Shown piece after piece: positions 1 to 64,000 of a stretch of DNA of 64,000 nucleotides (positions within the stretch are counted from its first letter, which is position 1; every line of letters starts with the position of its first letter). The stretch is from a virus, in IMG/VR virus record IMGVR_UViG_3300048029_000212, positions 1-64,000 of that record. One strand, given 5' to 3'. The notes under the pieces are model-generated. The model saw only the letters and a list, made by a program, of their open reading frames with translations, was not told where the DNA came from and ran no database searches. Made by a program: the position numbers and the translations under genes.

Positions 1-254
1 TCCAGTTTATCACACTTGCAGGATTCCACCAGACTAACTACTCTGTCTTTGATTTCGCAAACCGATACAAAGACGAAGGTATGTACGCATACTCGTTGTT
101 ACAAGAAGCAGAGTTTGCCGCAGAGTCGCGTGGATACACAGGAGCAAAACACCAACGTGAAGTGGGTGTCGGTTACTTCGATGCCATCACAACTACATTG
201 GGTTCTACGTCTACCGCAGCTATGACGGGTTCGACCGAAGAAGACCAGTTTTAA
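1..254 (+). CDS. 3' end of an unidentified protein (partial)
   Basis: An open frame enters from the left edge (codons from base 3) and stops with TAA at 254, giving 83 visible residues ending in TEEDQF. The visible part is soluble and rather polar, with no membrane segment. I do not recognise the family. The cytochrome gene starts 12 bases downstream, so the two may be co-transcribed. Confidence 0.6.
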
Positions 255-266
255 AAAGGAATAGTT

Positions 267-578
267 ATGAAAAATTTATTATTATCAATGTTACTAATCA
301 GTGCACCAGCATTTGCAGACGAAGATCGGTTTGAAGATGTTCGTGGCACATGGATGGTTTGTGCAGGTTGTCATGGAACAGAAGGTCAGGGCGTGGGTTC
401 GTTTCCCCCATTAGTAGGAAAGGACGCTGATTATATTATCGACGCTCTCTTATCATATAAGAATGGTGAGACACGTGGTCCATTATCTGGTCTTATGTGG
501 GGTCAAGCAAAAGGTTTGTCTGAAGGACAGATCGGTACGCTTGGTGTTTTCATTCAGGAAGGTCTACCATCAAAGTAG
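267..578 (+). CDS. Secreted c-type cytochrome (single heme)
   Basis: A 103-residue protein with an N-terminal signal peptide (hydrophobic stretch ending APAFA, cleavage near residue 17) and one heme-attachment motif CAGCH at residues 32-36. Met77, in a GLMWG context, is a good candidate for the distal axial ligand. Size and layout fit a small class I cytochrome c (c4/c553-like) that carries single electrons in the periplasm. Heme would have to be attached by the host maturation system. AAAAAGGAATAG upstream is a usable ribosome site. It is followed at once by a two-helix membrane protein. A cytochrome is unusual phage cargo; the di-heme peroxidase at 8086 is a possible partner. Confidence 0.85.
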   Translation: MKNLLLSMLLISAPAFADEDRFEDVRGTWMVCAGCHGTEGQGVGSFPPLVGKDADYIIDALLSYKNGETRGPLSGLMWGQAKGLSEGQIGTLGVFIQEGLPSK

Positions 579-602
579 ACAATTTATAGAGGGCCAGTGA
601 TA

Positions 603-941
603 ATGTTTAAGAGTGTTGGATTTGCAATTTACGATCTTTACAGATTTTTCTTTGATTTGAAAGTCAATCCACTGAGACACATTCCGAATGAACTTGTACA
701 GTTTATTCTCATGTTCTACTTGTCGGTGATGTGGTCAGTAGTGTTCACTTTCTGGGCAGGGTACACGTGGATGTATGGAATCTACAGTGTAGGTGGCCAC
801 CTTATGGTACTTGGTGCATTCTTTATCACTGTTGCTATATTCAGCGATGCGGAGAAGAATGGCCACCTGTGGGTACAACGTCCTAAGACACCCCCACTAC
901 CAGCACGCCGAGTCGCTTGGGATTTAGAAAAAGAAGGCTAG
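603..941 (+). CDS. Small membrane protein next to the cytochrome gene
   Basis: A 112-residue protein with two predicted transmembrane helices (about residues 30-50 and 60-80) and a proline-rich, charged C-terminus. I use the ATG at 603; an upstream GTG at 597 would add two residues. No family recognised and no heme motif. Its position right behind the cytochrome suggests, but does not show, a membrane partner role. Confidence 0.65.
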   Translation: MFKSVGFAIYDLYRFFFDLKVNPLRHIPNELVQFILMFYLSVMWSVVFTFWAGYTWMYGIYSVGGHLMVLGAFFITVAIFSDAEKNGHLWVQRPKTPPLPARRVAWDLEKEG

Positions 942-962
942 TTATAAACAGGAGTCTATATT

Positions 963-1181
963 ATGCCAGTAAAGTACAAGCAAAGTCAAGTCTACAAGAG
1001 CGCGATTGCGCGTTCGCGTAACACCGACAAGCATTACTATATGCACCAACTCGACAACACACAATTGTGGAACGAGTTCTTCAGTACAGGTAATAAGAAA
1101 CTAAAAAGAAAGATGCGCAATGAACTTGCAATGCGCGGATTTAGTCAGGAGGCAATCGCAGAGCGAGAGTCTTCAAGATGA
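963..1181 (+). CDS. Small basic protein, function unknown
   Basis: Seventy-two residues rich in Lys, Arg and Ser, with no membrane segment. It ends in an ATGA overlap with the next gene, a sign of translational coupling. An AGGAG-type site precedes the ATG. This style of small gene is common in T4-like marine phages; I do not know its role. Confidence 0.65.
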   Translation: MPVKYKQSQVYKSAIARSRNTDKHYYMHQLDNTQLWNEFFSTGNKKLKRKMRNELAMRGFSQEAIAERESSR

Positions 1182-1438
1182 GTTGGGATAAGTTAATACA
1201 GATCGCAGAGTCGCCTATTTCAAGAACAGGCAACGAAGTCTGGGACAAGACATTCAACGAGTGTTTCTGGGAAAATATGTCAACCATAGTGTGGAATCAT
1301 AACTGCATGTTTGAAGGCGACATCTGGATCGGTAAAGATGAAGAGTGTTCTTGGTGTGGCGGTACTGAAGAGACCGAAGGTCGCGAAATTGTTCATCATA
1401 GAATAATGGGAACTCTGTACGGAAATTTATATAAATGA
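1178..1438 (+). CDS. Hypothetical protein with a CxxC pair
   Basis: Eighty-six residues, acidic and Trp-rich. A CSWCGG motif near residue 62 followed by an HHR cluster near the C-terminus could bind a metal. The gene overlaps both neighbours by ATGA, so it is part of a coupled run from 963 to 2183. No known family recognised. Confidence 0.6.
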   Translation: MSWDKLIQIAESPISRTGNEVWDKTFNECFWENMSTIVWNHNCMFEGDIWIGKDEECSWCGGTEETEGREIVHHRIMGTLYGNLYK

Positions 1439-1590
1439 GTATAGGGATGTTGGGTCTTCTCGCAGTCTTTATGTGTCCTATGGTATTTGGCGGTATTACG
1501 ATGTACTACTCCCATAAAACCATACATAAAGAGACACTACATAGATGGAGAAAGAGTAAAGGTTTAACTTTGTCAGAGATGGAGGATTAA
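1435..1590 (+). CDS. 51-residue single-pass membrane protein
   Basis: The ATG overlaps the previous stop (ATGA) and the TAA overlaps the next ATG by one base. The product begins with a hydrophobic helix (about residues 3-24) followed by a basic tail. The tight coupling on both sides is the main support. Function unknown. Confidence 0.55.
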   Translation: MSIGMLGLLAVFMCPMVFGGITMYYSHKTIHKETLHRWRKSKGLTLSEMED

Positions 1591-2183
1591 TGACAGATAA
1601 TGATGTACGGTGGAATAAAATCACCGGAATGAAAGTAGGCGATACTTTGCCTGAAGCAACGTTTCAGACACGAGTACGTGATGATGAGATAGATGGTCCT
1701 AACCCATATCGTTGGGAAGAGACTACGATGGCTGACTACACAGAAGGTCGTCGTGTTGTAATCTTCTCATTGCCTGGCGCATTTACGCCAACATGTTCCA
1801 CTATGCAGTTACCGACATTCGAAGAGAAGTTTGATCAGTTTGTTGATCTTGGTATTGACGACATCTACTGTATGTCCGTGAACGACTCTTTCGTGATGAA
1901 CGCATGGTCACGTCAACAAGAACTCAAGCGAGTCAAAGTGATTCCAGATGGATCTGGTCACTTCACACGTGAGATGGGGATGCTTGTTGACAAAGACAAC
2001 CTAGGATTCGGATACCGTTCTTGGCGATACGCAATGGTCGTCACCGATGGTGTGATCGAGGCATTGTTCCGTGAAGCAAGTATCCGTGACAATGCGGATG
2101 ATGATCCGTATGAGATGACCACCCCTGAAAATCTACTTGGGTATTTGCGCAACGCGATACCACAAGAAGAAGAGGTGGCCTAA
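1590..2183 (+). CDS. Peroxiredoxin (Prx5-like)
   Basis: A 197-residue thioredoxin-fold peroxidase. The catalytic signature PGAFTPTCS lies at residues 62-70, giving Cys69 as the peroxidatic cysteine. Cys94 is the only obvious second cysteine nearby. Length and motif order match the Prx5/AhpE-like group, which reduces hydrogen peroxide or organic peroxides with thiol donors in the cytoplasm. There is no signal peptide. It is coupled by a one-base overlap to the gene before it, in the same run as the cytochrome. The glutaredoxin domain of the NrdA at 23513 could in principle share the same thiol pool. Confidence 0.88.
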   Translation: MTDNDVRWNKITGMKVGDTLPEATFQTRVRDDEIDGPNPYRWEETTMADYTEGRRVVIFSLPGAFTPTCSTMQLPTFEEKFDQFVDLGIDDIYCMSVNDSFVMNAWSRQQELKRVKVIPDGSGHFTREMGMLVDKDNLGFGYRSWRYAMVVTDGVIEALFREASIRDNADDDPYEMTTPENLLGYLRNAIPQEEEVA

Positions 2184-2186
2184 AGA

Positions 2187-2471
2187 CTAGACGATTTGTT
2201 GAACCTCACATGAGTTTCGCTTATCGTCTACTTCAATCACGATGCTACGGTCTTCGACGATGCGACGACCGTTGTTTTTTACCACGACTTTAGAGTCTGG
2301 TGAAATATTTAGATCACAGTTGTGAGATAACTTGACAGTCTCGTGATTTTTTGATATAATATGCACACTATCAGACGATATAAGTAGTTTATCATCTTTA
2401 CAGATAGTGACTGAGTTTGCAAGTGCCGCTGGTGTTGCTACCAACAGCAATAAAGTTAGTACTAGTTTCAT
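2187..2471 (-). CDS. Small exported protein, function unknown
   Basis: Ninety-four residues on the minus strand, convergent with the peroxiredoxin gene and only 3 bases from its stop. A clear signal peptide (hydrophobic stretch ending ALA at about residue 18) precedes a beta-rich domain with three cysteines. Probably periplasmic. It is one of few minus-strand genes in the left half. No family recognised. Confidence 0.6.
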   Translation of the reverse strand: MKLVLTLLLLVATPAALANSVTICKDDKLLISSDSVHIISKNHETVKLSHNCDLNISPDSKVVVKNNGRRIVEDRSIVIEVDDKRNSCEVQQIV

Positions 2472-2569
2472 TTGCTTTCTCCTGTCGTCTCACGACGACT
2501 TTTGTTGCCTCACGGCAGTTAATAGTATGACAGTTTTATTACACTGTACATATTATATATAAGTTTTTT

Positions 2570-2645
2570 TGGCGCGTAGCTCAGTTGGTAGAGCCGATGA
2601 CTGTTAATCATCTGGTCGCAGGTTCGAGCCCTGCCGCGCCAGCCA
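2570..2645 (+). tRNA. tRNA-Asn (GTT)
   Basis: Folds as a complete cloverleaf: seven-base-pair acceptor (TGGCGCG with CGCGCCA), anticodon loop CTGTTAA giving GTT, T-arm GCAGG/CCTGC with loop TTCGAGC, and an encoded CCA end. Confidence 0.95.
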
Positions 2646-2649
2646 CATT

Positions 2650-2734
2650 GCGAGAGTGGTGGAATTGGTAGACACGCTGGTTTTAGGTACCAGTGCCGCA
2701 AGGCGTGAGAGTTCGAGTCTCTCCTTTCGCACCA
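2650..2734 (+). tRNA. tRNA-Leu (TAG)
   Basis: Class II tRNA with a long variable arm. Acceptor GCGAGAG pairs with CTTTCGC, anticodon stem CTGGT/ACCAG encloses loop TTTAGGT (anticodon TAG), T-loop is TTCGAGT, and CCA is encoded. It starts 4 bases after tRNA-Asn. Confidence 0.95.
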
Positions 2735-2782
2735 ATATTATGATCAAGTGAAAAATTTACATAATAAAGTTTTCAAAAAGTG

Positions 2783-2812
2783 TTGACAAACTTCTCCAGA
2801 ATTTGGTATAAT
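2783..2812 (+). promoter_or_regulatory. Strong early sigma70-type promoter (cassette copy 1)
   Basis: TTGACA at 2783-2788, 18-base spacer, TATAAT at 2807-2812. An A-rich tract upstream resembles an UP element. It drives the HNH-methyltransferase pair. The downstream leader matches the other cassette copies, including the GATGAGAGAGA ribosome site. Confidence 0.85.
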
Positions 2813-2844
2813 GGTTACATAAATTGATGAGAGAGATTGTGAAT

Positions 2845-3270
2845 ATGTCTTCTGCTGCTATGAAAGAGAAGTTCTACAATGAGGAAAGAACCTTGCCTCT
2901 TTGCGTTAATGATGGTTGTGATAGAAATGTCGCAGTTCGTGAATGGAAGAACTGGTCGTTTAAGTCAGAGTGTAGTTCTTGCAGTAGTCGAAGAATCAAG
3001 ACAGGGGTGATGCGTGAAGGTGTGACTCAGCACAAGAAGACTTACTGTGAAAACGCAGATAGCCAACTTGGTTTTCCTTGTCCGGTACCGAAAGACGGTT
3101 GGGGGGGATTTTCCAACTCACTTGACTTAGATCATATAGATGGAGATCACTACAACAACGTGCCCGAAAATGTAAAAACTTTCTGTAAACTGTGTCACGG
3201 CCGGAAGTCTGTAGAAAATGGAGACTGCAACTCTCACAAATCTTCGGCGAGACGTATAGAGTCGTTATGA
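2845..3270 (+). CDS. HNH endonuclease-like protein paired with a methyltransferase
   Basis: A 141-residue protein with cysteine pairs at 43-46 and 114-117 and an HNH core around Asp96-His97 and the paired Asn104-Asn105, closing with a CKLCHG motif. I chose the ATG at 2845 because the GATGAGAGAGA before it is the same ribosome site used in the other early cassettes; the ATG at 2827 lies inside that site. The stop overlaps the methyltransferase start as ATGA. HNH proteins nick or cut DNA. Placed directly before a DNA methyltransferase it could be a restriction partner, a homing nuclease or a host-DNA nickase; the sequence cannot decide. Confidence 0.75.
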   Translation: MSSAAMKEKFYNEERTLPLCVNDGCDRNVAVREWKNWSFKSECSSCSSRRIKTGVMREGVTQHKKTYCENADSQLGFPCPVPKDGWGGFSNSLDLDHIDGDHYNNVPENVKTFCKLCHGRKSVENGDCNSHKSSARRIESL

Positions 3271-4091
3271 TTAATCAAATTCTTCATGGTGATTGCAAAG
3301 ATGTTCTGAAAACATTAGATTCTCAATCTGTTCATCTTACATGCACTTCTCCACCTTACTATAATGCAAGATCATATTCAGTGTGGCCTACCTATGAGTC
3401 GTATCTGGATTTTTTGCGAGATGTATTTAAAGAAGTGTTTCGAGTTACAAAAGACGGGAGAATGTGCGCTATTAACGTTTCTCCGGTGATACAGGCCAGA
3501 GAATCTAGATCTAAAGAAAGCTCTCGTTTGGGTATACCTTTCCACATGTTCTCTATTATGGAAGAAATGGGTTGGAAATATATTGATGATATAGTATGGG
3601 TGAAACCGGAAGGGTCTGCTTTGAATCGTAACGGAGGTTTCTATCAACATCGCAAACCAGTTGCATACAAACCCAATTTGGTTACTGAAAGCATTTTGAT
3701 TTTTCAAAAGCCGTGTGATTTCTTAATCGATAAAATTGTTAGATCGTATAGTGGAGAAATCTTAGATGAGTCTTTAGTATCAGATGGATATGAGAGATCC
3801 AATGTATGGAAAATTAATCCTGAAACTGCCTCCAAACATCTAGCACCATTTCCTAAAAAACTGAGCGACAATATTATATCTTACTATTCTTATGTCGACG
3901 ACCTTGTCTTGGACCCTTTTATGGGAAGTGGTACCACTGCGGTGTCTTGCTTAGACTTAGAGAGAAAATATGTAGGTATTGAAATTCATCAAGAATATAT
4001 TGATATGGCACAAAAAAGAATTCAATCCTTTAATCCTTTGCACCTACTTGCAAAAAATCGGATTGAGTCTACCAATCCGTTAGGAGTTTAA
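3267..4091 (+). CDS. DNA methyltransferase, beta class (N4-cytosine or N6-adenine)
   Basis: A 274-residue protein. The catalytic motif TSPPY is at residues 27-31 and the SAM-binding motif DPFMGSGTT at 216-224. Catalytic motif before SAM motif is the beta-class order, and the TSPPY form is typical of N4-cytosine enzymes, though some N6-adenine enzymes share it. Between them lies the variable target-recognition part. It is translationally coupled to the HNH gene upstream and shares its promoter. It probably modifies phage DNA at a short site, protecting it from host restriction or from the neighbouring HNH protein. Confidence 0.88.
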   Translation: MINQILHGDCKDVLKTLDSQSVHLTCTSPPYYNARSYSVWPTYESYLDFLRDVFKEVFRVTKDGRMCAINVSPVIQARESRSKESSRLGIPFHMFSIMEEMGWKYIDDIVWVKPEGSALNRNGGFYQHRKPVAYKPNLVTESILIFQKPCDFLIDKIVRSYSGEILDESLVSDGYERSNVWKINPETASKHLAPFPKKLSDNIISYYSYVDDLVLDPFMGSGTTAVSCLDLERKYVGIEIHQEYIDMAQKRIQSFNPLHLLAKNRIESTNPLGV

Positions 4092-4391
4092 ATGTCTAAG
4101 ACAGGACGTGGTGACCCTCAAGTGAGAGCAGACGGTCGCAATAAACCAGACAGAGAGTGGTGGCCCGAGAACTTTGATTGGTATCTGAAGTGGGCAGCAT
4201 CAATCATGATTTTAATTTCTCTGGCAATGCGATCTGCGGGCCCAGAATATCGCATGTATGACTTGACAATAGGGTTCGTAGGTATTATACTATGGACTTG
4301 GGTATCTATTATCTGGAAAGACCGCGCACTCATCATGTTGAATGCGGTCTCCGGATTTATGATTGCAACAACTATTTTGAGGGAGTGGTAA
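4092..4391 (+). CDS. Integral membrane protein, three helices
   Basis: Ninety-nine residues: a polar N-terminal 30 residues, then three hydrophobic segments (about 33-50, 56-74, 79-95). It starts directly after the methyltransferase stop and overlaps the next ATG by one base. No family recognised. Confidence 0.6.
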   Translation: MSKTGRGDPQVRADGRNKPDREWWPENFDWYLKWAASIMILISLAMRSAGPEYRMYDLTIGFVGIILWTWVSIIWKDRALIMLNAVSGFMIATTILREW

Positions 4392-4735
4392 TGAAAAACG
4401 TAAAAGATCTGAGAGCCGAAGGTTATGTTACTGAGGAAGAAATTCCTAAGTTCACACTAGACCTTCCGCCCAACTACAAGTTCAACGAAGATAAGTTGAT
4501 CGCAGAATTTGCGAGATACATTGACTCTACATATAATCAACACTACGCCAAAGAGAAGTTTCAGGCGACCGAATTTATTATTGATGGGGGGCACGGTACA
4601 GGATTCTGTATCGGTAATGTTTTAAAATACGCACAACGTTATGGGAAAAAGGGGACTCGTGACGATGCGCGAAAGGACTTACTAAAGGTACTTCATTATG
4701 CGCTTATTCAATTACACGTTCACGATAGCGATTAG
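4391..4735 (+). CDS. DUF3310-like protein
   Basis: 114 residues. The C-terminal half has the spaced pattern FCIGNVLKYAQRYGKKG then DARKDLLKVLHYA, which matches the DUF3310 family found in many phages, a small helical fold of unproven function. Start chosen at the TAATG overlap with the upstream gene. Confidence 0.7.
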   Translation: MKNVKDLRAEGYVTEEEIPKFTLDLPPNYKFNEDKLIAEFARYIDSTYNQHYAKEKFQATEFIIDGGHGTGFCIGNVLKYAQRYGKKGTRDDARKDLLKVLHYALIQLHVHDSD

Positions 4736-5078
4736 TTTACTCTTAACCGGATGTGCGACATCTGGTGTCACTAATGCGTACCGCTACGGTACGGATGATT
4801 ATAAGTTCCTAGAAAAGGAATATGAGAACTTGCATCCACAAGTTCACTTTGTTTTACTCAAAAACGAAGCCGAGTATAATTCAGCCAGACGACAGAATCT
4901 AGGCGTACAATGGGACACAGTGAGTGCATTCACTCTCTGGATTCCGGAAACCGGCGAGTGCACCGTGTACATAAAGGACCCACAGTGGCAGTGGGAACCT
5001 GAGTTGATTGGACACGAAGTGGCACACTGTATATGGGGGAGATACCATAGAGGCAAAGAAGGCCTCAGACCATATTAG
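4698..5078 (+). CDS. Lipoprotein with HExxH zinc-peptidase motif (paralogue 1)
   Basis: A 126-residue protein with a lipoprotein signal (LLTGC, lipidated Cys at about residue 19) and a C-terminal HEVAHCIWGRYHR. HExxH with a downstream Gly and His suggests a zinc metallopeptidase anchored in the outer or inner membrane facing the periplasm. The protein at 45727 has the same plan and the same C-terminal motif. The gene overlaps the one upstream by 38 bases, and its TAG stop shares one base with tRNA-Asp. A role in lysis or cell-wall remodelling is possible but not shown. Confidence 0.75.
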   Translation: MRLFNYTFTIAISLLLTGCATSGVTNAYRYGTDDYKFLEKEYENLHPQVHFVLLKNEAEYNSARRQNLGVQWDTVSAFTLWIPETGECTVYIKDPQWQWEPELIGHEVAHCIWGRYHRGKEGLRPY

Positions 5079-5154
5079 GAGCGGTAGTTCAGTTGGTTAG
5101 AATATCGGCCTGTCACGCCGAGGGTCGCGGGTTCGAGTCCCGTCCGCTCCGCCA
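5078..5154 (+). tRNA. tRNA-Asp (GTC)
   Basis: Acceptor GGAGCGG/CCGCTCC, anticodon loop CTGTCAC (GTC), T-loop TTCGAGT, CCA encoded. Its first G is the last base of the upstream TAG stop codon. Confidence 0.95.
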
Positions 5155-5170
5155 ACTTTGAGGAAAACTT

Positions 5171-5413
5171 ATGAGGTTTTTATTAGTTGCACTGTTGACA
5201 ACAGTGACCAGTTGTAGTACAATGAGTGAACAAATTGATAAAGGACTTTGTCTCAAGTGGGCAACCTTTATTCAAGAGGAACAAGAATGTGTTGGTGGTC
5301 GCGGTGTTGCGCAACAAATTTGCGTCGTGCGATATGTACCAAAAGCAAAGTGTTTAGTCTGGGAATGGCCAGAAGGAAGACCCGAAAATGGATCCGATAC
5401 AAGTTTGGAATGA
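5171..5413 (+). CDS. Small exported protein, probable lipoprotein
   Basis: Eighty residues. The N-terminus is a hydrophobic leader ending VTSC, an acceptable lipobox, so the mature protein may start at Cys15. Three or four further cysteines lie in the mature part. AGGAAAAC precedes the ATG. Function unknown. Confidence 0.6.
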   Translation: MRFLLVALLTTVTSCSTMSEQIDKGLCLKWATFIQEEQECVGGRGVAQQICVVRYVPKAKCLVWEWPEGRPENGSDTSLE

Positions 5414-5504
5414 GCTGGGATATATCGATGGTATTATGTTTACCATCTGGTTAGGTATCCTGTACTATGGGAAATGCTGGATTGACAGCAAATTTAAGGA
5501 TTGA
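5388..5504 (+). CDS. 38-residue membrane microprotein
   Basis: Starts inside the previous gene (26-base overlap) and stops 1 base before the next ATG. A single hydrophobic helix covers about residues 13-30. Support is the gene packing and the membrane segment only. Confidence 0.45.
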   Translation: MDPIQVWNELGYIDGIMFTIWLGILYYGKCWIDSKFKD

Positions 5505-5505
5505 T

Positions 5506-5703
5506 ATGCGAGGAAAGCATGTAGTCAAGCGCCGACGCGAAGGCGCACTCGATCGTCTTCAGGCGTCAACGTTCTTTGAGAAGAACGGCCGCACTGAACA
5601 ACAATGGCAGAAGCGTAAGGACAAGGAGATCGAGAGACTTGAGATCGCACTTGGAATTAAGCAAGGCGCTAAGAAACAACGCGAGGAGATAATCCTCGAT
5701 TAA
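5506..5703 (+). CDS. Small charged helical protein
   Basis: Sixty-five residues, very rich in Lys, Arg and Glu and predicted helical. I start it at 5506 (MRGKHVV) rather than at an earlier in-frame ATG inside the upstream gene, because of the 1-base spacing. Proteins of this look recur in marine T4-like phages; function unknown. Confidence 0.6.
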   Translation: MRGKHVVKRRREGALDRLQASTFFEKNGRTEQQWQKRKDKEIERLEIALGIKQGAKKQREEIILD

Positions 5704-5806
5704 GAGTTAGTCCTGAGATGACTCTAAACTCACTCTGGTCGTTACGCCCGTCTCCTGAGTATGAGGAAAACTGCTCCACACACAACACACACAAAAGGAG
5801 ACTATT

Positions 5807-6019
5807 ATGTCTAATACAAATCCATACGAACTTCGGTTCCAAATCTTTGAAACAGCAAGAAACGTCCTAACAGATGAGTACTGGGCTAAAGTAAATCGCC
5901 GAGAAGTCTTGATTGAGACAGGCGGCGTTGATACCATCCCAGAGTTTCCGACATATCCTACTATGCAAGATATCATGGAAAGGGTAAAAGTCATCAACGA
6001 GTTTGTTTCAAACAGTTAA
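5807..6019 (+). CDS. Conserved small T4-like phage protein
   Basis: Seventy residues beginning NPYELRFQIFETAR, a start I associate with a widespread family in cyanophage-type T4-like viruses. No catalytic motif. AAAGGAGA gives a strong ribosome site. It ends one base before tRNA-Pro. Confidence 0.7.
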   Translation: MSNTNPYELRFQIFETARNVLTDEYWAKVNRREVLIETGGVDTIPEFPTYPTMQDIMERVKVINEFVSNS

Positions 6020-6096
6020 CGGAGATTAGCTCAGCTTGGTAGAGCACTGCATTTGGGATGCAGGGGCCGTTGGTTCGAATCCAGCATCTCCGACCA
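6020..6096 (+). tRNA. tRNA-Pro (TGG)
   Basis: Acceptor CGGAGAT/ATCTCCG, anticodon stem CTGCA/TGCAG with loop TTTGGGA (TGG), T-loop TTCGAAT, CCA encoded. It begins immediately after a TAA stop. Confidence 0.95.
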
Positions 6097-6110
6097 ATTG
6101 AGGAAATGTT

Positions 6111-6272
6111 ATGATACACGAGTGGAAGATTTTTTACAAAGGTATGCAAGTAGGTCTCACCTACTCAATGACAGAGTACGGCGCACGAGAGCGATGGTAC
6201 AATAACCAGAGTACTAGTGCATCTAAATATTCAGGTCTGAACTTCTCAGACATCTTTGCAAAAAGGGTCTGA
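6111..6272 (+). CDS. 53-residue hypothetical protein
   Basis: ATG preceded by GAGGAAATGTT. The product is polar and Tyr-rich with no membrane segment. It sits between two tRNA genes. The next 103 bases hold only a weak GAGAG/CTCTC stem-loop. Confidence 0.5.
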   Translation: MIHEWKIFYKGMQVGLTYSMTEYGARERWYNNQSTSASKYSGLNFSDIFAKRV

Positions 6273-6375
6273 TTCCCCTATCCAAATAACTGAATCAGTG
6301 GTGCCCAGAAGAGCAGAGAGTCTCGTTCCTCTCTCAAATCAACGAACGAGTGGTACCGGAGGCTGGAAAGAATTG

Positions 6376-6452
<77 letters not shown>

Positions 6453-6456
6453 AAAT

Positions 6457-6531
6457 TGGGGTGTCGCCAAGTGGCAAGGCAGCGGGTTTTGATCCCGCCA
6501 TTCGGTGGTTCGAATCCATCCACCCCAGCCA
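6457..6531 (+). tRNA. tRNA-Gln (TTG)
   Basis: Acceptor TGGGGTG/CACCCCA, anticodon stem GCGGG/CCCGC with loop TTTTGAT (TTG), T-loop TTCGAAT, CCA encoded. Four bases after tRNA-Arg. Confidence 0.95.
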
Positions 6532-6547
6532 TATAATGAGGAATAGT

Positions 6548-6796
6548 ATGAGTTTTATTAGTGAAATGCAGAGACTGGAACAGAACATCAAAGAGTTGTC
6601 GCAGACATTCGATGCACTGCAAAAACAGGTTGAACGGTATCAGAACACACGAGGTGAACCGGAGTATCCTAACGAGTTGCGTGAACCAGACACTGTAGAT
6701 CTTGCAGATTCACATCCAAGACGATCGATTGATGAAATATCTCCACAATTGTGGGATGCTGTATCAAAGAGGTTCTACAGAGAACCCAAGTCATAG
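6548..6796 (+). CDS. Small coiled-coil protein
   Basis: Eighty-two residues. The first 45 have the heptad spacing of a coiled coil (LEQNIKELSQTFDALQKQ); the rest is acidic and polar. ATG follows ATGAGGAATAGT. Lies between tRNA-Gln and tRNA-Ser. Function unknown. Confidence 0.55.
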   Translation: MSFISEMQRLEQNIKELSQTFDALQKQVERYQNTRGEPEYPNELREPDTVDLADSHPRRSIDEISPQLWDAVSKRFYREPKS

Positions 6797-6801
6797 AATT
6801 A

Positions 6802-6889
6802 GGTGGGCTGGCTGAGTGGTCGAAAGCGATGGTCTTGAAAACCATTGAACCGAGAGGTTCCGTAGGTTCGAATCCTACGCCCACCGCCA
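6802..6889 (+). tRNA. tRNA-Ser (TGA)
   Basis: Class II tRNA. Acceptor GGTGGGC/GCCCACC, anticodon stem ATGGT/ACCAT with loop CTTGAAA (TGA), long variable arm, T-loop TTCGAAT, CCA encoded. Confidence 0.95.
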
Positions 6890-6897
6890 TTATTACA

Positions 6898-6914
6898 GCG
6901 GTTCCAGAAACCGC
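6898..6914 (+). other. Stem-loop after tRNA-Ser
   Basis: GCGGTT and AACCGC form a six-pair stem around a five-base loop. No T-run follows, so it may be a processing or weak pause site rather than a terminator. Confidence 0.4.
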
Positions 6915-6920
6915 AGTTAT

Positions 6921-6928
6921 TATAAATA
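6921..6928 (+). promoter_or_regulatory. T4-type late promoter
   Basis: Exact TATAAATA, 25 bases before the HNH gene at 6953. This is the -10 element used by T4 gp55-type late sigma with gp33 and the sliding clamp. Confidence 0.7.
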
Positions 6929-6952
6929 CTTCTAAACATAGGAGTATTTGAA

Positions 6953-7261
6953 ATGGCAGCAGCTAAAAACCCAAGAAACCAACACGGACCTAGAAGATTA
7001 GATGAAGATGTGTTTGTAGAGAATTCTACATACGCTAGACACAGACTGAAAGCAAGAATCATCAAACAAGAAATGATCTCGTATTCTTGTGATTGTTGTG
7101 GGATAGGACCAGAGTGGATGGGAAAACCAATGACTCTAGTCTTAGATCACATCAATGGGGTGAACAACGACAACAGACTAGAAAATCTAAGATTCGTTTG
7201 TAGTAATTGTGATTCTCAATTGCCTACATACAAATCTAGGAATAAGGCAAGCAATAACTGA
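6953..7261 (+). CDS. HNH endonuclease
   Basis: A 102-residue protein with a CDCCG knuckle at 46-50, an HNH core LDHINGVNNDNRLENLRF (His66, Asn72-74, Asn79) and a second CxxC at 83-86. This is the classic zinc-bracketed HNH fold of free-standing phage endonucleases. No DNA-binding AP2 domain is visible. It stands alone under a late promoter, which suggests either a homing gene or a nuclease acting on replicated DNA. It is not closely similar to the HNH protein at 2845. Confidence 0.85.
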   Translation: MAAAKNPRNQHGPRRLDEDVFVENSTYARHRLKARIIKQEMISYSCDCCGIGPEWMGKPMTLVLDHINGVNNDNRLENLRFVCSNCDSQLPTYKSRNKASNN

Positions 7262-7276
7262 CTACGCCATTATTTG

Positions 7277-7284
7277 TATAAATA
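7277..7284 (+). promoter_or_regulatory. T4-type late promoter
   Basis: Exact TATAAATA, 31 bases before the tagged kinase gene at 7316. Confidence 0.75.
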
Positions 7285-7315
7285 AATACATCTATCACCA
7301 ACAGACTGTATTACA

Positions 7316-8002
7316 ATGAAATCTTTTAAAACATTCCTAGACGAAGGTGTCAACGATCCAGCAATCTTCAAGGCGATCTTCCTTGCGGGTGGGCCAGGCT
7401 CTGGTAAGTCATTCATCGTCGGCAAAACTGGTTTGACCTCTATGGGTTACAAAGTTGTCAACTCCGATGACGCGTTTGAAGCTGCCATGAAGAAGGTTGA
7501 TATGGAGATGACTCCAGACAACATCTTCTCTCCGAAGGGTCAAGAACTTCGTGGTAAGGCAAAGAAGATTACTGGCAAAAAAGAGGAACGTTATCTGAAG
7601 GGACGCCTTGGTCTTGTCGTAGACGGTACTGGTAAAGATCCAGACAAGATTGCCGCGCAAGCAAAGAAGGTTAAAGAATTAGGTTACGATGTTGCGATGA
7701 TTTTCGTAAACACAGACCTTGATACTGCTATCAACCGTGATGCAAAACGTGCGCGTACTCTAGGCGCGAAAGGTGTTACTGAGTATTGGAAAGCAGTTCA
7801 GCGCAACGTCGGCAAGTTCCAACGCATGTTTGGTAAAGAGAACTTCTTGGTAGTTGATAACTCTGAAGGTAAGAACTACGAGAAAGAAACGTTAACTGCA
7901 TATCGTGATGCGAAGAAGTTTACGGACAAACCACACGGCGCGAAGGCCAAGCGTTGGATTGAAGTAGAGAAGCAAGCGATCAAACGCGTCAAAAATAGTT
8001 AA
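7316..8002 (+). CDS. P-loop kinase with capsid-targeting-like N-terminus
   Basis: A 228-residue protein. Residues 1-11 (MKSFKTFLDEG) resemble the capsid-targeting tag of T4 internal head proteins. The Walker A motif GGPGSGKS is at 25-32, followed by a conserved VNSDDAF and VVDGTGKD, the layout of zeta-toxin or polynucleotide-kinase type P-loop kinases. It probably phosphorylates a nucleic acid end or a small substrate with ATP. FLDE before Gly11 also fits the L-x-E cleavage rule of the T4 prohead protease. It has its own late promoter. Alternatives are a UDP-sugar kinase of the zeta-toxin type or a plain nucleotide kinase. Confidence 0.8.
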   Translation: MKSFKTFLDEGVNDPAIFKAIFLAGGPGSGKSFIVGKTGLTSMGYKVVNSDDAFEAAMKKVDMEMTPDNIFSPKGQELRGKAKKITGKKEERYLKGRLGLVVDGTGKDPDKIAAQAKKVKELGYDVAMIFVNTDLDTAINRDAKRARTLGAKGVTEYWKAVQRNVGKFQRMFGKENFLVVDNSEGKNYEKETLTAYRDAKKFTDKPHGAKAKRWIEVEKQAIKRVKNS

Positions 8003-8012
8003 TTATTCACAC

Positions 8013-8042
8013 TTGACAACCCCTAGCATAATGTAGTATACT
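8013..8042 (+). promoter_or_regulatory. Sigma70-type promoter of the peroxidase gene
   Basis: TTGACA at 8013-8018, 18-base spacer, TATACT at 8037-8042. It reads into the di-heme peroxidase from an intergenic gap, so that gene has its own host-type promoter. Confidence 0.75.
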
Positions 8043-8085
8043 TCTTATCGAAACTTGAAATAGAGTATTGAGAGGCTCTTATATT

Positions 8086-9498
8086 ATGAAGAAACTACTA
8101 ACTGTAGCTGTGTCTACGGCACTCCTGAGTGCATGTTCTGGCGGAGCAGATAACGCATCCGCCCCCGACCCTGTGGTCGTGACTCCCCCAACTGTAACAC
8201 CTGTTGATCCAGCAGTCGAGGCACGTGACAATCTACTCACGTTACTTGACTCCACATCAACGACAGGTTCATACGAAGAATACATCCTTCCCGACAGTGA
8301 TGACTTCGATAACATTCCGCAAGACCCAAGTAATCCTATTACTGCAGAGAAAGTTGCACTAGGTAAGTTAATCTATCATGAGACTGGTATCACTGAAGGC
8401 GACATTGCGTCCAGTGAAGGTACATTCTCGTGCGCGTCATGTCACAATGCCCAAAACGGATTCAAGTCTGGTATTCGTCAGGGTATAGGTGAAGGTGGTG
8501 TCGGTTTTGATCATCGCATGATCGCTGAGGGTGTCAATCCCGAAGACATCGATGTGCAACCTGTTGCAACACCCACTGTACTCAACACGGCATTCCAAGA
8601 AGTGATGTTGTGGAATGGTCAGTTAGGTAATGTGATTGCGGGTAATGTCAATGTTGGTATTGATCCCGATCGTCACTTCACAGAAGGTACTCCGAAAGAA
8701 GCAAACCTACGCAACTTTGCTGGTCTAGAGACACAAGCAGTTGCGGGTCTAGGTGTGCATCGTCAGGGTGACACAGATGATTCTATCCTGCGCACTAACG
8801 AAACTTATCGTGAGATGTTTGAAGCTGCCTACGGTGTTGCAGAACCCGACGATATGTTAGAGGCAACTGCACTAGCGATCGCCGCATACGAACGGACTAT
8901 TCTTGCGAATCAAGCACCCTTCCAAGCATACTTGAAAGGTGACGAAACTGCGATGACTGAATCTGAAGTCGCTGGTGCGGAAGTGTTCTTCGGTAAGGGT
9001 AACTGTTATGCGTGTCATAACGGACCTGCGTTGTCATCTCCCGTTGGTGCGATGGCAGACGAAGTGTTTATGACTGTCGGTTTCCACGATTTAGATATCT
9101 GGGAAGACACGGTCGGTGAAGTCAACGATGCGACTAGAGAGGGTCGTGGTGGATTCACTGGTGATGAGATGGAGAAGTTTGCGTTCAAAGTTCCGCCTCT
9201 TTACAACCTTATAGATACTACTGTATTCGGTCACGGTGCGTCGTTCTCTAGTGTAGAGGATGTCGTGCGATATAAAGTTGATGCGGTTCCCCAACACCCA
9301 CAAGTGGAGACGTATGACCTTGACTATCGGTTCACGCCGTTAGACTTGACCGAAGATGAGATTGCAAACCTTGTTGCGTTCCTTGAGAACGGTTTGCATG
9401 ATCCAGAGTTGATGCGATATGTGCCAGAGTCGTTACCAAGTGGCAACTGTCCTATCAACAACGATGAAGTGTCGCGTCAAGAACTTGGGTGCGACTAA
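8086..9498 (+). CDS. Di-heme cytochrome c peroxidase (CcpA/MauG family) lipoprotein
   Basis: A 470-residue protein. Lipobox LLSAC puts the lipidated cysteine at residue 17, followed by a Pro/Val-rich linker. Two heme motifs, CASCH at 116-120 and CYACH at 307-311, are spaced as in bacterial cytochrome c peroxidases, with the family words LGKLIYHE and TPTVLNTAF before and after the first heme. These enzymes reduce hydrogen peroxide to water with electrons from a small periplasmic cytochrome c. MauG enzymes share the fold and oxidise protein side chains, so the substrate is not proven. I start at 8086 (MKKLL), where the signal peptide begins. The gene is intact, stands alone between a sigma70 promoter and a tRNA region, and is very unexpected in a phage. 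Confidence 0.93.
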   Translation: MKKLLTVAVSTALLSACSGGADNASAPDPVVVTPPTVTPVDPAVEARDNLLTLLDSTSTTGSYEEYILPDSDDFDNIPQDPSNPITAEKVALGKLIYHETGITEGDIASSEGTFSCASCHNAQNGFKSGIRQGIGEGGVGFDHRMIAEGVNPEDIDVQPVATPTVLNTAFQEVMLWNGQLGNVIAGNVNVGIDPDRHFTEGTPKEANLRNFAGLETQAVAGLGVHRQGDTDDSILRTNETYREMFEAAYGVAEPDDMLEATALAIAAYERTILANQAPFQAYLKGDETAMTESEVAGAEVFFGKGNCYACHNGPALSSPVGAMADEVFMTVGFHDLDIWEDTVGEVNDATREGRGGFTGDEMEKFAFKVPPLYNLIDTTVFGHGASFSSVEDVVRYKVDAVPQHPQVETYDLDYRFTPLDLTEDEIANLVAFLENGLHDPELMRYVPESLPSGNCPINNDEVSRQELGCD

Positions 9499-9504
9499 AG
9501 TTTT

Positions 9505-9572
9505 GCGGAGTTCAGTATTGAGTCGGCGAGTACCCCTCGCTGAGGTAGGGGAAGTTCCTACGCTCCGCTCCA
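9505..9572 (+). tRNA. Degenerate tRNA-like element
   Basis: A 68-base element with a seven-pair acceptor (GCGGAGT with GCTCCGC, one T-G pair), T discriminator and encoded CCA. The anticodon arm is 5+7+5 with T33 kept (loop GTACCCC, anticodon ACC by position), and the T-arm is 5+7 but its loop is GGAAGTT instead of TTCRANN. The D-arm is shrunken and the variable loop is only 3 bases. Either a decayed tRNA or a tRNA mimic; it sits 30 bases before tRNA-Ala. Confidence 0.5.
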
Positions 9573-9584
9573 ATATTAATGTGG

Positions 9585-9592
9585 TATAAATA
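9585..9592 (+). promoter_or_regulatory. T4-type late promoter
   Basis: Exact TATAAATA, 10 bases before tRNA-Ala. Confidence 0.65.
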
Positions 9593-9602
9593 GACAGATA
9601 AG

Positions 9603-9678
9603 GGGGCTATAGCTCAGTTGGGAGAGCGCTTGATTTGCATTCAAGAGGTCGTGGGTTCGACTCCCTCTAGCTCCACCA
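9603..9678 (+). tRNA. tRNA-Ala (TGC)
   Basis: Acceptor GGGGCTA/TAGCTCC, anticodon stem CTTGA/TCAAG with loop TTTGCAT (TGC), T-loop TTCGACT, CCA encoded. The following 190 bases hold no convincing gene, only a 14-base palindrome at 9741-9754. Confidence 0.95.
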
Positions 9679-9868
9679 GTTCCCCCACAGAGTACGGTTA
9701 GTCTGACATAGAGTGAATTTTGCGCACGGGCGCACTGATAAGATCTGCAGATCTCTCAAATCGTGCATGTAAAAATGCCAGCAGAGTTATATCAAGTTTC
9801 ACCAAACAAAATGTCTAAAAGGCGCCGTACTTGTGGGGATCTTTTGCTATTGACAAGTGAGAGTTTTT

Positions 9869-10000
9869 ATGTTAGAATTCTTATTATATTTCTTTGCTAC
9901 CATTGGAGTTATATTAGTCTCCAGTGTAATCTTTTTATCATACCTCGTGAGAAGAGAGCGAAGATCCATAGATGAAAATGACTTGGATAATTATAGATAA
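9869..10000 (+). CDS. 43-residue membrane microprotein
   Basis: One hydrophobic helix (about residues 3-27) and an Arg-rich, acidic tail. A GTGAGAG ribosome site precedes the ATG and the TAA overlaps the next ATG by one base. I prefer it to a longer overlapping frame starting at 9763, which has no ribosome site. Confidence 0.55.
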   Translation: MLEFLLYFFATIGVILVSSVIFLSYLVRRERRSIDENDLDNYR

Positions 10001-10677
10001 TGTTTGAACATGTACCTATTGAATTGACTGAAATGAAAACGGAGAACCGCAATGGTCGCCGTGAGTATAAAACGCCCGAAGGTATCAACCTTCCCTCTAT
10101 AACCACCGTACTCTCTATACTTTCACGCGAGTCTATCGCAAAGTGGCGTAAAAAAGTCGGTAACGAAGAAGCAAACCGCATTTCTCATCGCGCATCTACA
10201 CGCGGTACTGCAGTCCATGAAGTGGTTGAGAAATACATCAACAATGAAGAGAGTTTCAAAAATGGATATACTCCAGATATTATTAGTAGTTTCCTTGATC
10301 TTCAGCCCATTCTCGATAGCCGCATTGGCAGAGTATTTGCACAGGAAGCACCTCTCTACTCCAATCATCTGGGTGTGGCTGGTCGTGTGGACTGTGTTGC
10401 TGAGTTTGATGGTAAGTTGTCTATCATCGACTTTAAAACCTCACTTAAACCAAAACGACTTGAATGGGTCAAAAACTATTTCATGCAAGAGTCCGCCTAC
10501 GCTATTATGTGGGAAGAACGGACGGGAAGGCCCATCACCCAACTAGTCACCATCATTTCTGTAGACAACCACGAACCACAAGTCTTTATTGAACATAGAG
10601 ACAATTGGGTTCGTCCTCTCCGCGACACAATTGCGCAATATAATGCAGAAAATTCTGGAAATGCCCTTGACATATAA
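10000..10677 (+). CDS. PD-(D/E)XK exonuclease (RecB/Cas4-like)
   Basis: A 225-residue protein. The nuclease core is GRVDCVAEFDGKLSIIDFKTS at about residues 128-149: Asp of the first acidic motif, then DFKT, the (D/E)xK motif. RGTAVHE near residue 69 is the usual N-terminal histidine motif of this family. It probably degrades or processes DNA ends during phage recombination or host DNA breakdown. Coupled by a one-base overlap to the microprotein upstream. Confidence 0.82.
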   Translation: MFEHVPIELTEMKTENRNGRREYKTPEGINLPSITTVLSILSRESIAKWRKKVGNEEANRISHRASTRGTAVHEVVEKYINNEESFKNGYTPDIISSFLDLQPILDSRIGRVFAQEAPLYSNHLGVAGRVDCVAEFDGKLSIIDFKTSLKPKRLEWVKNYFMQESAYAIMWEERTGRPITQLVTIISVDNHEPQVFIEHRDNWVRPLRDTIAQYNAENSGNALDI

Positions 10678-10680
10678 ATA
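10673..10680 (+). promoter_or_regulatory. T4-type late promoter
   Basis: Exact TATAAATA overlapping the exonuclease stop codon, 43 bases before the gene at 10724. Confidence 0.7.
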
Positions 10681-10723
10681 GTGTCTGTTATACTTACGAT
10701 AAAGTAATTACGGAGACTATTAC

Positions 10724-12127
10724 ATGGCAATGCTTGCTGGCGGGGACTTCAAGTTTTCTAAGCCATACTTAAACATGCTTGCTGACAAAATCACTAATGG
10801 TGAACCTGTTAAGTTTAAGGGCAATGTTTCTCAAGTAATCAATCAGACAGACTTAGTCAAAAAGTTTGTGTCTGCTGTAGAGAAACAAAACATAACTCAG
10901 GTCAATGTTTCGGCAAAGTCTGGAAATAACTATGCGCCTATATTCAATGGATATAAGTGGACCGAAATAGACAAGTCGCCGTTTAGTGGAATGGGCGGAA
11001 AAAGTGGTAAACCAGACGGTAAGACCACTGCGATGCAAGAACGAGCCAGTTTGTTAGCGATTCAGAAAGGTATTGAGAAAAATGGATATACTAATAAAGA
11101 AACGTTTTTAAAACTATATCGTGAAGATCTCTTGAAAGAATATCCTGCCATGGACGAATACTGGGAGAATGTTTTCTTTGAACAACAGAAGTTGACACAA
11201 CAGAAAGTTGGCAATACACAGTATGGTCACTACAGTCGTGATGGCGGGTTCATGGATTACATCACAGACACTTGTAAAGAGTTGTATGGCATAACACAAA
11301 AAGATACGTGGAACCCGGCTGACATTTGGTTGGTCGCAGATTTATCAAAGGCGAAACGAGACCTAGACTCAAAAATTAGGGATAACTCAACATCGCTTCC
11401 AGAGTTTAATGCAATTCTTCAAGATATGTTCAACAGTCGTCAAGTCGTAGGCATTTCTTTGAAGAAGATGTCCGGTAAAACTGCAAGATGGGAACTGGTA
11501 AACTTTGATGGAGAAGACCTATTTGACGGCGATGAATATCGGTTTGATTTTCAAGAATCAAAATTAAATCTGTCTCTGTCAGGCACTTCTTTTGTTAACA
11601 CAGAATCGTCTTTTCAGATTGCGTCGAGCAAGGTAACCATCAACTTTCAGATAAGACAGAACTCGCGTGGATTCAACAACTTAAAGATTGAAGGTACCGA
11701 TGTTAGTGCGCGGGCCGCGAGACTAGGTAAAGCGCCACTAGACATGGTCTCTGCGGCACTTAGATCTTATGGTGTCAAAAATTATGATCGGTGGAGATCT
11801 TGGAGAAAATATCCCCAAAGTCTAGAAGATTTTTTGAAAGAACAGGACGTTCACGTCGGGCGATTTAAATCACTTAATCGTACAGGTCGTGTTGAAATGA
11901 ATATCAAGTCAGAAAAAGAATTTATTGATAACATGCGAACAGTGTTTGACAGTTCGAAGAACGACAATGAAAGAGCTGTTGCGAATAGTAAGTTGATGCA
12001 GTTGGATTTGCTTAATGAGATATTTACGATACGTGACATTAATAAAGTAAGCGACCTTTTATCTGATATCTCATATCTTGGTCAGAAAAAGGGCGATCTA
12101 TTTGGACCATTTGCGAAACTATACTAA
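10724..12127 (+). CDS. Large late protein of unknown function
   Basis: A 467-residue soluble protein under a late promoter, in front of the tagged ligase-like gene. It has no signal peptide, membrane segment or clear catalytic motif that I can see. Late expression and neighbours suggest a virion or DNA-maturation role. I do not recognise the family. Confidence 0.7.
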   Translation: MAMLAGGDFKFSKPYLNMLADKITNGEPVKFKGNVSQVINQTDLVKKFVSAVEKQNITQVNVSAKSGNNYAPIFNGYKWTEIDKSPFSGMGGKSGKPDGKTTAMQERASLLAIQKGIEKNGYTNKETFLKLYREDLLKEYPAMDEYWENVFFEQQKLTQQKVGNTQYGHYSRDGGFMDYITDTCKELYGITQKDTWNPADIWLVADLSKAKRDLDSKIRDNSTSLPEFNAILQDMFNSRQVVGISLKKMSGKTARWELVNFDGEDLFDGDEYRFDFQESKLNLSLSGTSFVNTESSFQIASSKVTINFQIRQNSRGFNNLKIEGTDVSARAARLGKAPLDMVSAALRSYGVKNYDRWRSWRKYPQSLEDFLKEQDVHVGRFKSLNRTGRVEMNIKSEKEFIDNMRTVFDSSKNDNERAVANSKLMQLDLLNEIFTIRDINKVSDLLSDISYLGQKKGDLFGPFAKLY

Positions 12128-12128
12128 T

Positions 12129-13349
12129 ATGGAAAACTTCAGTAACTTTATCACAGAACAAAAGAATACGCATATGACTCACATCGAGGACAAGGTCCTG
12201 TACGGTGGAGTTGACGGGACGCGTCAGGCAATCAATGCCTTGCGTGGACTACGCGATATGTTATCTGGCACATCAAAAGGTCGCATCTCTGTAAAGTGGG
12301 ACGGTGCGCCTGCGATCTTCTGTGGTACCGATCCTTCAGACGGCGAGTTCTTCGTTGCTAAGAAAGGCATCTTCAACAAGAACCCAAAGGTCTATAAGAC
12401 CGACGCAGACATTGATGCTGATACGTCGGGCGATCTAAACTCTAAGTTGAAAGACGCGCTCAAGTATTTACCAGCTCTAGGCATCAAAGGCGTCATTCAA
12501 GGCGACTTTTTATTCGGTGATGGAGATGTCACTACTAAGACCATTGACGGTCAGAAGTACAGCGTATTTCACCCAAACACAATCGCATACGCAGTTCCCT
12601 ATGATCAAGCGAAAGAAGTACGTGCCGCTAAGATCGGTATCGTATGGCACACAACATACACGGGTACATCTTTTGAGAACATGAAAGCAGACTACGGTGT
12701 TGATGTCAGTAAGTTGCGAAAGTCACGCAACGTATGGTCACAAGATGCGATGTTAAAAGATGCGACTAAAGCTACAATGACTGAACGCGAAACCAAATCG
12801 GTCAATGATTTACTAACACAGATAGGTCGTCTATTCAAACAGACTTCTGCAACTACCTTGAAAACTGTCGCGGACAACCCCGAGTTCGCACAGTCAATCG
12901 AGACATACAATAACTCATTCGTTCGTGCGGGTACAGTACTTCCGGACTCAAGAAAGCACGTTAACGGACTGATAAGTAACAGACAAGCCTACTACGCAAA
13001 AGAGATTGCAAGTAAGAAATCTCAGCGAGGTAAGGACAATTGGATTGCCAAAATGAAGGATGAGATGGAGTTTTTCTCTGCCACAAACAAGGCAAACCTA
13101 GTAAAAATGTTTGAGTTGCAAAAATTGATCGTATTAGTGAAATTAAAACTTATAAATAGTTTGGACAAACTTAAATCGATTGATACTTTCGTGAAAACTT
13201 CTAATGGTTACAAAGTGACTGGCGAAGAAGGATATGTTGCAATTGATACACTTGGTGGTGACGCGGTGAAATTGGTTGACCGTATGGAATTTTCATACAA
13301 CAACTTTTCGTCCGATATATTAAAGGGTTGGGATTCAGCTCGTAGATAA
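12129..13349 (+). CDS. Ligase-like nucleotidyltransferase (DUF6267 type) with capsid-targeting-like tag
   Basis: A 406-residue protein starting MENFSNFITEQ, close to the T4 capsid-targeting pattern, with ITE as a possible L/I-x-E cleavage site. KWDG at 56-59 has the K-x-D-G form of the ATP-dependent ligase nucleophile motif. FFVAKKG and GVIQGDFLF further on sit where ligase motifs III and IV would be. I believe this family is named DUF6267 in T4-like phages. It may be an RNA or DNA ligase. Start chosen just after the upstream stop; a longer frame would run into the previous gene. Confidence 0.75.
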   Translation: MENFSNFITEQKNTHMTHIEDKVLYGGVDGTRQAINALRGLRDMLSGTSKGRISVKWDGAPAIFCGTDPSDGEFFVAKKGIFNKNPKVYKTDADIDADTSGDLNSKLKDALKYLPALGIKGVIQGDFLFGDGDVTTKTIDGQKYSVFHPNTIAYAVPYDQAKEVRAAKIGIVWHTTYTGTSFENMKADYGVDVSKLRKSRNVWSQDAMLKDATKATMTERETKSVNDLLTQIGRLFKQTSATTLKTVADNPEFAQSIETYNNSFVRAGTVLPDSRKHVNGLISNRQAYYAKEIASKKSQRGKDNWIAKMKDEMEFFSATNKANLVKMFELQKLIVLVKLKLINSLDKLKSIDTFVKTSNGYKVTGEEGYVAIDTLGGDAVKLVDRMEFSYNNFSSDILKGWDSARR

Positions 13350-13381
13350 CATGGAATAAACCAATAGGGGATAAGATAGTT

Positions 13382-13753
13382 ATGCTATCGTTTAAACAGT
13401 TCGTAAGCGAAGTGCTTGATGCGACCCAACGTCGCAAGCTCGCTATGAAAATGAAAAAGAATAAAACTCGTATTGCACTAGGTCGCAAACGCGCAGAACG
13501 TAAGATGGCTTCGAAAGAGGTTCTTCAGAAACGTGCACGTCGTCAAGCAAGAAAGGCGATGGTATCAAAAATCACCAAAGGTCAAGACAAAGGTGATATG
13601 TCTATTGCTCGTAAGAAAGAAATCGAGAAGCGTTTAGCGAGACCTGCTGTACAATCACGAATAGACCGTCAGTCACGTAAGTTGATGAAAACGGTTCGTC
13701 GCCAAGAGATAGATAGAAAGAGAGCTAAGAGACAGGGCGGCGCAGAAAAGTGA
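13382..13753 (+). CDS. Very basic tagged protein, probable internal head protein
   Basis: A 123-residue protein in which nearly four of ten residues are Lys or Arg. It begins MLSFKQFVSEVLD, a capsid-targeting-like tag. High charge and a short N-terminal tag are the two hallmarks of T4 internal head proteins, which bind packaged DNA. Its stop is GTGA, overlapping the next gene's GTG start. Confidence 0.7.
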   Translation: MLSFKQFVSEVLDATQRRKLAMKMKKNKTRIALGRKRAERKMASKEVLQKRARRQARKAMVSKITKGQDKGDMSIARKKEIEKRLARPAVQSRIDRQSRKLMKTVRRQEIDRKRAKRQGGAEK

Positions 13754-15087
13754 TTAAGAATTTCAGTCAGTACCTCGTTGAAGAAGAACGCGAGGTCTAC
13801 TTTACATTCGGACGTATGAACCCACCTACCGTAGGACACGGTAAGGTGATGGACGCGTTAGCGCAGAAGTCAGGCAAAGCTGACTATAAAGTCTTCGTGT
13901 CACAATCCCAAGACGCGAAAAAGAATCCTCTGTCGTATACCGACAAAATCAAACACACTCGCAAGATGTTTCCAAAACATGCACGGAACGTCATGGTTGA
14001 TAAGTCTGTCAAGACCGCTATCAACGCAATGGTCACACTGTACAACCAAGGTTACAAGTCAGTTACTATGGTTGTCGGTGCAGATCGTATTACAGAATTC
14101 GAAGTCCTGTTGAACAAATACAACGGACAGAAAGCAAGACATGGTTTTTACAATTTTAAAAGCATTAAGATAGTATCTGCAGGTAAGAGAGATCCGGACG
14201 CTAGCGGCGTAGAGGGTATGTCTGCCTCTAAACAAAGAGAGAACGCGTCAAAGAATGATTTCGTTGCATTCTCTCAGGGCGTTCCTAAGTCTATGTCAAA
14301 CCCAGACACACGTAAGTTATTCAACGACGTGCGTACAGGTATGGGACTCAAGGAAGCCAGCGAATTCCGTAATCACTTAGAACTAGAAACAGTATCAGAA
14401 ACTCGTGAACAATATGTTTCGGGTGAACTGTTTGGAGTTGGTGATACGGTAGTTATTAAAGAATCTGAAGAGATCGCTACCGTATCCGTTCTAGGTGCGA
14501 ACTACGTTATCGTAGAAACATCTGACGGTAAGAAACTACGCAAGTGGTTAGATTCTGTTGAGCTTGTTGAGAAACAAGATCCAGACATCAAAGATCGTGA
14601 GGGTACTCAGCCTGCACGATATCACTCCGGACTGAAGAAGTCCACCAAAGCAAAGCGCGATGCGCACTTCAAGAAACACGGCAAGAAAGATGACGACGAT
14701 TCATCTGCCTATAAACCTGCGCCTGGAGATAAGACCGCCAAGACTAAACCATCCAAGTATACCAAGTCGTTCAAGGATATGTACGACGAAGATTGCTGGG
14801 ACGGTTACAAACAAGTCGGTATGAAGAAGAAGGGTAAGAAGATGGTACCGGACTGTGTACCAGAAAGCACTGATTTAATTGAGAACTGGGTGACCGATTT
14901 AATGAATCGTGTCGGTTCAAAAACTATAAATAAAGACAAATATCGCAAAGTGGCGCAACACATTAAACGTGAGATGCAAAAGGGTAAGTACACGTCTCCG
15001 GAGTTTGCAGCCGCAGATACCATTCGCAAGTTCAGTCTAGATATTGACGCAAAAGTACTTGCGGGAATGATAAGGAAATTGGCATGA
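13750..15087 (+). CDS. Nucleotidylyltransferase-like protein with tag and C-terminal modules
   Basis: A 445-residue protein with a GTG start overlapping the previous stop. Tag MIKNFSQYLVEEER, then a Rossmann nucleotidylyltransferase domain with GRMNPPTVGH (signature [HT]xGH at 27-30) and GVEGMSASKQR, the usual S-x-x-x-R partner. This is the NMN/nicotinate or cytidylyltransferase-like superfamily. After about residue 210 come separate modules: a small beta domain ending RKWLDSVELVEK, a Lys/Asp-rich SAYKPAPGDKTAKTKPS segment, and a CWDGYKQVGMKKKGKKMVP module, each typical of marine T4-like phages. Probably multi-domain virion cargo. Confidence 0.8.
   Translation: MIKNFSQYLVEEEREVYFTFGRMNPPTVGHGKVMDALAQKSGKADYKVFVSQSQDAKKNPLSYTDKIKHTRKMFPKHARNVMVDKSVKTAINAMVTLYNQGYKSVTMVVGADRITEFEVLLNKYNGQKARHGFYNFKSIKIVSAGKRDPDASGVEGMSASKQRENASKNDFVAFSQGVPKSMSNPDTRKLFNDVRTGMGLKEASEFRNHLELETVSETREQYVSGELFGVGDTVVIKESEEIATVSVLGANYVIVETSDGKKLRKWLDSVELVEKQDPDIKDREGTQPARYHSGLKKSTKAKRDAHFKKHGKKDDDDSSAYKPAPGDKTAKTKPSKYTKSFKDMYDEDCWDGYKQVGMKKKGKKMVPDCVPESTDLIENWVTDLMNRVGSKTINKDKYRKVAQHIKREMQKGKYTSPEFAAADTIRKFSLDIDAKVLAGMIRKLA
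14935..14942 (+). promoter_or_regulatory. T4-type late promoter inside the nucleotidylyltransferase gene
   Basis: Exact TATAAATA, 142 bases before the gene at 15084; it could drive that gene and the propellers behind it. Confidence 0.5.
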
Positions 15088-15356
15088 TATCTTTTAAAAA
15101 CTATCTTGACGAAAAACGATATTCAGTATATGATAGTATTGATCTGGACGAAGGTCCGGATGGTATCGCTGCGAAGGCGAAGAAGTCGGGTATCTCACCA
15201 GATACCTTGAGAAAAGTTTATAATCGTGGAGTTGCTGCGTGGAAGACAGGTCATCGGCCTGGCACCACACCGCAACAATGGGGAATGGCGCGAGTCAACG
15301 CGTTCATTGTTAAAAAGAAAAAAGGCGGCCTAAATCACGATAAGGATTTGGCGTAA
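15084..15356 (+). CDS. Small tagged protein with DUF5824-like domain
   Basis: A 90-residue protein. It begins MISFKNYLDEKR (capsid-targeting-like), has a second L-D-E site in DSIDLDEGPDG near residue 23, then a compact domain (GISPDTLRKVYNRGVAAWKT, later PQQWGMARVNAF) that is common in T4-like marine phages and that I associate with DUF5824 or a relative. The two L-x-E sites flank what would be a short removed propeptide. ATGA overlap with the gene before. Confidence 0.7.
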   Translation: MISFKNYLDEKRYSVYDSIDLDEGPDGIAAKAKKSGISPDTLRKVYNRGVAAWKTGHRPGTTPQQWGMARVNAFIVKKKKGGLNHDKDLA

Positions 15357-15382
15357 TCTAATTAAAGATAACGGAAACTAAA

Positions 15383-16705
15383 ATGGGATTCAAATTAAGA
15401 CCAGGCACTTCAGTATTTGGAAACGTTACGTTTACTCCAGGCACTAACGAGAACTATGTTGCACCACCAGAACCTCCGATACCATTGTCAACAAATCCAC
15501 TTTTCTTGTTATCACAATACGATGACACTCCAGAAAATGGTCCTATTAATGATGGTTCGGTATACATCTATGACCTAGATGACCTTACACAAGAACCTAT
15601 TATAAAGGTTTCTTCAACGGAAGGTGGTCAATATGGAAGTTCGGCATATAGATCTTCAAAGTACCTTTTTATTGGGAGTAGGGGGGTTGACTCAGAGACC
15701 GTAAGCAGCCAAGGCGTGGTTTATGTTTATGATGTCAATGATTTAAATCAACTCGTCACAACATTATCGCCTTCAAATCCAACTGAATATATGCAGTTTG
15801 GTCTTTCTCTTTCAGGCGATGAAGATTCTCTTCTGGTGAGCTGTTGGAGTGGCGGAATTGCATATTTGTATGATATGAACGATCTTTCAGCCGACCCTAT
15901 AGAAATCTCAGAACCAGTAGATGGATTCTCCTTTGGTAGAACTGCACTTGTTCTTCCCAATCATATTGTACTCAGTGAACTGGGTTACTCACACAACTTA
16001 GACAGTGCAAACTACCTGTACTCAGGTGCTATGTGGGTTTACGATAGAAACGATTTATCATCACCACCAACATTAGTTGAACAACCTGAGGGGCCCTTTA
16101 AATATAGTCAGTTTGCAAAATCACTTGATTTATCTGTAGACGGATCTAAGTTTGTAGTAGGATGCGCTGGTGTTGGAAATATATACGTCTATGATTCAAA
16201 CAACCCATTGAATCCCCCACTTTATGAATTTATCTTATCCGCAGAATTAAAAAACAGGTATTATGCGGAACCTAATGAAGCTCAGTACTCAAGCGTGCAA
16301 AACGCTTTAAATGATACTCACTTTGTTACCGGTTTTCACCTGTTTGACGGCCAAGACGTTAATGGTGACTACTTGACTGCGGGTAGAGTTTATATTTGGC
16401 CTCACGACGATCCATCTGCGACACCAACTACTCTTTCAGGATTTGACTTGGGCATTACCAGAGACAGTTTAGGCACTCCTGCTTGGAATCCAGAGTTTGG
16501 GAATGCAGTTAAAGTTGTTGGTGATAAACTTATAGCTTCTTCTAATGAAGGTACTCCAGAAATTCCGGATAGACCAGGCACAGTTCGTGTTTTTGATATA
16601 AACAACTTGTCTTCGCCTTTAAAAACAATCACGCAACCATATTCTGAATATGTGCCTCACGATTTATTTGGAGTTTCTCTGTATGCGCCTGGACCACTTG
16701 ATTAA
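15383..16705 (+). CDS. Seven-bladed beta-propeller structural protein (FG-GAP-like), copy 1
   Basis: A 440-residue protein. After a short leader (MGFKLRPGTSVFGNV) the sequence has seven imperfect repeats marked by a VYxYDxNDL strand motif, as in FG-GAP/integrin-type propellers. Repeats are more diverged than in the next gene. The leader is similar to those of 16725 and 31906, suggesting a shared attachment or assembly module. Probably a virion surface or adhesion protein; late region. Confidence 0.7.
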   Translation: MGFKLRPGTSVFGNVTFTPGTNENYVAPPEPPIPLSTNPLFLLSQYDDTPENGPINDGSVYIYDLDDLTQEPIIKVSSTEGGQYGSSAYRSSKYLFIGSRGVDSETVSSQGVVYVYDVNDLNQLVTTLSPSNPTEYMQFGLSLSGDEDSLLVSCWSGGIAYLYDMNDLSADPIEISEPVDGFSFGRTALVLPNHIVLSELGYSHNLDSANYLYSGAMWVYDRNDLSSPPTLVEQPEGPFKYSQFAKSLDLSVDGSKFVVGCAGVGNIYVYDSNNPLNPPLYEFILSAELKNRYYAEPNEAQYSSVQNALNDTHFVTGFHLFDGQDVNGDYLTAGRVYIWPHDDPSATPTTLSGFDLGITRDSLGTPAWNPEFGNAVKVVGDKLIASSNEGTPEIPDRPGTVRVFDINNLSSPLKTITQPYSEYVPHDLFGVSLYAPGPLD

Positions 16706-16724
16706 TATAAGGAATTAAAAGAAA

Positions 16725-17966
16725 ATGGCAACTAAAATTACATCGGGATCAATCTTTAGTGCGGGTGCAGTAGTCACTGGAGTAGACGCAGACGCGCCTC
16801 CAGCAGTTCCTTCTCCGTCACCAGAACCAGCACCGGAACCAGCCCCATCTGCAAACTGGTTGGTAGTTGGAGTACCATATTCAGATATAGATTTCACAAA
16901 CTCTGGTTCAGTCTACGTCTATGACATTAACAACTTATCTGATCAATCAACAAAATTAATTTTAAGCGGTAATGGACGATTTAATGATCAGTTTGGTAGT
17001 TCAGTTGGTGCTACGGCCGATAAAATCTTTGTCGGCACACCACATGATGACGACAATGGATCTGATTCTGGTGCGGTATACGTCTATGACGCGAACGATC
17101 TATCTGCTCAACCAACTAAGTTAACAGCATTCGATGGTGCTGCAAGTGATAGATTCGGCAAACAACTTTCTGCCAATAATGGTAAGTTAGTTGTTGCCGC
17201 GGAAAGTGATGACGACAACGCCGCAGAAAACTCAGGTTCTGTATACGTTTATGACACCAACGATCTGACAGCGCAACCAACTAAACTAACAGCGTTTGAT
17301 GGTGCTACGTCTGATTCCTTTGGAACCTCAGTTGATGCGACATCTGATAAGATCGTCGTTGGTGCACTTAACGACGATGACAACGGATCTAACTCTGGTT
17401 CAGCTTACGTCTATGACGCCAATGATCTATCTGCTGCACCTACCAAACTAACAGCGTTTGATGGAGTGCAGGGTGATAACTTTGGAATCTCAGTTGTTGC
17501 TACTGACGATAAGATTATTGTTGGTGCACATTATGACGATGACAACGGATCTAACTCTGGTTCAGCTTACGTCTATGACTCAAATGATCTTTCTGCGACA
17601 CCAACGAAACTAACAGCGTTTGATGGAGCTGCGGGCGATAACTTTGGAAAATCAGTTGCTGCTATTGACGATAAAATCTTTGTCGGATCTCCAAACTTCG
17701 GACCAGAGGATTCTGGTTCAGTATATGTTTATGACGCCAATGATTTATCCACACAACCGACTAAACTGACCCTACCCACTGGCCTGTTCGGAATGTCAAT
17801 TGATGCGCTCCTTGATAAACTAATTGTTGGCGCTCCAGGCGATGATGGTTACACGGGTTCTATTTATATTTATGATACTAATGATCTATCTGCGCAGCCG
17901 ACTAAACTGGTCCCATTCGATAGCATAAGTCCAGATTGGGTCGGATATTCGGTCTCTATAGGATAA
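16725..17966 (+). CDS. Seven-bladed beta-propeller structural protein (FG-GAP-like), copy 2
   Basis: A 413-residue protein with a Pro-rich linker (residues 25-42) and seven repeats of about 55 residues. Each has a VYVYDANDLSAQPTK core followed by a DDDNGSxSG acidic turn, which looks like a calcium-binding FG-GAP loop. Several repeats are very alike at the DNA level, pointing to recent duplication or conversion. Likely a surface-exposed adhesin-like virion component. Confidence 0.75.
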   Translation: MATKITSGSIFSAGAVVTGVDADAPPAVPSPSPEPAPEPAPSANWLVVGVPYSDIDFTNSGSVYVYDINNLSDQSTKLILSGNGRFNDQFGSSVGATADKIFVGTPHDDDNGSDSGAVYVYDANDLSAQPTKLTAFDGAASDRFGKQLSANNGKLVVAAESDDDNAAENSGSVYVYDTNDLTAQPTKLTAFDGATSDSFGTSVDATSDKIVVGALNDDDNGSNSGSAYVYDANDLSAAPTKLTAFDGVQGDNFGISVVATDDKIIVGAHYDDDNGSNSGSAYVYDSNDLSATPTKLTAFDGAAGDNFGKSVAAIDDKIFVGSPNFGPEDSGSVYVYDANDLSTQPTKLTLPTGLFGMSIDALLDKLIVGAPGDDGYTGSIYIYDTNDLSAQPTKLVPFDSISPDWVGYSVSIG

Positions 17967-17968
17967 TT

Positions 17969-18181
17969 ATGAAAAAGTTTACTGAAATAAGAGAAGCAAG
18001 GCGGTCTGCACAAGACCGTCTTTCCGCACGTGCGTCGAAACATGGTCTTGGGTCTCAAAAGAAACTAGACAGGATCAAGAAGTCGGCTGACTTTTTCAGT
18101 AAACCACCACCATCCTTCTCCAAGGCAGAATTAAAAAAGATGGGATATGCAGTAGAACAATTAAATAAGGACAACGTATGA
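17969..18181 (+). CDS. Small tagged basic protein
   Basis: Seventy residues, starting MKKFTEIREARR, a capsid-targeting-like tag; the remainder is Lys/Ser-rich. I start at 17969 rather than at an in-frame ATG inside the propeller gene. ATGA overlap with the next gene. Candidate internal head protein. Confidence 0.6.
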   Translation: MKKFTEIREARRSAQDRLSARASKHGLGSQKKLDRIKKSADFFSKPPPSFSKAELKKMGYAVEQLNKDNV

Positions 18182-18357
18182 GCAAATCGAAGAAACCACG
18201 TAACAAGAAAATGTCTGCTGCAAAAAAAGAAAGACTGCAACAGGCAACCGACAACAACTACGGCGGTACTAGTTTTAATCCTATAAATAGTAAAGTTAAA
18301 ACAGTCAATCCAGTTGCCGGAACGAAGGTATTTCGAGGCGCATCAAGAGGAAGTTAA
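18178..18357 (+). CDS. Small basic protein
   Basis: Fifty-nine residues, beginning MSKSKKPRNKKMSAAKKER, no membrane segment. Overlaps the previous stop by ATGA. Contains a late promoter octamer within its coding sequence. Function unknown; charge suits nucleic acid binding. Confidence 0.55.
   Translation: MSKSKKPRNKKMSAAKKERLQQATDNNYGGTSFNPINSKVKTVNPVAGTKVFRGASRGS
18282..18289 (+). promoter_or_regulatory. T4-type late promoter
   Basis: Exact TATAAATA, 74 bases before the modular gene at 18363. Confidence 0.65.
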
Positions 18358-18362
18358 ATAAA

Positions 18363-19610
18363 GTGAAAGATTTTTTTGAACTAAGAGAATCCGCAAATAA
18401 AGATAAGTTTGTGGTGAAGTACGCAATGTCAAAGAAAGGGCCGATTCGTACGATGCCTTTTAACCTATTAGTGTACGCCAAGAAATTCCTTGCTGATAAG
18501 GAAAAAGAAGGATACAAGGGTATCATTTCTAAAGGTGGCAAACCTGTAAAGGAGTCAGTTGAACTTGATGAAGCAACAGCAAAGATCAAGACAACTATGG
18601 CAGACAAGGTTTCTTCGGGCGCAACACGATTTGGTCTGAAAGCAACCACATCGGGCGGCCATGTCAGTATCAGTGGACCAAAAGGCAAACTGAATGACTT
18701 CATGCGGTCCGTCATCGGAAAGTCTTCGTATGGCAATGCAAGTGACGTGAGCGAGTCAGTCGAACTTGACGAAGCAAAACTTTCTGATATGGGTATTCAC
18801 AACAAGATCGCCGATCGAAACCTACTTATCAAAGCAGTCAAAACTGCCGAAAAAATGGGCGGTAATATGACAGGTGCTGTTCGCGAGATTGAGAAAATGA
18901 AGAAAGGTCTGTCTAAGCATAAGGCAGTACAAGCGGCACTTCGTCAAGCAAATGAGTCAGTCGAACTTGGTGAATCCAAGTACAACAAAGGCGCTGTCGA
19001 TAAAGAGATCAAAAAAGATCGTCGTATCAAAGGCAAAGAGTCGAAAGCCATTCATTCACTACTCAAAGGTCGCACCCCAAGAAAAGAAGATATCGAACTT
19101 GACGAAGCCGCAGATTTTGAAAAGATATCTAATGAACTCTTGAAACATAAGAAAAAGGGTATTGAGTTCGAGAAGGCCGCTGCATTCGCACGTGTTATGT
19201 TTATGAATTCCTCTTTAAGTGTACAGGATAAGGCATTCATGGGTTTGACTAAGTTGCTCAAGGATATGGACGACTTGGTAAAGAAGACCACTATTACTAA
19301 AATCCTAAAAGATAACGGATTCAGAGTGAAAGGTGGTAAACTCATGCGTGAAGGGTTAGAGGAATCAGTAGAATCGCTTGATGAAAATTACCGAACTCTT
19401 GCAACTAAAGGCATGGGCGCAGAGACAAAGAACTCAATCAACGTTGGAAGAGGTGTTGATTTCTACGAACCTAAGAATGGCGATAAGAGAATGGGTAAGA
19501 TCACTAAGATGACCAAATCTGGTTATGTGGTCAAAGACGAAAAGGACGGTAAGTCTTATACATTCGCTTTCCACGATCGCACCAAGGCAAAGGCATTACT
19601 TTCAAAATGA
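18363..19610 (+). CDS. Modular late protein with repeated ESVELDEA cleavage-like sites
   Basis: A 415-residue protein with a GTG start. The N-terminus MKDFFELRESANK is tag-like. Five copies of an ESVELDEA-type motif start at about residues 64, 131, 198 (ESVELGES), 242 (EDIELDEA) and 333 (diverged), separating unrelated small basic modules. L-D-E before Ala matches the L/I-x-E cleavage rule of the T4 gp21 prohead protease, so the protein may be cut into several small internal head peptides. The module after the third site closely resembles the stand-alone protein at 49696. A KGGKLMREG and a KITKMTKSGYVVKDEKDGKS module follow. Stop overlaps the next ATG. Confidence 0.75.
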   Translation: MKDFFELRESANKDKFVVKYAMSKKGPIRTMPFNLLVYAKKFLADKEKEGYKGIISKGGKPVKESVELDEATAKIKTTMADKVSSGATRFGLKATTSGGHVSISGPKGKLNDFMRSVIGKSSYGNASDVSESVELDEAKLSDMGIHNKIADRNLLIKAVKTAEKMGGNMTGAVREIEKMKKGLSKHKAVQAALRQANESVELGESKYNKGAVDKEIKKDRRIKGKESKAIHSLLKGRTPRKEDIELDEAADFEKISNELLKHKKKGIEFEKAAAFARVMFMNSSLSVQDKAFMGLTKLLKDMDDLVKKTTITKILKDNGFRVKGGKLMREGLEESVESLDENYRTLATKGMGAETKNSINVGRGVDFYEPKNGDKRMGKITKMTKSGYVVKDEKDGKSYTFAFHDRTKAKALLSK

Positions 19611-19924
19611 AAAAGTTTAAACAGTATGTAGAAGAAAGATGTTGTGAGGCGTGTAAGTCTCTCGACGAAGAGTTAGAACTCAGCGAGGCGGAGTATCAGG
19701 GCAAGACTGTTACATTGAACAAACCTGTACGTGGTGGCTCTAAGAAGTTCTACGTGTATACAAAGAACGAGAAGGGAAATGTCGTGAAGGTCTCATTCGG
19801 TGATCCGAATATGGAGATTAAAAAAGACAACCCTGCTCGTCGTAAAAGTTTTCGAGCTAGGCACAATTGTGCAGATCCTGGCCCGAAGTGGAAGGCACGA
19901 TATTGGTCGTGTCGCGCATGGTAA
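19607..19924 (+). CDS. Tagged protein with conserved Cys/Trp C-terminal domain
   Basis: A 105-residue protein. Tag MKKFKQYVEERCC, then ELELSEAEY, another possible cleavage site, then a domain with KFYVYTKNEKGNVVKVSFGD and an end rich in Cys and Trp (RHNCADPGPKWKARYWSC). I have seen this domain as a common marine phage protein with no assigned function. ATGA overlap with the modular gene. Confidence 0.7.
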   Translation: MKKFKQYVEERCCEACKSLDEELELSEAEYQGKTVTLNKPVRGGSKKFYVYTKNEKGNVVKVSFGDPNMEIKKDNPARRKSFRARHNCADPGPKWKARYWSCRAW

Positions 19925-19932
19925 TTGATTGT

Positions 19933-19940
19933 TATAAATA
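19933..19940 (+). promoter_or_regulatory. T4-type late promoter
   Basis: Exact TATAAATA, 87 bases before the gene at 20027. Confidence 0.65.
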
Positions 19941-20026
19941 AACACAAACCTTAAACCATAAGTCAACTAATTATATAATAATTATCATATGACTTATATT
20001 ATCAATACTAATGGGCTGATCGAGAC

Positions 20027-20338
20027 ATGGCAGATAACAACCTAATTTTACAAGAGCATGTGCAACGTGAAGAGCAACGCCTCGCAAGAATCGAGGACAA
20101 AATAGACAAGCTTTCCGATGCAATGATTGATCTTGCAAGAGCGGAAGAAAAGCTTATTAACATTGAGAAGGCGAACTCACAACACTTTGAACGTATGAAT
20201 CGTTTCTCAACTCGAATGGACGAAATCGAAGATAATGTTCAAGAACAAGGAAAGACTGTTAAAGTAATGCAGTATATTATTACATTATCTGCAACAATCT
20301 TTGCCGGTGTAGTCATCAAAATTTTCTTTGATGCATAA
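20027..20338 (+). CDS. Coiled-coil protein with C-terminal membrane anchor (XhlA-like)
   Basis: A 103-residue protein: a long heptad-repeat helix (about residues 10-78) followed by a C-terminal transmembrane helix (about 82-100). This is the layout of XhlA-type haemolysin/holin accessory proteins. Probably inserted in the inner membrane late in infection. A role in lysis is an inference from the fold type. Confidence 0.6.
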   Translation: MADNNLILQEHVQREEQRLARIEDKIDKLSDAMIDLARAEEKLINIEKANSQHFERMNRFSTRMDEIEDNVQEQGKTVKVMQYIITLSATIFAGVVIKIFFDA

Positions 20339-20357
20339 TTAATTAACGGAGACTATA

Positions 20358-21206
20358 ATGTCAGATATCACTAAAATTATGGAGGCGTATTTGGGAATGG
20401 TCTCCGAGCCTCAGGCAGAGGAAACTCTAGAGGAAGCAGTAAACATGGGGCCGTGGAATCGCGGTGCTATTAATAAAGCAATGTCTAAAGCGGGCATCAA
20501 AGGTCCACAAGCCAAGGCATTCATCGCAGCATTGCGTGTGTCTGGAACTGTTAAAGAAGAAGTCGAATCAGAACTAGACGAAGCCTGTGGCAAAAAAACT
20601 TACAAAGAAGGACAGAAAGAATGTCCTAAGTGTGAAGGCAAAGGTTGTGATCACTGCGATAACAAAGGTTATCACGAAGTGTCTGAAAAGAAACTTGATC
20701 CAGTAGACGATAAAGAGAACGATAAGAAGTTCAAAGATCGTAAGGACAAGGACATCGATAATGATGGCGATACAGATTCTTCTGACGAATACCTACACAA
20801 GAAGCGTGCCGCAACGGACGACGCGATCGATGCAAAGGATGACGAAGAGAATCCTGTCAAGAAAAACCCTAAGACTGCTGATAAGAAATCAGAGATCTCC
20901 AAGATCGAGAGTCTAGACCTACGTGGATCGTTTGCAGATATGTGGTCGGCATTTGCTGAAGCCGCAAATCCTAAGAAAGGCGCACTTGCTCCTGAAAAAT
21001 ATGATGATCATTCTTCTGAACATGACAAGAAAGTCATTGGTATGCACAAGAAGTCTGATAAGAAAGTTGAAGGCGAAGAAGAAGATAGTCATAAGAAAAC
21101 TTTTGCTGCTGCTAAGGCAGTCAAGAAACAAGCGCCTGCACGAAGTGGTGCAGACAATCTATCTAATGGTGATAAGTCAGTCATCAATCCAGTAAAAGGA
21201 AAGTAA
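20358..21206 (+). CDS. Acidic-basic late protein with zinc-knuckle motif and cleavage-like sites
   Basis: A 282-residue protein of low complexity, very rich in Lys, Asp and Glu. The N-terminus MSDITKIMEAYLG is weakly tag-like; ESELDEACGKK near residue 73 resembles the repeated site of the modular gene at 18363. It is followed by CPKCEGKGCDHCDNKG, a DnaJ-type zinc knuckle, and an acidic DIDNDGDTDSSDEY segment that could bind calcium. A second folded region starts near ESLDLRGSFADMW. Composition resembles scaffold or internal head proteins; I cannot assign it to gp67, gp68 or gp22. Confidence 0.6.
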   Translation: MSDITKIMEAYLGMVSEPQAEETLEEAVNMGPWNRGAINKAMSKAGIKGPQAKAFIAALRVSGTVKEEVESELDEACGKKTYKEGQKECPKCEGKGCDHCDNKGYHEVSEKKLDPVDDKENDKKFKDRKDKDIDNDGDTDSSDEYLHKKRAATDDAIDAKDDEENPVKKNPKTADKKSEISKIESLDLRGSFADMWSAFAEAANPKKGALAPEKYDDHSSEHDKKVIGMHKKSDKKVEGEEEDSHKKTFAAAKAVKKQAPARSGADNLSNGDKSVINPVKGK

Positions 21207-21207
21207 T

Positions 21208-21426
21208 ATGATCAAGGCTCCTAAGTGGTGTAGTAACGCAGTTCCTTCTAGGGCTGGTTGGTTAGACCCATATACAGGCGAAGTTCTAAAAATGCAGAAC
21301 TTTTCTAAGGAACAGATTGCAGAATGGCATGAAGCCAAAAACCCTACTCCAGTCAAGAAAAAACCTAAAGTAGTAGAACCTGCAGAAGACGTACCTTACA
21401 TCTTCGAAGTAAAAGATTCAGAGTAA
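21208..21426 (+). CDS. Small conserved late protein
   Basis: Seventy-two residues; the N-terminal half (WCSNAVPSRAGWLDPYTGEV) looks like a small folded unit and the C-terminal half is Pro/Lys-rich. It starts 1 base after the previous stop and is followed by a strong terminator, so it is the last gene of this late unit. Function unknown. Confidence 0.6.
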   Translation: MIKAPKWCSNAVPSRAGWLDPYTGEVLKMQNFSKEQIAEWHEAKNPTPVKKKPKVVEPAEDVPYIFEVKDSE

Positions 21427-21442
21427 TCTAACTATTCTTTTG

Positions 21443-21470
21443 AAACCGCAGTTGATACTGCGGTTTTTTT
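21443..21470 (+). terminator. Rho-independent terminator
   Basis: ACCGCAG and CTGCGGT form a seven-pair stem with a six-base loop, followed by a run of T. It ends the tagged-protein late unit. Confidence 0.9.
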
Positions 21471-21512
21471 GTGCGTCTAAATAAATCTGACCACACTTCT
21501 AAAGTCTTTATC

Positions 21513-21869
21513 ATGAAGCTAACAAAAAACAATTTGGTTGTGTATGCTGCCAAACATTACTATAACCCTAAGCACATTGACGGTGAAGAGTTTTTTGACG
21601 ACCTGAAAAAATTTAAATATGTTAAACGATTGATTAATCGGTATCATCAAAATGGCGATCTAGCAGAAAGATTAATACTCAATCACCTCATCGTCATTTT
21701 CAACGTATTTGGTCACGAGGCTGGAGTAGAGATGCTCGCCCTTAAAATACCTCTAGAACAATGGACTACCCTCAAACCCTTTTTGGTATTTCTTCGCGCA
21801 ATACGAACCGAAGACATCACAGGTATAGAAATGGATAAATACGTAATAGATAAATTGAGAGCACTCTAA
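21513..21869 (+). CDS. Conserved T4-like phage protein (DUF7207 type)
   Basis: A 118-residue helical protein beginning MKLTKNNLVVYAAKHYYNP. I have the impression of a family of unknown function in marine T4-like phages. I start at 21513; the in-frame ATG at 21471 lies in the terminator tail. One-base overlap with the next gene. Confidence 0.65.
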   Translation: MKLTKNNLVVYAAKHYYNPKHIDGEEFFDDLKKFKYVKRLINRYHQNGDLAERLILNHLIVIFNVFGHEAGVEMLALKIPLEQWTTLKPFLVFLRAIRTEDITGIEMDKYVIDKLRAL

Positions 21870-22462
21870 TGGGAATCCTTAAGTCAGCGGCGGACATCGT
21901 CTATACAATTCGTTTCTTGAAATTACTCGTGACTAAGTTCGAGGATACCAACGCATTTAAGGCGGGTATCATTGACGCGGACGGAAACAAACGAAAAGAT
22001 TTCTCTATGGACACAATGGATAACCGTGACGCATACAGATCGCACTACACCGCATTCCATCGTCTTGTATTCAATCTAAAGAGGCTTATGGCAAAGGTGC
22101 CTGGCGGATCATCTATTGTCGCACGATACGGTGCTGCACTTGCGTTGATCAAAGAACACGGCGAACTGTCCGACAATCAAATCCAAAAGATACACGAAGA
22201 GACGGGCATTGATCTAATGGAAGCTCTACTAGAGAACTCTAAGTGGTATGTAATGTCAGACGGGAATTTGGGTCCTGGCCTCTACCGCATACAAAATGAC
22301 ACGATGACAGATCAGGCAGAAGAGATAGTCCGAAAAGACGATAAGATTCGTGTGGAAGAAAATAACCTAAGTTGCGATATCTTGGGCATCCCAGTTTACG
22401 AAGGCACACATATTAAAACCGGCCGCAGAGTTTTGTTCTCTGCAAATGAGATTGCGAAATGA
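21869..22462 (+). CDS. Conserved T4-like late protein
   Basis: A 197-residue protein with FEDTNAFKAGIIDADGNK near residue 30 and a helical middle. Strongly conserved in cyanophage-type genomes as far as I remember, but without function. It is sandwiched by coupled genes (one-base and four-base overlaps). Confidence 0.65.
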   Translation: MGILKSAADIVYTIRFLKLLVTKFEDTNAFKAGIIDADGNKRKDFSMDTMDNRDAYRSHYTAFHRLVFNLKRLMAKVPGGSSIVARYGAALALIKEHGELSDNQIQKIHEETGIDLMEALLENSKWYVMSDGNLGPGLYRIQNDTMTDQAEEIVRKDDKIRVEENNLSCDILGIPVYEGTHIKTGRRVLFSANEIAK

Positions 22463-22638
22463 AGACGTATCGAGAGTTTATAAAACAGTTTGATGAAGAA
22501 ATCACCAACAATACCAGTGGTGTGCCTGGCGCAGGTGACGATTCTTCTACCGTCATCATACGTAAAAAGTACGATCGTAAAAATAAGCGCAAAGACGCTG
22601 TCAAGATTTTGCGCAGACTCCTACCAAAAAAAATCTAA
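22459..22638 (+). CDS. Small tagged basic protein, closest match to T4 internal protein start
   Basis: Fifty-nine residues. The start MKTYREFIKQFDEE is nearly the T4 IPIII start as I recall it (MKTYQEFIAE). The remainder is short and ends in a Lys/Arg-rich stretch. ATGA overlap with the gene before. Good candidate for an internal head protein. Confidence 0.65.
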   Translation: MKTYREFIKQFDEEITNNTSGVPGAGDDSSTVIIRKKYDRKNKRKDAVKILRRLLPKKI

Positions 22639-22646
22639 TATCTCCC

Positions 22647-22675
22647 TTTACAAGTACTCCAAAATACTATATACT
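22647..22675 (+). promoter_or_regulatory. Sigma70-type promoter before the nrd block
   Basis: TTTACA at 22647-22652, 17-base spacer, TATACT at 22670-22675, 25 bases before the ATG at 22701. Confidence 0.6.
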
Positions 22676-22700
22676 TCTACGTCAAATTAAAGGTTTGGTC

Positions 22701-23036
22701 ATGAAGATTATAGACTGTTTAGATTTTAAAATTATCTTACTAGAATCCTCAAACGAAGATCCGAATATGATACTTCCGTCATATGATGAATCTAGGCTTG
22801 TCTATGTTCCTATGAAAGGTTATGTCGGTGAAGATTTTGCTTACAGTAGATTTCTAACTGAAGACCCTTCTCTCTCGTTTTCAAATCATCTCTTATGGGA
22901 AGGTTTGTTTGACAAAAAAGAACAACTTGATTATATCATAGATTGTTGTCAAAAATTCTGGAACACTGGCCAACAGATGATCGTAGAAAACTATGATTAT
23001 CAAGAAGATGAACCCTTTTATGATTACTCAAAATAA
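22701..23036 (+). CDS. Acidic hypothetical protein
   Basis: A 111-residue acidic protein, no membrane segment or known motif. It is the first gene after the promoter that leads into the nrd block. ATG preceded by AAAGGTTTGGTC. Function unknown. Confidence 0.6.
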   Translation: MKIIDCLDFKIILLESSNEDPNMILPSYDESRLVYVPMKGYVGEDFAYSRFLTEDPSLSFSNHLLWEGLFDKKEQLDYIIDCCQKFWNTGQQMIVENYDYQEDEPFYDYSK

Positions 23037-23037
23037 T

Positions 23038-23490
23038 ATGTCCTCAGCACTGAACAATTTGAAAACAAACAGCAAGGCATATAAAGTCATATCTAGCCTT
23101 GACAAGACCACACTTACCGAGTATACTGTCAAGTATTGTTCAGTCAGAGAAGACACTGCATACATCATATTGGTGTCTGATTTCATAGACGCCACAATGG
23201 GTAGTAGGTGGTCTCGTGCAAAGTTCCAATGTCGTGAACAAGGCATCTATCTAGATGTGTCGGTTGTCACGGAGGAACAGTACATTAAGTGGGTTCATAA
23301 CTCCGTGAGGAGAGATCCAGAATCTTCTGAAGAGTGGTTGCAAAGATGGTATAAGGTATTCGAGAAAGACCCGAAAGATGGTCTTTGGGCGAAAGCCGCA
23401 GATCATATATACTATCTGAAAGACATTCGTAATTACGAATCAATAGCGCCAAAAATACTTGAAAATGGTTATTTTTCTTTGAGAAGATAA
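23038..23490 (+). CDS. Hypothetical protein upstream of nrdA
   Basis: A 150-residue protein. I use the ATG at 23038, 1 base after the previous stop; an earlier in-frame ATG would overlap that gene. No recognised domain. Its location between the promoter and nrdA suggests co-expression with ribonucleotide reduction genes. Confidence 0.55.
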   Translation: MSSALNNLKTNSKAYKVISSLDKTTLTEYTVKYCSVREDTAYIILVSDFIDATMGSRWSRAKFQCREQGIYLDVSVVTEEQYIKWVHNSVRRDPESSEEWLQRWYKVFEKDPKDGLWAKAADHIYYLKDIRNYESIAPKILENGYFSLRR

Positions 23491-23512
23491 TCTCTACAGT
23501 TTGGAATAAAAA

Positions 23513-25507
23513 ATGAAAGTAGATGTGAATTACGATCGCGATGATCTGTTAACAGACTATGCGATAGGTATGTTAAAAGATTTCTATATGATTGAGGGTG
23601 AAGAGTCGCCCCAAGATGCGTACGCAAGAGCTGCAGAAGCGTGGTCAACATATCAAGATCAAGTAGATCCGTATCTAGCGCAGAGGCTTTATGAATATGC
23701 CTCAAAGAAATGGTTTATGTTTGCGTCTCCGGTTCTGTCAAACGCACCCAAAGAAGGCGCGGACACTCGCGGACTTCCCATCTCTTGTTTTCTTACCTAT
23801 GTCCCAGACACACTTGAAGGACTGATTGAACACTCTTCGGAGTTGCGTTGGTTGTCCGTAATGGGCGGTGGTGTCGGTGGACACTGGGGAGACGTGCGTA
23901 CGGTCTCTGACATCGCGCCTGGCCCGATTCCGTTTCTACACACAGTAGATGCAGACATGATCGCGTATCGCCAAGGCAAGACACGTAAGGGGTCTTATGC
24001 GGCGTATCTGGATGTGCATCATCCAGACATCATGGAATTTCTAAACATTCGCATTCCTACAGGCGACGTACAACGTAAGGCGCTGAACATACACAATGCG
24101 ATCAACATCACCGATGAGTTTATGGCTGCGGTGATCAACAATACAGATTTTGACTTACGTGACCCGAAAGATGGTATTGTGAAAGATTCTGTCAATGCAC
24201 GTAAGTTATGGGAACGAATCCTTGAGGTACGTTTCCGTACGGGAGAACCATACTTGAATTTTATTGACACTGCGAATCGTGCGCTCCCAATGCCACTAAA
24301 GGAGAAAGGACTAAAGATTCACGGGTCAAACCTATGCAACGAGATTCACTTGCCGACAGGTCCAGACAGGACTGCGGTATGTTGTTTGTCATCACTAAAC
24401 TTGGAATACTATGATGAGTGGAAAGACACTAATATCGTGCGGGATCTTATTCGTATGCTGGATAACGTTCTCGAATACTTCATCGGTCATGCGCCAGATA
24501 GTATTTCCCGCGCCCGTTATTCGGCGGCACGTGAAAGAAGCATTGGACTTGGAGCAATGGGTTTCCATTCACTCCTACAGAAACACTTTGTTGCTTGGGA
24601 ATCTGACAAAGCCCGAGAAATAAATAATGTCGTGTTTGAACATATCAATCACGAAGCAAAAGAAGAATCAAGACTCCTTGCGAAAGAGCGGGGTGAATAC
24701 TCAGACGGTTTAGGTTCAGGGATGCGCAATGCCCATCTACTAGCAATAGCACCTAACGCGTCGTCGGGAGTCATCTTATCCACGTCACCATCAATCGAAC
24801 CATTGAAGGCATGTGCTTATACGCATAGAACTCGTGCAGGTTCGTTTTTGGTGAAGAACTCGTATCTAACGGCCCTACTCAAAGAGAAGGGTCAGGACAA
24901 CGAATCTACGTGGTCTAGTATCATTACCCGCAAAGGATCGGTTCAACACTTACCGTTCTTAAATGAAGGTGAGAAGGCGGTCTTTAAGACTGCACAAGAA
25001 CTGGATCAAAACTGGGTAGTGACACACGCGGCTGACAGACAACAGTACATCTGTCAGGGTCAGTCGGTTAATCTTTTCTTCCCGTCAGGAACACCGAAAC
25101 GTTATGTTAACAAGGTGCATTTCACGGCCTGGAGGAAAGGATTGAAAGGTCTGTACTATTTGCGCACAGAGGCAAAGTCTCGTGCGGAGACGGTATCAGA
25201 CAAAGTGGAACGGGTTGCGTTACAAGACGACAACCGTACCATACTTTACGGAAAAAAAGATTGTCCGTATTGTAAAATGGCCGCAGAGGAACTGTCGCTA
25301 CGCGGCATAGATTATGACTACGTTGACCTTGAGGAGATAAAGAAGTCTGCCGCAGAGGTTACAGGAAGAAAGGTCGAGACAGTTCCTCAAATTTATCTGG
25401 AAGGCAAGTACATAGGTGGTTATGAAGATCTTATGATGCATCTAAAGGGTGAAGTGGAGTACGAACCAAGTGACGGTGGCGACGAATGTCGGGCCTGCGA
25501 GGGTTAA
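23513..25507 (+). CDS. nrdA: Ribonucleotide reductase class Ia large subunit with built-in glutaredoxin
   Basis: A 664-residue NrdA. Catalytic hallmarks are visible: ISCFL (first active cysteine), NLCNEI (radical cysteine with Asn and Glu), and GLYYLRT (the paired tyrosines of the radical path). The N-terminal ATP-cone regulatory domain is absent. From about residue 576 there is a complete glutaredoxin domain with CPYC at 584-587 and the cis-Pro TVPQIY. The protein then ends in CRAC (659-662), the normal NrdA redox tail. So the glutaredoxin lies between the barrel and the tail, where it could reduce the tail directly. It makes deoxynucleotides for phage replication together with NrdB, the next gene. 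Confidence 0.95.
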   Translation: MKVDVNYDRDDLLTDYAIGMLKDFYMIEGEESPQDAYARAAEAWSTYQDQVDPYLAQRLYEYASKKWFMFASPVLSNAPKEGADTRGLPISCFLTYVPDTLEGLIEHSSELRWLSVMGGGVGGHWGDVRTVSDIAPGPIPFLHTVDADMIAYRQGKTRKGSYAAYLDVHHPDIMEFLNIRIPTGDVQRKALNIHNAINITDEFMAAVINNTDFDLRDPKDGIVKDSVNARKLWERILEVRFRTGEPYLNFIDTANRALPMPLKEKGLKIHGSNLCNEIHLPTGPDRTAVCCLSSLNLEYYDEWKDTNIVRDLIRMLDNVLEYFIGHAPDSISRARYSAARERSIGLGAMGFHSLLQKHFVAWESDKAREINNVVFEHINHEAKEESRLLAKERGEYSDGLGSGMRNAHLLAIAPNASSGVILSTSPSIEPLKACAYTHRTRAGSFLVKNSYLTALLKEKGQDNESTWSSIITRKGSVQHLPFLNEGEKAVFKTAQELDQNWVVTHAADRQQYICQGQSVNLFFPSGTPKRYVNKVHFTAWRKGLKGLYYLRTEAKSRAETVSDKVERVALQDDNRTILYGKKDCPYCKMAAEELSLRGIDYDYVDLEEIKKSAAEVTGRKVETVPQIYLEGKYIGGYEDLMMHLKGEVEYEPSDGGDECRACEG

Positions 25508-25532
25508 TAAACAATTCAAATAAAGGATTAGT

Positions 25533-26507
25533 ATGTCATTACTAAAAACGTCCGAAACATACAAACCGTTCAAGTATCCTTGGGCGGTTGAACTATCAAA
25601 AAAACACGAGGAAATACACTGGATTGAAGATGAAGCAGAATTGTCAGAAGATGTACAAGATTGGAAGACCAAACTGTCTGAGTCAGAGAAAGAATTTATT
25701 ACTCATGTACTGCGACTATTCACGCAGTCAGATGTACAGGTAGGGGAGAACTACCACGAACTGTTGATACCAAAGTTCAAGAACAACGAAGTCCGCAACA
25801 TGTTGTCATCGTTTGCGGCAAGAGAAGCAGTACACCAACGTGCGTACGCACTTCTCAATGATACACTTGGTCTGCCAGACGAAGACTTTCACAAGTTCCT
25901 AGAGTACAAGGAGATGGCAGACAAGATTGATTTTATGAAAGAGGGTGAAACGAACTCTCACACCGGACTTGCACTCGCGTTAGCGCAGTCAGTGTTCAAC
26001 GAAGGCATGTCTGTCTTCGCATCGTTTGTCATGCTACTGAACTTCCAGAGGTTCGGTAAGATGAAGGGTATGGCGACAATCGTAGAGTGGTCCATCCGTG
26101 ATGAGACCATTCACGTACAAGGTAACTCAAAGTTGTTCCGTGAGTTTTGTGAGGAACATCCTCGCATCGTGAACGACGAACTCAAGTCAAAGATTTATTC
26201 TATGGCTGAGAATGCTGTCAGGTTGGAAGAGAAGTTCATTCAACTTGCATTTAAAGGTAACGATGTTCAAGGCCTAACAAAGAAAGAAGTCCGCGACTAC
26301 ATACGTCACATTGCTGACCGTCGTCTACTTCAGTTAGGAATGAAGCCGTTATTCAACCAAAAGAAAAACCCATTGCCGTGGTTAGATTGGGTGCTCAATG
26401 GAGCGTCACATGACAACTTCTTTGAAAAACGTGTAACAGAATACTCTGTTGCGGGTATGGAAGGTGAAGACTTCGGTTGGGAGGATATAGAATTAGAGGT
26501 AGCGTGA
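25533..26507 (+). CDS. nrdB: Ribonucleotide reductase class I small subunit
   Basis: A 324-residue ferritin-like protein. Diiron ligands are in place: SDVQV (first acidic ligand), REAVHQRAY (Glu, His and the likely radical Tyr three residues later), NEGMSVF, and RDETIHVQG (Glu, His). It generates the tyrosyl radical needed by NrdA, whose gene ends 25 bases upstream. AAAGGATTAGT is the ribosome site. Confidence 0.95.
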   Translation: MSLLKTSETYKPFKYPWAVELSKKHEEIHWIEDEAELSEDVQDWKTKLSESEKEFITHVLRLFTQSDVQVGENYHELLIPKFKNNEVRNMLSSFAAREAVHQRAYALLNDTLGLPDEDFHKFLEYKEMADKIDFMKEGETNSHTGLALALAQSVFNEGMSVFASFVMLLNFQRFGKMKGMATIVEWSIRDETIHVQGNSKLFREFCEEHPRIVNDELKSKIYSMAENAVRLEEKFIQLAFKGNDVQGLTKKEVRDYIRHIADRRLLQLGMKPLFNQKKNPLPWLDWVLNGASHDNFFEKRVTEYSVAGMEGEDFGWEDIELEVA

Positions 26508-26647
26508 TGGACACCGAATATACTATCGAGTGCCCGATTTGTGACATACACACTGTGGTACGTGTGCCATACGAGGATGAAATGCCTAGGCATTGTCCTA
26601 TGTGTGGTGCAGATGTCGAATCGGAAATATCATCCGATGATGAATAA
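26507..26647 (+). CDS. 46-residue zinc-ribbon protein
   Basis: Two CPxC knuckles (CPIC at 9-12, CPMC at 30-33) form a minimal zinc ribbon, followed by an acidic tail. The ATG overlaps the nrdB stop by one base. Possibly a small regulator; function unknown. Confidence 0.6.
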   Translation: MDTEYTIECPICDIHTVVRVPYEDEMPRHCPMCGADVESEISSDDE

Positions 26648-26671
26648 CTTACCAGACCTATACATAGGTTC

Positions 26672-27085
26672 ATGGATTGGTTATATGAAGACACCACATT
26701 TGAACCCGAAGATGGATTTCTTGAAGACTATCAGGGGTTTGTGTATCTGATTACTGAGCTCGACACGGGCATGAAGTATATCGGAAAAAAGTTTTTTTGG
26801 AAACCTAAAACACTGCCAGTGACTAAGACTCGAAAGCGTAAAGTAAAGACGCGAGTAGAGTCTGACTGGCCCAGGTACTACGGATCAAGCCAAGATCTAA
26901 AAGAGGCAGTCGCGCAACGCGGCGCCGATAACTACAAACGAGAAATCCTCAAGCTCTGCCGAACCAAAGGCGAGTGTTCCTACTACGAAGCAAAACTCCA
27001 GTTCGAGTACGACGTACTCCTGAGAGACGACTACTACAACGCGTTCATCGGTTGTAAAATCCACGCCAAACATCTCCCCCAATAA
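26672..27085 (+). CDS. GIY-YIG endonuclease (SegE-like)
   Basis: A 137-residue protein with GFVYLI near residue 22 and KYIGKK near 35, the two strands of the GIY-YIG fold, then RYYGSS and a Glu in YYEAKLQFEY. The basic stretch KTRKRKVKTRV may contact DNA. This is the SegE-like group seen in T4-type phages, usually free-standing homing nucleases. It lies right after the nrd genes, a usual home for such elements. Confidence 0.8.
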   Translation: MDWLYEDTTFEPEDGFLEDYQGFVYLITELDTGMKYIGKKFFWKPKTLPVTKTRKRKVKTRVESDWPRYYGSSQDLKEAVAQRGADNYKREILKLCRTKGECSYYEAKLQFEYDVLLRDDYYNAFIGCKIHAKHLPQ

Positions 27086-27111
27086 ATGTGACAAATTACC
27101 ACAAATAACTC

Positions 27112-27140
27112 TTGCGTCTTTTCGAAACATGTACTATAAT
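27112..27140 (+). promoter_or_regulatory. Early promoter, second cassette type (copy 1)
   Basis: TTGCGT at 27112-27117, 17-base spacer, TATAAT at 27135-27140. The upstream stretch from 27088 is the same as that before 50544. Confidence 0.75.
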
Positions 27141-27175
27141 GGTTACATAAAGTTGAGATAGAGAGTGAGATTGTA

Positions 27176-27361
27176 ATGATTTTGATTGAAAACATTAATG
27201 AGTTTGTAGGTTCAATTCCTTCGGGCCACGAGATGGTCGTGTTCGAGAAAGGTGACGTTAGCACCGCTTTGTCGTTGTTTGGTTTTGACGAAGTCGGTAT
27301 GTTTGACAACATGTTCAACAACCCCCAGTATGGGTTCATTAGTATTTCGGAGATTGTGTAA
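27176..27361 (+). CDS. Small acidic early protein
   Basis: Sixty-one residues under an early promoter, with no known motif. One-base overlap with the following gene. Confidence 0.6.
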   Translation: MILIENINEFVGSIPSGHEMVVFEKGDVSTALSLFGFDEVGMFDNMFNNPQYGFISISEIV

Positions 27362-27507
27362 TGGATGCAGTAGTAGGTAATCTTTATAACGAGTTGATGT
27401 GCCTCTGTGAGGTACGTGGGGAGTTGTCTCCCGAAGACAACGCACGTGTTGAGGCGCGTATTGCCGCGCTTCAAACCCAAATCGAGAAGCTGGAGAAGGC
27501 AGTATGA
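27361..27507 (+). CDS. 48-residue helical early protein
   Basis: ATG overlaps the previous TAA by one base and the stop overlaps the next ATG (ATGA). Predicted helical with a C-terminal coiled coil (ARIAALQTQIEKLEKAV). Function unknown. Confidence 0.55.
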   Translation: MDAVVGNLYNELMCLCEVRGELSPEDNARVEARIAALQTQIEKLEKAV

Positions 27508-27647
27508 GTCCGTATAGAGATTTTGTTCGTCGCGAGAGAAACAAAGAACCAGAGATTAGTAATGGCGGTTTCGTTGCTTACTTGATTCTAGTTAGTATGG
27601 GTATGGCTCTTGGATTTATGATGGGTTATGGTTTACTTTATACTTGA
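27504..27647 (+). CDS. 47-residue single-pass membrane protein
   Basis: A basic 16-residue N-terminus, then one hydrophobic helix (about residues 23-46). Coupled by ATGA to the gene before. Function unknown. Confidence 0.55.
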   Translation: MSPYRDFVRRERNKEPEISNGGFVAYLILVSMGMALGFMMGYGLLYT

Positions 27648-27683
27648 GTGTGAAAATTAACATAAAAAAGTTTTAAAAAAGTG

Positions 27684-27711
27684 TTGACTTTCTTTCAAAA
27701 ACGTGTATAAT
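27684..27711 (+). promoter_or_regulatory. Strong early promoter (cassette copy 2)
   Basis: TTGACT at 27684-27689, 16-base spacer, TATAAT at 27706-27711, with the shared upstream AAAAAAGTTTTAAAAAAGTG tract. Confidence 0.85.
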
Positions 27712-27741
27712 GGTATTTGTAAAGTGATGAGGAGATAAGTT

Positions 27742-27957
27742 ATGTCAGGTTTTTATCAGTTGAACAATCAACCCTTTCAGCGGACAATGAAGTCTGGCGC
27801 GAGAGGTAACACTGCAATGGATGCGAAGTCCAATCAACACTTGAGTCGCTGGGTGAATCGCGATCTTCAACGCGCTGAGAACACTGGCGATTGGTCTGAA
27901 CTTCTTGCGAAGGCTGAATCTCAGACTCGCCGCTTCCGTAACGATTTTTACGCCTAA
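27742..27957 (+). CDS. Small early protein
   Basis: Seventy-one residues, basic and Gln/Arg-rich, helical C-terminal half. Ribosome site GAGGAGATAAGTT. Unknown function. Confidence 0.6.
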   Translation: MSGFYQLNNQPFQRTMKSGARGNTAMDAKSNQHLSRWVNRDLQRAENTGDWSELLAKAESQTRRFRNDFYA

Positions 27958-27976
27958 ATTTTTAGAGGTCTTTATT

Positions 27977-28492
27977 ATGTCTAATTCAATCATTGTTGTT
28001 ATCGCTACTCAGTTCCGTGAGAACTACGGTGCCCACGATTGGAACGGTGAGGGTTACTGCCCTCAGCACTGGAAGTCTAAGGGTGGCGACACCTACTTCA
28101 TCAACGCGTCGGCGGATGATGTCGCCAACACTCAGTGGTGGGTCGACGTTGAGCGATCTATTCAACACTCATCTGAGTACTCTGAGGAGTACATCATTTC
28201 TGAGTCGGTTGTCGATCTTATCGACTTCCGTGAGGAAGACCACATCGAGTTCTGGGAGTCCGCGATCTACGCGTCGGTAGACTTCGGTCAGTTGTACTGC
28301 GAACAGAAGGCGCTCAACTTCGAAAACGAGGTTGTCGGTGTCCGTCGCTGGGAGCAGGACTCTATGGGTAAGGACGCATGTTCGCTTACCAACCTTGACG
28401 AAGCTGTCCGCGAGGAATGGCGCGTCAAGAAAGAGATGGGCATGCATGGTGTCGAAGAACAGTTCGACGAACTTGAGGCAATGATGGCATAA
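27977..28492 (+). CDS. Acidic early protein
   Basis: A 171-residue strongly acidic protein with many Trp residues. Start taken at 27977 (MSNSIIVVIATQFREN), 19 bases after the previous stop, with AGAGGTC upstream. Acidic early phage proteins often inhibit host nucleic acid-binding proteins, but nothing here proves it. Confidence 0.65.
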   Translation: MSNSIIVVIATQFRENYGAHDWNGEGYCPQHWKSKGGDTYFINASADDVANTQWWVDVERSIQHSSEYSEEYIISESVVDLIDFREEDHIEFWESAIYASVDFGQLYCEQKALNFENEVVGVRRWEQDSMGKDACSLTNLDEAVREEWRVKKEMGMHGVEEQFDELEAMMA

Positions 28493-28500
28493 GGAGAGTT

Positions 28501-28683
28501 ATGCATAATAATAAATTCAAAATAGTCCTAACAGACAAGAGGGGGTGCACGTTCAATGCGGCTTACTACAAGTCTTTTGAACTTGCACAGAAACGATTTG
28601 AAAGCGTGGTGTATGACAAGTACTGGAAGAACAACACAATCCAGATAGTTGATGCCGTAATTGAACCGATCGGACGTTTCTAA
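28501..28683 (+). CDS. 60-residue early protein
   Basis: Follows AAGGAGAGTT, an ideal ribosome site. Mixed beta/alpha composition with a Cys near residue 16. Unknown. Confidence 0.6.
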   Translation: MHNNKFKIVLTDKRGCTFNAAYYKSFELAQKRFESVVYDKYWKNNTIQIVDAVIEPIGRF

Positions 28684-28723
28684 AAAATGTGTAAAATTAA
28701 CATTAACTTTTTTTTAAAATGTG

Positions 28724-28753
28724 TTGACAGATGTTTTTAAATCGTGTTATAAT
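28724..28753 (+). promoter_or_regulatory. Strong early promoter (cassette copy 3)
   Basis: TTGACA at 28724-28729, 18-base spacer, TATAAT at 28748-28753, preceded by the GTAAAATTAACAT stretch shared with other cassettes. Confidence 0.85.
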
Positions 28754-28789
28754 TACCACGTAATTTGATGATCAAGAGAGAGATTTGAT

Positions 28790-29083
28790 ATGACTGACAT
28801 TTTAGAAATCCACGCTGTTACTGAGTACTACCGATGTGCATTCCGACCCAACGATCCAGAAATGACCGTTGCCGAGGTCCTCGACTTCATCGAGTACATG
28901 CAGATGTTCTACTGCGGTGAAGACGCGATCTACCGTTACGACTTCACTATCGCTGAGATTTGCGGAGGTATGATCGACCGATTCAAGGGTCGTCCGTCTT
29001 TTGACTTTGACGGTGACAGCATCGACCGTGAGATTGTCCGTGACATGATCTTGGACGTTCGCGAACGAAAGGAGGCTGCGTAA
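28790..29083 (+). CDS. Acidic early protein
   Basis: A 97-residue protein, isoelectrically acidic, first gene after a strong promoter. One-base overlap with the next ATG. A long minus-strand frame across this region is a codon-bias shadow. Confidence 0.65.
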   Translation: MTDILEIHAVTEYYRCAFRPNDPEMTVAEVLDFIEYMQMFYCGEDAIYRYDFTIAEICGGMIDRFKGRPSFDFDGDSIDREIVRDMILDVRERKEAA

Positions 29084-29292
29084 TGAGTCAAACCGACGTA
29101 CAGTTAGAGCTTCTTGAACAGATGCTCCAGAACCACGATTGGTTCTATCACTTTTCTGACGACAATCGTTACTACGTGAAGGGACGCGATGAGTCCCAAC
29201 GCATTCGTGTGACGATGGATCGTCTCGCTGAACTTGGTCTTGAAGCCGAGGCCAAAGAACTATTTGAAACCTATCGACCAGAGGATATTTAA
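29083..29292 (+). CDS. Small early protein
   Basis: Sixty-nine residues, mostly helical, no known motif. Coupled to the genes on both sides (one-base overlap, 2-base gap). Confidence 0.65.
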   Translation: MSQTDVQLELLEQMLQNHDWFYHFSDDNRYYVKGRDESQRIRVTMDRLAELGLEAEAKELFETYRPEDI

Positions 29293-29294
29293 TT

Positions 29295-30254
29295 ATGAGT
29301 TTGAATAACGTATTACAAATTGAGACATCAGCTACTGTTGGAAACTGCCCTTGGGGTATCGGTACTAACGTATCTAATGATTTGACTCCAGTGCAGATGA
29401 TGGAGAAGGCGGGCGTCAACTGGGAAGTTGAGAAGGTACCTACTTATGCCGCGAAAGAGGGTGTTGATCTGATCCCTACTGGTATGGAAGCCCTCGTGCG
29501 TTCATCTGACAATAAGGTATTGACCCAAGTTGGTGGTAACTGGGAACCCTGTCAGAACCTTGAGGCGTTCACATTCTTCAACGAGTACTGTGCCGCTGGT
29601 GACATGGAGATGAACTCTGCGGGTTCACTCAAAGATGGCAAGTTCGTCTACGCACTCGCGAAGATCAAGGAGTCGTTTGACGTGTTGAAGGGCGATCAAG
29701 TTGATTCATACCTTCTGTTCTCTAACCCACACGAGTACGGTAAGTCTATTGACATCCGATTCACCCCGATCCGTGTGACTTGTATGAACACTCTGACACT
29801 TGCACTCAAGGGTTCTGCGAACAACGGAATCAAGGTGAATCACCGACGTGCGTTTGACCCACAGATGGTCAAGCAACACTTGGGTCTTGCCCACGAGAAG
29901 TTTGACCAGTACAAAGAGATGGCACAGTTCCTGTCTTCTAAGCAGTTCACCGCAGAGTCGTTGATCAACTACTACAACACTTTGTTCCCATCACAGGCAC
30001 CTGCTGATGAGGTACGTGAGTACAAAGATCTCGCACCTAACGCGAAAAAGGCGTACGAGTTGTTGGAGACTCAACCAGGCGCTGAGTTCGGTCGCGGTTC
30101 ATGGTGGCAAGCATTCAACTCTGTGACCTACTTAACTGACCACGTTGCGGGTCGTACTGCTGACGGTCGTATGACTTCTGCATGGTACGGTGCCAACGGT
30201 GTCAAGAAGAAGAAGGCTGCAGAACTCGCAGTCGAGATGGCAGTCGCTGCGTGA
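29295..30254 (+). CDS. DUF932 family protein
   Basis: A 319-residue protein. The order of motifs (VQMMEKAGVNWEVEK, a VGGNWEPCQNLEAF segment, FTPIRVTCMNTLTLAL, and RGSWWQAFNSVTYLTDH) is that of the DUF932 phage/plasmid family. The family is common on mobile elements; its biochemical role is unclear. Third gene of the early unit starting at 28724. Confidence 0.85.
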   Translation: MSLNNVLQIETSATVGNCPWGIGTNVSNDLTPVQMMEKAGVNWEVEKVPTYAAKEGVDLIPTGMEALVRSSDNKVLTQVGGNWEPCQNLEAFTFFNEYCAAGDMEMNSAGSLKDGKFVYALAKIKESFDVLKGDQVDSYLLFSNPHEYGKSIDIRFTPIRVTCMNTLTLALKGSANNGIKVNHRRAFDPQMVKQHLGLAHEKFDQYKEMAQFLSSKQFTAESLINYYNTLFPSQAPADEVREYKDLAPNAKKAYELLETQPGAEFGRGSWWQAFNSVTYLTDHVAGRTADGRMTSAWYGANGVKKKKAAELAVEMAVAA

Positions 30255-30466
30255 ACGTAGATCTGTTACTGGCACGACTCGAGGAGAGACTGAGAGAAGT
30301 AAAACACTTTCAGTCTCAAATCGACATTGTCAATCAAGAAACTTTAGTGAGTACCAGAATAAGTACTCGTAAAACTTCTTGGATGTTGTGTGAAGGTGAG
30401 ATCAATGGTCTCTCTCAATCTATTGAACTGATAAAGGAAATGAATGATGTACAACCAACTGATTGA
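30251..30466 (+). CDS. Small helical protein
   Basis: Seventy-one residues with a GTG start that overlaps the DUF932 stop (GTGA). Two amphipathic helices, probably a coiled coil. Unknown. Confidence 0.5.
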   Translation: MNVDLLLARLEERLREVKHFQSQIDIVNQETLVSTRISTRKTSWMLCEGEINGLSQSIELIKEMNDVQPTD

Positions 30467-30644
30467 AACAACGGACTGGGGCGGTGCAGCTTCCAACTAC
30501 ATTTATTATGCGTCCGAACGCAACACCTATCTACACGGATACCAAAAAGAGTTGGGTGGTAAGTTCATTCCATTTAAGTCGCGACTCTTTTCAACCAAGG
30601 GTCGTACATTTATTAAGAAAAAGGTGGACAAACTACCCGAATGA
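30444..30644 (+). CDS. Small basic protein
   Basis: Sixty-six residues, Tyr/Lys-rich. Tandem ATG codons at 30444 and 30447; AAAGGAAATG gives the ribosome site. Overlaps the previous gene by 23 bases. Unknown. Confidence 0.5.
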   Translation: MMYNQLIETTDWGGAASNYIYYASERNTYLHGYQKELGGKFIPFKSRLFSTKGRTFIKKKVDKLPE

Positions 30645-30657
30645 AACCCTCTCCGTC

Positions 30658-30665
30658 TATAAATA
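30658..30665 (+). promoter_or_regulatory. T4-type late promoter
   Basis: Exact TATAAATA, 25 bases before the gene at 30690. Confidence 0.7.
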
Positions 30666-30689
30666 ATTATAGACAAAGGAGAGAGTCTA

Positions 30690-30959
30690 ATGCGCACTTT
30701 ATATACAGCGGCACTCAGTGCCTTGCTGTGCTCTTTGGTCTGGATTGGTGGCACAGCTAAGATACAAGATGAATATATAAAAGTGTTAGATCAGAAGAAC
30801 AATCGCATCGCTCAATTAGAGAGAAAGGTTGGTCAAGATCGCAATACAATCATTAGGTATGATATCGGACTAAGACAGTTCTTGTTTGCATGTACTACGA
30901 AACAAGAAATTCTCATTGAGAGAAAACGTTATGTCTGTTATCCAATTGAGAAGGCATAA
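30690..30959 (+). CDS. Exported or membrane-anchored coiled-coil protein
   Basis: Eighty-nine residues: an N-terminal hydrophobic helix (about 4-24), then a heptad-rich helix and a C-terminal pair of cysteines. The layout is that of an inner-membrane spanin (Rz-like) component, though no partner is evident nearby. Late promoter directly upstream. Confidence 0.55.
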   Translation: MRTLYTAALSALLCSLVWIGGTAKIQDEYIKVLDQKNNRIAQLERKVGQDRNTIIRYDIGLRQFLFACTTKQEILIERKRYVCYPIEKA

Positions 30960-30962
30960 GAT

Positions 30963-31394
30963 ATGAACACCATTCGTAAAGAAGTCTTTGAGATCTTTGA
31001 GGAGTACAAGAAAGCTGACTCTCGTGAAGATCGATTAGATGTATTGAAAAAATACACAGAAAACTGCGCCCTTCGGGATATTTTACGCGGAACGTTTGAC
31101 GATTCCTTGACGTTTAATCTGCCCGAAGGTCGTCCCCCCTTTACCCCAAACAAAGCTAAATCTACACCGTCTACTCTTTTGAGACAACACAAGGAGTTTG
31201 GTTGGTTTGTAGAAGGCGGTCGAGGCGATACGCTTCCCGCATACAAACGAGAGAATAAATTTATTCAGCTTCTAGAATCCGTTCACGCGGAGGATGCTGA
31301 GTATGTTTTAAAAATGGTGGCAAAGAAACCACCTGTCCGTTACATCACCAAGAAAATTGTACAGGAGGCATTTCCAAATTTGATCCGCGAGTAA
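30963..31394 (+). CDS. DUF6433-like T4-type protein
   Basis: A 143-residue protein that I associate with DUF6433, conserved in T4-like phages. The middle (LPEGRPPFTPNKA) and the C-terminal LLESVHAEDAEYVLKMV are its recognisable parts. Cytoplasmic; function unknown. Confidence 0.65.
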   Translation: MNTIRKEVFEIFEEYKKADSREDRLDVLKKYTENCALRDILRGTFDDSLTFNLPEGRPPFTPNKAKSTPSTLLRQHKEFGWFVEGGRGDTLPAYKRENKFIQLLESVHAEDAEYVLKMVAKKPPVRYITKKIVQEAFPNLIRE

Positions 31395-31432
31395 TCTTTT
31401 CGACAATTAAACTATAATCTAAGGAGAATCCT

Positions 31433-31588
31433 ATGTCGAGACAAGAAGAAAAGTTGAACAAAGATATTAACGAACTTCAGAGGTTCGTTCACGATGCAAG
31501 GCGACAATCGCTATACTCTCAAGGTAATTTAACGTATTATCAAACGAGACTGTATTGTAATTCGTCTACTCAACAACTTTCTCGATAG
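31433..31588 (+). CDS. 51-residue hypothetical protein
   Basis: ATG follows TAAGGAGAATCCT. Gln/Arg-rich helical product. Function unknown. Confidence 0.5.
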   Translation: MSRQEEKLNKDINELQRFVHDARRQSLYSQGNLTYYQTRLYCNSSTQQLSR

Positions 31589-31651
31589 GAGGTGATCATC
31601 TCTTCAAAGACGTGTGAGATCTTTGTCGTAGTGACTGAAAGATTTGGAATG

Positions 31652-31659
31652 TATAAATA
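31652..31659 (+). promoter_or_regulatory. T4-type late promoter touching a start codon
   Basis: Exact TATAAATA directly followed by the ATG at 31660. Transcripts from it would begin inside that gene, so it more likely serves the fibre gene at 31906. Confidence 0.6.
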
Positions 31660-31902
31660 ATGCCTCAATATGAATTTAAAAATGTGGAGACCGGAGAGGT
31701 CATGGAAATGTCTCTCCGGATTTCCGAATACGATGAGTGGAAAAAAGATAACCCGCAATGGGAAAGATACCACTCATCTGGTTCTGCTCCCAAAATTGTT
31801 TCTGGTGTCAAGTCAGCAATGACCATGGCTGGAAAGGATTGGGAAAATCACTTAACTAACATAAAAAAATCATCCGGTAAGGATAACACAATAAAGGTTT
31901 AA
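31660..31902 (+). CDS. FmdB-like small protein without zinc cysteines
   Basis: Eighty residues. The start MPQYEFKNVETGEV and the following MSLRISEYDEW match the FmdB-like phage proteins, but the usual CxxC pairs are missing. It sits 3 bases before the fibre gene. Must be translated from an upstream transcript. Confidence 0.55.
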   Translation: MPQYEFKNVETGEVMEMSLRISEYDEWKKDNPQWERYHSSGSAPKIVSGVKSAMTMAGKDWENHLTNIKKSSGKDNTIKV

Positions 31903-31905
31903 GTA

Positions 31906-34176
31906 ATGGGACTAATACTAAAAACGGGCGCAGTACTTAGTGGTAATGTCGCTCTTACTTCGGACGGTGTCGAAGAAGTCCGTCCACCACAGTGGGATCA
32001 CCCTGTGGTCCTTGGTTCTATATCCAATATTTATGGAACTACATCTAAACTAGTTATAGACGGTACCGAAGTCACTGGTGGAACAATTCTATTCCCATCT
32101 AGTGAACCAAATGACAGTATCTGGGCCAATGAAGTGGTTCTAGGATCTATCTCAGATATTTACAGCGAGACCTCTAAACTTCTACTAGACGGTACTGAAG
32201 TTACTGGCGGAACAAGGCTGTTCCCGTCCGAAGAACCAAATGACAGTATCTGGGCCAATGACGTAGTTCTAGGATCTATGTCCGGTATCTATGGAACTAC
32301 ATCTAAACTTCTACTAGACGGTACCGAAGTCACTGGCGGAACAAGGCTGTTCCCATCTAGTGAACCAAATGACAGTATCTGGGCCAATGAAGTGGTTCTA
32401 GGATCTATCTCAGATATTTACAGCGAGACCTCTAAACTAACTCTAGACGGTACCGAAGTCACTGGCGGAACAAGGCTGTTCCCATCTAGTGAACCAAATG
32501 ACAGTATCTGGGCCAATGAAGTGGTTCTAGGATCTATGTCCGGTATCTATGGAACTACATCACGTCTGTTCATGAAGTATACTCAGATTTCATTCTCAGG
32601 CAGTTTAGAATCTTCTCATAATGTAGGTGAAGGGGAAACTTTCTCTCTGAGCGCCGCAGAAACCGATATGGCATATCACTCTACAAGTTTTACAGTTGAT
32701 AAACCGACTGTAATGGAGATGCACTTATGGGGCGCTGGCGCTGGGGGAAGCAAATCGTCTTCTAGCGAACGAGGAGGTCGAGGAGGATACTCGACCGGAG
32801 TATACACGTTTGAACCAAACGTAGAATATCACGTAGTTGTTGGCGGCGGTGGTGAAGGAGGTTCTCAGAGCCCAGTAGTTAACGACGCATATGGTGCGTA
32901 TTCAACCGGCGGAGGAAGAACAGAACAAAACACTACTGAAGTTAATGATGGTGCTGGTGGTGGTGGATATACTGGCATATTTGTAAATTCGGTCAGTCAG
33001 GCCTCATCATTAATTATTGCAGGCGGCGGCGGTGGTGGTTCAGCAGAATCAGCTGGCGGCGGTGGTGGTGGCGCAACCGGAGGTCATGGTGGTTGGGCTA
33101 CAACTAGCAGCGGTATTGGTGCTGGTGGAACACAAGTAAGTGGTGGTGGTGCTGGAGATCCAACCGCTTTGTCCGGTTCTGCTCTACAAGGTGGCCGCGG
33201 AAGCGAAGAATCATCTGGCGGTGGCGGAGGTTACTACGGTGGCGGTGGCGCTGCAGTCAAAGAAGGAAATGGTACAAGTTTACAATCTAAAGGATTGACA
33301 GGTGGTCAAGGGTATAGTCAATATACAGGCACTCCTAGTAAGGACATGTCCGCCCAATCGCCTCGAACAATTCAAAATGGATATCATAGTGGCGGTTGGA
33401 ATGGAGGTCTAACTCCTACTGGAACAAGGTATAGGTGGAGCGATTGGGGCGGTGATTGGTTTGATGATTGGGGAGATTTTTATATTTACAACCCTGTAAC
33501 TAGTTCGGCTTCTTATATTAGTTTTGCAAATATGAATGGTAACGACGGTGTAATATACACAGAAACACAAACCCATCATGGCAGAACATTTACCGTAAAA
33601 CATGGTTGGACAGTTCGAGGAATCTTTAAACTGGATGTCGAATGCAATGATCCTACCTTTAACTTCTCTGTTGGTACATGGGGCAACTTGGGTTCTGATG
33701 GCAGTACGAATCTTACGAATAGTACAAGAACAGAATCTTGGGGACAAATGAGGGTAGCTCACACTAATCAAAGCAATAACAGTGAGTGGTTCTTCGTTAA
33801 TACTATTCTTAAAAATGTTAGCCAACAATACCTTACTGGAAGCATTACTTGTAGCATATATGGAAACGACAACCTAGCAGTATATACTCCCACCATCAAC
33901 ACTGGTGTGATAATGTATTTTGTCAAAGGCGATCGCGGTTTGTGGGGCGGATCAATGTATCAATGGGTGTCAAATGATATACAACCTCCTACTGTAGATA
34001 TTCCTAAAGCAGCGGGTGGTGGATCTGGATATGTTTCGCCTGACCTAATAAGCGCTTCTACCACAACACACTTAACAAACACTTACTATAAAGATAACGC
34101 CGGTGTAGGTGGTTCTTCTGGACAACAGGGCGAAGGTGGTCTTTTAGTTTTGCGAAAACTGCTAGAGACGCAATAA
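31906..34176 (+). CDS. Fibre or adhesin-like virion protein with tandem repeats and Gly-rich domain
   Basis: A 756-residue protein in three parts. Residues 1-30 form a leader (MGLILKTGAVLSGNVALT) like those of the propeller proteins. Residues 34-220 hold four full 43-residue repeats plus a partial fifth (VVLGSISDIYSETSKLLLDG type). Residues about 265-460 are glycine-rich with many GGGG runs, resembling the glycine-rich host-recognition domains of T4-like adhesins. The C-terminal part has no recognised fold. Late promoter at 31652. Probably a receptor-binding or decoration protein. Confidence 0.75.
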   Translation: MGLILKTGAVLSGNVALTSDGVEEVRPPQWDHPVVLGSISNIYGTTSKLVIDGTEVTGGTILFPSSEPNDSIWANEVVLGSISDIYSETSKLLLDGTEVTGGTRLFPSEEPNDSIWANDVVLGSMSGIYGTTSKLLLDGTEVTGGTRLFPSSEPNDSIWANEVVLGSISDIYSETSKLTLDGTEVTGGTRLFPSSEPNDSIWANEVVLGSMSGIYGTTSRLFMKYTQISFSGSLESSHNVGEGETFSLSAAETDMAYHSTSFTVDKPTVMEMHLWGAGAGGSKSSSSERGGRGGYSTGVYTFEPNVEYHVVVGGGGEGGSQSPVVNDAYGAYSTGGGRTEQNTTEVNDGAGGGGYTGIFVNSVSQASSLIIAGGGGGGSAESAGGGGGGATGGHGGWATTSSGIGAGGTQVSGGGAGDPTALSGSALQGGRGSEESSGGGGGYYGGGGAAVKEGNGTSLQSKGLTGGQGYSQYTGTPSKDMSAQSPRTIQNGYHSGGWNGGLTPTGTRYRWSDWGGDWFDDWGDFYIYNPVTSSASYISFANMNGNDGVIYTETQTHHGRTFTVKHGWTVRGIFKLDVECNDPTFNFSVGTWGNLGSDGSTNLTNSTRTESWGQMRVAHTNQSNNSEWFFVNTILKNVSQQYLTGSITCSIYGNDNLAVYTPTINTGVIMYFVKGDRGLWGGSMYQWVSNDIQPPTVDIPKAAGGGSGYVSPDLISASTTTHLTNTYYKDNAGVGGSSGQQGEGGLLVLRKLLETQ
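32005..32570 (+). repeat. 129-bp in-frame tandem repeat
   Basis: Four complete 129-base units start at 32005, 32134, 32263 and 32392, with a partial fifth from 32521. Units are close to identical and two variants (ISDIYSET and MSGIYGTT) alternate. Confidence 0.9.
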
Positions 34177-34192
34177 AAGTTTTATAAATATT

Positions 34193-34200
34193 CCCAACTT
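34193..34200 (+). promoter_or_regulatory. T4-type late promoter
   Basis: Exact TATAAATA, 31 bases before the gene at 34232. Confidence 0.75.
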
Positions 34201-34231
34201 AACTTAATTTATTTTTAGGAGAGATCTAAAA

Positions 34232-35875
34232 ATGTCAACAACAATTATAGATGTAAACATTCCATATGCTAGCGGTAATGTCGGCTCCACCTCTGGAAAC
34301 AACGTTGCCGACAGCAACGGGTTCGGGTGGTGTTGGATCGGCGGAAATAACGACCGCAAGATATTCAGCATCCGAATGCAAGAAGACGAAAATTATTGGT
34401 TCGTCGAAGTTTCAGAGGTGGACGATTTACAGTCCCCTACTGAAAAAACAGTATTATATTCCGAAGCTATTAATTCTCAATTACAGAATTTATATACAAC
34501 ACGTACAAGTAATATAGAAATGTGTAGATTAAGTTCTTCAGCTGTCTATATGAAGGTTCTTACGTCTACGGTTAGAAGCGCCAACAATAAGGGCAGTGTA
34601 CATTTTATTATAGAAATTGATGAGTCTAATGGCAATACGGTATCCGTAACAGACCTTGATCAACAAATTCCTAATTTTTTGATGGGTGGCGCTTACAATT
34701 ATAACAGTAGTGCATATCAACAAGGTTATGGCATACATCATCGATTTATGCATCAATTGGAAGAGAATAAAATTCTCACTTATGAATCTAATTCTGATTG
34801 GACTTGGGGAGGGGGATCTTTGGTTGAACGATCTTGGGACCCAGTAACAAAATCTTTGACCAATAGAATTGTGTGTTCAAATTATAGAGGTCCACATATA
34901 AGAACCCAGTCTACATGGCGAACTGCGGATTATAGTGGTTATGGAGACACATGGTCCTTTGTGCCTGAATTAGATCAAAATAACTTTCAAGTTATGCGAC
35001 CATCTGATGTTGATGTAGATTTAGTAAGTAGTTATGATAACTGGCCGGTGATGCATGGGCACGCTTCAGATTATTCGGGCGACCAAGGCAATGCAAATAC
35101 AATGAGGTGGTTGTCCGTTGTCACTGGTAGAGACGGGTTATTGCACTTTGGTGCAGTTCAAGAATCCACCGGTACGCAGGGTAGTCACTATTGGTCCAAC
35201 TTTAACGCAAATATGTCATATAATGAATACTTCATTACGTACAATCCGTCTGATGGTTCTTGGGGACTAACAGGCCGAAGATGTGATGACCAATCTTTAC
35301 CAGGCAGTAGAGAAGATTTTGGTGTTTGGTTACCACTAAACACTATGACAGTAAGCGATTATGCTGCCGAAGTAGATAAGGACATTTCTACATTTAATGG
35401 TGTTGAAAATTCTCGTACATTCAAAACATGGATGTTTGTTGGGGGAAGAGAACAACAAGTTCAGGGTATTAGTTCGGGTTCCCCACAGCAATTTACAAGC
35501 ACGGAATACCTTAATGCTTGGAATACTCACAGAACTGATTCGTACAAGGCTCCTAATGAGTCTTTACAATCTATGTGGTTAGATGAAGAACATTTTATCG
35601 TGTTCAGTTGGACCGACGTCCAAAGCAACAGCATGTCTACTGGTTATGCATACAATCTGTTGTATACGATTTATAGATATTTTGATGAGAACAAGATAGA
35701 AATGATTTCTCATGGCGCTGTTCAAGAATACAACGAACCAATGCAGTACCAACAATTCTCAGGCGGAAATATATTCCAAAGATATTCTACAAGTATGTTA
35801 TTGTCGGATAAATTTGCTGATAATTTAGCAACCCTTTCTGCCGGACCAGCTCCTGCTGACTCAGACGGTTCATAA
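34232..35875 (+). CDS. Large late protein, probable virion component
   Basis: A 547-residue, Ser/Asn/Tyr/Trp-rich, beta-type protein with no signal peptide or catalytic motif I can name. It follows the fibre gene and has its own late promoter and an AGGAGAGAT ribosome site. Composition fits a tail fibre, tailspike or other surface protein. Confidence 0.65.
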   Translation: MSTTIIDVNIPYASGNVGSTSGNNVADSNGFGWCWIGGNNDRKIFSIRMQEDENYWFVEVSEVDDLQSPTEKTVLYSEAINSQLQNLYTTRTSNIEMCRLSSSAVYMKVLTSTVRSANNKGSVHFIIEIDESNGNTVSVTDLDQQIPNFLMGGAYNYNSSAYQQGYGIHHRFMHQLEENKILTYESNSDWTWGGGSLVERSWDPVTKSLTNRIVCSNYRGPHIRTQSTWRTADYSGYGDTWSFVPELDQNNFQVMRPSDVDVDLVSSYDNWPVMHGHASDYSGDQGNANTMRWLSVVTGRDGLLHFGAVQESTGTQGSHYWSNFNANMSYNEYFITYNPSDGSWGLTGRRCDDQSLPGSREDFGVWLPLNTMTVSDYAAEVDKDISTFNGVENSRTFKTWMFVGGREQQVQGISSGSPQQFTSTEYLNAWNTHRTDSYKAPNESLQSMWLDEEHFIVFSWTDVQSNSMSTGYAYNLLYTIYRYFDENKIEMISHGAVQEYNEPMQYQQFSGGNIFQRYSTSMLLSDKFADNLATLSAGPAPADSDGS

Positions 35876-35877
35876 AT

Positions 35878-36069
35878 ATGAAACTCTTATCTTGGTTACG
35901 ATTCAATAAAGTAAGCAAGATAGACAATGGTCCAGATCCTGAAGACATCTCTGTAGATAATGCCTACAAGACTCGATGGATCTGGTACCATACTATTTTG
36001 GCATTAGAATTGTTGATGACTAATATTTTACTATGTGCAATTCTCGTAACGCTTGCAATCAAACTTTAA
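35878..36069 (+). CDS. Small membrane protein before lysozyme
   Basis: Sixty-three residues with one C-terminal hydrophobic stretch (about 36-62). It precedes the lysozyme by 17 bases; a holin or anti-holin role is possible. Confidence 0.55.
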   Translation: MKLLSWLRFNKVSKIDNGPDPEDISVDNAYKTRWIWYHTILALELLMTNILLCAILVTLAIKL

Positions 36070-36086
36070 TTGGAGTATAATACAAC

Positions 36087-36575
36087 ATGAATCGTAATGC
36101 TGTATTTGAACAACTAAAGATTGACGAAGGAGTTGTCTATGAGATTTACCTCGACCATCTCAACTATCCCACGTTCGGTGTTGGACATCTCATCACAGAG
36201 AGTGACCCCGAGCATGGATACCCAATCGGAACTAAAGTATCCGAAGAAAGAGTCGCCGAAGCTTTCGAATCCGACCTTAACACCGCACTCGCAGAATGCA
36301 CTGTGTTATACGGAAACGGGTGGCATAAGTTTCCAGACGAAGTCAAGCAGATACTGGTTAATATGATGTTCAACCTTGGGCGACCACGGTTGTCCAAGTT
36401 CAAGAAGATGCAGGCAGCTCTATATAGAGATGACTGGGAAACCGCGGCCGCTGAAGGTCGTGATTCATTATGGTACCGTCAAGTAAGCAATCGTGCTGAA
36501 CGACTTATGACGAGGTTAGAAAATGTCCCGAAACGCCATCTTTCAATATATGATTGTTACGGAGGCGGTCGATAA
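36087..36575 (+). CDS. T4-type lysozyme (muramidase, GH24)
   Basis: A 162-residue enzyme aligned over its length with T4 lysozyme. The catalytic Glu is in IDEGVV (residue 14), the Asp in IYLDH, and the Thr in YPTFGVGH. The C-terminal SLWYRQVSNRAERLMTRL matches the conserved final helix. It has no signal peptide, so it would need a holin to reach the cell wall. Its 3' end overlaps the glycosyltransferase gene by 53 bases. Confidence 0.92.
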   Translation: MNRNAVFEQLKIDEGVVYEIYLDHLNYPTFGVGHLITESDPEHGYPIGTKVSEERVAEAFESDLNTALAECTVLYGNGWHKFPDEVKQILVNMMFNLGRPRLSKFKKMQAALYRDDWETAAAEGRDSLWYRQVSNRAERLMTRLENVPKRHLSIYDCYGGGR

Positions 36576-37341
36576 ACGAGGCCGCATCGGAGATTGGAAT
36601 CGTTCTGATCTCTACCAAGAAGTCGCACGAATCTCGCGAGAGTCTTTTGAGGACTATGCCGATAAAATAGGCGCAACTCACTTCTATTCAGACGAACGTG
36701 TCGTTACCAAAGGGCACGGTTGTTCTACTTCTCTACTACACGAGTGCGCTCGTGTCTGGCTAGATCCTATCTTTGATGACTATGACAATCTGTTATTTGC
36801 AGATACAGACATCGTGGTCAATACCGAAGAAAACATATTTGACGTAATGGAGTCTGGTGCCGATGTCTATGGTGTCCTAGAATCAGACTTTGTTACTGCA
36901 TCGGGTGGTGGGTACAACTCGTGGGATTACAAAGATTCTACCTACAGAGATTTCTGTCGTAAGTTCGAGATGCATGACTGTCCCATTGTCCCTGTAATGC
37001 CGCCTAACAAACCTTCTAAACTAATGATTATGAATACAGGGGTCGTTCTCTGGACGCGTGAGGCGCGCCTACGTGCGCGTGAGGAGTTTATGAACTGGGA
37101 AGACTGGTGTTACTCCGGCGATTTCCACATGTCCATCATGAACGATCAACCCTATATTTCATCTCAATTGATGAAACACGACTTTGATGTCGAGACTATA
37201 GACCAAACATGGAACGACTCACCACACTACGCATCCGAAGAAGAGTTTTTTGAGAAGGCAAAGTTCTGTCACTACACGGGTGGCGAGTGGAAGCTGGACA
37301 TGTTGCAGCACTGGAATGACAAGCGATATAAGACACAGTAA
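36523..37341 (+). CDS. Glycosyltransferase (GT-A, DxD)
   Basis: A 272-residue protein. LLFADTDIVVN supplies the DxD metal/nucleotide-sugar motif, followed by a conserved MNTGVVLW and a late HYTGGEWK, the pattern of GT8-type enzymes. First of at least five sugar-transfer genes between 36 and 47 kb. Acceptor (DNA base, virion protein or host surface glycan) unknown. Confidence 0.75.
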   Translation: MSRNAIFQYMIVTEAVDKRGRIGDWNRSDLYQEVARISRESFEDYADKIGATHFYSDERVVTKGHGCSTSLLHECARVWLDPIFDDYDNLLFADTDIVVNTEENIFDVMESGADVYGVLESDFVTASGGGYNSWDYKDSTYRDFCRKFEMHDCPIVPVMPPNKPSKLMIMNTGVVLWTREARLRAREEFMNWEDWCYSGDFHMSIMNDQPYISSQLMKHDFDVETIDQTWNDSPHYASEEEFFEKAKFCHYTGGEWKLDMLQHWNDKRYKTQ

Positions 37342-37367
37342 ATATTTACATTTATTGAAAATAAGTG

Positions 37368-37396
37368 TTGACAGACACTTTTATCTGCGTTATAAT
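37368..37396 (+). promoter_or_regulatory. Sigma70-type promoter
   Basis: TTGACA at 37368-37373, 17-base spacer, TATAAT at 37391-37396. Drives the pair at 37426 and 37620. Confidence 0.8.
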
Positions 37397-37425
37397 TGTT
37401 TTTGAAATGTGAAAGGAGTAGTAGT

Positions 37426-37620
37426 ATGAGAGCGAGTCAACAATTAGTAGAAGATTTAGTTCGTCACTATGTGTATCAATCTCCAACAGGGGCAGCCGAC
37501 TGGGGCGGCATTCAACTTGCCTTGCAAGACTATGGGTACACCCCAAGCCAAGTGTACGAGATTCTAAATGATGTACGACAAGGTGGAACTGGAATTGTTC
37601 AGTTCCTAACGGAGGCGTAA
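37426..37620 (+). CDS. Small early protein
   Basis: Sixty-four residues with a helical LVEDLVRHYVYQ start and a second helical unit. AAAGGAGTAGT ribosome site favours the ATG at 37426. One-base overlap with the phosphatase gene. Confidence 0.6.
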   Translation: MRASQQLVEDLVRHYVYQSPTGAADWGGIQLALQDYGYTPSQVYEILNDVRQGGTGIVQFLTEA

Positions 37621-38192
37621 TGCGAGATAAGGTTATATTGGTAGACTGTGACGGAGTACTACTTGATTGGGTGTACTCATTCCAACAGTGGATGAAACGT
37701 CATAACTATATGATCAAGAACCCAGATGTATATGACGTTGGCGTTATGTACGGTCTGGAACGCAACGAGAAGCGACGACTCTGTCGTATGTTCAATGAGA
37801 GTGCGACAATCCGTAAGGTACCTCCCCTACGAGACGCAATGAAGTATGTACGTAAGTTACACGAAGAGCACGGTTACGTATTCCACGCGATCACGTCTCT
37901 GAGTAACGACGAATACGCACAACACCTGCGCACTAAGAATCTCCAAGAGTTGTTCGGCCCAACAGTATTCGAGAAGTATGTGTATCTTGATACCGGCGCG
38001 GACAAAGATGAAGAGCTAGAATTCTACCGAGACACAGGATGTCTGTGGGTAGAAGACAAGGTAGAGAATGCCGTCGCTGGTGCGAAGGTAGGTCTGGAGT
38101 CTATAGTTATGTCGCACGGGTACAATCAGGACAGCGAGTTCCCATTGATGCGTAATTGGAAAGACATATATAACTACGTAATTGGAGAATAA
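37620..38192 (+). CDS. HAD-superfamily phosphatase
   Basis: A 190-residue protein with VDCDGVLLDW at residues 8-17 (DxDGV nucleophile and acid), a TSL motif near 92, and VEDKVENA near 144. This fits HAD phosphatases of the 5'-nucleotidase type. It may adjust nucleotide pools in infection. Followed by a strong terminator. Confidence 0.8.
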   Translation: MRDKVILVDCDGVLLDWVYSFQQWMKRHNYMIKNPDVYDVGVMYGLERNEKRRLCRMFNESATIRKVPPLRDAMKYVRKLHEEHGYVFHAITSLSNDEYAQHLRTKNLQELFGPTVFEKYVYLDTGADKDEELEFYRDTGCLWVEDKVENAVAGAKVGLESIVMSHGYNQDSEFPLMRNWKDIYNYVIGE

Positions 38193-38212
38193 CCCGCTCA
38201 AGGTAGCATGTT

Positions 38213-38236
38213 GGGGGACTTCGGTCCCCCTTTTTT
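38213..38236 (+). terminator. Rho-independent terminator
   Basis: GGGGGAC/GTCCCCC stem with a TTCG loop, then six T. Confidence 0.92.
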
Positions 38237-38247
38237 ATAGGTGAAAA

Positions 38248-39753
38248 ATGAGATACGTAGGTTACAGCGAATTCTATCACGACGCAGGCTTAGCGATCAT
38301 CAATGAAGATGGTACAGTAGAATTTGCTACGCACGGAGAACGATACTCCAAAAAGAAAAACGACGCTAACATACCCGATGTATTATGGGATATGATAAAT
38401 GATGATGACCATGTGTCTTTCTATGAAGATCACGGTATCAAGTTTGATATACGTGGCGGAGCAGAAGGTACAGCTAGAAACCTAGGAAGTATTAGATTTT
38501 CTGAAGCGTTCGAAAAATTTCCATATCCAGAAGCGTCTGTGTATGATGCGCACCATCTACATCACGAGTCACACTGCGCCTCTGCGTTCTATACGCGGCC
38601 GTGGGATTCATCTGAAGATACTGTCCTAGTCTCTATCGATGGGGTCGGTGAATTGCAGACGGCTTGCATCATGGACCACAAGTTCAATTTAATCAAAGAG
38701 TGGCACTACCCGAAGTCAGTCGGTCTAGTGTACACACTCGTGACTAAGTTCTTGGGATTGCGTCCACTTGAAGATGAGTACGTGGTTATGGGTCTGTCTG
38801 CGTATCATGAGACTGACGAACAGTCTATGGAACTGACGCAGTGGTTGATCGATTGGTACGACAACCTAGAAGACATCGCACCAGAAGTTGCAATGGGTGT
38901 TGCAGTCGGCGATCCAAAATCTAAACGTGAACAAGATAGACTGCAGTTTCGTAAAGAATACCAGAGACGCGTTCTTTCGGTAGAAGATAAAGTTGCGGCA
39001 CGTGCGGTTCAAGATTTCGCGGACTACGCGATCATGAGTATAATGCGCGAGGCGTCTAAATATGGTAAGAAGTTGTGTTACTCTGGGGGGTGCGCACAGA
39101 ACGTCGTAATCAACTCGCGTTTGTTTGAGTTGTTTGACGAAGTGCACATTGCAGTATCACCAACGGACGCTGGTTCAGGTCTAGGTACTGCCGCACGTTC
39201 ATGGGCAAAAGCAACAGGTAAAGATAAACTTATTTGGAGTCCATATGCGGGATATGATATTACCAATCCTATTGATCCCAGTGCTGTCGTTGACCATCTA
39301 CTTGAACATAAGTATTGTGGCATTGCTAATGGAAGGGCTGAGTTTGGCCCTAGAGCTCTTGGCAACCGATCTCTTATCGCTGATGTAAGATTCGACGTAC
39401 AGGACACGGTCAATACAATCAAACGGCGGCAGAAGTATCGTCCGTTTGCCCCTGCCATTCTGGAAGAGTATGCAGAAGAATACTTCGACGGCCCAATGAA
39501 CGAACACATGCAATTTACTTCGTGGGCAAAGCATGACTATGCACCCGTCACACACGTGGACGGTACTGCACGAGTACAGATTGTGCGTAAGGATTGCGAA
39601 TCGGTGTTCCGTAAGGTTATTGAAGAATATTATGATCGTACCGGCGTGCCAATGTTACTAAATACTAGTTTAAACATACGTGGTCGACCAATGGTCAACG
39701 ACGAACACGATGCAGAACTATGGCAACAAAAATACGACGTAAAGGTCTTCTAA
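38248..39753 (+). CDS. Carbamoyltransferase (NodU/TobZ-type)
   Basis: A 501-residue enzyme. DAHHLHHESHCASAFY (histidine cluster of the carbamoyl-adenylate site), SIDGVGE, SGGCAQN (nucleotide binding) and GRAEFGPRALGNRSLIAD (C-terminal domain signature) are all in place, in family order. These enzymes make a carbamoyl adenylate and pass the carbamoyl group to a hydroxyl, for example on a sugar or an antibiotic; phage members have been linked to DNA base or glycan decoration. It stands at the head of the modification island. Confidence 0.88.
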   Translation: MRYVGYSEFYHDAGLAIINEDGTVEFATHGERYSKKKNDANIPDVLWDMINDDDHVSFYEDHGIKFDIRGGAEGTARNLGSIRFSEAFEKFPYPEASVYDAHHLHHESHCASAFYTRPWDSSEDTVLVSIDGVGELQTACIMDHKFNLIKEWHYPKSVGLVYTLVTKFLGLRPLEDEYVVMGLSAYHETDEQSMELTQWLIDWYDNLEDIAPEVAMGVAVGDPKSKREQDRLQFRKEYQRRVLSVEDKVAARAVQDFADYAIMSIMREASKYGKKLCYSGGCAQNVVINSRLFELFDEVHIAVSPTDAGSGLGTAARSWAKATGKDKLIWSPYAGYDITNPIDPSAVVDHLLEHKYCGIANGRAEFGPRALGNRSLIADVRFDVQDTVNTIKRRQKYRPFAPAILEEYAEEYFDGPMNEHMQFTSWAKHDYAPVTHVDGTARVQIVRKDCESVFRKVIEEYYDRTGVPMLLNTSLNIRGRPMVNDEHDAELWQQKYDVKVF

Positions 39754-39914
39754 TGAAACATCTGAAAGAGATTGAACTGGGTTACTTTGAACATCTACGA
39801 AGGGCTTGGACAATCTCTTTTGTTTCGTTTGTACATGGACTGTGTCCTTGGGTCTGGGAAACAAAAGCAAAAGAACTGATCAACGGCGACCCGAAAGATT
39901 TTAAGGTTAAGTGA
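39753..39914 (+). CDS. DUF6356-like small protein
   Basis: Fifty-three residues with EHLRRAWTISFVSFVHGLCP, which matches the short DUF6356 pattern (a membrane-associated helix with conserved His). One-base overlaps on both sides. Confidence 0.6.
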   Translation: MKHLKEIELGYFEHLRRAWTISFVSFVHGLCPWVWETKAKELINGDPKDFKVK

Positions 39915-40180
39915 TGGAAGAAGAATTTATCTGTCCAGACGATCTGGTCTGTATGGACATCGACACATGGAACGGTATCGTAGAAGAATATGATCTTGCC
40001 ATGGATATGTCAGATGTTTCTAGAACAAGTGACGTACAGGCAATCGTAGATCTTTCGTGGGAGTTGTTGTTTCTTCACCCGTGGGAGTTGATCTACATCG
40101 GTCTGCCGATGAGTGTACTTGCGTTTTATGGTCTTTCAATATATGCCATATATAAATGGATACAAAAAAGGTTTAGCTAA
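39914..40180 (+). CDS. Membrane-anchored acidic protein
   Basis: Eighty-eight residues: an acidic N-terminal half and one or two hydrophobic segments at about 50-82, then a basic end. ATG chosen over a GTG 3 bases earlier. Unknown. Confidence 0.5.
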   Translation: MEEEFICPDDLVCMDIDTWNGIVEEYDLAMDMSDVSRTSDVQAIVDLSWELLFLHPWELIYIGLPMSVLAFYGLSIYAIYKWIQKRFS

Positions 40181-40516
40181 ATGACAGAAGAATCAGCAGT
40201 ACCAGTAGTAGAGAAAAAGAAACTGCAAGTAGAGATTGAGTTAGATACAACTCAGAAGGCGCCGGAATATAATAAATTCGAGTCCCTACTACAATTCGCA
40301 GACGTAATTGATGCATACAGATTATTCCCTCGTGCATTCATTGGTACTTATCTGTACCTGCTCATACAGACAACTCAGTGGTTTATGTCTCTACCAGAGC
40401 CTAACGCGTCACAGGCAGGTCTTATCTCTGTCGTAGTCGGTGCGGGGGCTGCATGGTTTGGTCTGTACACGTCTACAGGTTCAGCACGTAAAGTCAAGAG
40501 TATTAAGACGAATTAA
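40181..40516 (+). CDS. Small membrane protein, holin candidate
   Basis: A 111-residue protein: 45 polar residues, a hydrophobic helix at about 55-70, a short loop and a Gly/Ala-rich helix at about 82-98, basic tail. Holin-like architecture; starts right after the previous stop and overlaps the next ATG. Confidence 0.5.
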   Translation: MTEESAVPVVEKKKLQVEIELDTTQKAPEYNKFESLLQFADVIDAYRLFPRAFIGTYLYLLIQTTQWFMSLPEPNASQAGLISVVVGAGAAWFGLYTSTGSARKVKSIKTN

Positions 40517-41400
40517 TGAAACCGTCCGAGCTCGTTACCTGGCGCGGTACCCCAGGCGTCGGTGATTTTATGTGGGCACTCAATGCCTGCCATCGTTACG
40601 CGGCTGATCATAATGTCCGAAAGATCAATCTAGAACTTCATTGGGAACACGGACCAGACTATCTTCATCACTTCGAAGATCCTGAGACGATCATCGAACG
40701 ATGTGACTACATCCACAACTTCTACCACCAACAAGATCGCGTAGAGATACATCACATCTTTAACGCGAACGGCCGATACCGTGATTGGAAGTTTGACGAT
40801 GATGTTGTTTTGGAGTCGAATGGTGAACGTAGAATAGCAGCTATAAACTCTCACGGGCCCAAGAATAGGTTCTGGTTTCAATCAGGATACTACAAAGACG
40901 ATCGGGGATCCCCTGCGCCGAACAACGATTGGATCTTTCGGCAAGATGCGTTTCAAGAGTACGCCCCCAAACGTATCGTGTTCTGGCGGCCGACATGGAA
41001 CGCAGAGAAACCTCGCACATGGAAACGGTTGTTCGATAACGAAGACTGGGAACAGTTGATTATACACTTCAAGGCGATGGGGTTCGAGTTACACGAACTA
41101 TCGTATCGTACACCAGCATCTGAAGCAATGCACCTTATCTCTACTGCACGGATGGTGATTTGTTACGACGGGATTTGGCACTATGTCGCGAAGAACTTTG
41201 CAAGACCTCTCGCCGTAATCAGTGGTGAAGGCGTGACTAAATACCATACACCTAATGCGCTTAGGTTGAACCCTGAGACGCACTATGACGATCGTAACGT
41301 TTGGTGGTGGTTAGAACATACAGGTGATCTATTAGGTCACGCAAAGAATAAAGCAGTTGACTATGAGAATAGGATGAATCAATACTATGGAAATGACTAG
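40516..41400 (+). CDS. Glycosyltransferase-like protein (GT-B, heptosyltransferase-like)
   Basis: A 294-residue protein. The N-terminal GTPGVGDFMWALNACH and the C-terminal LISTARMVICYDGIWHYVA followed by GEGVTKYHTP are the positions where ADP-heptose:LPS heptosyltransferases bind the sugar nucleotide. Overlaps the radical SAM gene by 14 bases. Confidence 0.65.
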   Translation: MKPSELVTWRGTPGVGDFMWALNACHRYAADHNVRKINLELHWEHGPDYLHHFEDPETIIERCDYIHNFYHQQDRVEIHHIFNANGRYRDWKFDDDVVLESNGERRIAAINSHGPKNRFWFQSGYYKDDRGSPAPNNDWIFRQDAFQEYAPKRIVFWRPTWNAEKPRTWKRLFDNEDWEQLIIHFKAMGFELHELSYRTPASEAMHLISTARMVICYDGIWHYVAKNFARPLAVISGEGVTKYHTPNALRLNPETHYDDRNVWWWLEHTGDLLGHAKNKAVDYENRMNQYYGND

Positions 41401-42373
41401 AGAAACATTTCAAATTGACCGTGCCGTGATTGAGGTAGCGGGGGGATGTAACTACTCGTGTTCTATGTGTCCACAAGATCTACGTGAGGGCGGCCGCCAC
41501 AAAGGGTTTCGGCGCATCATGAAAGTGGATGAGTTTGAGAAGTACGTCGCTGACTGCGCACAGTATGGCCTGAACGTAGTCAACTTAGATGGGTCAGGCG
41601 AGGCGACGATGGCTAAGAACTTGCCTGAGTATATTAAGATATGTAAGAAGTATGGCGCAAAGGCGTTCATTTTCTCTAACGGATTTAAAATGGAAGGTCA
41701 GTACATGCGCGACTGTGTAGACGCGGGACTGGACTTCTATCGGTTTTCATTCATTGGTGCGGACGAACAAGACTACACCAAGTGGATGTACAATGCTGTG
41801 GGTGGGCACTACGCGCAGATCAAGCGCAACATTCAGGAAATGGTTTCCTATGTAAATGAGACAGGCGCAGATTGCGTAGTGTCTACCTATCACTTAATCA
41901 CAGACAACGACAGCATCGACCAAGAACTAGAGAAGTACAAGTCGCTGGTCGATGAGTTGGGCGTCAAGACAGAGATCTGGAAGATGCACAACTGGTCTGG
42001 CGCATGGGATATCGGAGACAACGCACGACAGGGACAAGTAAAGACTTGTGGTCGTCCGTTCTCGCCCGATGTAGTAATTCGTGCCGGTGGTCTAGAAGGC
42101 GAGACGGGTGCGGTTCACCCGTGTTGTCAGGTTCTAGGTCGCGATGAAGAGGCCGTACTTGGTCACTGTTCAGAAGATAACATCTTAGATATCTTCTTTG
42201 GTGAAGAGTACGAAAAACTTCGTGAACAACATCGTACAGGGGACTATCCAGACTTCTGTAAAAACTGTGACTTCCTCATTGATGATCCAGAAGTATTGGT
42301 CTACACCAATCACGAGAGAGATTTGATGAAGATGCACGGAACAAACTTTACTTTAAACGATTATAGGGACTAA
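41387..42373 (+). CDS. Radical SAM enzyme
   Basis: A 328-residue protein. CNYSCSMCP (CxxxCxxC, residues 21-28) binds the 4Fe-4S cluster, DGSGEA is the SAM-binding GxE-type motif, and further cysteines (TCGRP, HPCCQ, FCKNC) near the C-terminus can hold an auxiliary SPASM-like cluster. Such enzymes modify peptides, sugars or nucleosides. Surrounded by glycosyltransferases; substrate unknown. Confidence 0.85.
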   Translation: MEMTRETFQIDRAVIEVAGGCNYSCSMCPQDLREGGRHKGFRRIMKVDEFEKYVADCAQYGLNVVNLDGSGEATMAKNLPEYIKICKKYGAKAFIFSNGFKMEGQYMRDCVDAGLDFYRFSFIGADEQDYTKWMYNAVGGHYAQIKRNIQEMVSYVNETGADCVVSTYHLITDNDSIDQELEKYKSLVDELGVKTEIWKMHNWSGAWDIGDNARQGQVKTCGRPFSPDVVIRAGGLEGETGAVHPCCQVLGRDEEAVLGHCSEDNILDIFFGEEYEKLREQHRTGDYPDFCKNCDFLIDDPEVLVYTNHERDLMKMHGTNFTLNDYRD

Positions 42374-42375
42374 CT

Positions 42376-42579
42376 ATGTTTAATCTTTCAGCGGTATCAG
42401 TATATGCATCACTTGCAAAACAATGGGTGATGTCACGTCTAGGGGAACGCACCACATATGATGGTGTTGTTATCGTCGCATTGTGCGGTAGTTACATTCT
42501 TTTTGAGTCTATTCTTACACTTGGCGCATATGGCGGTGTACTTTATGGACTTTGGACGATGTATAAGGAACAGAATTAG
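42376..42579 (+). CDS. Small two-helix membrane protein
   Basis: Sixty-seven residues with hydrophobic segments at about 28-46 and 47-62. Starts 2 bases after the radical SAM stop. Unknown, holin-like in size. Confidence 0.5.
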   Translation: MFNLSAVSVYASLAKQWVMSRLGERTTYDGVVIVALCGSYILFESILTLGAYGGVLYGLWTMYKEQN

Positions 42580-42587
42580 TATAAATA
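42580..42587 (+). promoter_or_regulatory. T4-type late promoter
   Basis: Exact TATAAATA, 53 bases before the gene at 42641 and overlapping the previous stop region. Confidence 0.65.
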
Positions 42588-42640
42588 CATTCATCTAATT
42601 GTGTTAATCACGCAGTCCAAAAAAGAGGAATAAAACCAAA

Positions 42641-43339
42641 ATGGAAGAAGTATACTCAATAGTATCTCTGGATGATCACTACATGGTAGGCGGTGTCTGT
42701 TCAGGTGCAGACTTTGCACAGAATATGTATGGGATGTATGTCCGTTTTAATCAGAGCCTACCTAAAGACCTAACTAACCTAGAAGTGTCAGCTATTGCTC
42801 ACCAATGGATGTGGAAGCCTCTTTTTGCAACTAGTATGGGCCATACACCTGTTGAAGATAGTCTTACTCTGGAGAGGTTATCTAAGTCTGCGACAACTTG
42901 TCTTTTCAGAATGACTCGCGATTACAAAGACGCAATGGTTCATACATGGAAGACCTTTGCCCCAGATATGATGTGGGAAGATTTTCGTGATAGTTCTTTG
43001 GGATTTGATTTAGTAGCCGCTTTTGAAAAGGAAGCGTCCGAACTAGTCTATGAGTTTGAATTCTCATATGAACAGTTAGTTGAAGAACCACAAGTGTTTT
43101 TGACTAAGTTGGTCAACTTTTTAGTTCCACGTCAAGACAATCCACAACTAGAAACTTTTGGTCAAGCAAAACGCGAAGTGTCTTTTGACATTGTAGACTT
43201 AGTTGTACAGGAGTGCAATGTTCGCGAGCTGCGCAGTGAAGTCAAATCGCCAGGTCTTTTGGATCGCGTGGGTATTCACAAAGAGTTCTTATCAAAAGAA
43301 CAAGCAGAAGAGATTGACGAATTTGTTGATTCTCTCTAA
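42641..43339 (+). CDS. Possible sulfotransferase-like protein
   Basis: A 232-residue protein. Only the segment FEFSYEQLVEEPQVFLTKLVNFLV (two thirds in) looks like the conserved C-terminal part of sulfotransferases, where PAPS is bound. The N-terminal P-loop of that family is not clear. Own late promoter, and a terminator follows. Treat as a weak family guess. Confidence 0.5.
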   Translation: MEEVYSIVSLDDHYMVGGVCSGADFAQNMYGMYVRFNQSLPKDLTNLEVSAIAHQWMWKPLFATSMGHTPVEDSLTLERLSKSATTCLFRMTRDYKDAMVHTWKTFAPDMMWEDFRDSSLGFDLVAAFEKEASELVYEFEFSYEQLVEEPQVFLTKLVNFLVPRQDNPQLETFGQAKREVSFDIVDLVVQECNVRELRSEVKSPGLLDRVGIHKEFLSKEQAEEIDEFVDSL

Positions 43340-43362
43340 GACTTAACGTCAAACTATATAAG

Positions 43363-43395
43363 AGACAGGAAGGGAAACCGACCTGTCTTTTTTTT
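43363..43395 (+). terminator. Rho-independent terminator
   Basis: AGACAGG and CCTGTCT form a seven-pair stem with a 12-base loop, followed by eight T. Confidence 0.88.
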
Positions 43396-43410
43396 GTCTA
43401 TGAGGTGCGT

Positions 43411-44061
43411 ATGAGAGCATTTGTTATCACGATCAACAGTAATGTACAGTCGCGACTATCCGCAGAGAGATGTATTGCGTCGGGTAAAAAGTATGGACTG
43501 AATATTGAGACAATGGCTGCGATCACACCAAAAGATGATGTTGATAAGTTGTGCGTTAATGTCGGAATAGTTAATACAGAAAAGTTTGATGACAAGTATT
43601 CAAAACGAGACAACTGTATTGCTTGTTTTCTCTCGCACTACACGTTGTGGAAAACGTGCATAAGCTTGAACGAACCCATCGTAATTTTTGAACACGATGC
43701 CATCGTCACTGGACCCTTACCGTCAACGCCACCAAACTTTGTCGGTAACATTGGTCAACCCTCGTTTGGAAAGTTTAACACGCCAGCGACGATTGGGTGG
43801 GGTCCATTGCAGTCTAAACCTTACTTTCCTGGCTGTCATGCATACATCGTTACGCCTATGGGCGCGAAGTTATTAATAAAACGTGCGAGGCGCGAGGCCG
43901 GACCAACTGACGTATTCCTACATATAAGTAGATTTGGGTGGTTACAAGAATACTATCCGTATTGTGCGTATGCAGACGACAGTTTTTCTACAGTGCAAAA
44001 CCATAAAGGTACCGTCGCAAAACACAACTACAGTAATGAGTATGAGTTGATAGATGTATAG
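43411..44061 (+). CDS. Glycosyltransferase (GT25-like)
   Basis: A 216-residue protein. AFVITINSN start, CFLSHYTLWK and IFEHDAIV are the usual landmarks of the GT25 family of LPS glycosyltransferases (the Glu-His-Asp stretch stands for ExD). I start at the ATG at 43411. Overlaps the next gene by 8 bases. Confidence 0.75.
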   Translation: MRAFVITINSNVQSRLSAERCIASGKKYGLNIETMAAITPKDDVDKLCVNVGIVNTEKFDDKYSKRDNCIACFLSHYTLWKTCISLNEPIVIFEHDAIVTGPLPSTPPNFVGNIGQPSFGKFNTPATIGWGPLQSKPYFPGCHAYIVTPMGAKLLIKRARREAGPTDVFLHISRFGWLQEYYPYCAYADDSFSTVQNHKGTVAKHNYSNEYELIDV

Positions 44062-44713
44062 AAGAAATTTTTTAACGGGATGTGACAGTAACACCGAGTG
44101 GCAGTTGCCTTGGTTTCTGCAGAACTTTCTTAAGTGGTCAGAAGTACCACTCATGGTCGCGGACTTTGGAATGTCAAGTGATATGTTGGCCAATCTCAAA
44201 GAACATCCGATGTATGAGAATCGTTTCTATGTTGTTCATACAGAATCACCAGTGGACGGCTGGTTCAAAAAACCTCGTGCGATCTACAACGCGACACTAG
44301 ATGGATTTAGAGTGTGTTGGTTAGACACAGACTGTCAGATAGACGGTGACATTGACTCTATTTGGGAACACTTTGAACACGGCAAGCTGGGTATGGTAAT
44401 TGACCGCCCTTGGACTACACGACGGCCTCAGAACGGAGACTGGTACAATTCCGGTGTTGTAATGACAGACCGTAACCACGTACTAGAGTCGTGGATGTTA
44501 CGTACAGAGTCCGCACCAGAACAGGGGGATCAAGAAGTTCTGCATAATATGTATTCGCCGATAGAAAAGTTAAGTAAAATATATCCCCTACCACACACAT
44601 ATAATACGTTACGTATTGACTACATAGATAATGTAGCGGTAAAAGATCCTATCGTCATCCACCATACAGGTAGAAAGGGCAACGATACGATACGTGGACT
44701 AATGAATAAATAA
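44054..44713 (+). CDS. Glycosyltransferase (GT8-like)
   Basis: A 219-residue protein with VCWLDTDCQIDGD (DxD), DWYNSGVVM and VIHHTGRKGND, the same arrangement as the enzyme at 36523, though the two are not obvious duplicates. AGGAGG-type site precedes the next gene only. Confidence 0.75.
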   Translation: MYRRNFLTGCDSNTEWQLPWFLQNFLKWSEVPLMVADFGMSSDMLANLKEHPMYENRFYVVHTESPVDGWFKKPRAIYNATLDGFRVCWLDTDCQIDGDIDSIWEHFEHGKLGMVIDRPWTTRRPQNGDWYNSGVVMTDRNHVLESWMLRTESAPEQGDQEVLHNMYSPIEKLSKIYPLPHTYNTLRIDYIDNVAVKDPIVIHHTGRKGNDTIRGLMNK

Positions 44714-44722
44714 GGAGGTCAT

Positions 44723-45184
44723 ATGTTGAGCGGTCTTATAGGGTCTATACTTGGTTTTGGTAGTTCGGTCGTACCTGCGATCACAGAACACTACAAGACT
44801 AAAAAGAGTATGGAGTTTGAACTCAAGAAGATGGAGAAGATGGCTGAACTCACTGCCAAAGGTTACGAGCATGAGATCAAGCGATTTGCCGAGATGGGTC
44901 TGCACGAAGAGCAGAAGGCGCTTCTAGCACACGACACAGCGATTTCTCAGGGGACGGGTCTTATGTCCGCACTGCAGAAATCAGTACGGCCAGTGATCAC
45001 GTATGCATTTTTCATACTGTTCGCTGCAATTGAAATTACATTACTGCGAGAAGCAATCAACAACGGAATGTCACTAACAGAGGCGTTAAACATTCTATGG
45101 GACGACGACACCAAGGCAATCTTCGCCGCCATCATTTCGTTCTGGTTTGGTTCTCGTGCAATAGAGAAAGCAAGGGATAGATAA
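44723..45184 (+). CDS. Holin of the three-helix type
   Basis: A 153-residue protein: N-terminal hydrophobic Gly-rich segment, a long charged helix, SVRPVITYAFF (typical of the 3TM holin family), a second membrane segment, and IISFWFGSRAIEKAR at the end. It probably forms lesions in the inner membrane that release the lysozyme. TAAGGAGGTC is a strong ribosome site. Confidence 0.7.
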   Translation: MLSGLIGSILGFGSSVVPAITEHYKTKKSMEFELKKMEKMAELTAKGYEHEIKRFAEMGLHEEQKALLAHDTAISQGTGLMSALQKSVRPVITYAFFILFAAIEITLLREAINNGMSLTEALNILWDDDTKAIFAAIISFWFGSRAIEKARDR

Positions 45185-45399
45185 TGAGCACACCTTTACG
45201 TACACGAATGATCGAAGCTACAGTTTCGCATCTACAAGGCAAGATCGCATATCATAAAGCGAACTTGGAAGTATATCTGCAGAACCCTGCGGGTATTGGA
45301 GAACACTCCGATATTATGGAGTCGTTTGAACATGAACTTAAACAGATCGCCGAGTATCAAGATATGCTTGAGGTGGCGTTTCAAATTCCGTCAGACTAA
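45184..45399 (+). CDS. Small helical protein
   Basis: Seventy-one residues, helical, no known motif. One-base overlaps with holin and nuclease genes show a coupled unit. Confidence 0.6.
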   Translation: MSTPLRTRMIEATVSHLQGKIAYHKANLEVYLQNPAGIGEHSDIMESFEHELKQIAEYQDMLEVAFQIPSD

Positions 45400-45737
45400 T
45401 GTACGAGTATGAAGCGACAGTTCGTAGATGGGTTGATGGCGATACCGTCGACGTTGATATTGATCTTGGTTTTGGCCTCATTTATGCTAATCAGCGCCTT
45501 CGTCTTTACGGTATTGATGCTCCTGAGCAGCGTACACGAGACCTTGACGAAAAGGAAAAAGGCCTTGCTGCAACCGCGTACGTAAACGAAGTTGCTCCTG
45601 TGGGATCAAAGGTAACTATTGTCACATACAAAGAAGGTAAGTATGGTCGTATACTTGCCGAGGTTTTTTTGGAAGACCGAACAAACCTAAATAGTTTACT
45701 CACAGAAGTAGGCCATGCTGAAAGATATGAAATCTAA
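45399..45737 (+). CDS. Thermonuclease (staphylococcal nuclease fold)
   Basis: A 112-residue single OB-fold domain. Active-site landmarks are WVDGDTVDVDID (Asp), LRLYGIDAPEQ (Arg and Asp) and GRILAEVF (Arg). No signal peptide, so it would act in the cytoplasm or after lysis. It could help break down nucleic acid at the end of infection. Confidence 0.85.
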   Translation: MYEYEATVRRWVDGDTVDVDIDLGFGLIYANQRLRLYGIDAPEQRTRDLDEKEKGLAATAYVNEVAPVGSKVTIVTYKEGKYGRILAEVFLEDRTNLNSLLTEVGHAERYEI

Positions 45738-46086
45738 AATAACAGTATTAATCGCTTTATTCACATTCCTGTTAGTTTCTTGCGAACCATCTAAGGACAG
45801 AGAAAAGATTTCTGGTACACAGGACTACAGTGGAATTCAATTTCCTATTACGGTCTATACGTTTCAGAATCAAAGAGAGTTTGATAAAGCAATGAAAGAC
45901 ATCAAGACCCACGACGAATCCGCAATCGGATACTCGCGTTGGTTTCTTTCTAAAACAACTGGAGAGATGTCTCGTTGTGAGATCTATGTCATTGTACCTG
46001 AAGGCGTAGCCGACAATCACATGACCACTTGGGGTCACGAACTTGCACACTGTGTGTATGGAACTTATCACAGAGAACCAAAATGA
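45727..46086 (+). CDS. Lipoprotein with HExxH zinc-peptidase motif (paralogue 2)
   Basis: A 119-residue protein. Lipobox LLVSC, lipidated Cys at about residue 19. The C-terminus is HELAHCVYGTYHR, the same pattern as HEVAHCIWGRYHR in the protein at 4698. Lies in a lysis-like context (holin, nuclease). ATGA overlap with the next gene. Alternative ATG at 45715 would add four residues before the signal peptide. Confidence 0.75.
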   Translation: MKSKITVLIALFTFLLVSCEPSKDREKISGTQDYSGIQFPITVYTFQNQREFDKAMKDIKTHDESAIGYSRWFLSKTTGEMSRCEIYVIVPEGVADNHMTTWGHELAHCVYGTYHREPK

Positions 46087-46739
46087 AAAGAGTAAATATA
46101 TTAGGTAACGGGCCTGGGTCACGTATTTTTACAAGGGGCACTGAAGGCCTTTTATTGGTATGTAATATGCCACCGATCAAGTTGCCGCCAGAAGAAGTGT
46201 TCGCTTCTTGTATGGTAGACTTCAAGATGATGAAGGCGTTGCACGAAGGACAAGTTGATCTTGGTCAATATGACTGGGTTCTAGGCACACGTCCACGTAA
46301 GTGGATGGAACAGACGCCTGCGTTCTATCTCAAGTACTCTGTGAACATCAAAGGGTTTCACGTCTTTATACCGCCATACGCACAACTACCGGGCCACTCT
46401 CTATCAGATGCTGCGACCAACTACTCTTGTGGTCATATGGCAACCGACTATGCGTGTCGTGTCATGAAGGCAGACGAAGTTCATATGTATGGGTTCGATG
46501 CAATGTTCGACATGAATCTAGACAGCTACACTGACGAATTCCTCAAGAGCGATCGCAGTCCATTGAATGTACACCGTATGTCGAGCAACTGGCGTCCTAT
46601 CTGGGGGTCGTTCTTCAAAGAGTTCAAAAACACGCAGTTTGTAATACATCACACGCATTCTGACATAAAACTAAAATTGCCAGAGAATGCTAGGGTCGAA
46701 GTGGGGACACGGTCATGGAAGGAAGAATCGAGCAAGTAA
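46083..46739 (+). CDS. Glycosyltransferase-like protein (GT29/DUF115-like)
   Basis: A 218-residue protein. NILGNGPGS near the N-terminus and CRVMKADEVHMYGFDAMF in the middle resemble sialyltransferase/DUF115-type folds. HHTHSD near the end may be the base. Fifth sugar-transfer candidate of the island. Confidence 0.6.
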   Translation: MKRVNILGNGPGSRIFTRGTEGLLLVCNMPPIKLPPEEVFASCMVDFKMMKALHEGQVDLGQYDWVLGTRPRKWMEQTPAFYLKYSVNIKGFHVFIPPYAQLPGHSLSDAATNYSCGHMATDYACRVMKADEVHMYGFDAMFDMNLDSYTDEFLKSDRSPLNVHRMSSNWRPIWGSFFKEFKNTQFVIHHTHSDIKLKLPENARVEVGTRSWKEESSK

Positions 46740-46846
46740 TAAAATTTATCAAGTATACGATCAAAGACTTTCAGTGGGTTTGGGATAATGCACCCAACGT
46801 TCTGATTTGGTGTGCCATCGCAGGCATGTTCTTATACTGGGCATAA
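46715..46846 (+). CDS. 43-residue membrane microprotein
   Basis: Starts 25 bases before the previous stop. One Trp-rich hydrophobic helix at the C-terminus (APNVLIWCAIAGMFLYWA). Support: position and ribosome site CATGGAAGG is weak. Confidence 0.4.
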   Translation: MEGRIEQVIKFIKYTIKDFQWVWDNAPNVLIWCAIAGMFLYWA

Positions 46847-46867
46847 AAAAAGGGGACCGTAGTCCCC
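46845..46867 (-). terminator. Rho-independent terminator for the minus-strand gene
   Basis: Read on the minus strand: GGGGAC, four-base loop, GTCCCC, then seven T. It ends the 47.75-46.9 kb transcript and lies between convergent genes. Confidence 0.85.
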
Positions 46868-46894
46868 TCGCGTGTCTTACTGTCGGGTAAGTTC

Positions 46895-47746
46895 CTAGAA
46901 TACGGAAATCATCTTACTCATAATGTCGTATTCTTCTGGTCGGCCACCGCCGGTCTTAACATCATCATCCCATCCCGAACGAATAGAGAAAGCAACTTCA
47001 ACCATAGTCGTGTTGTCTTTTTCTTCTCCATTAAACCACTTCACAGAGGATGGTAATCCATAATAGATGTCTACCATCTCAAAATCTTCTGTACACATTG
47101 GTGCAAAAATCTCTCGCACCTGATCCTCTTCAAATCCTACACCTTGTTCCATCATAGGAACTCCCAAGAACACAACAGCATCAAACTTTTCGTGTTCACC
47201 TTCCAGTGACCATGAAGTTTGTCCGTGTTTATATTGGTGAGAACATGGAAGAGAGTCTTGAACCATTCCCACAGCTTCGTATATGGTATGCATTACGCCC
47301 TTATGTTTTGACTCTGGTGGTCTAACGACGGTAAAGGATGCATCATACTCCATTGTTTTGAAAACATACGGTACGAACTGTGCAACGATGTTTAAATCTG
47401 GGAATGTCTGCATGTGATCACGTTCCGGTGGAAAAACGTCTACCATTCTTCCTGAGAACTTATCCAACATCCAGTGCGTCTGGTGGTCGTTGTAGTGACC
47501 AACAAATAAAATGTTCTTATATCTACGAGACATGATTGCATTACACATCATAGTTCCACGAGAGAAAGCTTCTTCTATGACGTTGACTTCTGAATTTTTG
47601 TAACGTAAATATTTGCCTTGGTGAACAGTCAAGAACTTCATAAGTGAGTTGATGCTCTTTACCATCTGGTGTTTATCTGATCCAGTGATAATAGATTGTA
47701 CTTCACCATCTCTTAAAATAAATTCGTCTTTGGTACTATAAAACAT
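46895..47746 (-). CDS. Minus-strand protein of unknown function
   Basis: A 283-residue soluble protein. ILFVGHYNDHQTHWMLDKFSGR in the first third is a recognisable conserved-looking stretch but I cannot place the family. Starts 3 bases after the small gene upstream and ends in a terminator; late promoter at 48014. Confidence 0.65.
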   Translation of the reverse strand: MFYSTKDEFILRDGEVQSIITGSDKHQMVKSINSLMKFLTVHQGKYLRYKNSEVNVIEEAFSRGTMMCNAIMSRRYKNILFVGHYNDHQTHWMLDKFSGRMVDVFPPERDHMQTFPDLNIVAQFVPYVFKTMEYDASFTVVRPPESKHKGVMHTIYEAVGMVQDSLPCSHQYKHGQTSWSLEGEHEKFDAVVFLGVPMMEQGVGFEEDQVREIFAPMCTEDFEMVDIYYGLPSSVKWFNGEEKDNTTMVEVAFSIRSGWDDDVKTGGGRPEEYDIMSKMISVF

Positions 47747-47749
47747 TGG

Positions 47750-48001
47750 TTAGGGTCCCTTATAGATGTTTTGAATATGTGTTTCGAATTGTTCAATCTT
47801 ATCCAATCGATTTGGCCACAAAATGTACTCTTTCTCAGGATTCATCTTGAGATTGGTCAGTAGCGGTTGAATCGCATTGTATAGATTATCAAGACGTGTT
47901 TGAGTTTCATCTACAGCCTCCGAGACGTTCTCGAGTTGTTGAAATGCCTCGAGCTCGGACTCATCTACTGCAGTAAAACCAAAATCAAATAAATCGTTCA
48001 T
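47750..48001 (-). CDS. Conserved small T4-like protein
   Basis: Eighty-three residues beginning MNDLFDFGFTAVDE, a start I know from many T4-like marine phages; coiled-coil middle, IEQFETHIQ end. First gene of a two-gene minus-strand late unit. Confidence 0.7.
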   Translation of the reverse strand: MNDLFDFGFTAVDESELEAFQQLENVSEAVDETQTRLDNLYNAIQPLLTNLKMNPEKEYILWPNRLDKIEQFETHIQNIYKGP

Positions 48002-48006
48002 AGAGT

Positions 48007-48014
48007 TATTTATA
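48007..48014 (-). promoter_or_regulatory. T4-type late promoter
   Basis: TATAAATA on the minus strand, 5 bases before the ATG (48001). Very short leader. Confidence 0.65.
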
Positions 48015-48059
48015 CCTAAATAAAATTATACGTAAAAAAAATAAAAATCCTCGACGGGC

Positions 48060-48088
48060 TTGACAGAACTCAATTTATCCTGTACAAT
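48060..48088 (+). promoter_or_regulatory. Sigma70-type promoter
   Basis: TTGACA at 48060-48065, 17-base spacer, TACAAT at 48083-48088; divergent from the minus-strand late unit. Confidence 0.75.
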
Positions 48089-48115
48089 ATCCTAACCAAA
48101 TGGGGGATATAGTAT

Positions 48116-48682
48116 ATGAATATTTTTGTACTCAGTAACAATCCAGTCATAGCTGCCCAAGAGCAGTGTGACAAACACGTTGTCAAAATGATCGTCGAGT
48201 CTGCACAGATGTTGTCAACGGCACATCGTATGCTTGACGGTCAAGTATCTCGACAACCTTCCAAGTCTGGTAAGACCATGATCAAGTACTACGATCATCC
48301 TACCCTAGACGACCAACTCTACAAAGCAGTCCATCACGGACACCCCTGCACCATCTGGACGATGGAATCTATCTGCAACTACATCTGGCACTACAAGCAC
48401 TTCATCGCACTCTGTGATGAATATATGTATCGTTATGGTAAACGACACTTGACAGACACCCTTCTACGTGATATATTACTCACTCCACCGGCGCGTATAC
48501 CACACGTCGAGCGGACACCGTTCAAGCTTGCTATGGGTTCCAACCCTGAGTGTATGATGTCTGACCCTGTAGAGTCATACCGTGCATTCTACCAGACCAA
48601 GCAAGATCGGTTTAGTATGACGTGGACTAGTCGTCCCGTCCCATCATGGTTTGAGGTAAAGAATGAAAGAGAAAGTGCTTAA
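48116..48682 (+). CDS. Conserved T4-like early protein
   Basis: A 188-residue protein. CDKHVVKMIVESAQML, then HGHPCTIWTMES and DEYMYRYGKRH are strongly conserved blocks with many His and Cys in a T4-like family known to me only as uncharacterised. The metal-type residues suggest an enzyme. Confidence 0.7.
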   Translation: MNIFVLSNNPVIAAQEQCDKHVVKMIVESAQMLSTAHRMLDGQVSRQPSKSGKTMIKYYDHPTLDDQLYKAVHHGHPCTIWTMESICNYIWHYKHFIALCDEYMYRYGKRHLTDTLLRDILLTPPARIPHVERTPFKLAMGSNPECMMSDPVESYRAFYQTKQDRFSMTWTSRPVPSWFEVKNERESA

Positions 48683-48830
48683 GATCGTCAAAGAAGAAAT
48701 CTCTGAGAAGATGGACCAGATACGAAATCTTCCCGTTGACAACACATCACCCAACACCAAGTTGCATTTCTTAACAGCAGAGCTGGGTGCGATGCAACAG
48801 ATACTACGTCGAATGGAGAAAGAGTTGTGA
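48663..48830 (+). CDS. 55-residue helical protein
   Basis: Overlaps the previous gene by 20 bases; stop TGA overlaps the next GTG start. Helical, charged. Unknown. Confidence 0.5.
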   Translation: MKEKVLKIVKEEISEKMDQIRNLPVDNTSPNTKLHFLTAELGAMQQILRRMEKEL

Positions 48831-49162
48831 TACATGGATCGATGAGACATACCCCTAGTGGTCGTAAGATTAAAAAAGTGAAACCTAAAGGAGAAGTTTA
48901 TGGGAAATACCAACCGCCAGCGTTCCGTGCAATCAAGACAACGAAACCAACGCGCATCCTTTCATATGCAGAGCAAAGATGCGCGGAGTCAAATCAGTAC
49001 CCCAGTCGGTCAGACTTCGCAACACCGGAGTCATGTTCTAAGCCCGAACGAAAAGAGTACACTGGCACTCTCGTAAAGGGTATCGGTACTATGCACAAGT
49101 CGAATGCGATTCCCGTAATTGACGAACAACAGATGAAAGACCTTGCGTCAATGCGTAGATAA
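48827..49162 (+). CDS. Conserved small phage protein
   Basis: A 111-residue basic protein, GTG start overlapping the previous stop. The C-terminal half YTGTLVKGIGTMHKSNAIPV is a conserved block in T4-like marine phages. Function unknown. Confidence 0.65.
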   Translation: MIHGSMRHTPSGRKIKKVKPKGEVYGKYQPPAFRAIKTTKPTRILSYAEQRCAESNQYPSRSDFATPESCSKPERKEYTGTLVKGIGTMHKSNAIPVIDEQQMKDLASMRR

Positions 49163-49199
49163 ATGTGTAATATTCACACAAAAAAGTTTTAAAAAAGTG

Positions 49200-49227
49200 T
49201 TGACTCTTTCGCCAGATTTGATATAAT
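49200..49227 (+). promoter_or_regulatory. Strong early promoter (cassette copy 4)
   Basis: TTGACT at 49200-49205, 16-base spacer, TATAAT at 49222-49227, with upstream AAAAAAGTTTTAAAAAAGTG and a following GGCTACATCAAATGAGGAGA leader. Confidence 0.88.
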
Positions 49228-49252
49228 GGCTACATCAAATGAGGAGAGACAT

Positions 49253-49552
49253 ATGATGAAATTTGAAAACACTGCGAACGTCGGAGACATTATTCGTGCA
49301 TACGATTTTGAACCGATGTCTGATCGTCCGGATTCTTACCTCGTAGGTGAGGTACTTGAGAAAGGTGCGATTTGGGCGAAACCCCACTACACTGCTCCTC
49401 GCAAGGTCTATATGTGTGATGGTTACACCATCTTCGTCAAGGACTCTGTGACTGGGTCTGTAGAACACGACATACAACGTGTGGGTCGCATCATGTATGT
49501 CCCCTTTGAGATGGCTGGTCGTGATTTTGATAACCGTGTGGAGGTGATCTAA
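49253..49552 (+). CDS. Small early protein
   Basis: A 99-residue beta-rich protein. I start at 49253, 8 bases after GAGGAGAG; an upstream in-frame ATG lies in the promoter -10. Unknown. Confidence 0.6.
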   Translation: MMKFENTANVGDIIRAYDFEPMSDRPDSYLVGEVLEKGAIWAKPHYTAPRKVYMCDGYTIFVKDSVTGSVEHDIQRVGRIMYVPFEMAGRDFDNRVEVI

Positions 49553-49553
49553 G

Positions 49554-49685
49554 ATGATTAAATTGAAGCCCGCAAGTCCCCAACGAATTGTTGAAGTTCT
49601 TTTCGCTAATGCAACTCTTTGGATGTTCGTCTACGCTGCGATGCAACTCGCTGCCGGTCATCCTGTTGAACCCTATGTCTACTAA
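49554..49685 (+). CDS. 43-residue membrane microprotein
   Basis: Starts 1 base after the previous stop. One hydrophobic helix (about 14-33). Unknown. Confidence 0.5.
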   Translation: MIKLKPASPQRIVEVLFANATLWMFVYAAMQLAAGHPVEPYVY

Positions 49686-49695
49686 GGAGTCGTCT

Positions 49696-49803
49696 ATGAA
49701 GTACAACAAGGAAGCGGTACAGAAAGAGATAAACAAAGATCGTCGTATCAAGGCTAAAGAGGCGAAGGCGATACATGCACTTTTGAGAGGGAGAACACGA
49801 TGA
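49696..49803 (+). CDS. 35-residue basic protein, paralogue of a module in the 18363 gene
   Basis: The whole product (MKYNKEAVQKEINKDRRIK and onward to LLRGRTR) aligns with residues about 206-238 of the modular protein encoded at 18363, differing at about a quarter of positions. AAGGAGTCGTCT precedes the ATG and the stop overlaps the next ATG. Basic, probably nucleic acid-binding. Confidence 0.7.
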   Translation: MKYNKEAVQKEINKDRRIKAKEAKAIHALLRGRTR

Positions 49804-50264
49804 GTGCTACATTTGAACGAATCTGGGAGGAGTTGGTTCCTCGTGAAGGTAACGCCGCTACTGTCGCTGGTGAGATGGTTCGTGCCGCCGGTCGTCTGCG
49901 TTATGACTTCTACAACAACGGGATGGGTAACAACACTTCCGGTGCCCTGAAGTTCCTACGTGAGAAGGGTGCGATCGACAAGGAGTTATTCGATTACGTC
50001 CTACCCTACACGACGGGTCGACTCTATGAAGGTAAGTATGAGGACGACTTTTTCCATGTTGCCATCGACCGCATCGTTGAGATGACCACCAAGATGGTGA
50101 CCTTCAACCCTCAGTTGATGACGATGGAGAACACCGAAGACATGCTCGACTATTCGGATGAAGATCTTGATGAGACGTGTCAAGAGTGTTCAGGTTATGG
50201 GTACGATGACTATGGCGATGAAGACTGTTACATGTGTGACGGTACCGGATTCGTTAGTCAATAG
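49800..50264 (+). CDS. Early protein with C-terminal zinc knuckle
   Basis: A 154-residue protein: helical N-terminal domain, then CQECSGYGY and CYMCDGTGF, a DnaJ-like zinc-binding pair separated by acidic residues. Unknown function; followed by a structured terminator. Confidence 0.65.
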   Translation: MSATFERIWEELVPREGNAATVAGEMVRAAGRLRYDFYNNGMGNNTSGALKFLREKGAIDKELFDYVLPYTTGRLYEGKYEDDFFHVAIDRIVEMTTKMVTFNPQLMTMENTEDMLDYSDEDLDETCQECSGYGYDDYGDEDCYMCDGTGFVSQ

Positions 50265-50269
50265 TTAAG

Positions 50270-50332
50270 AGGGGAGTCGGTCTTGCGAAGATTCCGACTG
50301 ACAGGTATGTGGACTGCTCCCCTATTTTTTTT
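50270..50332 (+). terminator. Two-stem structured terminator
   Basis: An outer stem AGGGG/CCCCT encloses a long hairpin in which AGTCGG pairs with CCGACT and TCTT with AAGA around GCG, plus a short CAG/CTG stem. A run of T interrupted by one A follows. More elaborate than needed for termination alone. Confidence 0.7.
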
Positions 50333-50349
50333 ATTTACAGGAGATCAAT

Positions 50350-50517
50350 ATGAGAGAAAGTGAAAGAAAGTTGAACGAGTCGTTTGATAAAGTAGAAGCG
50401 GCGTTTGATCGATGGGATGCCGCGGCCGACAGGGTAGAACGAAAACTAATCATGATGCCTTTTGTTGTTGTGGGTTCTATCGTTGTATCATCACTCTTGG
50501 CCCGATATTTCTTCTAG
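50350..50517 (+). CDS. 55-residue tail-anchored membrane protein
   Basis: Charged coiled-coil N-terminal 35 residues, then a hydrophobic helix (about 36-53). ACAGGAGATCAAT ribosome site. Unknown. Confidence 0.55.
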   Translation: MRESERKLNESFDKVEAAFDRWDAAADRVERKLIMMPFVVVGSIVVSSLLARYFF

Positions 50518-50543
50518 TTGTGACAAATTACCACAAATAACTC

Positions 50544-50572
50544 TTGCATATTTCTGAAACATGTACTATAAT
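50544..50572 (+). promoter_or_regulatory. Early promoter, second cassette type (copy 2)
   Basis: TTGCAT at 50544-50549, 17-base spacer, TATAAT at 50567-50572. The upstream GTGACAAATTACCACAAATA is identical to that at 27088. Confidence 0.8.
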
Positions 50573-50599
50573 GGTTACATCAAATGAGGAGAGGTTGTT

Positions 50600-50851
50600 A
50601 TGGAAAATTTGAAAGGTCGTGTAGTTCAGATCAACTCTGGTGCGATGTACCCAGAGCGTATGGGTGAGGTCGTCGAAGATCGTGGTGAACAGGTTGTGGT
50701 CTACTTCCCACCTATCAGCAGTGCTGATCAATCTGAACTGCGGTACATTGCGAAGTTCCGATTGCTTGTGAGTGAGTATGCCTTCTGTGATGTTCCCGCT
50801 TGCCCTGGCATTTACTTGATTGCGAAACCATTTGTTGAGGAGTGTGCGTAA
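50600..50851 (+). CDS. Small early protein
   Basis: Eighty-three residues, beta-rich, SH3-like pattern (GRVVQINSGAMYP, GEVVEDRGEQVVVYFP). Unknown. One-base overlap with the next gene. Confidence 0.6.
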   Translation: MENLKGRVVQINSGAMYPERMGEVVEDRGEQVVVYFPPISSADQSELRYIAKFRLLVSEYAFCDVPACPGIYLIAKPFVEECA

Positions 50852-51072
50852 TGAATACCTATTCATCGTTAAACAAATTCATGTTAGAAGTTGAATTGGA
50901 AGCCCTACAAAAAGATGTGGGTACTGACCATCCCTTTGCCCGCGAGATCGGGTGCCGCATCGCGGAGATCAAGAACATCTTGTCTCCCAAACCTGTCCCC
51001 CAGATCGAGGAACAGACCGAGTTGGAACTGGTTGTTCCAATGACCTTTGATGAATTGTTTGGAGTTGCATAA
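50851..51072 (+). CDS. Small acidic early protein
   Basis: Seventy-three residues, helical N-terminal part and acidic C-terminus. Coupled by TAATG. Unknown. Confidence 0.6.
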   Translation: MNTYSSLNKFMLEVELEALQKDVGTDHPFAREIGCRIAEIKNILSPKPVPQIEEQTELELVVPMTFDELFGVA

Positions 51073-51080
51073 GGAGTTCT

Positions 51081-51344
51081 ATGTCTAAGATCATTAAGTT
51101 AAATTTCACCAAGAAGGTGCGTTATATCTTCGACAAAGAGACTGAAGAGAACGCACAACTTGGAGAAAAAGTTTTAAACCACTTCGGATCGTTTATTGAT
51201 AATACATGGGAAATGACCGATGTGAAAAGATTCCACAAGACCCTTCGTGAGTGTGGGTTATCAGTTGAGGAGTTCCTCGCAAAGAAATGGACAGCACCCA
51301 AGAAGAAGGCTCCTGCCAAGAAGCGGGTAAGGAAAAAGAAGTAA
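51081..51344 (+). CDS. Small protein with very basic tail
   Basis: Eighty-seven residues; folded first 70 residues, then a Lys/Ala/Pro-rich tail (KKKAPAKKRVRKKK) like a histone tail, likely to contact nucleic acid. One-base overlap with the metallopeptidase gene. Confidence 0.6.
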   Translation: MSKIIKLNFTKKVRYIFDKETEENAQLGEKVLNHFGSFIDNTWEMTDVKRFHKTLRECGLSVEEFLAKKWTAPKKKAPAKKRVRKKK

Positions 51345-51931
51345 TGCGAACTGCATATCGCAGAGCATTGAACGCGGGACTGACTACCTCTCAGGCCCAA
51401 AAGTATTCTGACTACTACCGTCGCAAGACTGTCCTGCCAAAACGCGACAGTGAGAAGACCAAGACCTATAACGCAGAGTGGAAACTCGAAAACGAACACC
51501 CTGAGTTGATCGGTCCACTCAATGAGTTCAAAGACGTGGAGAAGTTTGTAAAACAAGTGACCGCTTCCAAGACTTGGGAGAAGGTGTCCCGTTACCACGG
51601 TAAGGTGAGAGTCGTCCAGTCACGCAATATGGGAAGTCGAGCGGCATACATGGGTAGGTCGCATGGGTCGTGGATCGAGATCTCGCCCGCGTTCGACTTC
51701 AACAAGTACATCGTCCTACACGAACTCGCGCATAGTGCAGGACACAGCCACCACCATGTGACCTTTCGACAGACCCTACTGAAACTGGTGTCGAGGTTCC
51801 TTGGTCGTGAGACCGCCACGATCCTGAAGGCGAACTTCAAGGAACAGGGTCTGCGAGTGACCCCGTCGAAACCGAAAGATCCTGAGTCGTGGTTAAAAGC
51901 AGTAAAAAACGCACCCTTTATTCCAAAATAA
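51344..51931 (+). CDS. SprT-like zinc metallopeptidase
   Basis: A 195-residue cytoplasmic protein. LHELAHSAGHSHHHVTFRQ contains HExxH and a following His-rich stretch, as in phage proteins of the TIGR04338 type. Zinc-dependent hydrolase by motif; substrate unknown. Confidence 0.75.
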   Translation: MRTAYRRALNAGLTTSQAQKYSDYYRRKTVLPKRDSEKTKTYNAEWKLENEHPELIGPLNEFKDVEKFVKQVTASKTWEKVSRYHGKVRVVQSRNMGSRAAYMGRSHGSWIEISPAFDFNKYIVLHELAHSAGHSHHHVTFRQTLLKLVSRFLGRETATILKANFKEQGLRVTPSKPKDPESWLKAVKNAPFIPK

Positions 51932-51944
51932 TCTAAAAAAGGTC

Positions 51945-51972
51945 TTGACTTTATTTGAAAAAAGAGTATAAT
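51945..51972 (+). promoter_or_regulatory. Sigma70-type promoter of the structured leader
   Basis: TTGACT at 51945-51950, 16-base spacer, TATAAT at 51967-51972. Transcription should start near 51979, at the first base of the structured RNA. Confidence 0.82.
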
Positions 51973-51978
51973 GTGTAT

Positions 51979-52111
51979 TGTGAGTTGGGGAGATCTGGTC
52001 TCTCGACTAGGGGCTTCGGCCCACTGTTTGTCTCTCCGAGACATCTGGTGTCAGAATAGGAACTACGGTTCACTGCTTCTTCCCTTCTCACTCCTTTGCT
52101 AAGAGGTTATC
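51979..52111 (+). ncRNA. Structured leader RNA, candidate new regulatory element
   Basis: The expected transcript begins with GTGAG (51980-51984) then GGGGA (51987-51991), which pair with CTCAC (52087-52091) and TTCCC (52080-52084), closing a long end helix. Inside are GGGC-TTCG-GCCC (52011-52022), a GAAC-TACG-GTTC hairpin (52060-52071), and one GAGAC (52038-52042) that can pair either with GTCTC at 51998-52002 or with GTCTC at 52030-52034. No reading frame of note lies within. It ends just before the ribosome site of the gene at 52112. Could be a riboswitch-like leader or a free small RNA. Confidence 0.55.
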
Positions 52112-52348
52112 ATGAGTTGTTTACAAGGATACATTGACGTGTCCTATGAAAGGTTGACCGAAGTGTTGGGAGAGCCTAACATCTTCTACGAATTTAAGTT
52201 TGAAGCGTACGACATCTACGGAGAAGAATTTGAGATCACTATCGCCAGTCAGTACGACGGCACTTGGAGTGTTTTCGCAAACGATCCCTGTGCAATGCGA
52301 ATTGTTGAACGAAAAATACAACCCATTTATTGTGAAAAATTAACATAA
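52112..52348 (+). CDS. Small early protein behind the structured leader
   Basis: Seventy-eight residues, acidic, alpha/beta. AAGAGGTTATC is the ribosome site. Unknown, but the RNA upstream suggests its translation may be controlled. Confidence 0.6.
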   Translation: MSCLQGYIDVSYERLTEVLGEPNIFYEFKFEAYDIYGEEFEITIASQYDGTWSVFANDPCAMRIVERKIQPIYCEKLT

Positions 52349-52366
52349 AAAAGTTTTAAAAAAGTG

Positions 52367-52394
52367 TTGACAATCCCGCCAGATTTGGTATAAT
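52367..52394 (+). promoter_or_regulatory. Strong early promoter (cassette copy 5)
   Basis: TTGACA at 52367-52372, 16-base spacer, TATAAT at 52389-52394. Same upstream A/T tract and the same GATGAGAGAGAG ribosome site as copy 1. Confidence 0.88.
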
Positions 52395-52425
52395 GGTTAC
52401 ATAAATTGATGAGAGAGAGTTAATT

Positions 52426-52974
52426 ATGTTGAAGTTGATTGAGAAGTACGAAGCGCGTGGTCTTGAGTTGGAGATTGATGAGGCGAAGATCACTGCGGTT
52501 TGTAAGCGTCCTACTAAACGTGCCCGTCTGGGTTACAAGACCGAGTTCGCTTACCGTTACGGCACTGTCGCTCGTATGATTGAACACGTTGAGCAGTTCC
52601 TTGTTGACCTTGAACGCGCTGATCAGTGGAAGCAGGAACGCAAGATCGCTCGTGCTGCCGCCAAGGCTGCCGCTCTTGAGTCTGTCAAAGAGGGTGACAT
52701 CTATGTCGCGTCTTGGGGTTGGGAACAGACCAACATCGACGCTTACCAAGTTGTCGCCAAGAAAGGTGCGACTGTCACTCTGCGTGAGATCGCTGTCGCT
52801 TCTGTTGAAGGTAGTGAGAGTTTCATGAGTGACCGTGTCATTCCAGTCAAGAACGAGTTCATCGGTGGTGAGTTCAAGAAGCGAATCACTGGTAAGTACA
52901 TCAACATTGACGATGTGCGTCACGCTGGTCTCGCCGAAGAAGGTAAGTCTTTCTACCGAAGTTGGTACGCGTAA
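52426..52974 (+). CDS. Early protein, unknown
   Basis: A 182-residue protein: basic N-terminal half with an Ala-rich helix (residues 75-90), then a beta-rich domain (EGDIYVASWGWEQTNID). First gene of its early unit. I do not recognise a named family. Confidence 0.65.
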   Translation: MLKLIEKYEARGLELEIDEAKITAVCKRPTKRARLGYKTEFAYRYGTVARMIEHVEQFLVDLERADQWKQERKIARAAAKAAALESVKEGDIYVASWGWEQTNIDAYQVVAKKGATVTLREIAVASVEGSESFMSDRVIPVKNEFIGGEFKKRITGKYINIDDVRHAGLAEEGKSFYRSWYA

Positions 52975-53135
52975 TGAACTTTCGTCACTGGTGTAACCAA
53001 AAGTGGTATGAGCATTGCGACGAAGTGGCACAGTTCACGGGTCGCAGTCCCCTCTACGATTCAGCAGAATATTTTAGAATGTATAAGTGGTGGTTGAAGA
53101 GAGAGTACCGTCACGAAATGAAAGGAGAGAAGTAA
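52974..53135 (+). CDS. 53-residue early protein
   Basis: TAATG overlaps at both ends. Basic, aromatic-rich (Trp, Tyr, His). Unknown. Confidence 0.55.
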   Translation: MNFRHWCNQKWYEHCDEVAQFTGRSPLYDSAEYFRMYKWWLKREYRHEMKGEK

Positions 53136-53368
53136 TGTATACAGCAAAGCCTAAGTTAAACAACAACCTTGATGTGCAAGAGTTTGAAGTCGTCCTAGAC
53201 GCGGTTGATTACTTGAACGAGTACAACAAGATGGGTAAGAAGTTTCAAGATGAACACGGCCAGTTTGTGCCTACTATGAAGGCTGAAGATTGGTGGTTGT
53301 TAGGTAAGTTAAGTGCCCCCGAGGGGTTCGAGTTTAGAGACAATAGGTTAGTGGAGTCAAAGCAATGA
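53135..53368 (+). CDS. 77-residue early protein
   Basis: Starts at the TAATG overlap; mixed charge, no motif. ATGA overlap with the next gene. Confidence 0.6.
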   Translation: MYTAKPKLNNNLDVQEFEVVLDAVDYLNEYNKMGKKFQDEHGQFVPTMKAEDWWLLGKLSAPEGFEFRDNRLVESKQ

Positions 53369-53574
53369 CAGCATGGTATGCACGTGGTGAAGTGGGAGAG
53401 TATCTTCGAGATCTTTTTGATTCGGTGATTGATGATATGCTCTCACCTGAGATGGCAGTTTCTAGTATGGAAGCTATTGGTATGAGTGAAGTCGAGATTC
53501 GTGAGGCAATCCAAGATGAGATTGATCTACTCGAAGCGTTCGATGAAGTCATGCCCGAAATAACAATTCATTAA
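53365..53574 (+). CDS. 69-residue acidic helical early protein
   Basis: Acidic and helical, no known motif. Coupled by ATGA to the gene before. Confidence 0.6.
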   Translation: MTAWYARGEVGEYLRDLFDSVIDDMLSPEMAVSSMEAIGMSEVEIREAIQDEIDLLEAFDEVMPEITIH

Positions 53575-53583
53575 GGACTAGGT

Positions 53584-54057
53584 ATGATTGCCGAAAATGT
53601 TATTATAGAAAACTCGCCCAATGAGGGCATCTCCGACTATGTGTTTCGTTGCGCAGAGTCAATTGGAATTACCCGTCTAGGCGGGTATGTTAAAGTTTTG
53701 TTTGAAGAAGAGATGATCGGCAATTTTTCTGGTGAAACAGATGGTGATGAAGATCGAGTAGATATTCGGTTTTCAACTCATGACCAAGATGATGAATCGC
53801 TCAAGATTAATATCGCACACGAGTTTGTTCATGCTGTGCAGATTTTAACGGGACGACTCATTCATGTGGGTCTAACTCTTGATGAGGATGGTTTGTCATA
53901 CAAACATATCTTTGATGGAGTTGAGTACACAAACCTTGCCTATGAAGATCATCCTTGGGAAGAAGAGGCGTATAGGTATGAAGAAGAAATCTATCAATCG
54001 GTCGAATCCGGTGGCGAAACACTCACCGAAGTTCAATCGGCCATCCACCCACGTTGA
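53584..54057 (+). CDS. HExxH zinc-peptidase-like early protein
   Basis: A 157-residue acidic cytoplasmic protein with INIAHEFVHAVQIL (HExxH) and a downstream HPWEEEAYRYEEEIY, where the Glu-rich helix gives a third zinc ligand as in many gluzincins. Fourth HExxH protein of the window. Unknown substrate. Confidence 0.7.
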   Translation: MIAENVIIENSPNEGISDYVFRCAESIGITRLGGYVKVLFEEEMIGNFSGETDGDEDRVDIRFSTHDQDDESLKINIAHEFVHAVQILTGRLIHVGLTLDEDGLSYKHIFDGVEYTNLAYEDHPWEEEAYRYEEEIYQSVESGGETLTEVQSAIHPR

Positions 54058-54127
54058 CCGTAAGAAAGAGGTCAAGAAACGGGGCTATCCTGAAGATAGC
54101 CTCTATCCTAATAATGATCACTCTTGA
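53978..54127 (+). CDS. 49-residue basic protein overlapping the peptidase gene
   Basis: Starts 80 bases before the previous stop, in another frame. The product NRSNPVAKHSPKFNRPSTHV then DRKKEVKKRGY matches a small basic family that I recall from T4-like phages. The conserved pattern is the main support for calling it despite the overlap. Confidence 0.6.
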   Translation: MKKKSINRSNPVAKHSPKFNRPSTHVDRKKEVKKRGYPEDSLYPNNDHS

Positions 54128-54152
54128 CAAGAAGAGTTTTTTGGAGTATAAT
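54124..54152 (+). promoter_or_regulatory. Sigma70-type promoter, nearly leaderless
   Basis: TTGACA at 54124-54129, 17-base spacer, TATAAT at 54147-54152. The next ATG is at 54155, upstream of the likely start point. Confidence 0.8.
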
Positions 54153-54154
54153 AT

Positions 54155-54379
54155 ATGTCAATTTCGAAAGAAGAACGTTACGCAATGATTCGTGCAGCTG
54201 CACTTAAGATTCAGAAGCGTGGCAAAATCAGTGCGGCAAATAAACGTCTCGCTGATGAAGTAGAACGTCTTGATCGTCAAGACTATAAGTCGGATGTGCG
54301 TTGGGGAGATGAGGTTAAATTTGTGAATACTCATTTCTCAGACGTATATGAAGCTAACCAAAACGAGGAGTGGAATTAA
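54155..54379 (+). CDS. Small basic early protein
   Basis: Seventy-four residues from the ATG at 54155, or 64 from an internal Met if the promoter above makes the message. Helical and basic. TAATG overlap with the next gene. Unknown. Confidence 0.55.
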   Translation: MSISKEERYAMIRAAALKIQKRGKISAANKRLADEVERLDRQDYKSDVRWGDEVKFVNTHFSDVYEANQNEEWN

Positions 54380-54666
54380 TGTCCCTACCTGAAAACCTTA
54401 TTGACTTAGGTCAATACCCTCGCAATGATGTAGAACTCATCGCACGTGAGTACATGCGCATTGCATATCTAGACACTCTGGATACCTTCGTTAAGGAGTT
54501 CGCAGAACTTCCTGAAGACGATGAGAAACGTATGAATGTAATCTCTACGCTCGAAGCGTTTGAGCACACGATTGCAGTTCTTGATCAGAGTGAAGAGTTT
54601 CTCGAAGCCGTTCATGCAGATACTGGTGAAGAAGGCGCCGAGGACGATGAATACGAACGATTCTAA
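54379..54666 (+). CDS. Acidic early protein
   Basis: Ninety-five residues with an extremely acidic C-terminus (DTGEEGAEDDEYERF), no motif. Unknown. Confidence 0.6.
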   Translation: MSLPENLIDLGQYPRNDVELIAREYMRIAYLDTLDTFVKEFAELPEDDEKRMNVISTLEAFEHTIAVLDQSEEFLEAVHADTGEEGAEDDEYERF

Positions 54667-54676
54667 GGAGGCGTCA

Positions 54677-54928
54677 ATGTCATATGAAAACATTGTTGAA
54701 CAGTTAAAGTCTAACATCTTACAGGTCACGTTCACAAAGGTAGATGGAGAAGAGCGTGTTATGCCCTGTACCCTTTTACCTGAGTTGTTACCGAAACGTG
54801 AACAGGGTGAGACTGCGGCTGCATTGGCTGTGAACAACTCAGTTGTACGTGCGTTCGCTATCGATAAGCAAGCTTGGCGGTCTTTCCGTGTGGAAAACGT
54901 CACGCAAGTTGAGGTACTCGATGGATGA
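54677..54928 (+). CDS. DUF2693-like protein
   Basis: Eighty-three residues: ILQVTFTKVDGEERVMPCTL, an unconserved middle, then AWRSFRVENVTQVEVL. This is the pattern of DUF2693, a small beta-barrel found in phages. AAGGAGGCGTCA is the ribosome site. Next to gp33; function unknown. Confidence 0.7.
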   Translation: MSYENIVEQLKSNILQVTFTKVDGEERVMPCTLLPELLPKREQGETAAALAVNNSVVRAFAIDKQAWRSFRVENVTQVEVLDG

Positions 54929-55157
54929 ACAAACTGAAGAGAAGTTCCTAACCAAAAAATCTTTCTCAACTATGGTTGAGAGTTTCGTGTTTCGAAACAA
55001 ACAGTCCTATATGGACGCTATTGTACATCTATGTGAAGAGAATGGACTAGAGTTAGAAGACATTAAGAAATACTTGTCTCCGACTATAGTTGAACATCTC
55101 GAGGCTGAAGCGAGACAGTTACATTTTCTCCCTCAGCAGAACACACTAGACGTATAA
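54921..55157 (+). CDS. 33: Late transcription co-activator gp33
   Basis: A 78-residue protein. KKSFSTMVESFVFRNKQSY followed by MDAIVHLCEENGLELE and EAEARQLHFLP match the gp33 family of T4-type phages, which links RNA polymerase to the sliding clamp so that late promoters fire. Its presence agrees with the TATAAATA promoters here. The stop codon itself lies within a TATAAATA. The gp55 sigma partner is not in the window. Confidence 0.82.
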   Translation: MDEQTEEKFLTKKSFSTMVESFVFRNKQSYMDAIVHLCEENGLELEDIKKYLSPTIVEHLEAEARQLHFLPQQNTLDV

Positions 55158-55160
55158 ATA
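55153..55160 (+). promoter_or_regulatory. T4-type late promoter
   Basis: Exact TATAAATA overlapping the gp33 stop, 61 bases before gp32. Confidence 0.65.
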
Positions 55161-55221
55161 GAAGTGCCCTAGAGGCAATTCATATTTTAGTTTATATTTA
55201 AGTTTATACAAGGTACATATT

Positions 55222-56169
55222 ATGTCTTTTGCAAATCTAAAGTCCAGATCTATGGACATCTCCAAACTTGTCACTGCCGCAACCGAAGCGTCAGGTCAGA
55301 CAACCAACACCAACAAATACCAAGACGATCGCAAGTGGAAGCCTACTGTTGATGAACAGGGCAACGGCTACGCTGTTATTCGTTTTCTTCCTGCTACTGA
55401 GGGTCAAGACCTACCGTGGGTCCGTTATTGGGACCACGCATTCAAGGGTCCAACCGGACAATGGTACATCGAACGATCACTCACTACCCTTGGTCAGAAC
55501 GACCCAGTCGGTGAGTTGAACTCACGTCTGTGGAACTCAGGTATCGAAGAGGACAAAGAGACCGCACGTCGCCAGAAGCGTCGTCTACACTACGTCACTA
55601 ATATCCAAGTGATCAACGATCCTGCGAACCCTGCCAATAACGGCAAGACGTTCCTCTATGAGTTCGGTAAGAAGATCTTTGATAAGATCATGGACCAGAT
55701 GCAACCAGAATTCCCAGGCGAGACTCCAGTCAATCCGTTTGACTTCTGGGGCGGCGCAGACTTTGAACTAAAGATCCGCAATGTCGCTGGGTATCGTAAC
55801 TATGATAAGTCGGACTTCAAGTCCCCTTCTGCACACTTAGGTTCAGATGAGACGCAACTTGAAGCCGTGTACAATGCGTTGTACGATCTAAATGAGTTTG
55901 TAGTACCTAACTACCCTAACGCACACGATGCCAACTGGTTTAAGACTTATGATGAGTTGAAGAACAAGTTGGAGACTGTGTTGGGACTTGCAACAGGTTC
56001 TGGCGCAACTGTTAAGAATGAGGCTCTCGCCCAGACTGCAGAATCTGCTCCTTGGAAAGAATCTTCTGAACCAACAATCGTAGCTGCTCCTGCTCCTGCC
56101 CCTGCAGCGGTTGCGACCGAAGAAGACGACACCCTGTCGTACTTCGCACAGATGGCAGCGGAGGATTAA
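55222..56169 (+). CDS. 32: Single-stranded DNA-binding protein gp32
   Basis: A 315-residue protein. SFANLKSRSMDISKL is the cooperativity arm, DDRKWKPTVDEQGNGYAVIRFLP the start of the OB core, and the C-terminus is acidic (EEDDTLSYFAQMAAED), where replication and repair partners dock. The zinc-binding cysteines of T4 gp32 are missing, as is reported for several cyanophages. It coats single-stranded DNA in replication and recombination. Confidence 0.93.
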   Translation: MSFANLKSRSMDISKLVTAATEASGQTTNTNKYQDDRKWKPTVDEQGNGYAVIRFLPATEGQDLPWVRYWDHAFKGPTGQWYIERSLTTLGQNDPVGELNSRLWNSGIEEDKETARRQKRRLHYVTNIQVINDPANPANNGKTFLYEFGKKIFDKIMDQMQPEFPGETPVNPFDFWGGADFELKIRNVAGYRNYDKSDFKSPSAHLGSDETQLEAVYNALYDLNEFVVPNYPNAHDANWFKTYDELKNKLETVLGLATGSGATVKNEALAQTAESAPWKESSEPTIVAAPAPAPAAVATEEDDTLSYFAQMAAED

Positions 56170-56172
56170 AAA

Positions 56173-56457
56173 ATGGATAACAATATGATTATTCTGGTCC
56201 TAGCGGGACTAGTCGCACTTGGTCTGATCTACCGATCAGTATCACGCAAACCGGAAAAGACTACGGGTGGAGGCTCTTCTCCTACCACTCCTACTACTCC
56301 TACTCAACCTGATCAGGCTGATTTAATGTCATTAACTAGGGCACAATTAGTTGTGATGGCCGAAGAATTGGGGTTGATGGTACCGAAGTCTTATACTAAA
56401 TCAAGGATCGTAAAAATGATCTTGATTGAGTCACTCGATAGAAACTCTACCAACTAA
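56173..56457 (+). CDS. Membrane-anchored protein with SAP/HeH-like domain
   Basis: Ninety-four residues: N-terminal transmembrane helix (about 5-22), a Thr/Pro linker, then LMSLTRAQLVVMAEELGL with SYTKSRIVKMIL, a two-helix HeH/SAP-like fold often used to bind nucleic acid. It could attach DNA or a replication complex to the membrane. Starts 3 bases after gp32. Confidence 0.65.
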   Translation: MDNNMIILVLAGLVALGLIYRSVSRKPEKTTGGGSSPTTPTTPTQPDQADLMSLTRAQLVVMAEELGLMVPKSYTKSRIVKMILIESLDRNSTN

Positions 56458-56463
56458 AAGTAA

Positions 56464-56485
56464 GGGGACATCAAGTCCCCTTTTT
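56464..56485 (+). terminator. Rho-independent terminator between convergent genes
   Basis: GGGGAC/GTCCCC stem, five-base loop, then five T. It ends the gp33-gp32 unit ahead of the minus-strand tape measure gene. Confidence 0.85.
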
Positions 56486-56486
56486 C

Positions 56487-58160
56487 TTATTTGCGTGTTC
56501 CTACGTATGGATCTTGAGGATCTGTCGTAGATATGTTTCCGGTCACGATGGATGCCCCGCCACCACCGCCGTTAGAAACATTGTTTAATGTGCTGTTGTC
56601 GATAGCTACAACAGGAGGCGTATTTTTCATCTCGTTACTTTCTTTTACTAAAGAAGACACGTTACTAGAAGATGTCGGTGTAGACTGTCGTGATGATTCA
56701 CTTACCGATAAGACAGAATCTATTTTACTGAACGTATCATTAGGTATGTTTTTTAAGCCCGGTTTAAATGTTAATTCTTTCCCCTTTGGAGTATTCGCCT
56801 TTCCACCTTCATACATTGCATCGAACATCGGAAGTGTTAACGCCATCAATTCTCCAAGTTCACTTAATTCTTTTTTAGACCGACTGAAGTTAAGGCTTGT
56901 GTCCGAAAGATTTGATAAAGCCATCGTCATTTTTGCAACTGCATTTGCGGCTGGGTCAAACTTTTCTAGTTTAGAAAGGTCAACTTGTTCAAGTTGCTTA
57001 AGACCTTCGCTAACTCTTTCATAAACGGTTGAAGTGTCTCCGGTCAAAAAACTTGCAAAACCATCAATTAAATTACCAACCCCATCAATTGCTTTTGCTC
57101 CTGTTAACATAGCAATGCCGGTTGCAACTATAGCAGCCACCGGAGCAAACCCAAGAAGTTTTGTATAGTCTGGTTTTGTCAGTCCCGTTAAACCCTCGCC
57201 CAAGTTAATCATCATATTTCGTATGTTGGAACCGTCAACGTTCATCCAGTCCATTGCTTTGTCGCCAACAGCAAGACCACCGAAGAATCCACCAATACCC
57301 AGTCCAATTGCAGTCATGCCGACTGCAGCATATCCTAACCCCTTTATTCCACCTTTAAATTGTGCAAATATACCAGCTCCGGTTAAAAGCGCAGCCAGAC
57401 CTACTAGTTGACCACCACTGAATGCACTCAAACCCTCGGAGAGGTTGATCATCATTGATTTGAGTTTAGAACCATCAACATTCATCCAAGACATTGCTTT
57501 GTCGCCAACAGCGAGAGCTCCGAAAAATCCGGCTAGTCCAAGACCAAGCGCGGCCATACCGCCGCCTGCTCTAAAGGATGACCCTGCACCGAACAGAGCT
57601 CCTAATGCACCAGAACCTGCAATAAGACCCCCAAGTATAAGTAACCCGTCCTTTGGCGCCTCTGAGAATGCTTCACTCAAAGTGATTATTTGTTTTTTAA
57701 GAGATTGTCCATCTATTTTTAAGTAATTTCCTGCAGCATCTGCCAAAGCAATCCCTGAAAAGAATGCACCCAGTCCAATACCTAGTCCCGCAAGAGCGGC
57801 ACCAGCGCCTAGGCCTTTAGCCATAAAACCCAGACCGCCCGCTAATGCATTTGAGAACACGCCTTGTTTTTTTCCGGATCCTTTTGTATCTTTATCTTTG
57901 GTGTTGGCCGAAATTTCCATTAGAGTGTCCAGCATTTTTTTATCAAATGCTTTCTTTTCACTCTTTTCTTCGGACAAATCTCCGGGCTCGGGCGTGATGT
58001 TCCTTATTTTTTCAGCAGTGTCCATCAACTCCAGTCTGTATTGTTTCAGACTAGGTGTTTCGTGAACTACCGCCCTGATGTAGTCATATACATCATTGTG
58101 AGAATCCCTTTGATCTTTATTTAATTCTTTTAATTGTTCTGATAGATCAGCTAAAGACAT
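56487..58160 (-). CDS. Tail tape measure protein
   Basis: A 557-residue protein with a charged N-terminal region, then a long Gly/Ala-rich hydrophobic middle built from three imperfect repeats of about 72 residues, each containing a GDKAMxWMNVDGSxL signature, then a polar C-terminus. Long size, hydrophobic repeats and position after the gp26-type gene fit the tail length-determining protein (T4 gp29 role). The ATG directly follows the stop of the frameshift extension of gp26. Confidence 0.7.
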   Translation of the reverse strand: MSLADLSEQLKELNKDQRDSHNDVYDYIRAVVHETPSLKQYRLELMDTAEKIRNITPEPGDLSEEKSEKKAFDKKMLDTLMEISANTKDKDTKGSGKKQGVFSNALAGGLGFMAKGLGAGAALAGLGIGLGAFFSGIALADAAGNYLKIDGQSLKKQIITLSEAFSEAPKDGLLILGGLIAGSGALGALFGAGSSFRAGGGMAALGLGLAGFFGALAVGDKAMSWMNVDGSKLKSMMINLSEGLSAFSGGQLVGLAALLTGAGIFAQFKGGIKGLGYAAVGMTAIGLGIGGFFGGLAVGDKAMDWMNVDGSNIRNMMINLGEGLTGLTKPDYTKLLGFAPVAAIVATGIAMLTGAKAIDGVGNLIDGFASFLTGDTSTVYERVSEGLKQLEQVDLSKLEKFDPAANAVAKMTMALSNLSDTSLNFSRSKKELSELGELMALTLPMFDAMYEGGKANTPKGKELTFKPGLKNIPNDTFSKIDSVLSVSESSRQSTPTSSSNVSSLVKESNEMKNTPPVVAIDNSTLNNVSNGGGGGASIVTGNISTTDPQDPYVGTRK

Positions 58161-58346
58161 TTATAAACCTTTCCGTTTTGCCCTCTCATTTTTTTCTTTT
58201 ACATCATCCACTAACAGTGTTAAGTAGATTTCTCTCTCCCAAGGAATCATATGTTCAACGTCGTCCAATGAGTAATTGAAATTGTTCATTAGTTGGAAGT
58301 TGACTTGATAATAGTTTGTCAACGTTTCATGGGAGAGGTTTACTAA
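58161..58346 (-). CDS. Second reading frame reached by -1 frameshift from gp26
   Basis: A 61-codon open frame (from TTA at 58346 to TAA at 58161) that continues in frame -1 exactly from the slippery TTTTTTT just before the gp26 stop. It has LTNYYQVNFQLMNNF and DVEHMIPWEREIYLTLL. It has one internal ATG but no ribosome site before it. Best read as the C-terminal part of a fused gp26 product of about 298 residues. Confidence 0.6.
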   Translation of the reverse strand, partial: LVNLSHETLTNYYQVNFQLMNNFNYSLDDVEHMIPWEREIYLTLLVDDVKEKNERAKRKGL

Positions 58347-59056
58347 AAAAAATCGTCGAGTCCTCTTAATATGTGATCGTTTTCAGTTCCACATGAGTGA
58401 CACTTAAACTCTATGTTTTTTGTGAGACTGGGTATGTTGTTGGCGAAGTCAGAAATCTTTTCAAATTGACTTGATGTCATAGACTCTAAAAAAGACATTA
58501 TATCTTCATTTGTTTCGTCTTTAACAGAAATATTTTCTTCTTCGGTCATAATGGAGTCCATACAAGTAATGATTAGTTGCATGAGAGCTTCGGTTACCGT
58601 AGAACTTTCAGATAAGTTTTCATTTAAGAGAAACTCATCATACGTTGGATATTTCATTTTGACAGACACATCATCGGTAATAGGTATGATAGTGCCGGAC
58701 TTTTCACTTCCGGTTGTGACTTCTATATCGTCTAATGATATAGAAATCTCATTTTCTTCGTTACACTCGCTACAAGAAACGTTTATTTTAGATGTTTCTC
58801 CCACCGACTTAGAACGAATTTTTGTGAACATATAGTCAACATCAAATGTTGTTAGTCCATGATCTAATTTTTCTTCAACACAAGACTCAATAGTGCGAAT
58901 TATCGATCTAACGATGTCTCTGCGGTTTTGAGATTCAAGTGCAATCAATAAAGATTTTTGCTCTTTAACTAGAAATGGTCTGTATGTGACACTTTGTTTG
59001 CTAGATGGAACTGTCATCCCATACGACGGCGACGAGTTAAGTTTTGGTAATGCCAT
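58343..59056 (-). CDS. 26: Baseplate hub/tail assembly protein gp26-like
   Basis: A 237-residue protein in the T4 gp26 family: KQSVTYRPFLVKEQKSLL near the start, paired cysteines in VSCSECNEE and FKCHSCGTE that could form a zinc site, and a ESMTSSQFEKISDF segment. It lies between a tail-tube protein and the tape measure, the position of tail assembly chaperones in other tailed phages. The last codons GAT TTT TTT TAG hold a slippery heptamer. Confidence 0.82.
   Translation of the reverse strand: MALPKLNSSPSYGMTVPSSKQSVTYRPFLVKEQKSLLIALESQNRRDIVRSIIRTIESCVEEKLDHGLTTFDVDYMFTKIRSKSVGETSKINVSCSECNEENEISISLDDIEVTTGSEKSGTIIPITDDVSVKMKYPTYDEFLLNENLSESSTVTEALMQLIITCMDSIMTEEENISVKDETNEDIMSFLESMTSSQFEKISDFANNIPSLTKNIEFKCHSCGTENDHILRGLDDFF
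58346..58352 (-). promoter_or_regulatory. Probable -1 ribosomal frameshift site
   Basis: T TTT TTT in the gp26 frame, directly before TAG. A -1 slip reads TTA and opens 61 further codons. Confidence 0.6.
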
Positions 59057-59071
59057 GATATATCCTATAAT

Positions 59072-59695
59072 TTAAATTAAACCACCAAGATTGAGCCCTA
59101 TGCTTGGACTCAACCCATCCTTTTCGTTCTTTATAACTTCCCAATCAGTGTAGGAAAACTGTACAGAAAATTCAACAATTTGATCCTGATCACTATTCAA
59201 CTGAATAGAACTCATTGACGTTGGAAATGCGTTTATCAGTTTTACACTGTATATAGATTTTCCCAAAACATCTAGATTAAAATCTAATGGTCCTAAATCA
59301 AAACCAAATCTGGCGATAGGTTTTTTTAGTTGACGTATAAAAATATCTCTTGAATAATTGTCTCTGTATCCAACATGTAAATGGTCGTCTTTTTTTACGA
59401 TTATTTCAGACTTCCATTTATCAAAATACTTCTTGGGAGCATAGTCATTCGTAACATAAAATGTCATAGACACATCCTCTGTTGAGAATCCATTAGCAAC
59501 TTTTTCTTGGACCATTGCGATGGGTCTGTCAAGAGTAAGTATCTGTCTTCCCGGCAAAGACACTTCTTTACAGAGAACATTCATTGTACGACTATCTACT
59601 CCGCCCATTGATGGAAGATTAACCAGAAACTGGTTGTTCATAGCCAGACCACCTTTGGAGATCAGTTTACTTTTTAATTCTTCTATGCCTGCCAT
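59072..59695 (-). CDS. Tail-tube-fold protein (gp54/gp19 type)
   Basis: A 207-residue protein. MNNQFLVNLPSMGG, CKEVSLPGRQILTLDRPI and VSMTFYVTNDYAPKKYFDKW are landmarks of the T4 tail tube fold. With gp48 close by, this is probably the tube initiator gp54, though gp19 has the same fold and a separate gp19 is outside the window. Confidence 0.78.
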   Translation of the reverse strand: MAGIEELKSKLISKGGLAMNNQFLVNLPSMGGVDSRTMNVLCKEVSLPGRQILTLDRPIAMVQEKVANGFSTEDVSMTFYVTNDYAPKKYFDKWKSEIIVKKDDHLHVGYRDNYSRDIFIRQLKKPIARFGFDLGPLDFNLDVLGKSIYSVKLINAFPTSMSSIQLNSDQDQIVEFSVQFSYTDWEVIKNEKDGLSPSIGLNLGGLI

Positions 59696-60285
59696 TAGTC
59701 TGTTATCTTCTGTCTGGAGTCTTTATAGACTGCGTTTATACTTGCCTTCTCGAACTTAGCTGTCGGTAAGAATGTTGCGATCTCCCACTCTGGTGCGGGT
59801 ACCATCGCGAACTTACTCTGTACATGTTCGTTCAAGTAGTGTTTGAAACACGGTTTGAAATACTTTAATTTTGCCGTCTTCGCCAACAGTTCATACGACA
59901 TCTTGAATCGAGTTGAGTCGTTAAACTTATTATTTGTTGTGATGTCCATCAACGCATCCAACATCTTCGCACGTAAGATGGGTGGAAGGTAGTGTAGGTT
60001 CAAACCATAGAACCCACCTTCAGCTGGACCAACAACGACAACTAATGGAAACGTGTCGTAGAACGGCAAAGTCTCTTTGTGCTTCGGGTCGTAGAAGAAC
60101 ATATACATGCTACCTATGATCTCTCTGCCTGTTTGCTTCAGCGGATCCTCTTTCATCAAGGATTCGCGATTAATACTTTTAAGACTTTTGATCTTCTTTC
60201 TGAACCACTCACGGGACTCCTTGGTACGCGGAGTGATCCCAGCACGAAACGCCTGCAGTTCTAGGTTCTGAAATATGTTAGACAT
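59695..60285 (-). CDS. T4-type head or tail completion protein (probable DNA end protector)
   Basis: A 196-residue protein. GSMYMFFYDPKHKETLPFYD and GFYGLNLHYLPPILRAKML are strongly conserved in T4-like phages; I associate this family with the DNA end protector (gp2), but gp3 is an alternative. One-base overlap with the tube gene. Confidence 0.6.
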   Translation of the reverse strand: MSNIFQNLELQAFRAGITPRTKESREWFRKKIKSLKSINRESLMKEDPLKQTGREIIGSMYMFFYDPKHKETLPFYDTFPLVVVVGPAEGGFYGLNLHYLPPILRAKMLDALMDITTNNKFNDSTRFKMSYELLAKTAKLKYFKPCFKHYLNEHVQSKFAMVPAPEWEIATFLPTAKFEKASINAVYKDSRQKITD

Positions 60286-60312
60286 GTGCGCTTCCGTAAA
60301 AATTCTTAACTG

Positions 60313-60320
60313 TATTTATA
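60313..60320 (-). promoter_or_regulatory. T4-type late promoter
   Basis: TATAAATA on the minus strand, 27 bases before the ATG at 60285 and overlapping the end of the gp4 gene. Confidence 0.7.
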
Positions 60321-60825
60321 CGCGTTTTTTCTTTTTTCTGAACGGAGGCAATTTCTTGATTGGTTTCTTGGATCGTAATGGCTTAGGCATAATACCCATA
60401 GCGGTGAGTTCGTTCTCTGTCCAAATCTCAAAGTGGTACCCACGGTCGTCTGCATATTGCTTTGCGGCCTTCCACTTGGATTGGTTCTTTATGTAAGTCA
60501 TCCCCTCGTTTAGTAAGGTGTTTCTGGATTTCCCTTGCTTACGTTCGGGACGCATTGTTTGTTTGTGGGGTTTAACCTCGACTAGTACAACACGACCAGA
60601 CTTGTACTGAATGACGAAGTCCATATAATATCGGTGAGGCTTATTGTCGGTCTCGCAGATGTAGGGGATGACCAACTCTTCGGACATCCACTGTTCAACG
60701 TCAGAACTATCATCACACCATTTCATGACGTGTCGTTCCCACATAGAACGATACACGACATTGTTCGCGTCACCCACATACTTGGATGCGTTCTTTGGTT
60801 TGTATCTTCCTTTGTAGGTCTTCAT
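60316..60825 (-). CDS. 4: Head completion nuclease gp4
   Basis: A 169-residue protein. The T4 gp4 signature is clear: YKGRYKPKNASKYVGD, YRSMWERHVMKWCD, then LVIPY, HRYYMDFVI and VLVEVKP, the last two giving the Asp and ExK of a TnsA-like nuclease fold. The C-terminus is very basic. It finishes the packaged head before tail joining. Confidence 0.88.
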   Translation of the reverse strand: MKTYKGRYKPKNASKYVGDANNVVYRSMWERHVMKWCDDSSDVEQWMSEELVIPYICETDNKPHRYYMDFVIQYKSGRVVLVEVKPHKQTMRPERKQGKSRNTLLNEGMTYIKNQSKWKAAKQYADDRGYHFEIWTENELTAMGIMPKPLRSKKPIKKLPPFRKKKKRV

Positions 60826-60837
60826 TTGAAAATCGTG

Positions 60838-60845
60838 TATAAATA
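60838..60845 (+). promoter_or_regulatory. T4-type late promoter (gp48-gp53 unit)
   Basis: Exact TATAAATA, 35 bases before gp48. Confidence 0.75.
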
Positions 60846-60854
60846 CTTAAATCA

Positions 60855-60862
60855 TATTTATA
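60855..60862 (-). promoter_or_regulatory. T4-type late promoter (gp4 unit)
   Basis: TATAAATA on the minus strand, 30 bases before gp4. Its transcript start and that of the plus-strand promoter overlap. Confidence 0.75.
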
Positions 60863-60879
60863 GACATAGGTTACACATC

Positions 60880-62100
60880 ATGGCAGATGATCCAAATGTT
60901 GTAGTTAGTTCGGGTAGAGTAATATCGCCCACAGAAACTACCGAGCCTCCTTTAACGATTACGGATACCAGCGAATTAGAAGAGTCTACCCTCTCGAGTA
61001 GAATAAAAGAAGAATCTACAGAGGAAGTAGAAAAGGATGACGAAACTCCTAAAGAACCTGAAAATCTTAAGTATCCTTTAGAAGAAGAAACTCGTTACTA
61101 TGGAGCTAGTGTAACCTTTACTTTGATGGAAGTAAAGGGAGCTAGTTTAAGTGGGTTTGGTCTCGTGGACAAATTTAGTGATGTTATAGAAAAATACTTA
61201 CCGTCTATTGACTATAGAGAGGCTAATAAGAAACTTCAGTCAGCTAATAGCGCAGACTATGACCCATCTGAAAATGATGGGAAGTCACAAGAACAAGCTA
61301 TAACTGAAGCGGAAGAAAACGCAAGGGCTACAGTCAATAGTTCAGACAATTCGACCGGCGCCGGCGAGCCCGACACAGGCGCTGTTTATACAGAAAAACT
61401 TATAGAACCAAGAAAGGGTGTTCCTAAAATTAAATTGTATCTGCCGATTTCGTTTCAACAGAACGATTCATTTAATATTGCTACGCCAGAACTTGGACAG
61501 ATTGGTGCAGCATCAGCGGCCGTTATGAGTAACGGTGGTCAGGTGATAGATGCTCTCTCGAAAGGAGCATCAACTTTTGTTGATTTAGTTACTGGACAAC
61601 TTGCAGGAGATGCTGCTAGGTTGGGTGTGTCGCAACTCGCAGGTAAGGTTCCGGTCTTAGGGACTGAGTTGGGTGCAGCTGCACAGATCTCCGGAGCTGT
61701 TACTGTCAACCCTAATATTAGAAGTGCCTTCCGTGGGGTTGCTTTGCGAGAATTTTCTTTTACTTTTAAATTTATTGCCAGATCTCAAAAAGAATCTAAA
61801 ACCGTTGAGAAGATTATTCGTAATTTCAGAGAATTTTCCTACCCAGAAGTAATACAAGCTGGTGGGATAAGTGCTGGATACAAGTATCCCGACATGTTTG
61901 GAATTGAAGTGAAACATGAACCTTCAAATAAAAGAATTGGATCTAAAATAAAAGATTGTTTTTTACGATCAATATCCACAAATTATAATCCAACATCAAT
62001 GTCTTTTCATACAGATGGTCAACCAGTCGAAATTGATTTGACACTTAACTTTGTAGAAGAGGTCACATTATCTCGCACGGATATAAGGAATAATTATTAA
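60880..62100 (+). CDS. 48: Baseplate tail tube cap gp48
   Basis: A 406-residue protein: an acidic, probably disordered first 65 residues, YYGASVTFTLMEVKG, a GPxxSGFG-like strand region, and RGVALREFSFTFKFIARSQK with a C-terminal LNFVEEVTLSRTDI. Order matches T4 gp48, which caps the baseplate hub and starts the tail tube. The ATG at 60880 is used; an in-frame upstream start would run through the promoter region. One-base overlap with gp53. Confidence 0.82.
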   Translation: MADDPNVVVSSGRVISPTETTEPPLTITDTSELEESTLSSRIKEESTEEVEKDDETPKEPENLKYPLEEETRYYGASVTFTLMEVKGASLSGFGLVDKFSDVIEKYLPSIDYREANKKLQSANSADYDPSENDGKSQEQAITEAEENARATVNSSDNSTGAGEPDTGAVYTEKLIEPRKGVPKIKLYLPISFQQNDSFNIATPELGQIGAASAAVMSNGGQVIDALSKGASTFVDLVTGQLAGDAARLGVSQLAGKVPVLGTELGAAAQISGAVTVNPNIRSAFRGVALREFSFTFKFIARSQKESKTVEKIIRNFREFSYPEVIQAGGISAGYKYPDMFGIEVKHEPSNKRIGSKIKDCFLRSISTNYNPTSMSFHTDGQPVEIDLTLNFVEEVTLSRTDIRNNY

Positions 62101-62837
62101 TGTCATACTTTCAAAGGTTTCCTTCATCTGTATATACATTCGCGAATGGAGAAAGAGCGGCCATACAAAATATCTCGGTATATGCTGAAATATTAGATGA
62201 AATAAAAACAAACAGTTCTTTTTATAAAAACTACTACATTCGTAACGGCGATAGATCGGATAATGTTTCATATGAATTATATGACAACCCGTTGTTACAC
62301 TGGACATTTTTTATGATGAACGACCATCTTCGCGAAAAGGGATGGCCACTTGATCATATTGAAATCGTAAATAAAGCAAAAAAGGATTTCCCGTACATAA
62401 CATTGTCTACTGAGGATATTATACCTTCAACATTTGTCGTTGGATCGACGGTTGTCGCTTCACAGTCGGCCGACGGAAATCCCTCTGGTGCTACGGGAAA
62501 ACTCATATCATATGACCTAGATTTAAAACAACTTGTTATAGAAACAACTAGTGTAACTTCTTTTAAGTCAACCGACATTGTCAACGTTCAAGGGTTTGTT
62601 GATTCCGTTCAATTAACATCGGTAGAACTTCAATACCTATCAGCTCACCACTATTTACATGAGGATGAGTTGTACAGAAACAAGTCTGACTTACCAGACC
62701 AACTAACTTATGTTGAGGTTACCAATTTAGATTTTTATAATCAAAAAAATGAGGACTTACGACAAATCGTTGTAATAAAACCAACTGCAATGAACAGGGT
62801 TGTTCAATTATTCAGAGAGGCTATTAGTACACAATGA
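62100..62837 (+). CDS. 53: Baseplate wedge protein gp53
   Basis: A 245-residue protein, YFQRFPSSVYTFANGE at the start and YYIRNGDRSDNVSYELYDNPLLHW with FFMMNDHL later, typical of gp53, plus a C-terminal beta domain. Links wedge and hub of the baseplate. ATGA overlap with the next gene. Confidence 0.85.
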   Translation: MSYFQRFPSSVYTFANGERAAIQNISVYAEILDEIKTNSSFYKNYYIRNGDRSDNVSYELYDNPLLHWTFFMMNDHLREKGWPLDHIEIVNKAKKDFPYITLSTEDIIPSTFVVGSTVVASQSADGNPSGATGKLISYDLDLKQLVIETTSVTSFKSTDIVNVQGFVDSVQLTSVELQYLSAHHYLHEDELYRNKSDLPDQLTYVEVTNLDFYNQKNEDLRQIVVIKPTAMNRVVQLFREAISTQ

Positions 62838-64000
62838 GCGAGGTAAATCCGTCACCGCCCGAATCTGTTGATTCGGTGTCAATAAAATCTGTTTTTATTC
62901 ATAGTCAACATTCTGAAAAGGTGGACATATCTGGTGTTGTCACTGACCTAGATGTATTTGAACATCTAGATAAACCGTATGTTACAGCTCTGCTTGGTTT
63001 TGTAGATATTCAGGACGTTGTTGGTGTTTTGAATATAAGCGGCGGCGAGAAAATAACAATTGTACTACAGTCAAATATGGAGAATGCTGTTCCTGTCGAA
63101 AAGGTTTTCTATATTGATAAAATTTCATCATCAAACAAAGTTTCTGACAACGAAGAATTTTTTGCTATACACCTAATAGAAGACATCGGATTTTTATCTA
63201 ATTTGATCAACTTGAACAGGTGTTATAGCGGTAAGCCTTCCTCTATTATTGAGGATATATCTTCTGAGTTTTTTGATATGGAAGTAAATAGACCAATAGA
63301 CAAAGATCAACAGAGTATAAAAGTCATCGTCCCCAACCTAACGCCCATTGATGCAATGTGTTGGATTAAAAATAGAACCACTACAGTAAAGGGATATCCT
63401 TTCTATCTCTATTCTACTTTAATAGATGAGAATTTAAACTTCGTTGATTTACAGAGTCTTTTGACGGCTCCCGTGATGAACCCAAAAAAGGGAAGAGAAT
63501 ATACGTATTATGAATCTCAGATAGGGTCTCCATCAGCGGGCGATAGACGTAGAGTGATTATGGCTATGCAGTCTAAAGATAGTTATGACATGTATAATTT
63601 AATTGACAAGGGACTTTTAGGATCGGAATATCAGTATATTGATACGATAAAAAAAATAAAAGAAGAAGAAGATACTTCTCTAGAAGAGGTTACTTCTTTA
63701 GAAGCTCTAGAAGAGGTTACTTCTTTAGAAGCTCTAGGAGAGGGTACTTCTTTAGAACAAAAGTACAAGAAGAAATTTAATAGGTTTCTTTTTGATATTG
63801 AGACTGACGTAATCGAGACACTCGAAGAAGACGGCATTGTTGAAAAGGGAAGATTGCCAATATATGATAAGTATCGATATGATTGGTCAACTTCAACTAT
63901 CAACTCAAGAAAAATTACACGAGTAGGCAGTTCAAAGGTTTTCGATGATAAGAAATCTATATCCGAAGAAACAGAAACTGGCGACTATAGATTGAATGAA
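62834..64000 (+). CDS. Baseplate hub-like structural protein (3' end outside window)
   Basis: The frame opens at the ATGA overlap with gp53 and stays open to the right edge (389 codons). SIKSVFIHSQHSEKVDISGVV, LGFVDIQDVVGVLNISGGEK and VPNLTPIDAMCWIKNRT resemble the domain layout of T4 gp27-type hub proteins. A triple repeat EEVTSLEAL lies near residues 282-308. Confidence 0.65.
   Translation, partial: MSEVNPSPPESVDSVSIKSVFIHSQHSEKVDISGVVTDLDVFEHLDKPYVTALLGFVDIQDVVGVLNISGGEKITIVLQSNMENAVPVEKVFYIDKISSSNKVSDNEEFFAIHLIEDIGFLSNLINLNRCYSGKPSSIIEDISSEFFDMEVNRPIDKDQQSIKVIVPNLTPIDAMCWIKNRTTTVKGYPFYLYSTLIDENLNFVDLQSLLTAPVMNPKKGREYTYYESQIGSPSAGDRRRVIMAMQSKDSYDMYNLIDKGLLGSEYQYIDTIKKIKEEEDTSLEEVTSLEALEEVTSLEALGEGTSLEQKYKKKFNRFLFDIETDVIETLEEDGIVEKGRLPIYDKYRYDWSTSTINSRKITRVGSSKVFDDKKSISEETETGDYRLNE
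63680..63760 (+). repeat. 27-bp in-frame tandem repeat
   Basis: Three units of 27 bases; the first two are identical, the third has a few substitutions. Confidence 0.85.

What the first reader, a model, noticed from the sequence alone, without database searches (positions are those of the whole stretch)
267..9498. A phage-encoded peroxide-reducing set: cytochrome c, di-heme peroxidase and peroxiredoxin
Three intact redox genes lie within 9.2 kb: an exported single-heme cytochrome c (CAGCH), a lipid-anchored di-heme cytochrome c peroxidase (CASCH, CYACH) and a cytoplasmic peroxiredoxin (catalytic Cys69). In bacteria a small cytochrome c is the electron donor of the di-heme peroxidase. Together they would remove peroxide on both sides of the inner membrane and could keep respiration going in infected cells. 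The motifs are seen; the shared function is my inference. I know of no described phage system of this kind.
Basis: partly seen in the sequence, partly recalled or inferred. Interest (0 to 1): 0.9.

Follow-up and report, generated by a model that had tools for sequence, protein, structure and literature searches.

The report
Marine phages encode a di-heme peroxidase
A group of marine T4-like viruses of bacteria carries, and by its sequence maintains, a gene for an exported heme enzyme of the bacterial peroxidase family, usually alone and only sometimes with a cytochrome c or a peroxiredoxin, so the viruses may keep the respiration of infected cells safe from peroxide.

Summary
The record is a 160-kb, near-complete T4-like phage. 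What does not hold is the 'set'. The peroxidase is the conserved piece: 61 IMG/VR loci plus the complete Kyanoviridae phage C48C1 (there 'hypothetical'), 16 of 20 close relatives in a survey not selected on it, dN/dS about 0.1, and in 20 of 39 distinct phage copies its own near-perfect sigma-70 promoter at a fixed distance. One Halieaceae chromosome holds a copy nested inside the phage clade. The cytochrome c is optional: the record's own two ends are two alleles, one with and one without it. It is linked to the neighbouring membrane gene (597-941), in bacteria and other phages too. The peroxiredoxin is a known cyanophage family. The peroxidase is not a classical CcpA: its distal His and axial Met are replaced by conserved Glu136 and Lys397, in phages and bacteria alike. 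Best reading: an early, host-derived periplasmic peroxide reductase fed by whatever cytochrome c is present. Peroxidase activity is inferred. No report of a phage di-heme peroxidase was found.

The parts
3..254 (+). C-terminal part of a phage isocitrate lyase (full copy at record 158638-159879)
   Evidence: matches the C-terminus of the full-length ORF at the other record end, PF00463 4.8e-94
267..578 (+). optional exported monoheme class I cytochrome c
   Evidence: PF00034 3.8e-5; CxxCH and Met77 invariant; absent from the allele at the record's other end
597..941 (+). two-TM membrane protein, genomic partner of cytochrome c in other phages and in bacteria
   Evidence: homologs near cytochrome c in other phage clades and within 2 kb of it in 8 of 23 Halieaceae-family genomes with both
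1590..2183 (+). Prx5-type cytoplasmic peroxiredoxin, catalytic Cys69, known cyanophage family
   Evidence: PHROG 2281 1.5e-65; 96 phage records
8013..8042 (+). sigma-70-like promoter TTGACA-18-TATACT of the peroxidase gene
   Evidence: 11 of 12 consensus bases; same place in 20 of 39 phage copies, 0 of 76 cell copies
8086..9498 (+). di-heme peroxidase lipoprotein (CCP/MauG superfamily), ATG start, lipid-anchor Cys17, hemes at CASCH and CYACH
   Evidence: PF03150 6.5e-24; Foldseek BccP 3o5c 9.6e-12; dN/dS about 0.1

Best explanation
The core is a phage gene for an exported, lipid-anchored di-heme peroxidase taken from marine gammaproteobacteria. It is transcribed early by host RNA polymerase from its own strong promoter (inferred from sequence), exported by Sec, lipidated on Cys17 (Ser at +2 suggests the outer membrane), and loaded with two hemes by the host's cytochrome c maturation machinery. 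Electrons from the host bc1 complex, carried by a host cytochrome c or in some strains by the optional phage cytochrome c, enter the C-terminal heme and reduce hydrogen peroxide at the N-terminal heme, so peroxide is removed in the periplasm and the respiratory chain of the infected cell keeps running. The peroxiredoxin, where present, does the same job in the cytoplasm with thiols, as in cyanophages. The three genes are independent, mix-and-match cargo with a possible common theme, not one fixed system. Shown: presence, family, selection, origin, optional cytochrome c. Inferred: expression time, location, chemistry, benefit.
For: Family and fold; both heme motifs and inter-heme Trp176 invariant in 39 viral and 79 cell copies; purifying selection, dN/dS 0.03-0.13; presence in 16 of 20 loci whose downstream exonuclease is at least 80% identical, 12 of 37 at 70-80%, 0 of 6 below, in a survey not selected on the peroxidase; the complete named phage C48C1 carries it; tree inside the gammaproteobacterial branch with a 33-row phage clade at 100 support; own promoter in 20 of 39 phage copies at 42-45 bp from ATG against 0 of 76 cell copies and 3.5% of random windows. 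Cytochrome c optional; its dS between this phage and L036 is 0.14 against 0.81 for the neighbouring membrane gene and 1.58 for the peroxidase, so it has moved between phages recently.
Against: No biochemical data. The residues that define the studied CcpA enzymes are replaced (distal His by Glu136, axial Met by Lys397, catalytic Glu not conserved), so the subfamily, cellular members included, may do another oxidation. Host is unknown. The AlphaFold model is only moderate (pLDDT 69, poor around the N-terminal heme at 104-163) and holds no heme. Promoter matches are not expression data, and the promoter needs only two changes of state on the tree, so its 20 occurrences are not independent.
Confidence: 0.62

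Rival explanations
1. The three genes form one dedicated phage peroxide-defence system in which the phage cytochrome c is the specific donor of the phage peroxidase.
For: All three occur together here and probably in the relative made of contigs L035 and L011; peroxiredoxin and peroxidase also lie within 3-5 kb in a separate phage lineage, L072/L078.
Against: Peroxidase alone in four phage records of 97-151 kb; cytochrome c plus peroxiredoxin without peroxidase in two records of 94 and 146 kb; cytochrome c polymorphic inside this population and linked to the membrane gene 597-941 rather than to the peroxidase.
Confidence: 0.1
2. The di-heme protein is a MauG/MbnH/BthA-like oxidase that uses peroxide to modify another protein or small molecule, and the phage uses it to alter a host envelope protein.
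For: Best NCBIfam scores are MauG-like families; distal His is missing as in MauG; Tyr396-Lys397 sit at the MauG Tyr294 position; fold matches MbnH 6e1c almost as well as BccP.
Against: All three NCBIfam MauG-like models are far below cut-off (112.6 of 340, 106.8 of 362.85, 98.3 of 443.85); the aligned residue is Lys, not Tyr; no shared partner gene next to the cellular copies, whose neighbours are housekeeping genes.
Confidence: 0.2
3. The cytochrome c is not for peroxide at all: with the membrane protein 597-941 it supports respiratory electron flow (an extra carrier to the terminal oxidase) in infected cells. This concerns the cytochrome c only and can be true together with the best explanation.
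For: Cytochrome c and the membrane gene are close neighbours in other phage clades and in Halieaceae-family genomes; 354 IMG/VR loci carry relatives of the cytochrome c, and nearly all fetched ones lack the peroxidase in the stretch held.
Against: The membrane gene stays in relatives without cytochrome c; no oxidase gene was found beside it.
Confidence: 0.5
4. Assembly or binning artefact: bacterial genes wrongly joined to a phage contig.
For: The record does break at a strain bubble.
Against: Dozens of independent contigs, several over 130 kb, and the complete circular phage C48C1 hold the gene in the same place before the exonuclease.
Confidence: 0.01

Closest known systems
Bacterial di-heme cytochrome c peroxidases (CcpA; Shewanella BccP 3o5c, Neisseria CcP 6qkn, Pseudomonas 1eb7)
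   Same: fold, two CxxCH hemes, inter-heme Trp, export
   Different: distal His replaced by Glu136, axial Met by Lys397, catalytic Glu not conserved but His225-Arg226 near-invariant, insert of about 35 residues after LWNG, C-terminal Cys pair, lipid anchor
MauG / MbnH (6e1c)
   Same: fold; no distal His; scores similar to CCP
   Different: well below NCBIfam cut-offs; Lys instead of Tyr at the aligned ligand position; no substrate gene nearby
Marine 'cytochrome-c peroxidase' type lipoproteins of Alteromonadaceae, Granulosicoccaceae and Bacteroidota (no characterised member known to me)
   Same: about 41-54% identity over nearly full length and the same conserved residues: the phage protein is a member of this subfamily
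   Different: phage copies form their own clades and many have an early-type promoter
Phage peroxiredoxin PHROG 2281 of cyanophages and pelagiphages
   Same: the window's peroxiredoxin is a member
   Different: nothing notable
Phage auxiliary genes for respiration reported in papers read here (viral cbb3 oxidase, PMC3474794; viral SoxD, PMC8190135)
   Same: phage-borne respiratory or heme proteins
   Different: neither is a di-heme peroxidase

Membership tests
CCP/MauG superfamily (PF03150) | profile match over cut-off and fold | tested here: met
   85.7 bits against 25.6; Foldseek 66 PDB matches at E<=0.001, those listed all CCP/MauG
CCP/MauG superfamily (PF03150) | two CxxCH heme sites and inter-heme Trp | tested here: met
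   invariant in 118 sequences; Trp role assigned by alignment
Classical CcpA | distal His on the N-terminal heme (reductive activation) | tested here: not met
   aligns with Glu136, E or D in all 118
Classical CcpA | axial Met on the C-terminal heme | tested here: not met
   ungapped alignment puts Lys397 there; Lys in 39/39 viral and 77/79 cell copies; not checked in a structure
Classical CcpA | peroxidase activity with cytochrome c as donor | not testable with these tools
   needs purified protein
MauG (TIGR03791) | NCBIfam cut-off | tested here: not met
   98.3 of 443.85
MauG (TIGR03791) | axial Tyr on the C-terminal heme | tested here: inconclusive
   aligned residue is Lys397, but Tyr396 is next to it
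MauG / MbnH | substrate protein gene nearby | tested here: not met
   cell neighbourhoods are varied housekeeping genes
MbnH (TIGR04039) | NCBIfam cut-off | tested here: not met
   106.8 of 362.85
Class I cytochrome c | CxxCH, axial Met, profile over cut-off | tested here: met
   PF00034 25.4 against 21.3 bits; C32, C35, H36, M77 invariant
Prx5-type peroxiredoxin / PHROG 2281 | profile match and PxxxTxxC catalytic Cys | tested here: met
   1.5e-65; Cys69
Auxiliary metabolic gene | host-derived, kept by selection in real phage genomes | tested here: met
Auxiliary metabolic gene | changes host metabolism in infection | not testable with these tools
   no culture at hand

The most novel reading that the evidence does not exclude
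Marine T4-like phages carry an early-expressed envelope peroxidase of an unstudied subfamily with a Lys-ligated electron-transfer heme, so the infecting virus rewires the host's periplasmic respiratory chain to reduce peroxide, and has given the enzyme back to a host chromosome.
Probability: 0.35. Interest if true: 0.8.

Novelty: new variant of a known kind. Interest (0 to 1): 0.6.

Why it matters
The best known metabolic genes of marine T4-like phages act in photosynthesis, carbon and nucleotide metabolism. A di-heme peroxidase kept by selection and given its own early-type promoter would mean that peroxide at the cell envelope limits phage growth in the sea, and makes that testable. It would also give a first clue to the function of a widespread marine peroxidase subfamily with altered heme ligands.

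Tried and rejected
Foldseek against BFVD: no match. Considered that the closest cell copy L137 is a misbinned phage contig: rejected, since alaS, lysC, csrA and tRNA-Ser lie beside it. Looked for a partner gene of the peroxidase in bacteria: none shared. Looked for malate synthase to go with the isocitrate lyase: none in the record. Tried to trace phage C48C1 in papers by name and accession: nothing. The four Salmonella/Escherichia hits are about 25% identical; two lie in 0.5-Mb records under a bacterial di-heme peroxidase and two in 10-kb unannotated records; not counted as phage relatives.

Full report
Observation. The window is the first 64 kb of a 160,050-bp virus record. It encodes RNR, baseplate hub and tail tube cap, a gp32-like protein, UvsX and a DnaB-type helicase, so it is a T4-like phage. 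The three genes are intact. Families: cytochrome c PF00034, peroxiredoxin Redoxin and PHROG 2281, di-heme protein PF03150. The peroxidase start is best put at ATG 8086.

Distribution of the peroxidase. There are 61 IMG/VR loci and one named phage, C48C1 (Kyanoviridae, complete and circular, 156,191 bp), where it is annotated 'hypothetical protein'. To avoid selection bias I collected loci by the downstream exonuclease gene and asked whether the peroxidase stands before it: 16 of 20 when the exonuclease is at least 80% identical, 12 of 37 at 70-80%, 0 of 6 below 70%. It is therefore a clade trait, with more distant phage copies at 50-55% identity. dN/dS is 0.03-0.13.

Origin. In a tree of 118 proteins all phage copies lie in the gammaproteobacterial branch with Alteromonadaceae and Granulosicoccaceae. 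The main phage clade has 100% SH-aLRT support and contains one cell copy, L137 from a Halieaceae MAG, nested inside (support 94-98). That contig carries alaS-lysC-csrA-tRNA-Ser (read from the ORFs; tRNA), so it is a chromosome. Only this one of 140 genomes searched in its family has the gene. A phage-to-host transfer is the simplest reading, and it makes such gammaproteobacteria the first host candidates; the host is not shown.

Regulation. In 20 of 39 distinct phage copies a promoter with 11 or 12 of 12 sigma-70 consensus bases stands 42-45 bp before the ATG; none of 76 cell copies has one, and 3.5% of random 150-bp windows of the same phage loci do. On the tree this needs two changes of state, so it is one or two events, then kept. 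The record has 32 such promoters, few of them in the structural block. Early promoters of T4-like phages are of this type (established knowledge), hence early expression is inferred.

Chemistry. Conserved in phage and cell copies alike: CxxCH with His120, CxxCH with His311, Trp176, Gln217, His225, Arg226, His383, Tyr396, Lys397, lipid Cys17, C-terminal Cys455/Cys469. Alignment to solved enzymes puts Glu136 at the distal His and Lys397 at the axial Met (Tyr in MauG/MbnH). Loss of the distal His suggests an always-open peroxide site without reductive activation; this and Lys ligation are inferences. The AlphaFold model (pLDDT 69, pTM 0.75) matches BccP, MbnH and Neisseria CcP but is poor around the N-terminal heme.

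The cytochrome c. It is optional. In relatives the isocitrate lyase gene runs straight into the membrane gene (L004, L012, L013, L023, L025, L028). The record itself shows both states: bases 1-127 repeat 159626-159752 exactly, inside isocitrate lyase, then diverge; the start continues into cytochrome c and the membrane gene, the end directly into the membrane gene. Exact 127-base sharing looks like an assembly-graph branch (the same length joins contigs L035 and L011), so two strain alleles probably coexist. The dS of the cytochrome c to L036 is 0.14 while that of the membrane gene is 0.81 and that of the peroxidase 1.58: recent transfer. Relatives of the cytochrome c occur in at least 354 IMG/VR loci, and nearly all fetched ones lack the peroxidase in the stretch held. 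The membrane gene 597-941 has homologs near cytochrome c in those phages and within 2 kb of it in 8 of 23 Halieaceae-family genomes that have both, far more than chance by a rough estimate. So cytochrome c and this membrane protein, not cytochrome c and the peroxidase, are the linked pair.

The peroxiredoxin belongs to a family known from cyanophages and pelagiphages (96 phage records). It is present in some peroxidase phages and absent in others (three changes on the tree), including a separate lineage where it lies 3-5 kb from a peroxidase (L072, L078).

Literature. Ten full-text searches found no phage di-heme peroxidase. Viral cbb3 oxidase (PMC3474794), SoxD with or without its cytochrome motifs (PMC8190135) and aceBA in a genome with T4-like structural genes (PMC5332604) are the nearest reports. 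Most subscription papers and all preprints were out of reach.

Verdict. Genes confirmed; shared three-gene system not supported; a phage di-heme peroxidase under selection, with its own promoter, is new as far as could be checked.

Noticed in passing
record 158638-159879 (L136:14638-15879) and window 3-254: Phage isocitrate lyase (PF00463 4.8e-94) just upstream of the cytochrome c site, without malate synthase; also in C48C1 and four related contigs. aceBA in a T4-like genome is reported in PMC5332604.
   Followed up: partly
window 1-127 and record 159626-159752: The record's two ends look like two strain alleles that branch after an exact 127-bp repeat; the genome is probably near-complete and circular, though IMG/VR does not class it so.
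   Followed up: yes
record 155946-156320; L036:5545-5919: An ORF that reads by eye as an IscU-like Fe-S cluster scaffold near the isocitrate lyase and cytochrome c genes; not profile-tested.
   Followed up: no
window 597-941: Small two-TM protein family without Pfam, PHROG or NCBIfam match, shared by several marine phage clades and bacteria, often near cytochrome c; function unknown.
   Followed up: partly
L137:5836-7335: Halieaceae chromosome copy of the peroxidase nested in the phage clade, beside csrA and tRNA-Ser; a likely phage-to-host gift, with an amplified Gly-Asn-Ser repeat after the lipobox.
   Followed up: partly
window 23513-25507: NrdA with a C-terminal thioredoxin-like domain (phrog_22, 1.8e-13), a possible reductant for the peroxiredoxin.
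   Followed up: no
L044:9830-10476: In another phage clade the cytochrome c sits just after nrdA/nrdB-like genes and directly before a glutaredoxin-like gene (by eye).
   Followed up: no

Follow-up and report, generated by a model that had tools for sequence, protein, structure and literature searches.

In phage T4, the internal head proteins IPII and IPIII share the N-terminus MKTYQEFIAE, correctly given in the original prediction for the locus studied here, and gp61.1 begins with MKTFKEFIKE. Mutants of the IPIII tag have shown that residues 4 and 7 serve targeting, and residues 8 and 10 cleavage (PMC9026906). Another group, the polyvalent proteins encoded by phages and by conjugative elements, are multidomain and thought to enter the host together with the DNA; P1 DarA and DdrB are examples that are both cleaved and packaged (PMC5512222). 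In cyanophages, an NMNAT-like protein or cytidylyltransferase has been detected by mass spectrometry in virions of S-CREM2, S-SZBM1, S-SCSM1 and S-SM1, and the papers describing these virions proposed no packaging signal for it. The giant phages SPN3US and phiKZ likewise have many head-packed ejection proteins processed by a prohead protease; they belong to another phage lineage and have different propeptides.

The tagged gene set of a marine T4 relative

The genome under study is a 160-kb Kyanoviridae-like record (IMGVR_UViG_3300048029_000212), a marine relative of T4, whose first 64,000 nucleotides constitute the window. The tag comprises ten N-terminal residues with the consensus M-x-x-[FY]-x-x-[FY]-[LIV]-x-E. 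A strict regular expression, M..[FY]..[FY][LIVM].{1,2}E, was applied to each ORF start across the record and matched 5 of 2932, all five within 7316-19924. Clear variants occur at three further genes: at 13750 a strict-type tag is displaced by one residue, and 17969 and 18363 carry a second form, M..F..[LI]RE[AS], found at three starts genome-wide, the third being 126364. The original observation of one tag on unrelated proteins, several of them enzymes, is confirmed: the ten genes proposed include five strict cases and three clear variants that stand, together with 22459, which lacks the final E, and 20358, whose N-terminus (MSDITKIMEAYL) bears a weak likeness to the tag and is doubtful. That proposal contained neither the tagged head-cluster gene at 126364 nor the polyprotein form described below.

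7316..8002, + strand: tagged P-loop kinase (AAA_33 / Zeta_toxin; Pfam 1.2e-10); strict tag MKSFKTFLDE followed by GVNDPAIF
10724..12127, + strand: protein without a tag, encoded in the variable slot that precedes DUF6267 (phrog_1462, 2.3e-71)
12129..13349, + strand: tagged DUF6267 protein (Pfam 6.7e-107); strict tag MENFSNFITE followed by QKNTHM
13382..13753, + strand: small basic tagged protein; strict tag MLSFKQFVSE
13750..15087, + strand: tagged cytidyltransferase with GTG start (Pfam CTP_transf_like; phrog_3041, 2.4e-71); tag MIKNFSQYLVEE
15084..15356, + strand: tagged DUF5824 protein (Pfam 3.3e-19); strict tag MISFKNYLDE, then IDLDE followed by GPDG ahead of the domain
17969..18181, + strand: small protein with second-form tag MKKFTEIRE followed by A
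18363..19610, + strand: modular protein with GTG start; second-form tag MKDFFELRE followed by S, and ESVELDEA-type linkers
19607..19924, + strand: tagged 'EYQGK' domain protein (phrog_7595, 8.8e-14); strict tag MKKFKQYVEE, then ELELSE followed by AEYQGK
20358..21206, + strand: doubtful member MSDITKIMEAYLGMVSE, failing the tag expressions; one SELDE linker followed by A
22459..22638, + strand: small protein MKTYREFIKQ, matching the loose expression only; targeting half kept, E replaced by Q at position 10
126364-126561: head-cluster gene with second-form tag MKTFQELREA, beside the gp21 protease gene

The set resembles T4 IPI-IPIII in its 10-residue pattern with key positions 4, 7, 8 and 10, in the presence of gp21 in the genome and the LxE cleavage rule, and in consisting of late genes with small, basic members. 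Consistent with the late-promoter region originally described, the late-promoter motif TATAAATA occurs 25 times on the + strand versus 4 on the - strand, with sites, among others, just ahead of 7316, 10724, 18363 and 126364. Applied to 49 kb of T4, the strict expression matches IPII and IPIII and nothing else. Judged by positional information content, tag positions 4, 7, 8 and 10 are the conserved ones in the leaders of DUF6267 and DUF5824 proteins; EYQGK leaders conserve positions 4 and 7 alone, and LxE lies further along. These conserved positions coincide with the residues whose roles were measured in T4 IPIII (PMC9026906). Unlike the T4 set, the cargo here is far broader, including a kinase, a ligase-like protein and a cytidyltransferase, with approximately 20 families in relatives, and this phage group has polyproteins whose joints carry LxE. 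The bodies of the tagged proteins showed no relation in sequence to the T4 internal proteins.

Could the motif simply be the product of an AT-rich genome and a proteome rich in Lys, Phe and Glu? These residues are frequent in the proteins concerned, and a loose expression gives 16 scattered matches in the genome, but the strict matches are confined to the cluster. In 80 related loci the strict tag occurs at 140 of 14712 coding-strand starts versus none of 6532 on the opposite strand, and at 32 of 321516 internal control positions; the second form occurs at 79 of 28447 starts versus 0 of 7863. A DNA pattern for the tag, searched in 19 phage genomes, gave 49 matches versus 7 when reversed. The strand, internal-position and reversed-pattern controls refute a chance origin, to which we assign next to no probability.

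Common descent of a single paralogous family, in which the N-terminus would be a shared helix with no sorting role, would fit the arrangement of the genes, which neighbour each other on one strand, and the fusions linking some of the small families. Yet the protein bodies headed by the tag in relatives fall into approximately 20 unrelated clusters, which leads us to reject paralogy. Kinase leaders, moreover, vary in sequence and length and all end in LxE, and the distant phage T4 has the same motif, with experimentally established function, in IPII and IPIII. We therefore regard this explanation as very improbable.

The original prediction had made itself dependent on conservation of the tag in homologues, and the tag is conserved. 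The N-terminus of 17969 recurs 14 times in related loci, and a homologue of 22459 (in C48C1) starts MKTFQEFMKQ. Homologues of the untagged 10724 protein carry the tag elsewhere (e.g., MLKFSSFLSE in L032), and the slot upstream of DUF6267 holds a tagged protein in 25 of the 78 cases surveyed. The 13382 protein is fused to the kinase or the cytidyltransferase in other phages, and the window cytidyltransferase matches 545 phage records, in part of which the tag was checked. DUF6267 has the ligase-like nucleotidyltransferase motifs KWDG, EGYV and K, of which KxDG, EGYV and K are conserved. Searching the PDB by sequence returned no relevant match, and a fold search ranked DNA ligase IV first at a non-significant E of 0.39; for these reasons ligase-like identity is offered as a suggestion from motifs. 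Comparison of the ten proteins with PADLOC for defence or counter-defence roles yielded marginal matches only, and RNA folding of the gap preceding 18363 was not significant.

LxE joints and the prohead protease

The gp21 protease gene lies at 126563-127222 (PF03420, 4.4e-42, at 126620-127060), and the gp23 propeptide ends GGFLTE before TGP, as compared with GSFLTE before AEI in T4, illustrating the LxE rule in a gp21-type substrate. The kinase, DUF5824 and EYQGK domains are separate tagged proteins in some phages and parts of polyproteins in others, and of 137 distinct cases 136 have [LIVMF]xE where the domain is joined. EYQGK scores 52/52 and DUF5824 66/67, compared for these two with a background of 3-9% and 11-16% in shuffled sequences. 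For the kinase, LxE immediately precedes G-x-x-D-P in 18 of 18 distinct homologues, whose leaders of 8-17 residues are otherwise unrelated; the domain is also found within a 1265-residue polyprotein. Fusions of these domains occur in L215, L191, L195 and L209; in L215 and L209 the fused protein, as called, begins without a tag.

The 18363 protein comprises six modules of 44-93 residues split by ESVELDEA-type linkers, with predicted cuts near 18572, 18773, 18974, 19106 and 19385. Such linkers are almost restricted to 18363 and the two genes neighbouring it, and the module order is shuffled between relatives. What is new here, as read from the sequences, is that the same cargo domains occur either as lone tagged proteins or as polyprotein parts, with [LIVMF]xE joints as probable cut sites. 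Several distinct domains per polypeptide, in 18363 and in the L024, L191 and L215 polyproteins, recall polyvalent proteins. The present modules differ in being small, in having a repeated LxE linker and a T4-type tag in front, and in also existing as separate tagged genes; a Pfam search of the tagged proteins of the window detected no typical polyvalent domains (metallopeptidase, ART, DdrB-like ParB, PBECR and others).

Virion proteomes of relatives

Support for packaging comes from homologues in three cyanophages, one of them giving a mixed picture. In S-CREM2, where 52 of 219 ORFs belong to the virion set, all three proteins with a strict tag are in the virion (p 0.013; 0.0022 among non-structural proteins), as are four of four when F is permitted at position 8 (p 0.0029; 2.7e-4 among non-structural proteins); a widened, loose expression finds 3 of 5 and loses specificity. 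Homologues of the 13750 cytidyltransferase were detected in virions of S-CREM2 (PMC10665884), S-SM1 (N-terminus MKKFSAFLNE; PMC3037559) and S-SZBM1 (PMC9146016). The tag is present in these three versions, the ones inspected, and provides the packaging signal that the virion studies had not proposed. The S-SZBM1 list of 30 proteins lacks two perfectly tagged proteins, _191 (MKSFKSFLSE) and _192 (MKTFKQYITE), and pooling S-CREM2 and S-SZBM1 under the strict expression gives 3 of 5 tagged proteins in the virion (p 0.053). Untagged DUF6267 was not detected in the S-SZBM1 virion. Since several cyanophages keep DUF6267 untagged, it need not be cargo in every phage.

Entry into the prohead would also be expected if the tagged proteins were core or scaffold components that shape or fill it rather than act in the host. 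The tagged gene at 126364 occupies the place of gp68 in the head cluster, several of the tagged proteins share the small size and basic character of T4 core material, and IPIII influences head assembly too (PMC9026906). Enzymes would nevertheless make odd scaffolds: the set includes a kinase and a cytidyltransferase here, and a SAM hydrolase and a Cas9-like nuclease in S-CREM2. Both the set of tagged proteins and the slot ahead of DUF6267 also vary between phages, unlike core head genes. We consider a purely structural role unlikely.

A model for exchangeable head cargo

Based on the tag, its conservation, the virion proteomes and the [LIVMF]xE joints, we propose that a T4-type capsid-targeting sequence directs a shuffled set of cargo proteins, partly as gp21-cut polyproteins, into the head for delivery with the DNA, a model that we hold to be probable. 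Targeting and the predicted gp21 cleavage, as originally suggested, are well supported by the T4 tag residues, the presence of gp21, the S-CREM2 virion proteins and the LxE joints. Late in infection, aromatic residues 4 and 7 would dock the tagged proteins onto the prohead core. The protease would then cut after [LIVMF]-x-E at the end of the tag and at interdomain joints, freeing mature cargo within the head prior to DNA filling. This cargo (the kinase, ligase-like DUF6267, cytidyltransferase, DUF5824, EYQGK and small basic proteins) may enter the next host with the DNA, by analogy with T4 and T4 only, where it probably acts in the repair or modification of nucleic acids or against defences.

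Among these phages the cargo is modular, one domain occurring either as a lone tagged protein or as a bead in a longer polyprotein. We are inclined to extend the model, with less assurance, to marine T4-like phages in general: cargo would be exchangeable, and tagged polyproteins would enter the prohead whole, to be cut by gp21 at LxE joints into separate effectors. Recombination at linkers could then let phages gain, fuse or shuffle the enzymes that they inject.

A phage first strikes its host through the proteins packaged in its head, and outside T4 such proteins are difficult to recognise. With a ten-residue signature that predicts the virion enzymes of marine T4-like phages, many genes labelled 'hypothetical' would become cargo candidates open to testing, and the cytidylyltransferase, kinase, SAM hydrolase and Cas9-like nuclease in cyanophage virions would be accounted for. 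Tagged cargo would supply a natural set of parts for delivering proteins, and the polyprotein form, if confirmed, would represent a new use of the prohead protease.

Occurrence of the tag and its likeness to the T4 signal

The N-terminal tag is real. Its strict form, M..[FY]..[FY][LIVM].{1,2}E, was set before any relative was inspected and was applied to each of the 2932 ORF starts in the genome. The genome has 160,050 bases, of which the window covers bases 1-64000, and among named phages it is closest to Phage C48C1 (Kyanoviridae), with 82% identity across 45% of the region. The five matches to the strict form, the genes starting at 7316, 12129, 13382, 15084 and 19607, all lie in the reported cluster. 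The gene at 13750 has a GTG start and a tag displaced by one residue, and three genes across the genome carry a second form, M-x-x-F-x-x-[LI]-R-E-[AS], namely 17969, 18363 and 126364, the last flanked by a gp67-like gene and the gp21 protease gene, the position of gp68 in T4. The original prediction of ten tagged genes thus stands for these eight in the window and by half for 22459, which keeps the targeting half and has Q, not E, at position 10; 20358 is a doubtful carrier, and 126364 was missing from the list. Across 80 related loci, the strict tag occupies 140 of 14712 coding-strand starts versus 0 of 6532 on the opposite strand, and 32 of 321516 internal control positions; the second form gives 79 versus 0. 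The tag's DNA pattern over 19 genomes yields 49 matches versus 7 for its reverse.

The pattern is that of the T4 tag: the same expression matches IPII and IPIII of T4, and only these among 773 starts in 49 kb; the DNA pattern over the whole T4 genome adds gp61.1 (MKTFKEFIKE). This hypothetical 54-aa protein (AF158101 18966-19130, minus strand, in locus L258) is possibly an internal head protein that has gone unrecognised. In T4 IPIII, mutants assign residues 4 and 7 to targeting and 8 and 10 to cleavage (PMC9026906). Leaders of DUF6267 and DUF5824 conserve all four positions, and EYQGK leaders (phrog_7595) conserve 4 and 7, with LxE placed further along. DUF6267 leaders were chosen with an expression that fixes the conserved positions; those of DUF5824 and EYQGK were chosen solely by M-x-x-[FY] and domain, and their position 7 is therefore an independent observation. 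The genome encodes gp21 (PF03420, 4.4e-42), and its gp23 propeptide ends in GGFLTE versus GSFLTE in T4. Two DUF6267 leaders from related loci carry K in place of E (L239 4189-5406, MFNFKGFITK; L241 1175-2398, MFSFKGFVTK); the targeting residues remain and the cleavage site does not, which makes these leaders a naturally occurring test of the two functions.

Tagged families and jointed polyproteins

The tag was also claimed to sit on very different proteins, some enzyme-like, and this is borne out: clustering by body sorts 168 tagged proteins into 23 clusters, some 20 of which are credible, and the tagged proteins of the window comprise a P-loop kinase (AAA_33/Zeta_toxin), DUF6267, a cytidyltransferase, DUF5824, the EYQGK protein and small basic proteins. 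Carriage varies. The slot upstream of DUF6267 differs in content between phages and is tagged in 25 of 78; the phrog_1462 domain has a tag in relative L032 and none in the window; DUF6267 starts without a tag in cyanophages P-HM2, S-CAM9 and S-SZBM1. The Aeromonas phage avDM6 (Straboviridae; L255 3001-3849) encodes a remote kinase homologue, 29% identical, with the N-terminus MKTFREFVKLEE; on this likeness, tagged kinases may extend beyond Kyanoviridae.

Other genes in and near the cluster (window coordinates)
2570-9678: eight tRNA genes (Asn, Leu, Asp, Pro, Arg, Gln, Ser, Ala)
8068-9498: di-haem cytochrome c peroxidase (CCP_MauG, 6.5e-24), lipoprotein-like signal
15383-17966: two adjacent repeat proteins, repeats of type VYDANDLSAQPTKL, the second an FG-GAP beta-propeller (2.5e-75)

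Several of the tRNA genes lie immediately upstream of the tagged cluster. The peroxidase gene, an unusual auxiliary gene for a phage, stands between the tagged kinase and an exonuclease and is also present in C48C1; the untagged repeat proteins break up the cluster.

Three domains (EYQGK, DUF5824 and kinase) exist both as stand-alone tagged proteins and within long proteins, and the triplet [LIVMF]xE falls exactly at the joint in 52/52, 66/67 and 18/18 distinct cases, respectively; for EYQGK and DUF5824 proteins, its background is 3-9% in the same proteins and 11-16% after shuffling. Kinase leaders are of differing sequence and between 8 and 17 residues long, with LxE constant in position, even where the domain lies 849 residues into one chain. 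In one relative, L215, a single protein of 1265 aa unites cytidyltransferase, DUF5824, kinase and EYQGK, and L191, L195, L209 and L245 hold other combinations. The 18363 protein chains six modules separated by ESVELDEA-type linkers; the order of the modules changes among relatives, L024 having up to eight linkers. Joints of this kind have the appearance expected of gp21 sites that divide cargo modules, and cleavage there is predicted from sequence.

Virion proteomes of relatives

In cyanophage S-CREM2, whose virion proteome holds 52 proteins (PMC10665884), the original expression matches gp6 (SAM hydrolase), gp14 (APH-like kinase) and gp154 (cytidylyltransferase), all three of them virion proteins (p 0.013; 0.0022 with the count confined to non-structural proteins); permitting F at position 8 adds gp136, giving 4/4 (p 0.0029 and 2.7e-4, respectively). 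The Cas9-like nuclease gp12 (OR473000 7704-10313, minus strand, in L091) is virion-detected and, after a short leader, carries the tag as LRFASFMAEA (residues 17-26); it may therefore be packaged cargo. The S-SM1 cytidyltransferase, reported from virions (PMC3037559), starts MKKFSAFLNE. Data for S-SZBM1 are mixed: in line with the tag, its cytidylyltransferase (MRFRQFIIEA) is among the virion proteins (PMC9146016) and its DUF6267, which lacks the tag, is absent from them; against it, two small tagged proteins also went undetected. Pooling S-CREM2 and S-SZBM1 under the original expression gives 3/5 in the virion (p 0.053).

Proposed route of the cargo

The capsid-targeting sequence is an established feature of T4, and review authors have proposed that T4-like phages can use it to package a variety of proteins (PMC9026906); virion cytidylyltransferases of cyanophages are likewise known (PMC9602691, PMC10665884). 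Within the open-access published literature covered, our search found no paper linking the two, none extending the T4 tag to marine phages and no account of LxE-jointed cargo polyproteins; with that coverage, priority is uncertain.

We consider the following scheme most likely. Tagged genes would be expressed late, the putative late-promoter motif TATAAATA preceding 7316, 10724, 18363 and 126364; the first three of these sites agree with the late-promoter setting of the original prediction. The tag would then dock on the prohead core, gp21 would cleave at LxE, and DNA would be packaged around the released cargo. By analogy with T4, the cargo would enter the next host along with the DNA at infection, where, we would guess, the kinase, the ligase-like DUF6267 and the cytidyltransferase might act on nucleic acids or nucleotides.

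Follow-up and report, generated by a model that had tools for sequence, protein, structure and literature searches.

A di-heme peroxidase-family lipoprotein encoded by T4-like phages, with relatives in marine bacteria

Classical bacterial cytochrome c peroxidases (CcpA, BCCP) are reported to take electrons from small mono-heme c-type cytochromes (PMC10301912). In NgBCCP, the residues with roles equivalent to those considered here are Trp98, Gln108, Glu118 and Met280; variants of the Glu and the Gln are described as inactive, and eukaryotic peroxidases as having a His in place of Glu118 (PMC10094543). Heme ligation is reported to be Met-His in bCCPs and Tyr-His in MauG, and BthA to turn over H2O2 (PMC6405878). 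Full-text searches, judged by titles and abstract openings and with most subscription journals outside their coverage, returned no report of a cytochrome c peroxidase, or of any c-type cytochrome, carried by a phage or other virus; the AMG paper PMC9448743 names cytochrome c peroxidase in a legend on bacterial genes. An earlier note on the DNA studied here had described such a peroxidase, as a di-heme lipoprotein, in a phage genome.

This DNA, hereafter the window, consists of positions 1-64,000 of IMG/VR record IMGVR_UViG_3300048029_000212, and the whole virus record has 160,050 bases. T4-like genes occur in the window, including those for a T4-type terminase, a gp32-like SSB and the baseplate, and by gene content the record is that of a T4-like myovirus on the Kyanoviridae side. 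The terminase shares 94.8% identity with its counterpart in the circular phage C48C1, and its next relatives are cyanophages at about 48%. Because psbA (PF00124) was not found in the 160-kb record, nothing marks the phage as a cyanophage, though the next-closest terminases belong to cyanophages. The features of the locus are listed in Table 1.

Table 1. Coordinates in the window of the peroxidase gene, its signature residues and the neighbouring features.
Feature	Position	Strand	Basis
Small cytochrome c (103 aa, one heme, signal peptide); putative electron donor	267..578	+	
Peroxiredoxin, no signal peptide seen	1590..2183	+	profile matches
tRNA-Ser(TGA), upstream locus border in relatives	6802..6889	+	tRNA search
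AAA/kinase-like phage protein directly upstream of the peroxidase	7316..8002	+	profile matches
Sigma70-type promoter, TTGACA-N18-TATACT	8013..8042	+	kept in 28/38 phage copies
Di-heme peroxidase-family lipoprotein, 470 aa	8086..9498	+	sequence, Pfam, fold model, homologs
Lipobox LSAC (LLSAC17), predicted lipidated Cys17, Ser at +2	8125..8136	+	sequence
Heme motif 1, CASCH (peroxidatic heme), residues 116-120	8431..8445	+	sequence, alignment
Glu136, at the place of the classical CcpA distal P-heme loop His	8491..8493	+	alignment
Trp176, bridging Trp between the hemes, invariant	8611..8613	+	alignment
His225-Arg226, at the place of the CcpA catalytic Glu-Met	8758..8763	+	alignment
Heme motif 2, CYACH (electron-transfer heme), residues 307-311	9004..9018	+	sequence, alignment
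Tyr396-Lys397; Lys397 at the axial Met (CcpA) / Tyr (MauG, MbnH) position	9271..9276	+	alignment
tRNA-Ala(TGC), downstream locus border	9603..9678	+	tRNA search
Phage exonuclease (phrog_298), downstream of the peroxidase	10000..10677	+	PHROGs match

The gene is full-length, as previously described, running without interruption over 470 residues from the ATG at 8086 to a stop codon ending at 9498. Its product starts with a good lipobox, L-S-A-C17 with Ser at +2, which Pfam LPAM_1 matches with an E-value of 0.005, just under its cut-off. Both CXXCH motifs are present, but not at the family spacing that the earlier note had assumed: they lie 191 residues apart compared to 143-161 in reference CcpA/MbnH proteins. 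The difference is due to extra residues inserted between Trp176 and Gln217, which the bacterial members of the subfamily defined below have as well. Membership in the CCP_MauG superfamily is indicated by the match to PF03150 (E 6.5e-24, 85.7 bits versus a gathering cut-off of 25.6) together with the two CXXCH motifs and the predicted fold. An AlphaFold2 model built from 51 relatives (pLDDT 80.8, pTM 0.83) aligned to CcP structures with Z up to 28.9, to MbnH with 28.3, to MauG with about 25 and to BthA with 21.3; the ten best structural matches (Z 28.9 to 27.6) were to MbnH and to structures of CcPs. The best NCBIfam models all stayed below their cut-offs: TIGR03981 (HxS MauG-like) gave 112.6 bits (cut-off 340), the MbnH model TIGR04039 106.8 bits (362.85) and the MauG model TIGR03791 98.3 bits (443.85). 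No PHROGs family matched the protein, and a viral fold library searched with the model yielded one match at E <= 10 and none at E <= 0.001.

Signature residues were compared in three sets. The reference alignment held 15 of 17 proteins, of which 6 came via the MbnH model, 8 via the CCP_MauG model and one was YhjA-type, while L200 and L202 had no two-heme ORF and were dropped. From the 64 phage copies described below, 43 were kept after removal of 18 identical and 3 partial ones (L033, L257, L259). The bacterial set comprised 49 of 53 loci, with L084 and L086 (partial), L088 (a 24% fragment) and L056 (whose frame, as extended, ran into stops) left out. The heme Cys and His residues are invariant in the phage (43/43) and bacterial (49/49) copies, as are Trp176 and Gln217 (each 92/92), and the lipobox Cys is kept in all but one copy of either set (42/43 and 48/49). 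Position 397 is a Met in 8 of the 9 CCP/YhjA-type references and a Tyr in the 6 MbnH-type references and in L205, but a Lys in all 43 phage copies and in 47 of the 49 bacterial ones (Leu and Tyr in the other two). The preceding Tyr396 is equally common (43/43 and 47/49, with Phe in the other two), and the single bacterial Tyr397 and the two Phe396 favour 397 over 396 as the putative ligand position. Lysine ligation exists in c-type cytochromes such as TsdA. His225 is aligned with the Glu of the VEM/VEL/LEL motif in 15/15 references and is found in 92/92 copies; Arg226 is found in 43/43 phage and 48/49 bacterial copies. At position 136, where 6 of the 9 CCP/YhjA-type references have a His, the subfamily has Glu or Asp. 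His143, present in 34/43 phage copies and, among the bacterial rows listed, in Haliea only, occupies another site than the loop His.

Judged by these residues, the phage protein is neither a canonical CcpA nor a MauG, and the phage copies and their bacterial relatives form a subfamily with a Lys397, His225-Arg226, Glu136 signature. With classical CcpA/BCCP it has in common the fold, two c hemes, the bridging Trp and the Gln of the P-heme pocket; it differs in having Lys397 for the axial Met, His225 for the catalytic Glu and Glu136 for the loop His, and in the Trp-Gln insertion, its lipoprotein nature and, in most copies, a C-terminal Cys pair. The name cytochrome c peroxidase is thus only partly earned: a peroxidase-family di-heme lipoprotein it is, but with the Met ligand and the catalytic Glu replaced. 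The Trp, which had been suggested as a means to separate CcpA from MauG, does not do so as both types have it; the axial position does separate them, and here it is neither Met nor Tyr. MauG, MbnH and BthA have the fold and the missing loop His in common with the phage protein, which differs in having Lys for the axial Tyr and His for Glu, and in lacking both a conserved partner gene and a mau setting. BthA is reported to have conserved C-terminal cysteines too, but a Ser in place of the bridging Trp that the phage protein keeps; the superfamily network in the same paper may contain the subfamily in an unnamed cluster (PMC6405878). YhjA-type triheme quinol peroxidases have a third heme domain and an N-terminal transmembrane helix, whereas the phage protein has two CXXCH motifs and starts with a lipobox. 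Its direct relatives are uncharacterised CCP_MauG lipoproteins of Alteromonas, Glaciecola and marine Bacteroidota (about 42-56% identity), with the same His/Lys/Glu signature and LPSGNC-type tail. Compared to these, most phage copies and the Haliea copy have a loop that is 4 residues shorter, F-D-H-R. In some phage copies the tail, or just its second Cys, is gone.

An ortholog of the gene, full-length and with 80% identity, is found at the same locus in the complete phage C48C1 (OQ984149.1, Kyanoviridae; CDS0082, record positions 57990-59411), where it is annotated as hypothetical only. The C48C1 record gives no isolate host, and a literature search found no paper naming this phage. Peroxidase loci in IMG/VR numbered 33 with a single-protein query and 62 with a family-alignment query; the latter, together with the window and C48C1, amount to 64 copies with 46 distinct sequences and stop codons in none. 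Estimates of dN/dS (NG86) for 15 phage copies and the Haliea copy, each against the window, were in the range of 0.07-0.13 for 15 of the 16 comparisons, the remaining pair being saturated in dS, and on this measure the gene is shown to be under purifying selection. The earlier argument that it is too intact for a decaying host fragment thereby gains in weight, with no stops in 64 copies, dN/dS of about 0.1 and the same place in C48C1.

Relatives with and without the gene were collected using the exonuclease phrog_298 as query. The position relative to the tRNAs, exonuclease and kinase is common to relatives, the peroxidase starting 1.6-3.0 kb upstream of the exonuclease in the loci read by this query (in L035 and L099 only the peroxidase end was read), while more distant phage relatives are without the gene. 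ARAGORN placed a tRNA-Ser(TGA) before and a tRNA-Ala(TGC) after the peroxidase in 7/7 phage loci; no tRNA was seen beside it in the divergent phage loci L254 and L256. These sequence comparisons confirm that the gene is real and viral. As reported earlier, no transposase was seen nearby, but two HNH-like ORFs read from the sequence (6953-7261 and 2824-3270) lie inside the tRNA/peroxidase region and are possible mobile elements. An annotated HNH endonuclease is also located close to the peroxidase locus of C48C1.

The sigma70 promoter proposed at 8013 is not beyond chance as a single match (5 promoter-like matches in the region versus 4.1 expected from shuffles), yet it holds up in comparison: of the 38 phage copies compared (the window and 37 loci), 28 have a TTGACA-N17/18-TATA(A/C)T pair equally far from the start codon, with varying spacer sequences. 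Kinship among the copies accounts for some of this conservation. In the remaining 10 copies the peroxidase is located directly behind a tRNA. Host RNA polymerase would transcribe the gene, probably early in infection.

Two other genes in the window bear on a possible peroxide pathway. The small cytochrome c (PF00034, E 3.8e-5, above cut-off), for which the nearest solved chains are cytochromes c, c554, c-552 and c4, was present in 3 of the 10 peroxidase-bearing records where the position was readable, namely the window and two IMG/VR contigs, and C48C1 gave no match to it. A cytochrome-peroxidase pair is thus possible in the phage of the window, but not general. The close IMG/VR contigs with the small cytochrome c are L174-L176, and distant versions with an N-terminal extension occur on other viral contigs, L177-L190; L174, a further viral contig, has the cytochrome at 96% identity and no peroxidase in the stretch read. 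Many loci with the peroxidase lack the peroxiredoxin. Conversely, 12 peroxidase-less relatives have a peroxiredoxin (48-62% identity, one 29%) at 1.7-3.5 kb upstream of the exonuclease, which gives this site the look of a slot for genes of peroxide defence.

The reading that we lean towards, and hold to be reasonably probable, is that of a periplasmic H2O2 reductase in the infected cell, for whose expression and maturation the host supplies RNA polymerase and Ccm. On this view the di-heme peroxidase lipoprotein is an auxiliary gene of a virulent, marine, T4-like phage, transcribed from its sigma70-type promoter, probably early. Sec would export the protein and the lipobox cysteine would be acylated; lipoproteins with Ser at +2 are sorted to the outer membrane, the predicted destination. 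Host Ccm would attach both hemes. The N-terminal P heme would bind H2O2, with His225 rather than a Glu as the acid-base catalyst, and receive electrons from the second heme by way of Trp176. Lys397 is the probable sixth ligand of that second heme, to which a small periplasmic cytochrome c may pass electrons; this could be a host protein or, in the phage of the window and two relatives, one that the phage itself encodes. Periplasmic H2O2 would be turned to water, complementing the phage peroxiredoxin inside the cell. Such a scheme suggests that the virus detoxifies or uses H2O2 in the periplasm of the infected cell. Against it speaks that the catalytic Glu needed by CcPs is absent, with the substitution by His225 presumed from an alignment, that the phage cytochrome is found in only 3 of the 10 readable records, and that many loci lack the peroxiredoxin. 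If Lys-ligated, the second heme would probably also have a potential below that of a Met-ligated heme, and might then be unable to take electrons from a cytochrome c of high potential.

The MauG-like alternative raised in the earlier note, here taken as a MauG/MbnH-like maturase that uses H2O2 to oxidise aromatic residues on a periplasmic protein of the host or the phage, would agree with the protein not being a Met-ligated CcpA and with the best NCBIfam scores coming from MauG-like models, but all these scores are far below cut-off and the axial Tyr is missing, with Lys instead. MauG and MbnH have partner genes. None of the families among 330 flanking ORFs at 50 bacterial loci (L056 included) spans more than 5 loci, and a MauG-type role is disfavoured because no partner gene is conserved beside the bacterial copies. 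A radical SAM/SPASM protein (PF04055, PF13186) encoded by the same phage at 41387-42373 was considered as a partner and rejected: no NCBIfam model, HxS and quinone maturases included, comes near its cut-off, and the gene lies near those for a Nol-like carbamoyltransferase and a glycosyltransferase. We regard a maturase as unlikely. No better placed is the notion of H2O2 as an electron acceptor, whereby the enzyme drains the host periplasmic chain and lets respiration and proton motive force continue during infection. E. coli YhjA is reported to permit H2O2 respiration (PMC10301912; PMC6405878) and the window encodes a cytochrome c, but the phage protein has a lipobox in place of the transmembrane helix and lacks the third heme of YhjA; the chemistry is the same as in detoxification and sequence cannot separate the two, and we give this version a similarly low chance.

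A non-catalytic surface lipoprotein, acting for example in superinfection exclusion, would suit the probably early expression and the other small lipoprotein-like ORFs in the window (4698-5078, 5171-5413), but heme ligands and pocket residues that are invariant in 43/43 phage copies are unexpected for a plug and make this very improbable. Chimeric or contaminating bacterial DNA, the least credible reading of all, is refuted: although the family is mainly bacterial (53 loci), the synteny is the same in the complete phage C48C1 and in many independent contigs, and the main phage copies fall with one Haliea copy in a 100/100 clade, so that the original view of a phage-borne gene stands. With a further ORF at 45715-46086, three small lipoprotein-like ORFs were observed, none with a Pfam match above cut-off.

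Bacterial relatives of the gene were found in marine Gammaproteobacteria such as Alteromonas, Glaciecola and Sessilibacter (47-56% identity) and in Bacteroidota and their relatives (44-52%). Trees were inferred from subsets of 81, 51, 46 and 44 rows, the last three being the careful trees. The phage copies are placed next to Glaciecola rows with supports of 98/96 (51 rows), 96/95 (46 rows) and 94/94 (44 rows), and the donor lineage looks gammaproteobacterial, on the Glaciecola/Alteromonas side. The phylogeny proposed earlier thus points to a donor, but it does not identify the host. The clade of the main phage copies and one Haliea copy has 100/100 support in all three careful trees, with the Haliea copy inside the phage clade at 98/95, 99/96 and 98/91 (51, 46 and 44 rows). 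With the main clade constrained to phage copies alone, AU tests yielded p values of 0.232, 0.039 and 0.435 for these datasets, while all phage rows of the 46-row tree as one clade gave 7e-85. Phage lineages of the L138/L247/L251 type, the L254/L256 type and the L253 branch are located outside the main clade in the 46- and 44-row trees, so that more than one acquisition is possible.

The Haliea copy (L036, 4839-6338; 69% identity) comes from an uncultured MAG and is located on a bacterial contig near a tRNA-Ser, between genes that we read as lysC and metF. It has an EGMEE loop in common with phage copies L118, L241, L244 and L258, and among the 40 DNA matches listed between its contig and the phage loci there is only the gene itself, plus one 48-base match at the tRNA. 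Transfer from phage to bacterium is likely for this copy, though not proven. Among 140 Haliea-family genomes, 1 has the subfamily peroxidase (E <= 1e-40) and 120 have some CCP_MauG protein (E <= 1e-30). Halieaceae were considered as a possible host because of the 69% copy; only one family genome carries the gene. An (NSG)n-like repeat follows the signal region of the Haliea copy.

Tentatively, and with more doubt than for the reductase itself, the subfamily could be a third bCCP/MauG class, with a eukaryotic-peroxidase-like distal His next to an Arg at the P heme and a His/Lys-ligated second heme, that several marine T4-like phage lineages adopted as an infection gene, that forms with the phage cytochrome c the first virus-encoded periplasmic electron-transfer chain to H2O2, and of which one copy went back to a Haliea-type bacterium. 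The data indicate a phage lineage that devotes coding capacity to c-type heme chemistry on the periplasmic side of its host, which links virus production with the host's Ccm system and with the peroxide stress of seawater. In Alteromonas, Glaciecola, marine Bacteroidota and phages alike, the subfamily has kept the CcP fold with the catalytic acid and the axial ligand swapped, and in this it is a natural experiment on the residues that direct such an enzyme to peroxide turnover or to chemistry of the MauG type. As a minor observation elsewhere in the window, a tRNA-Leu stretch (2679-2750) matches two Pseudomonas phages, D3 and PMG1, in their attP/integrase region (about 90% over 56-72 bases), which probably reflects no more than a common tRNA.
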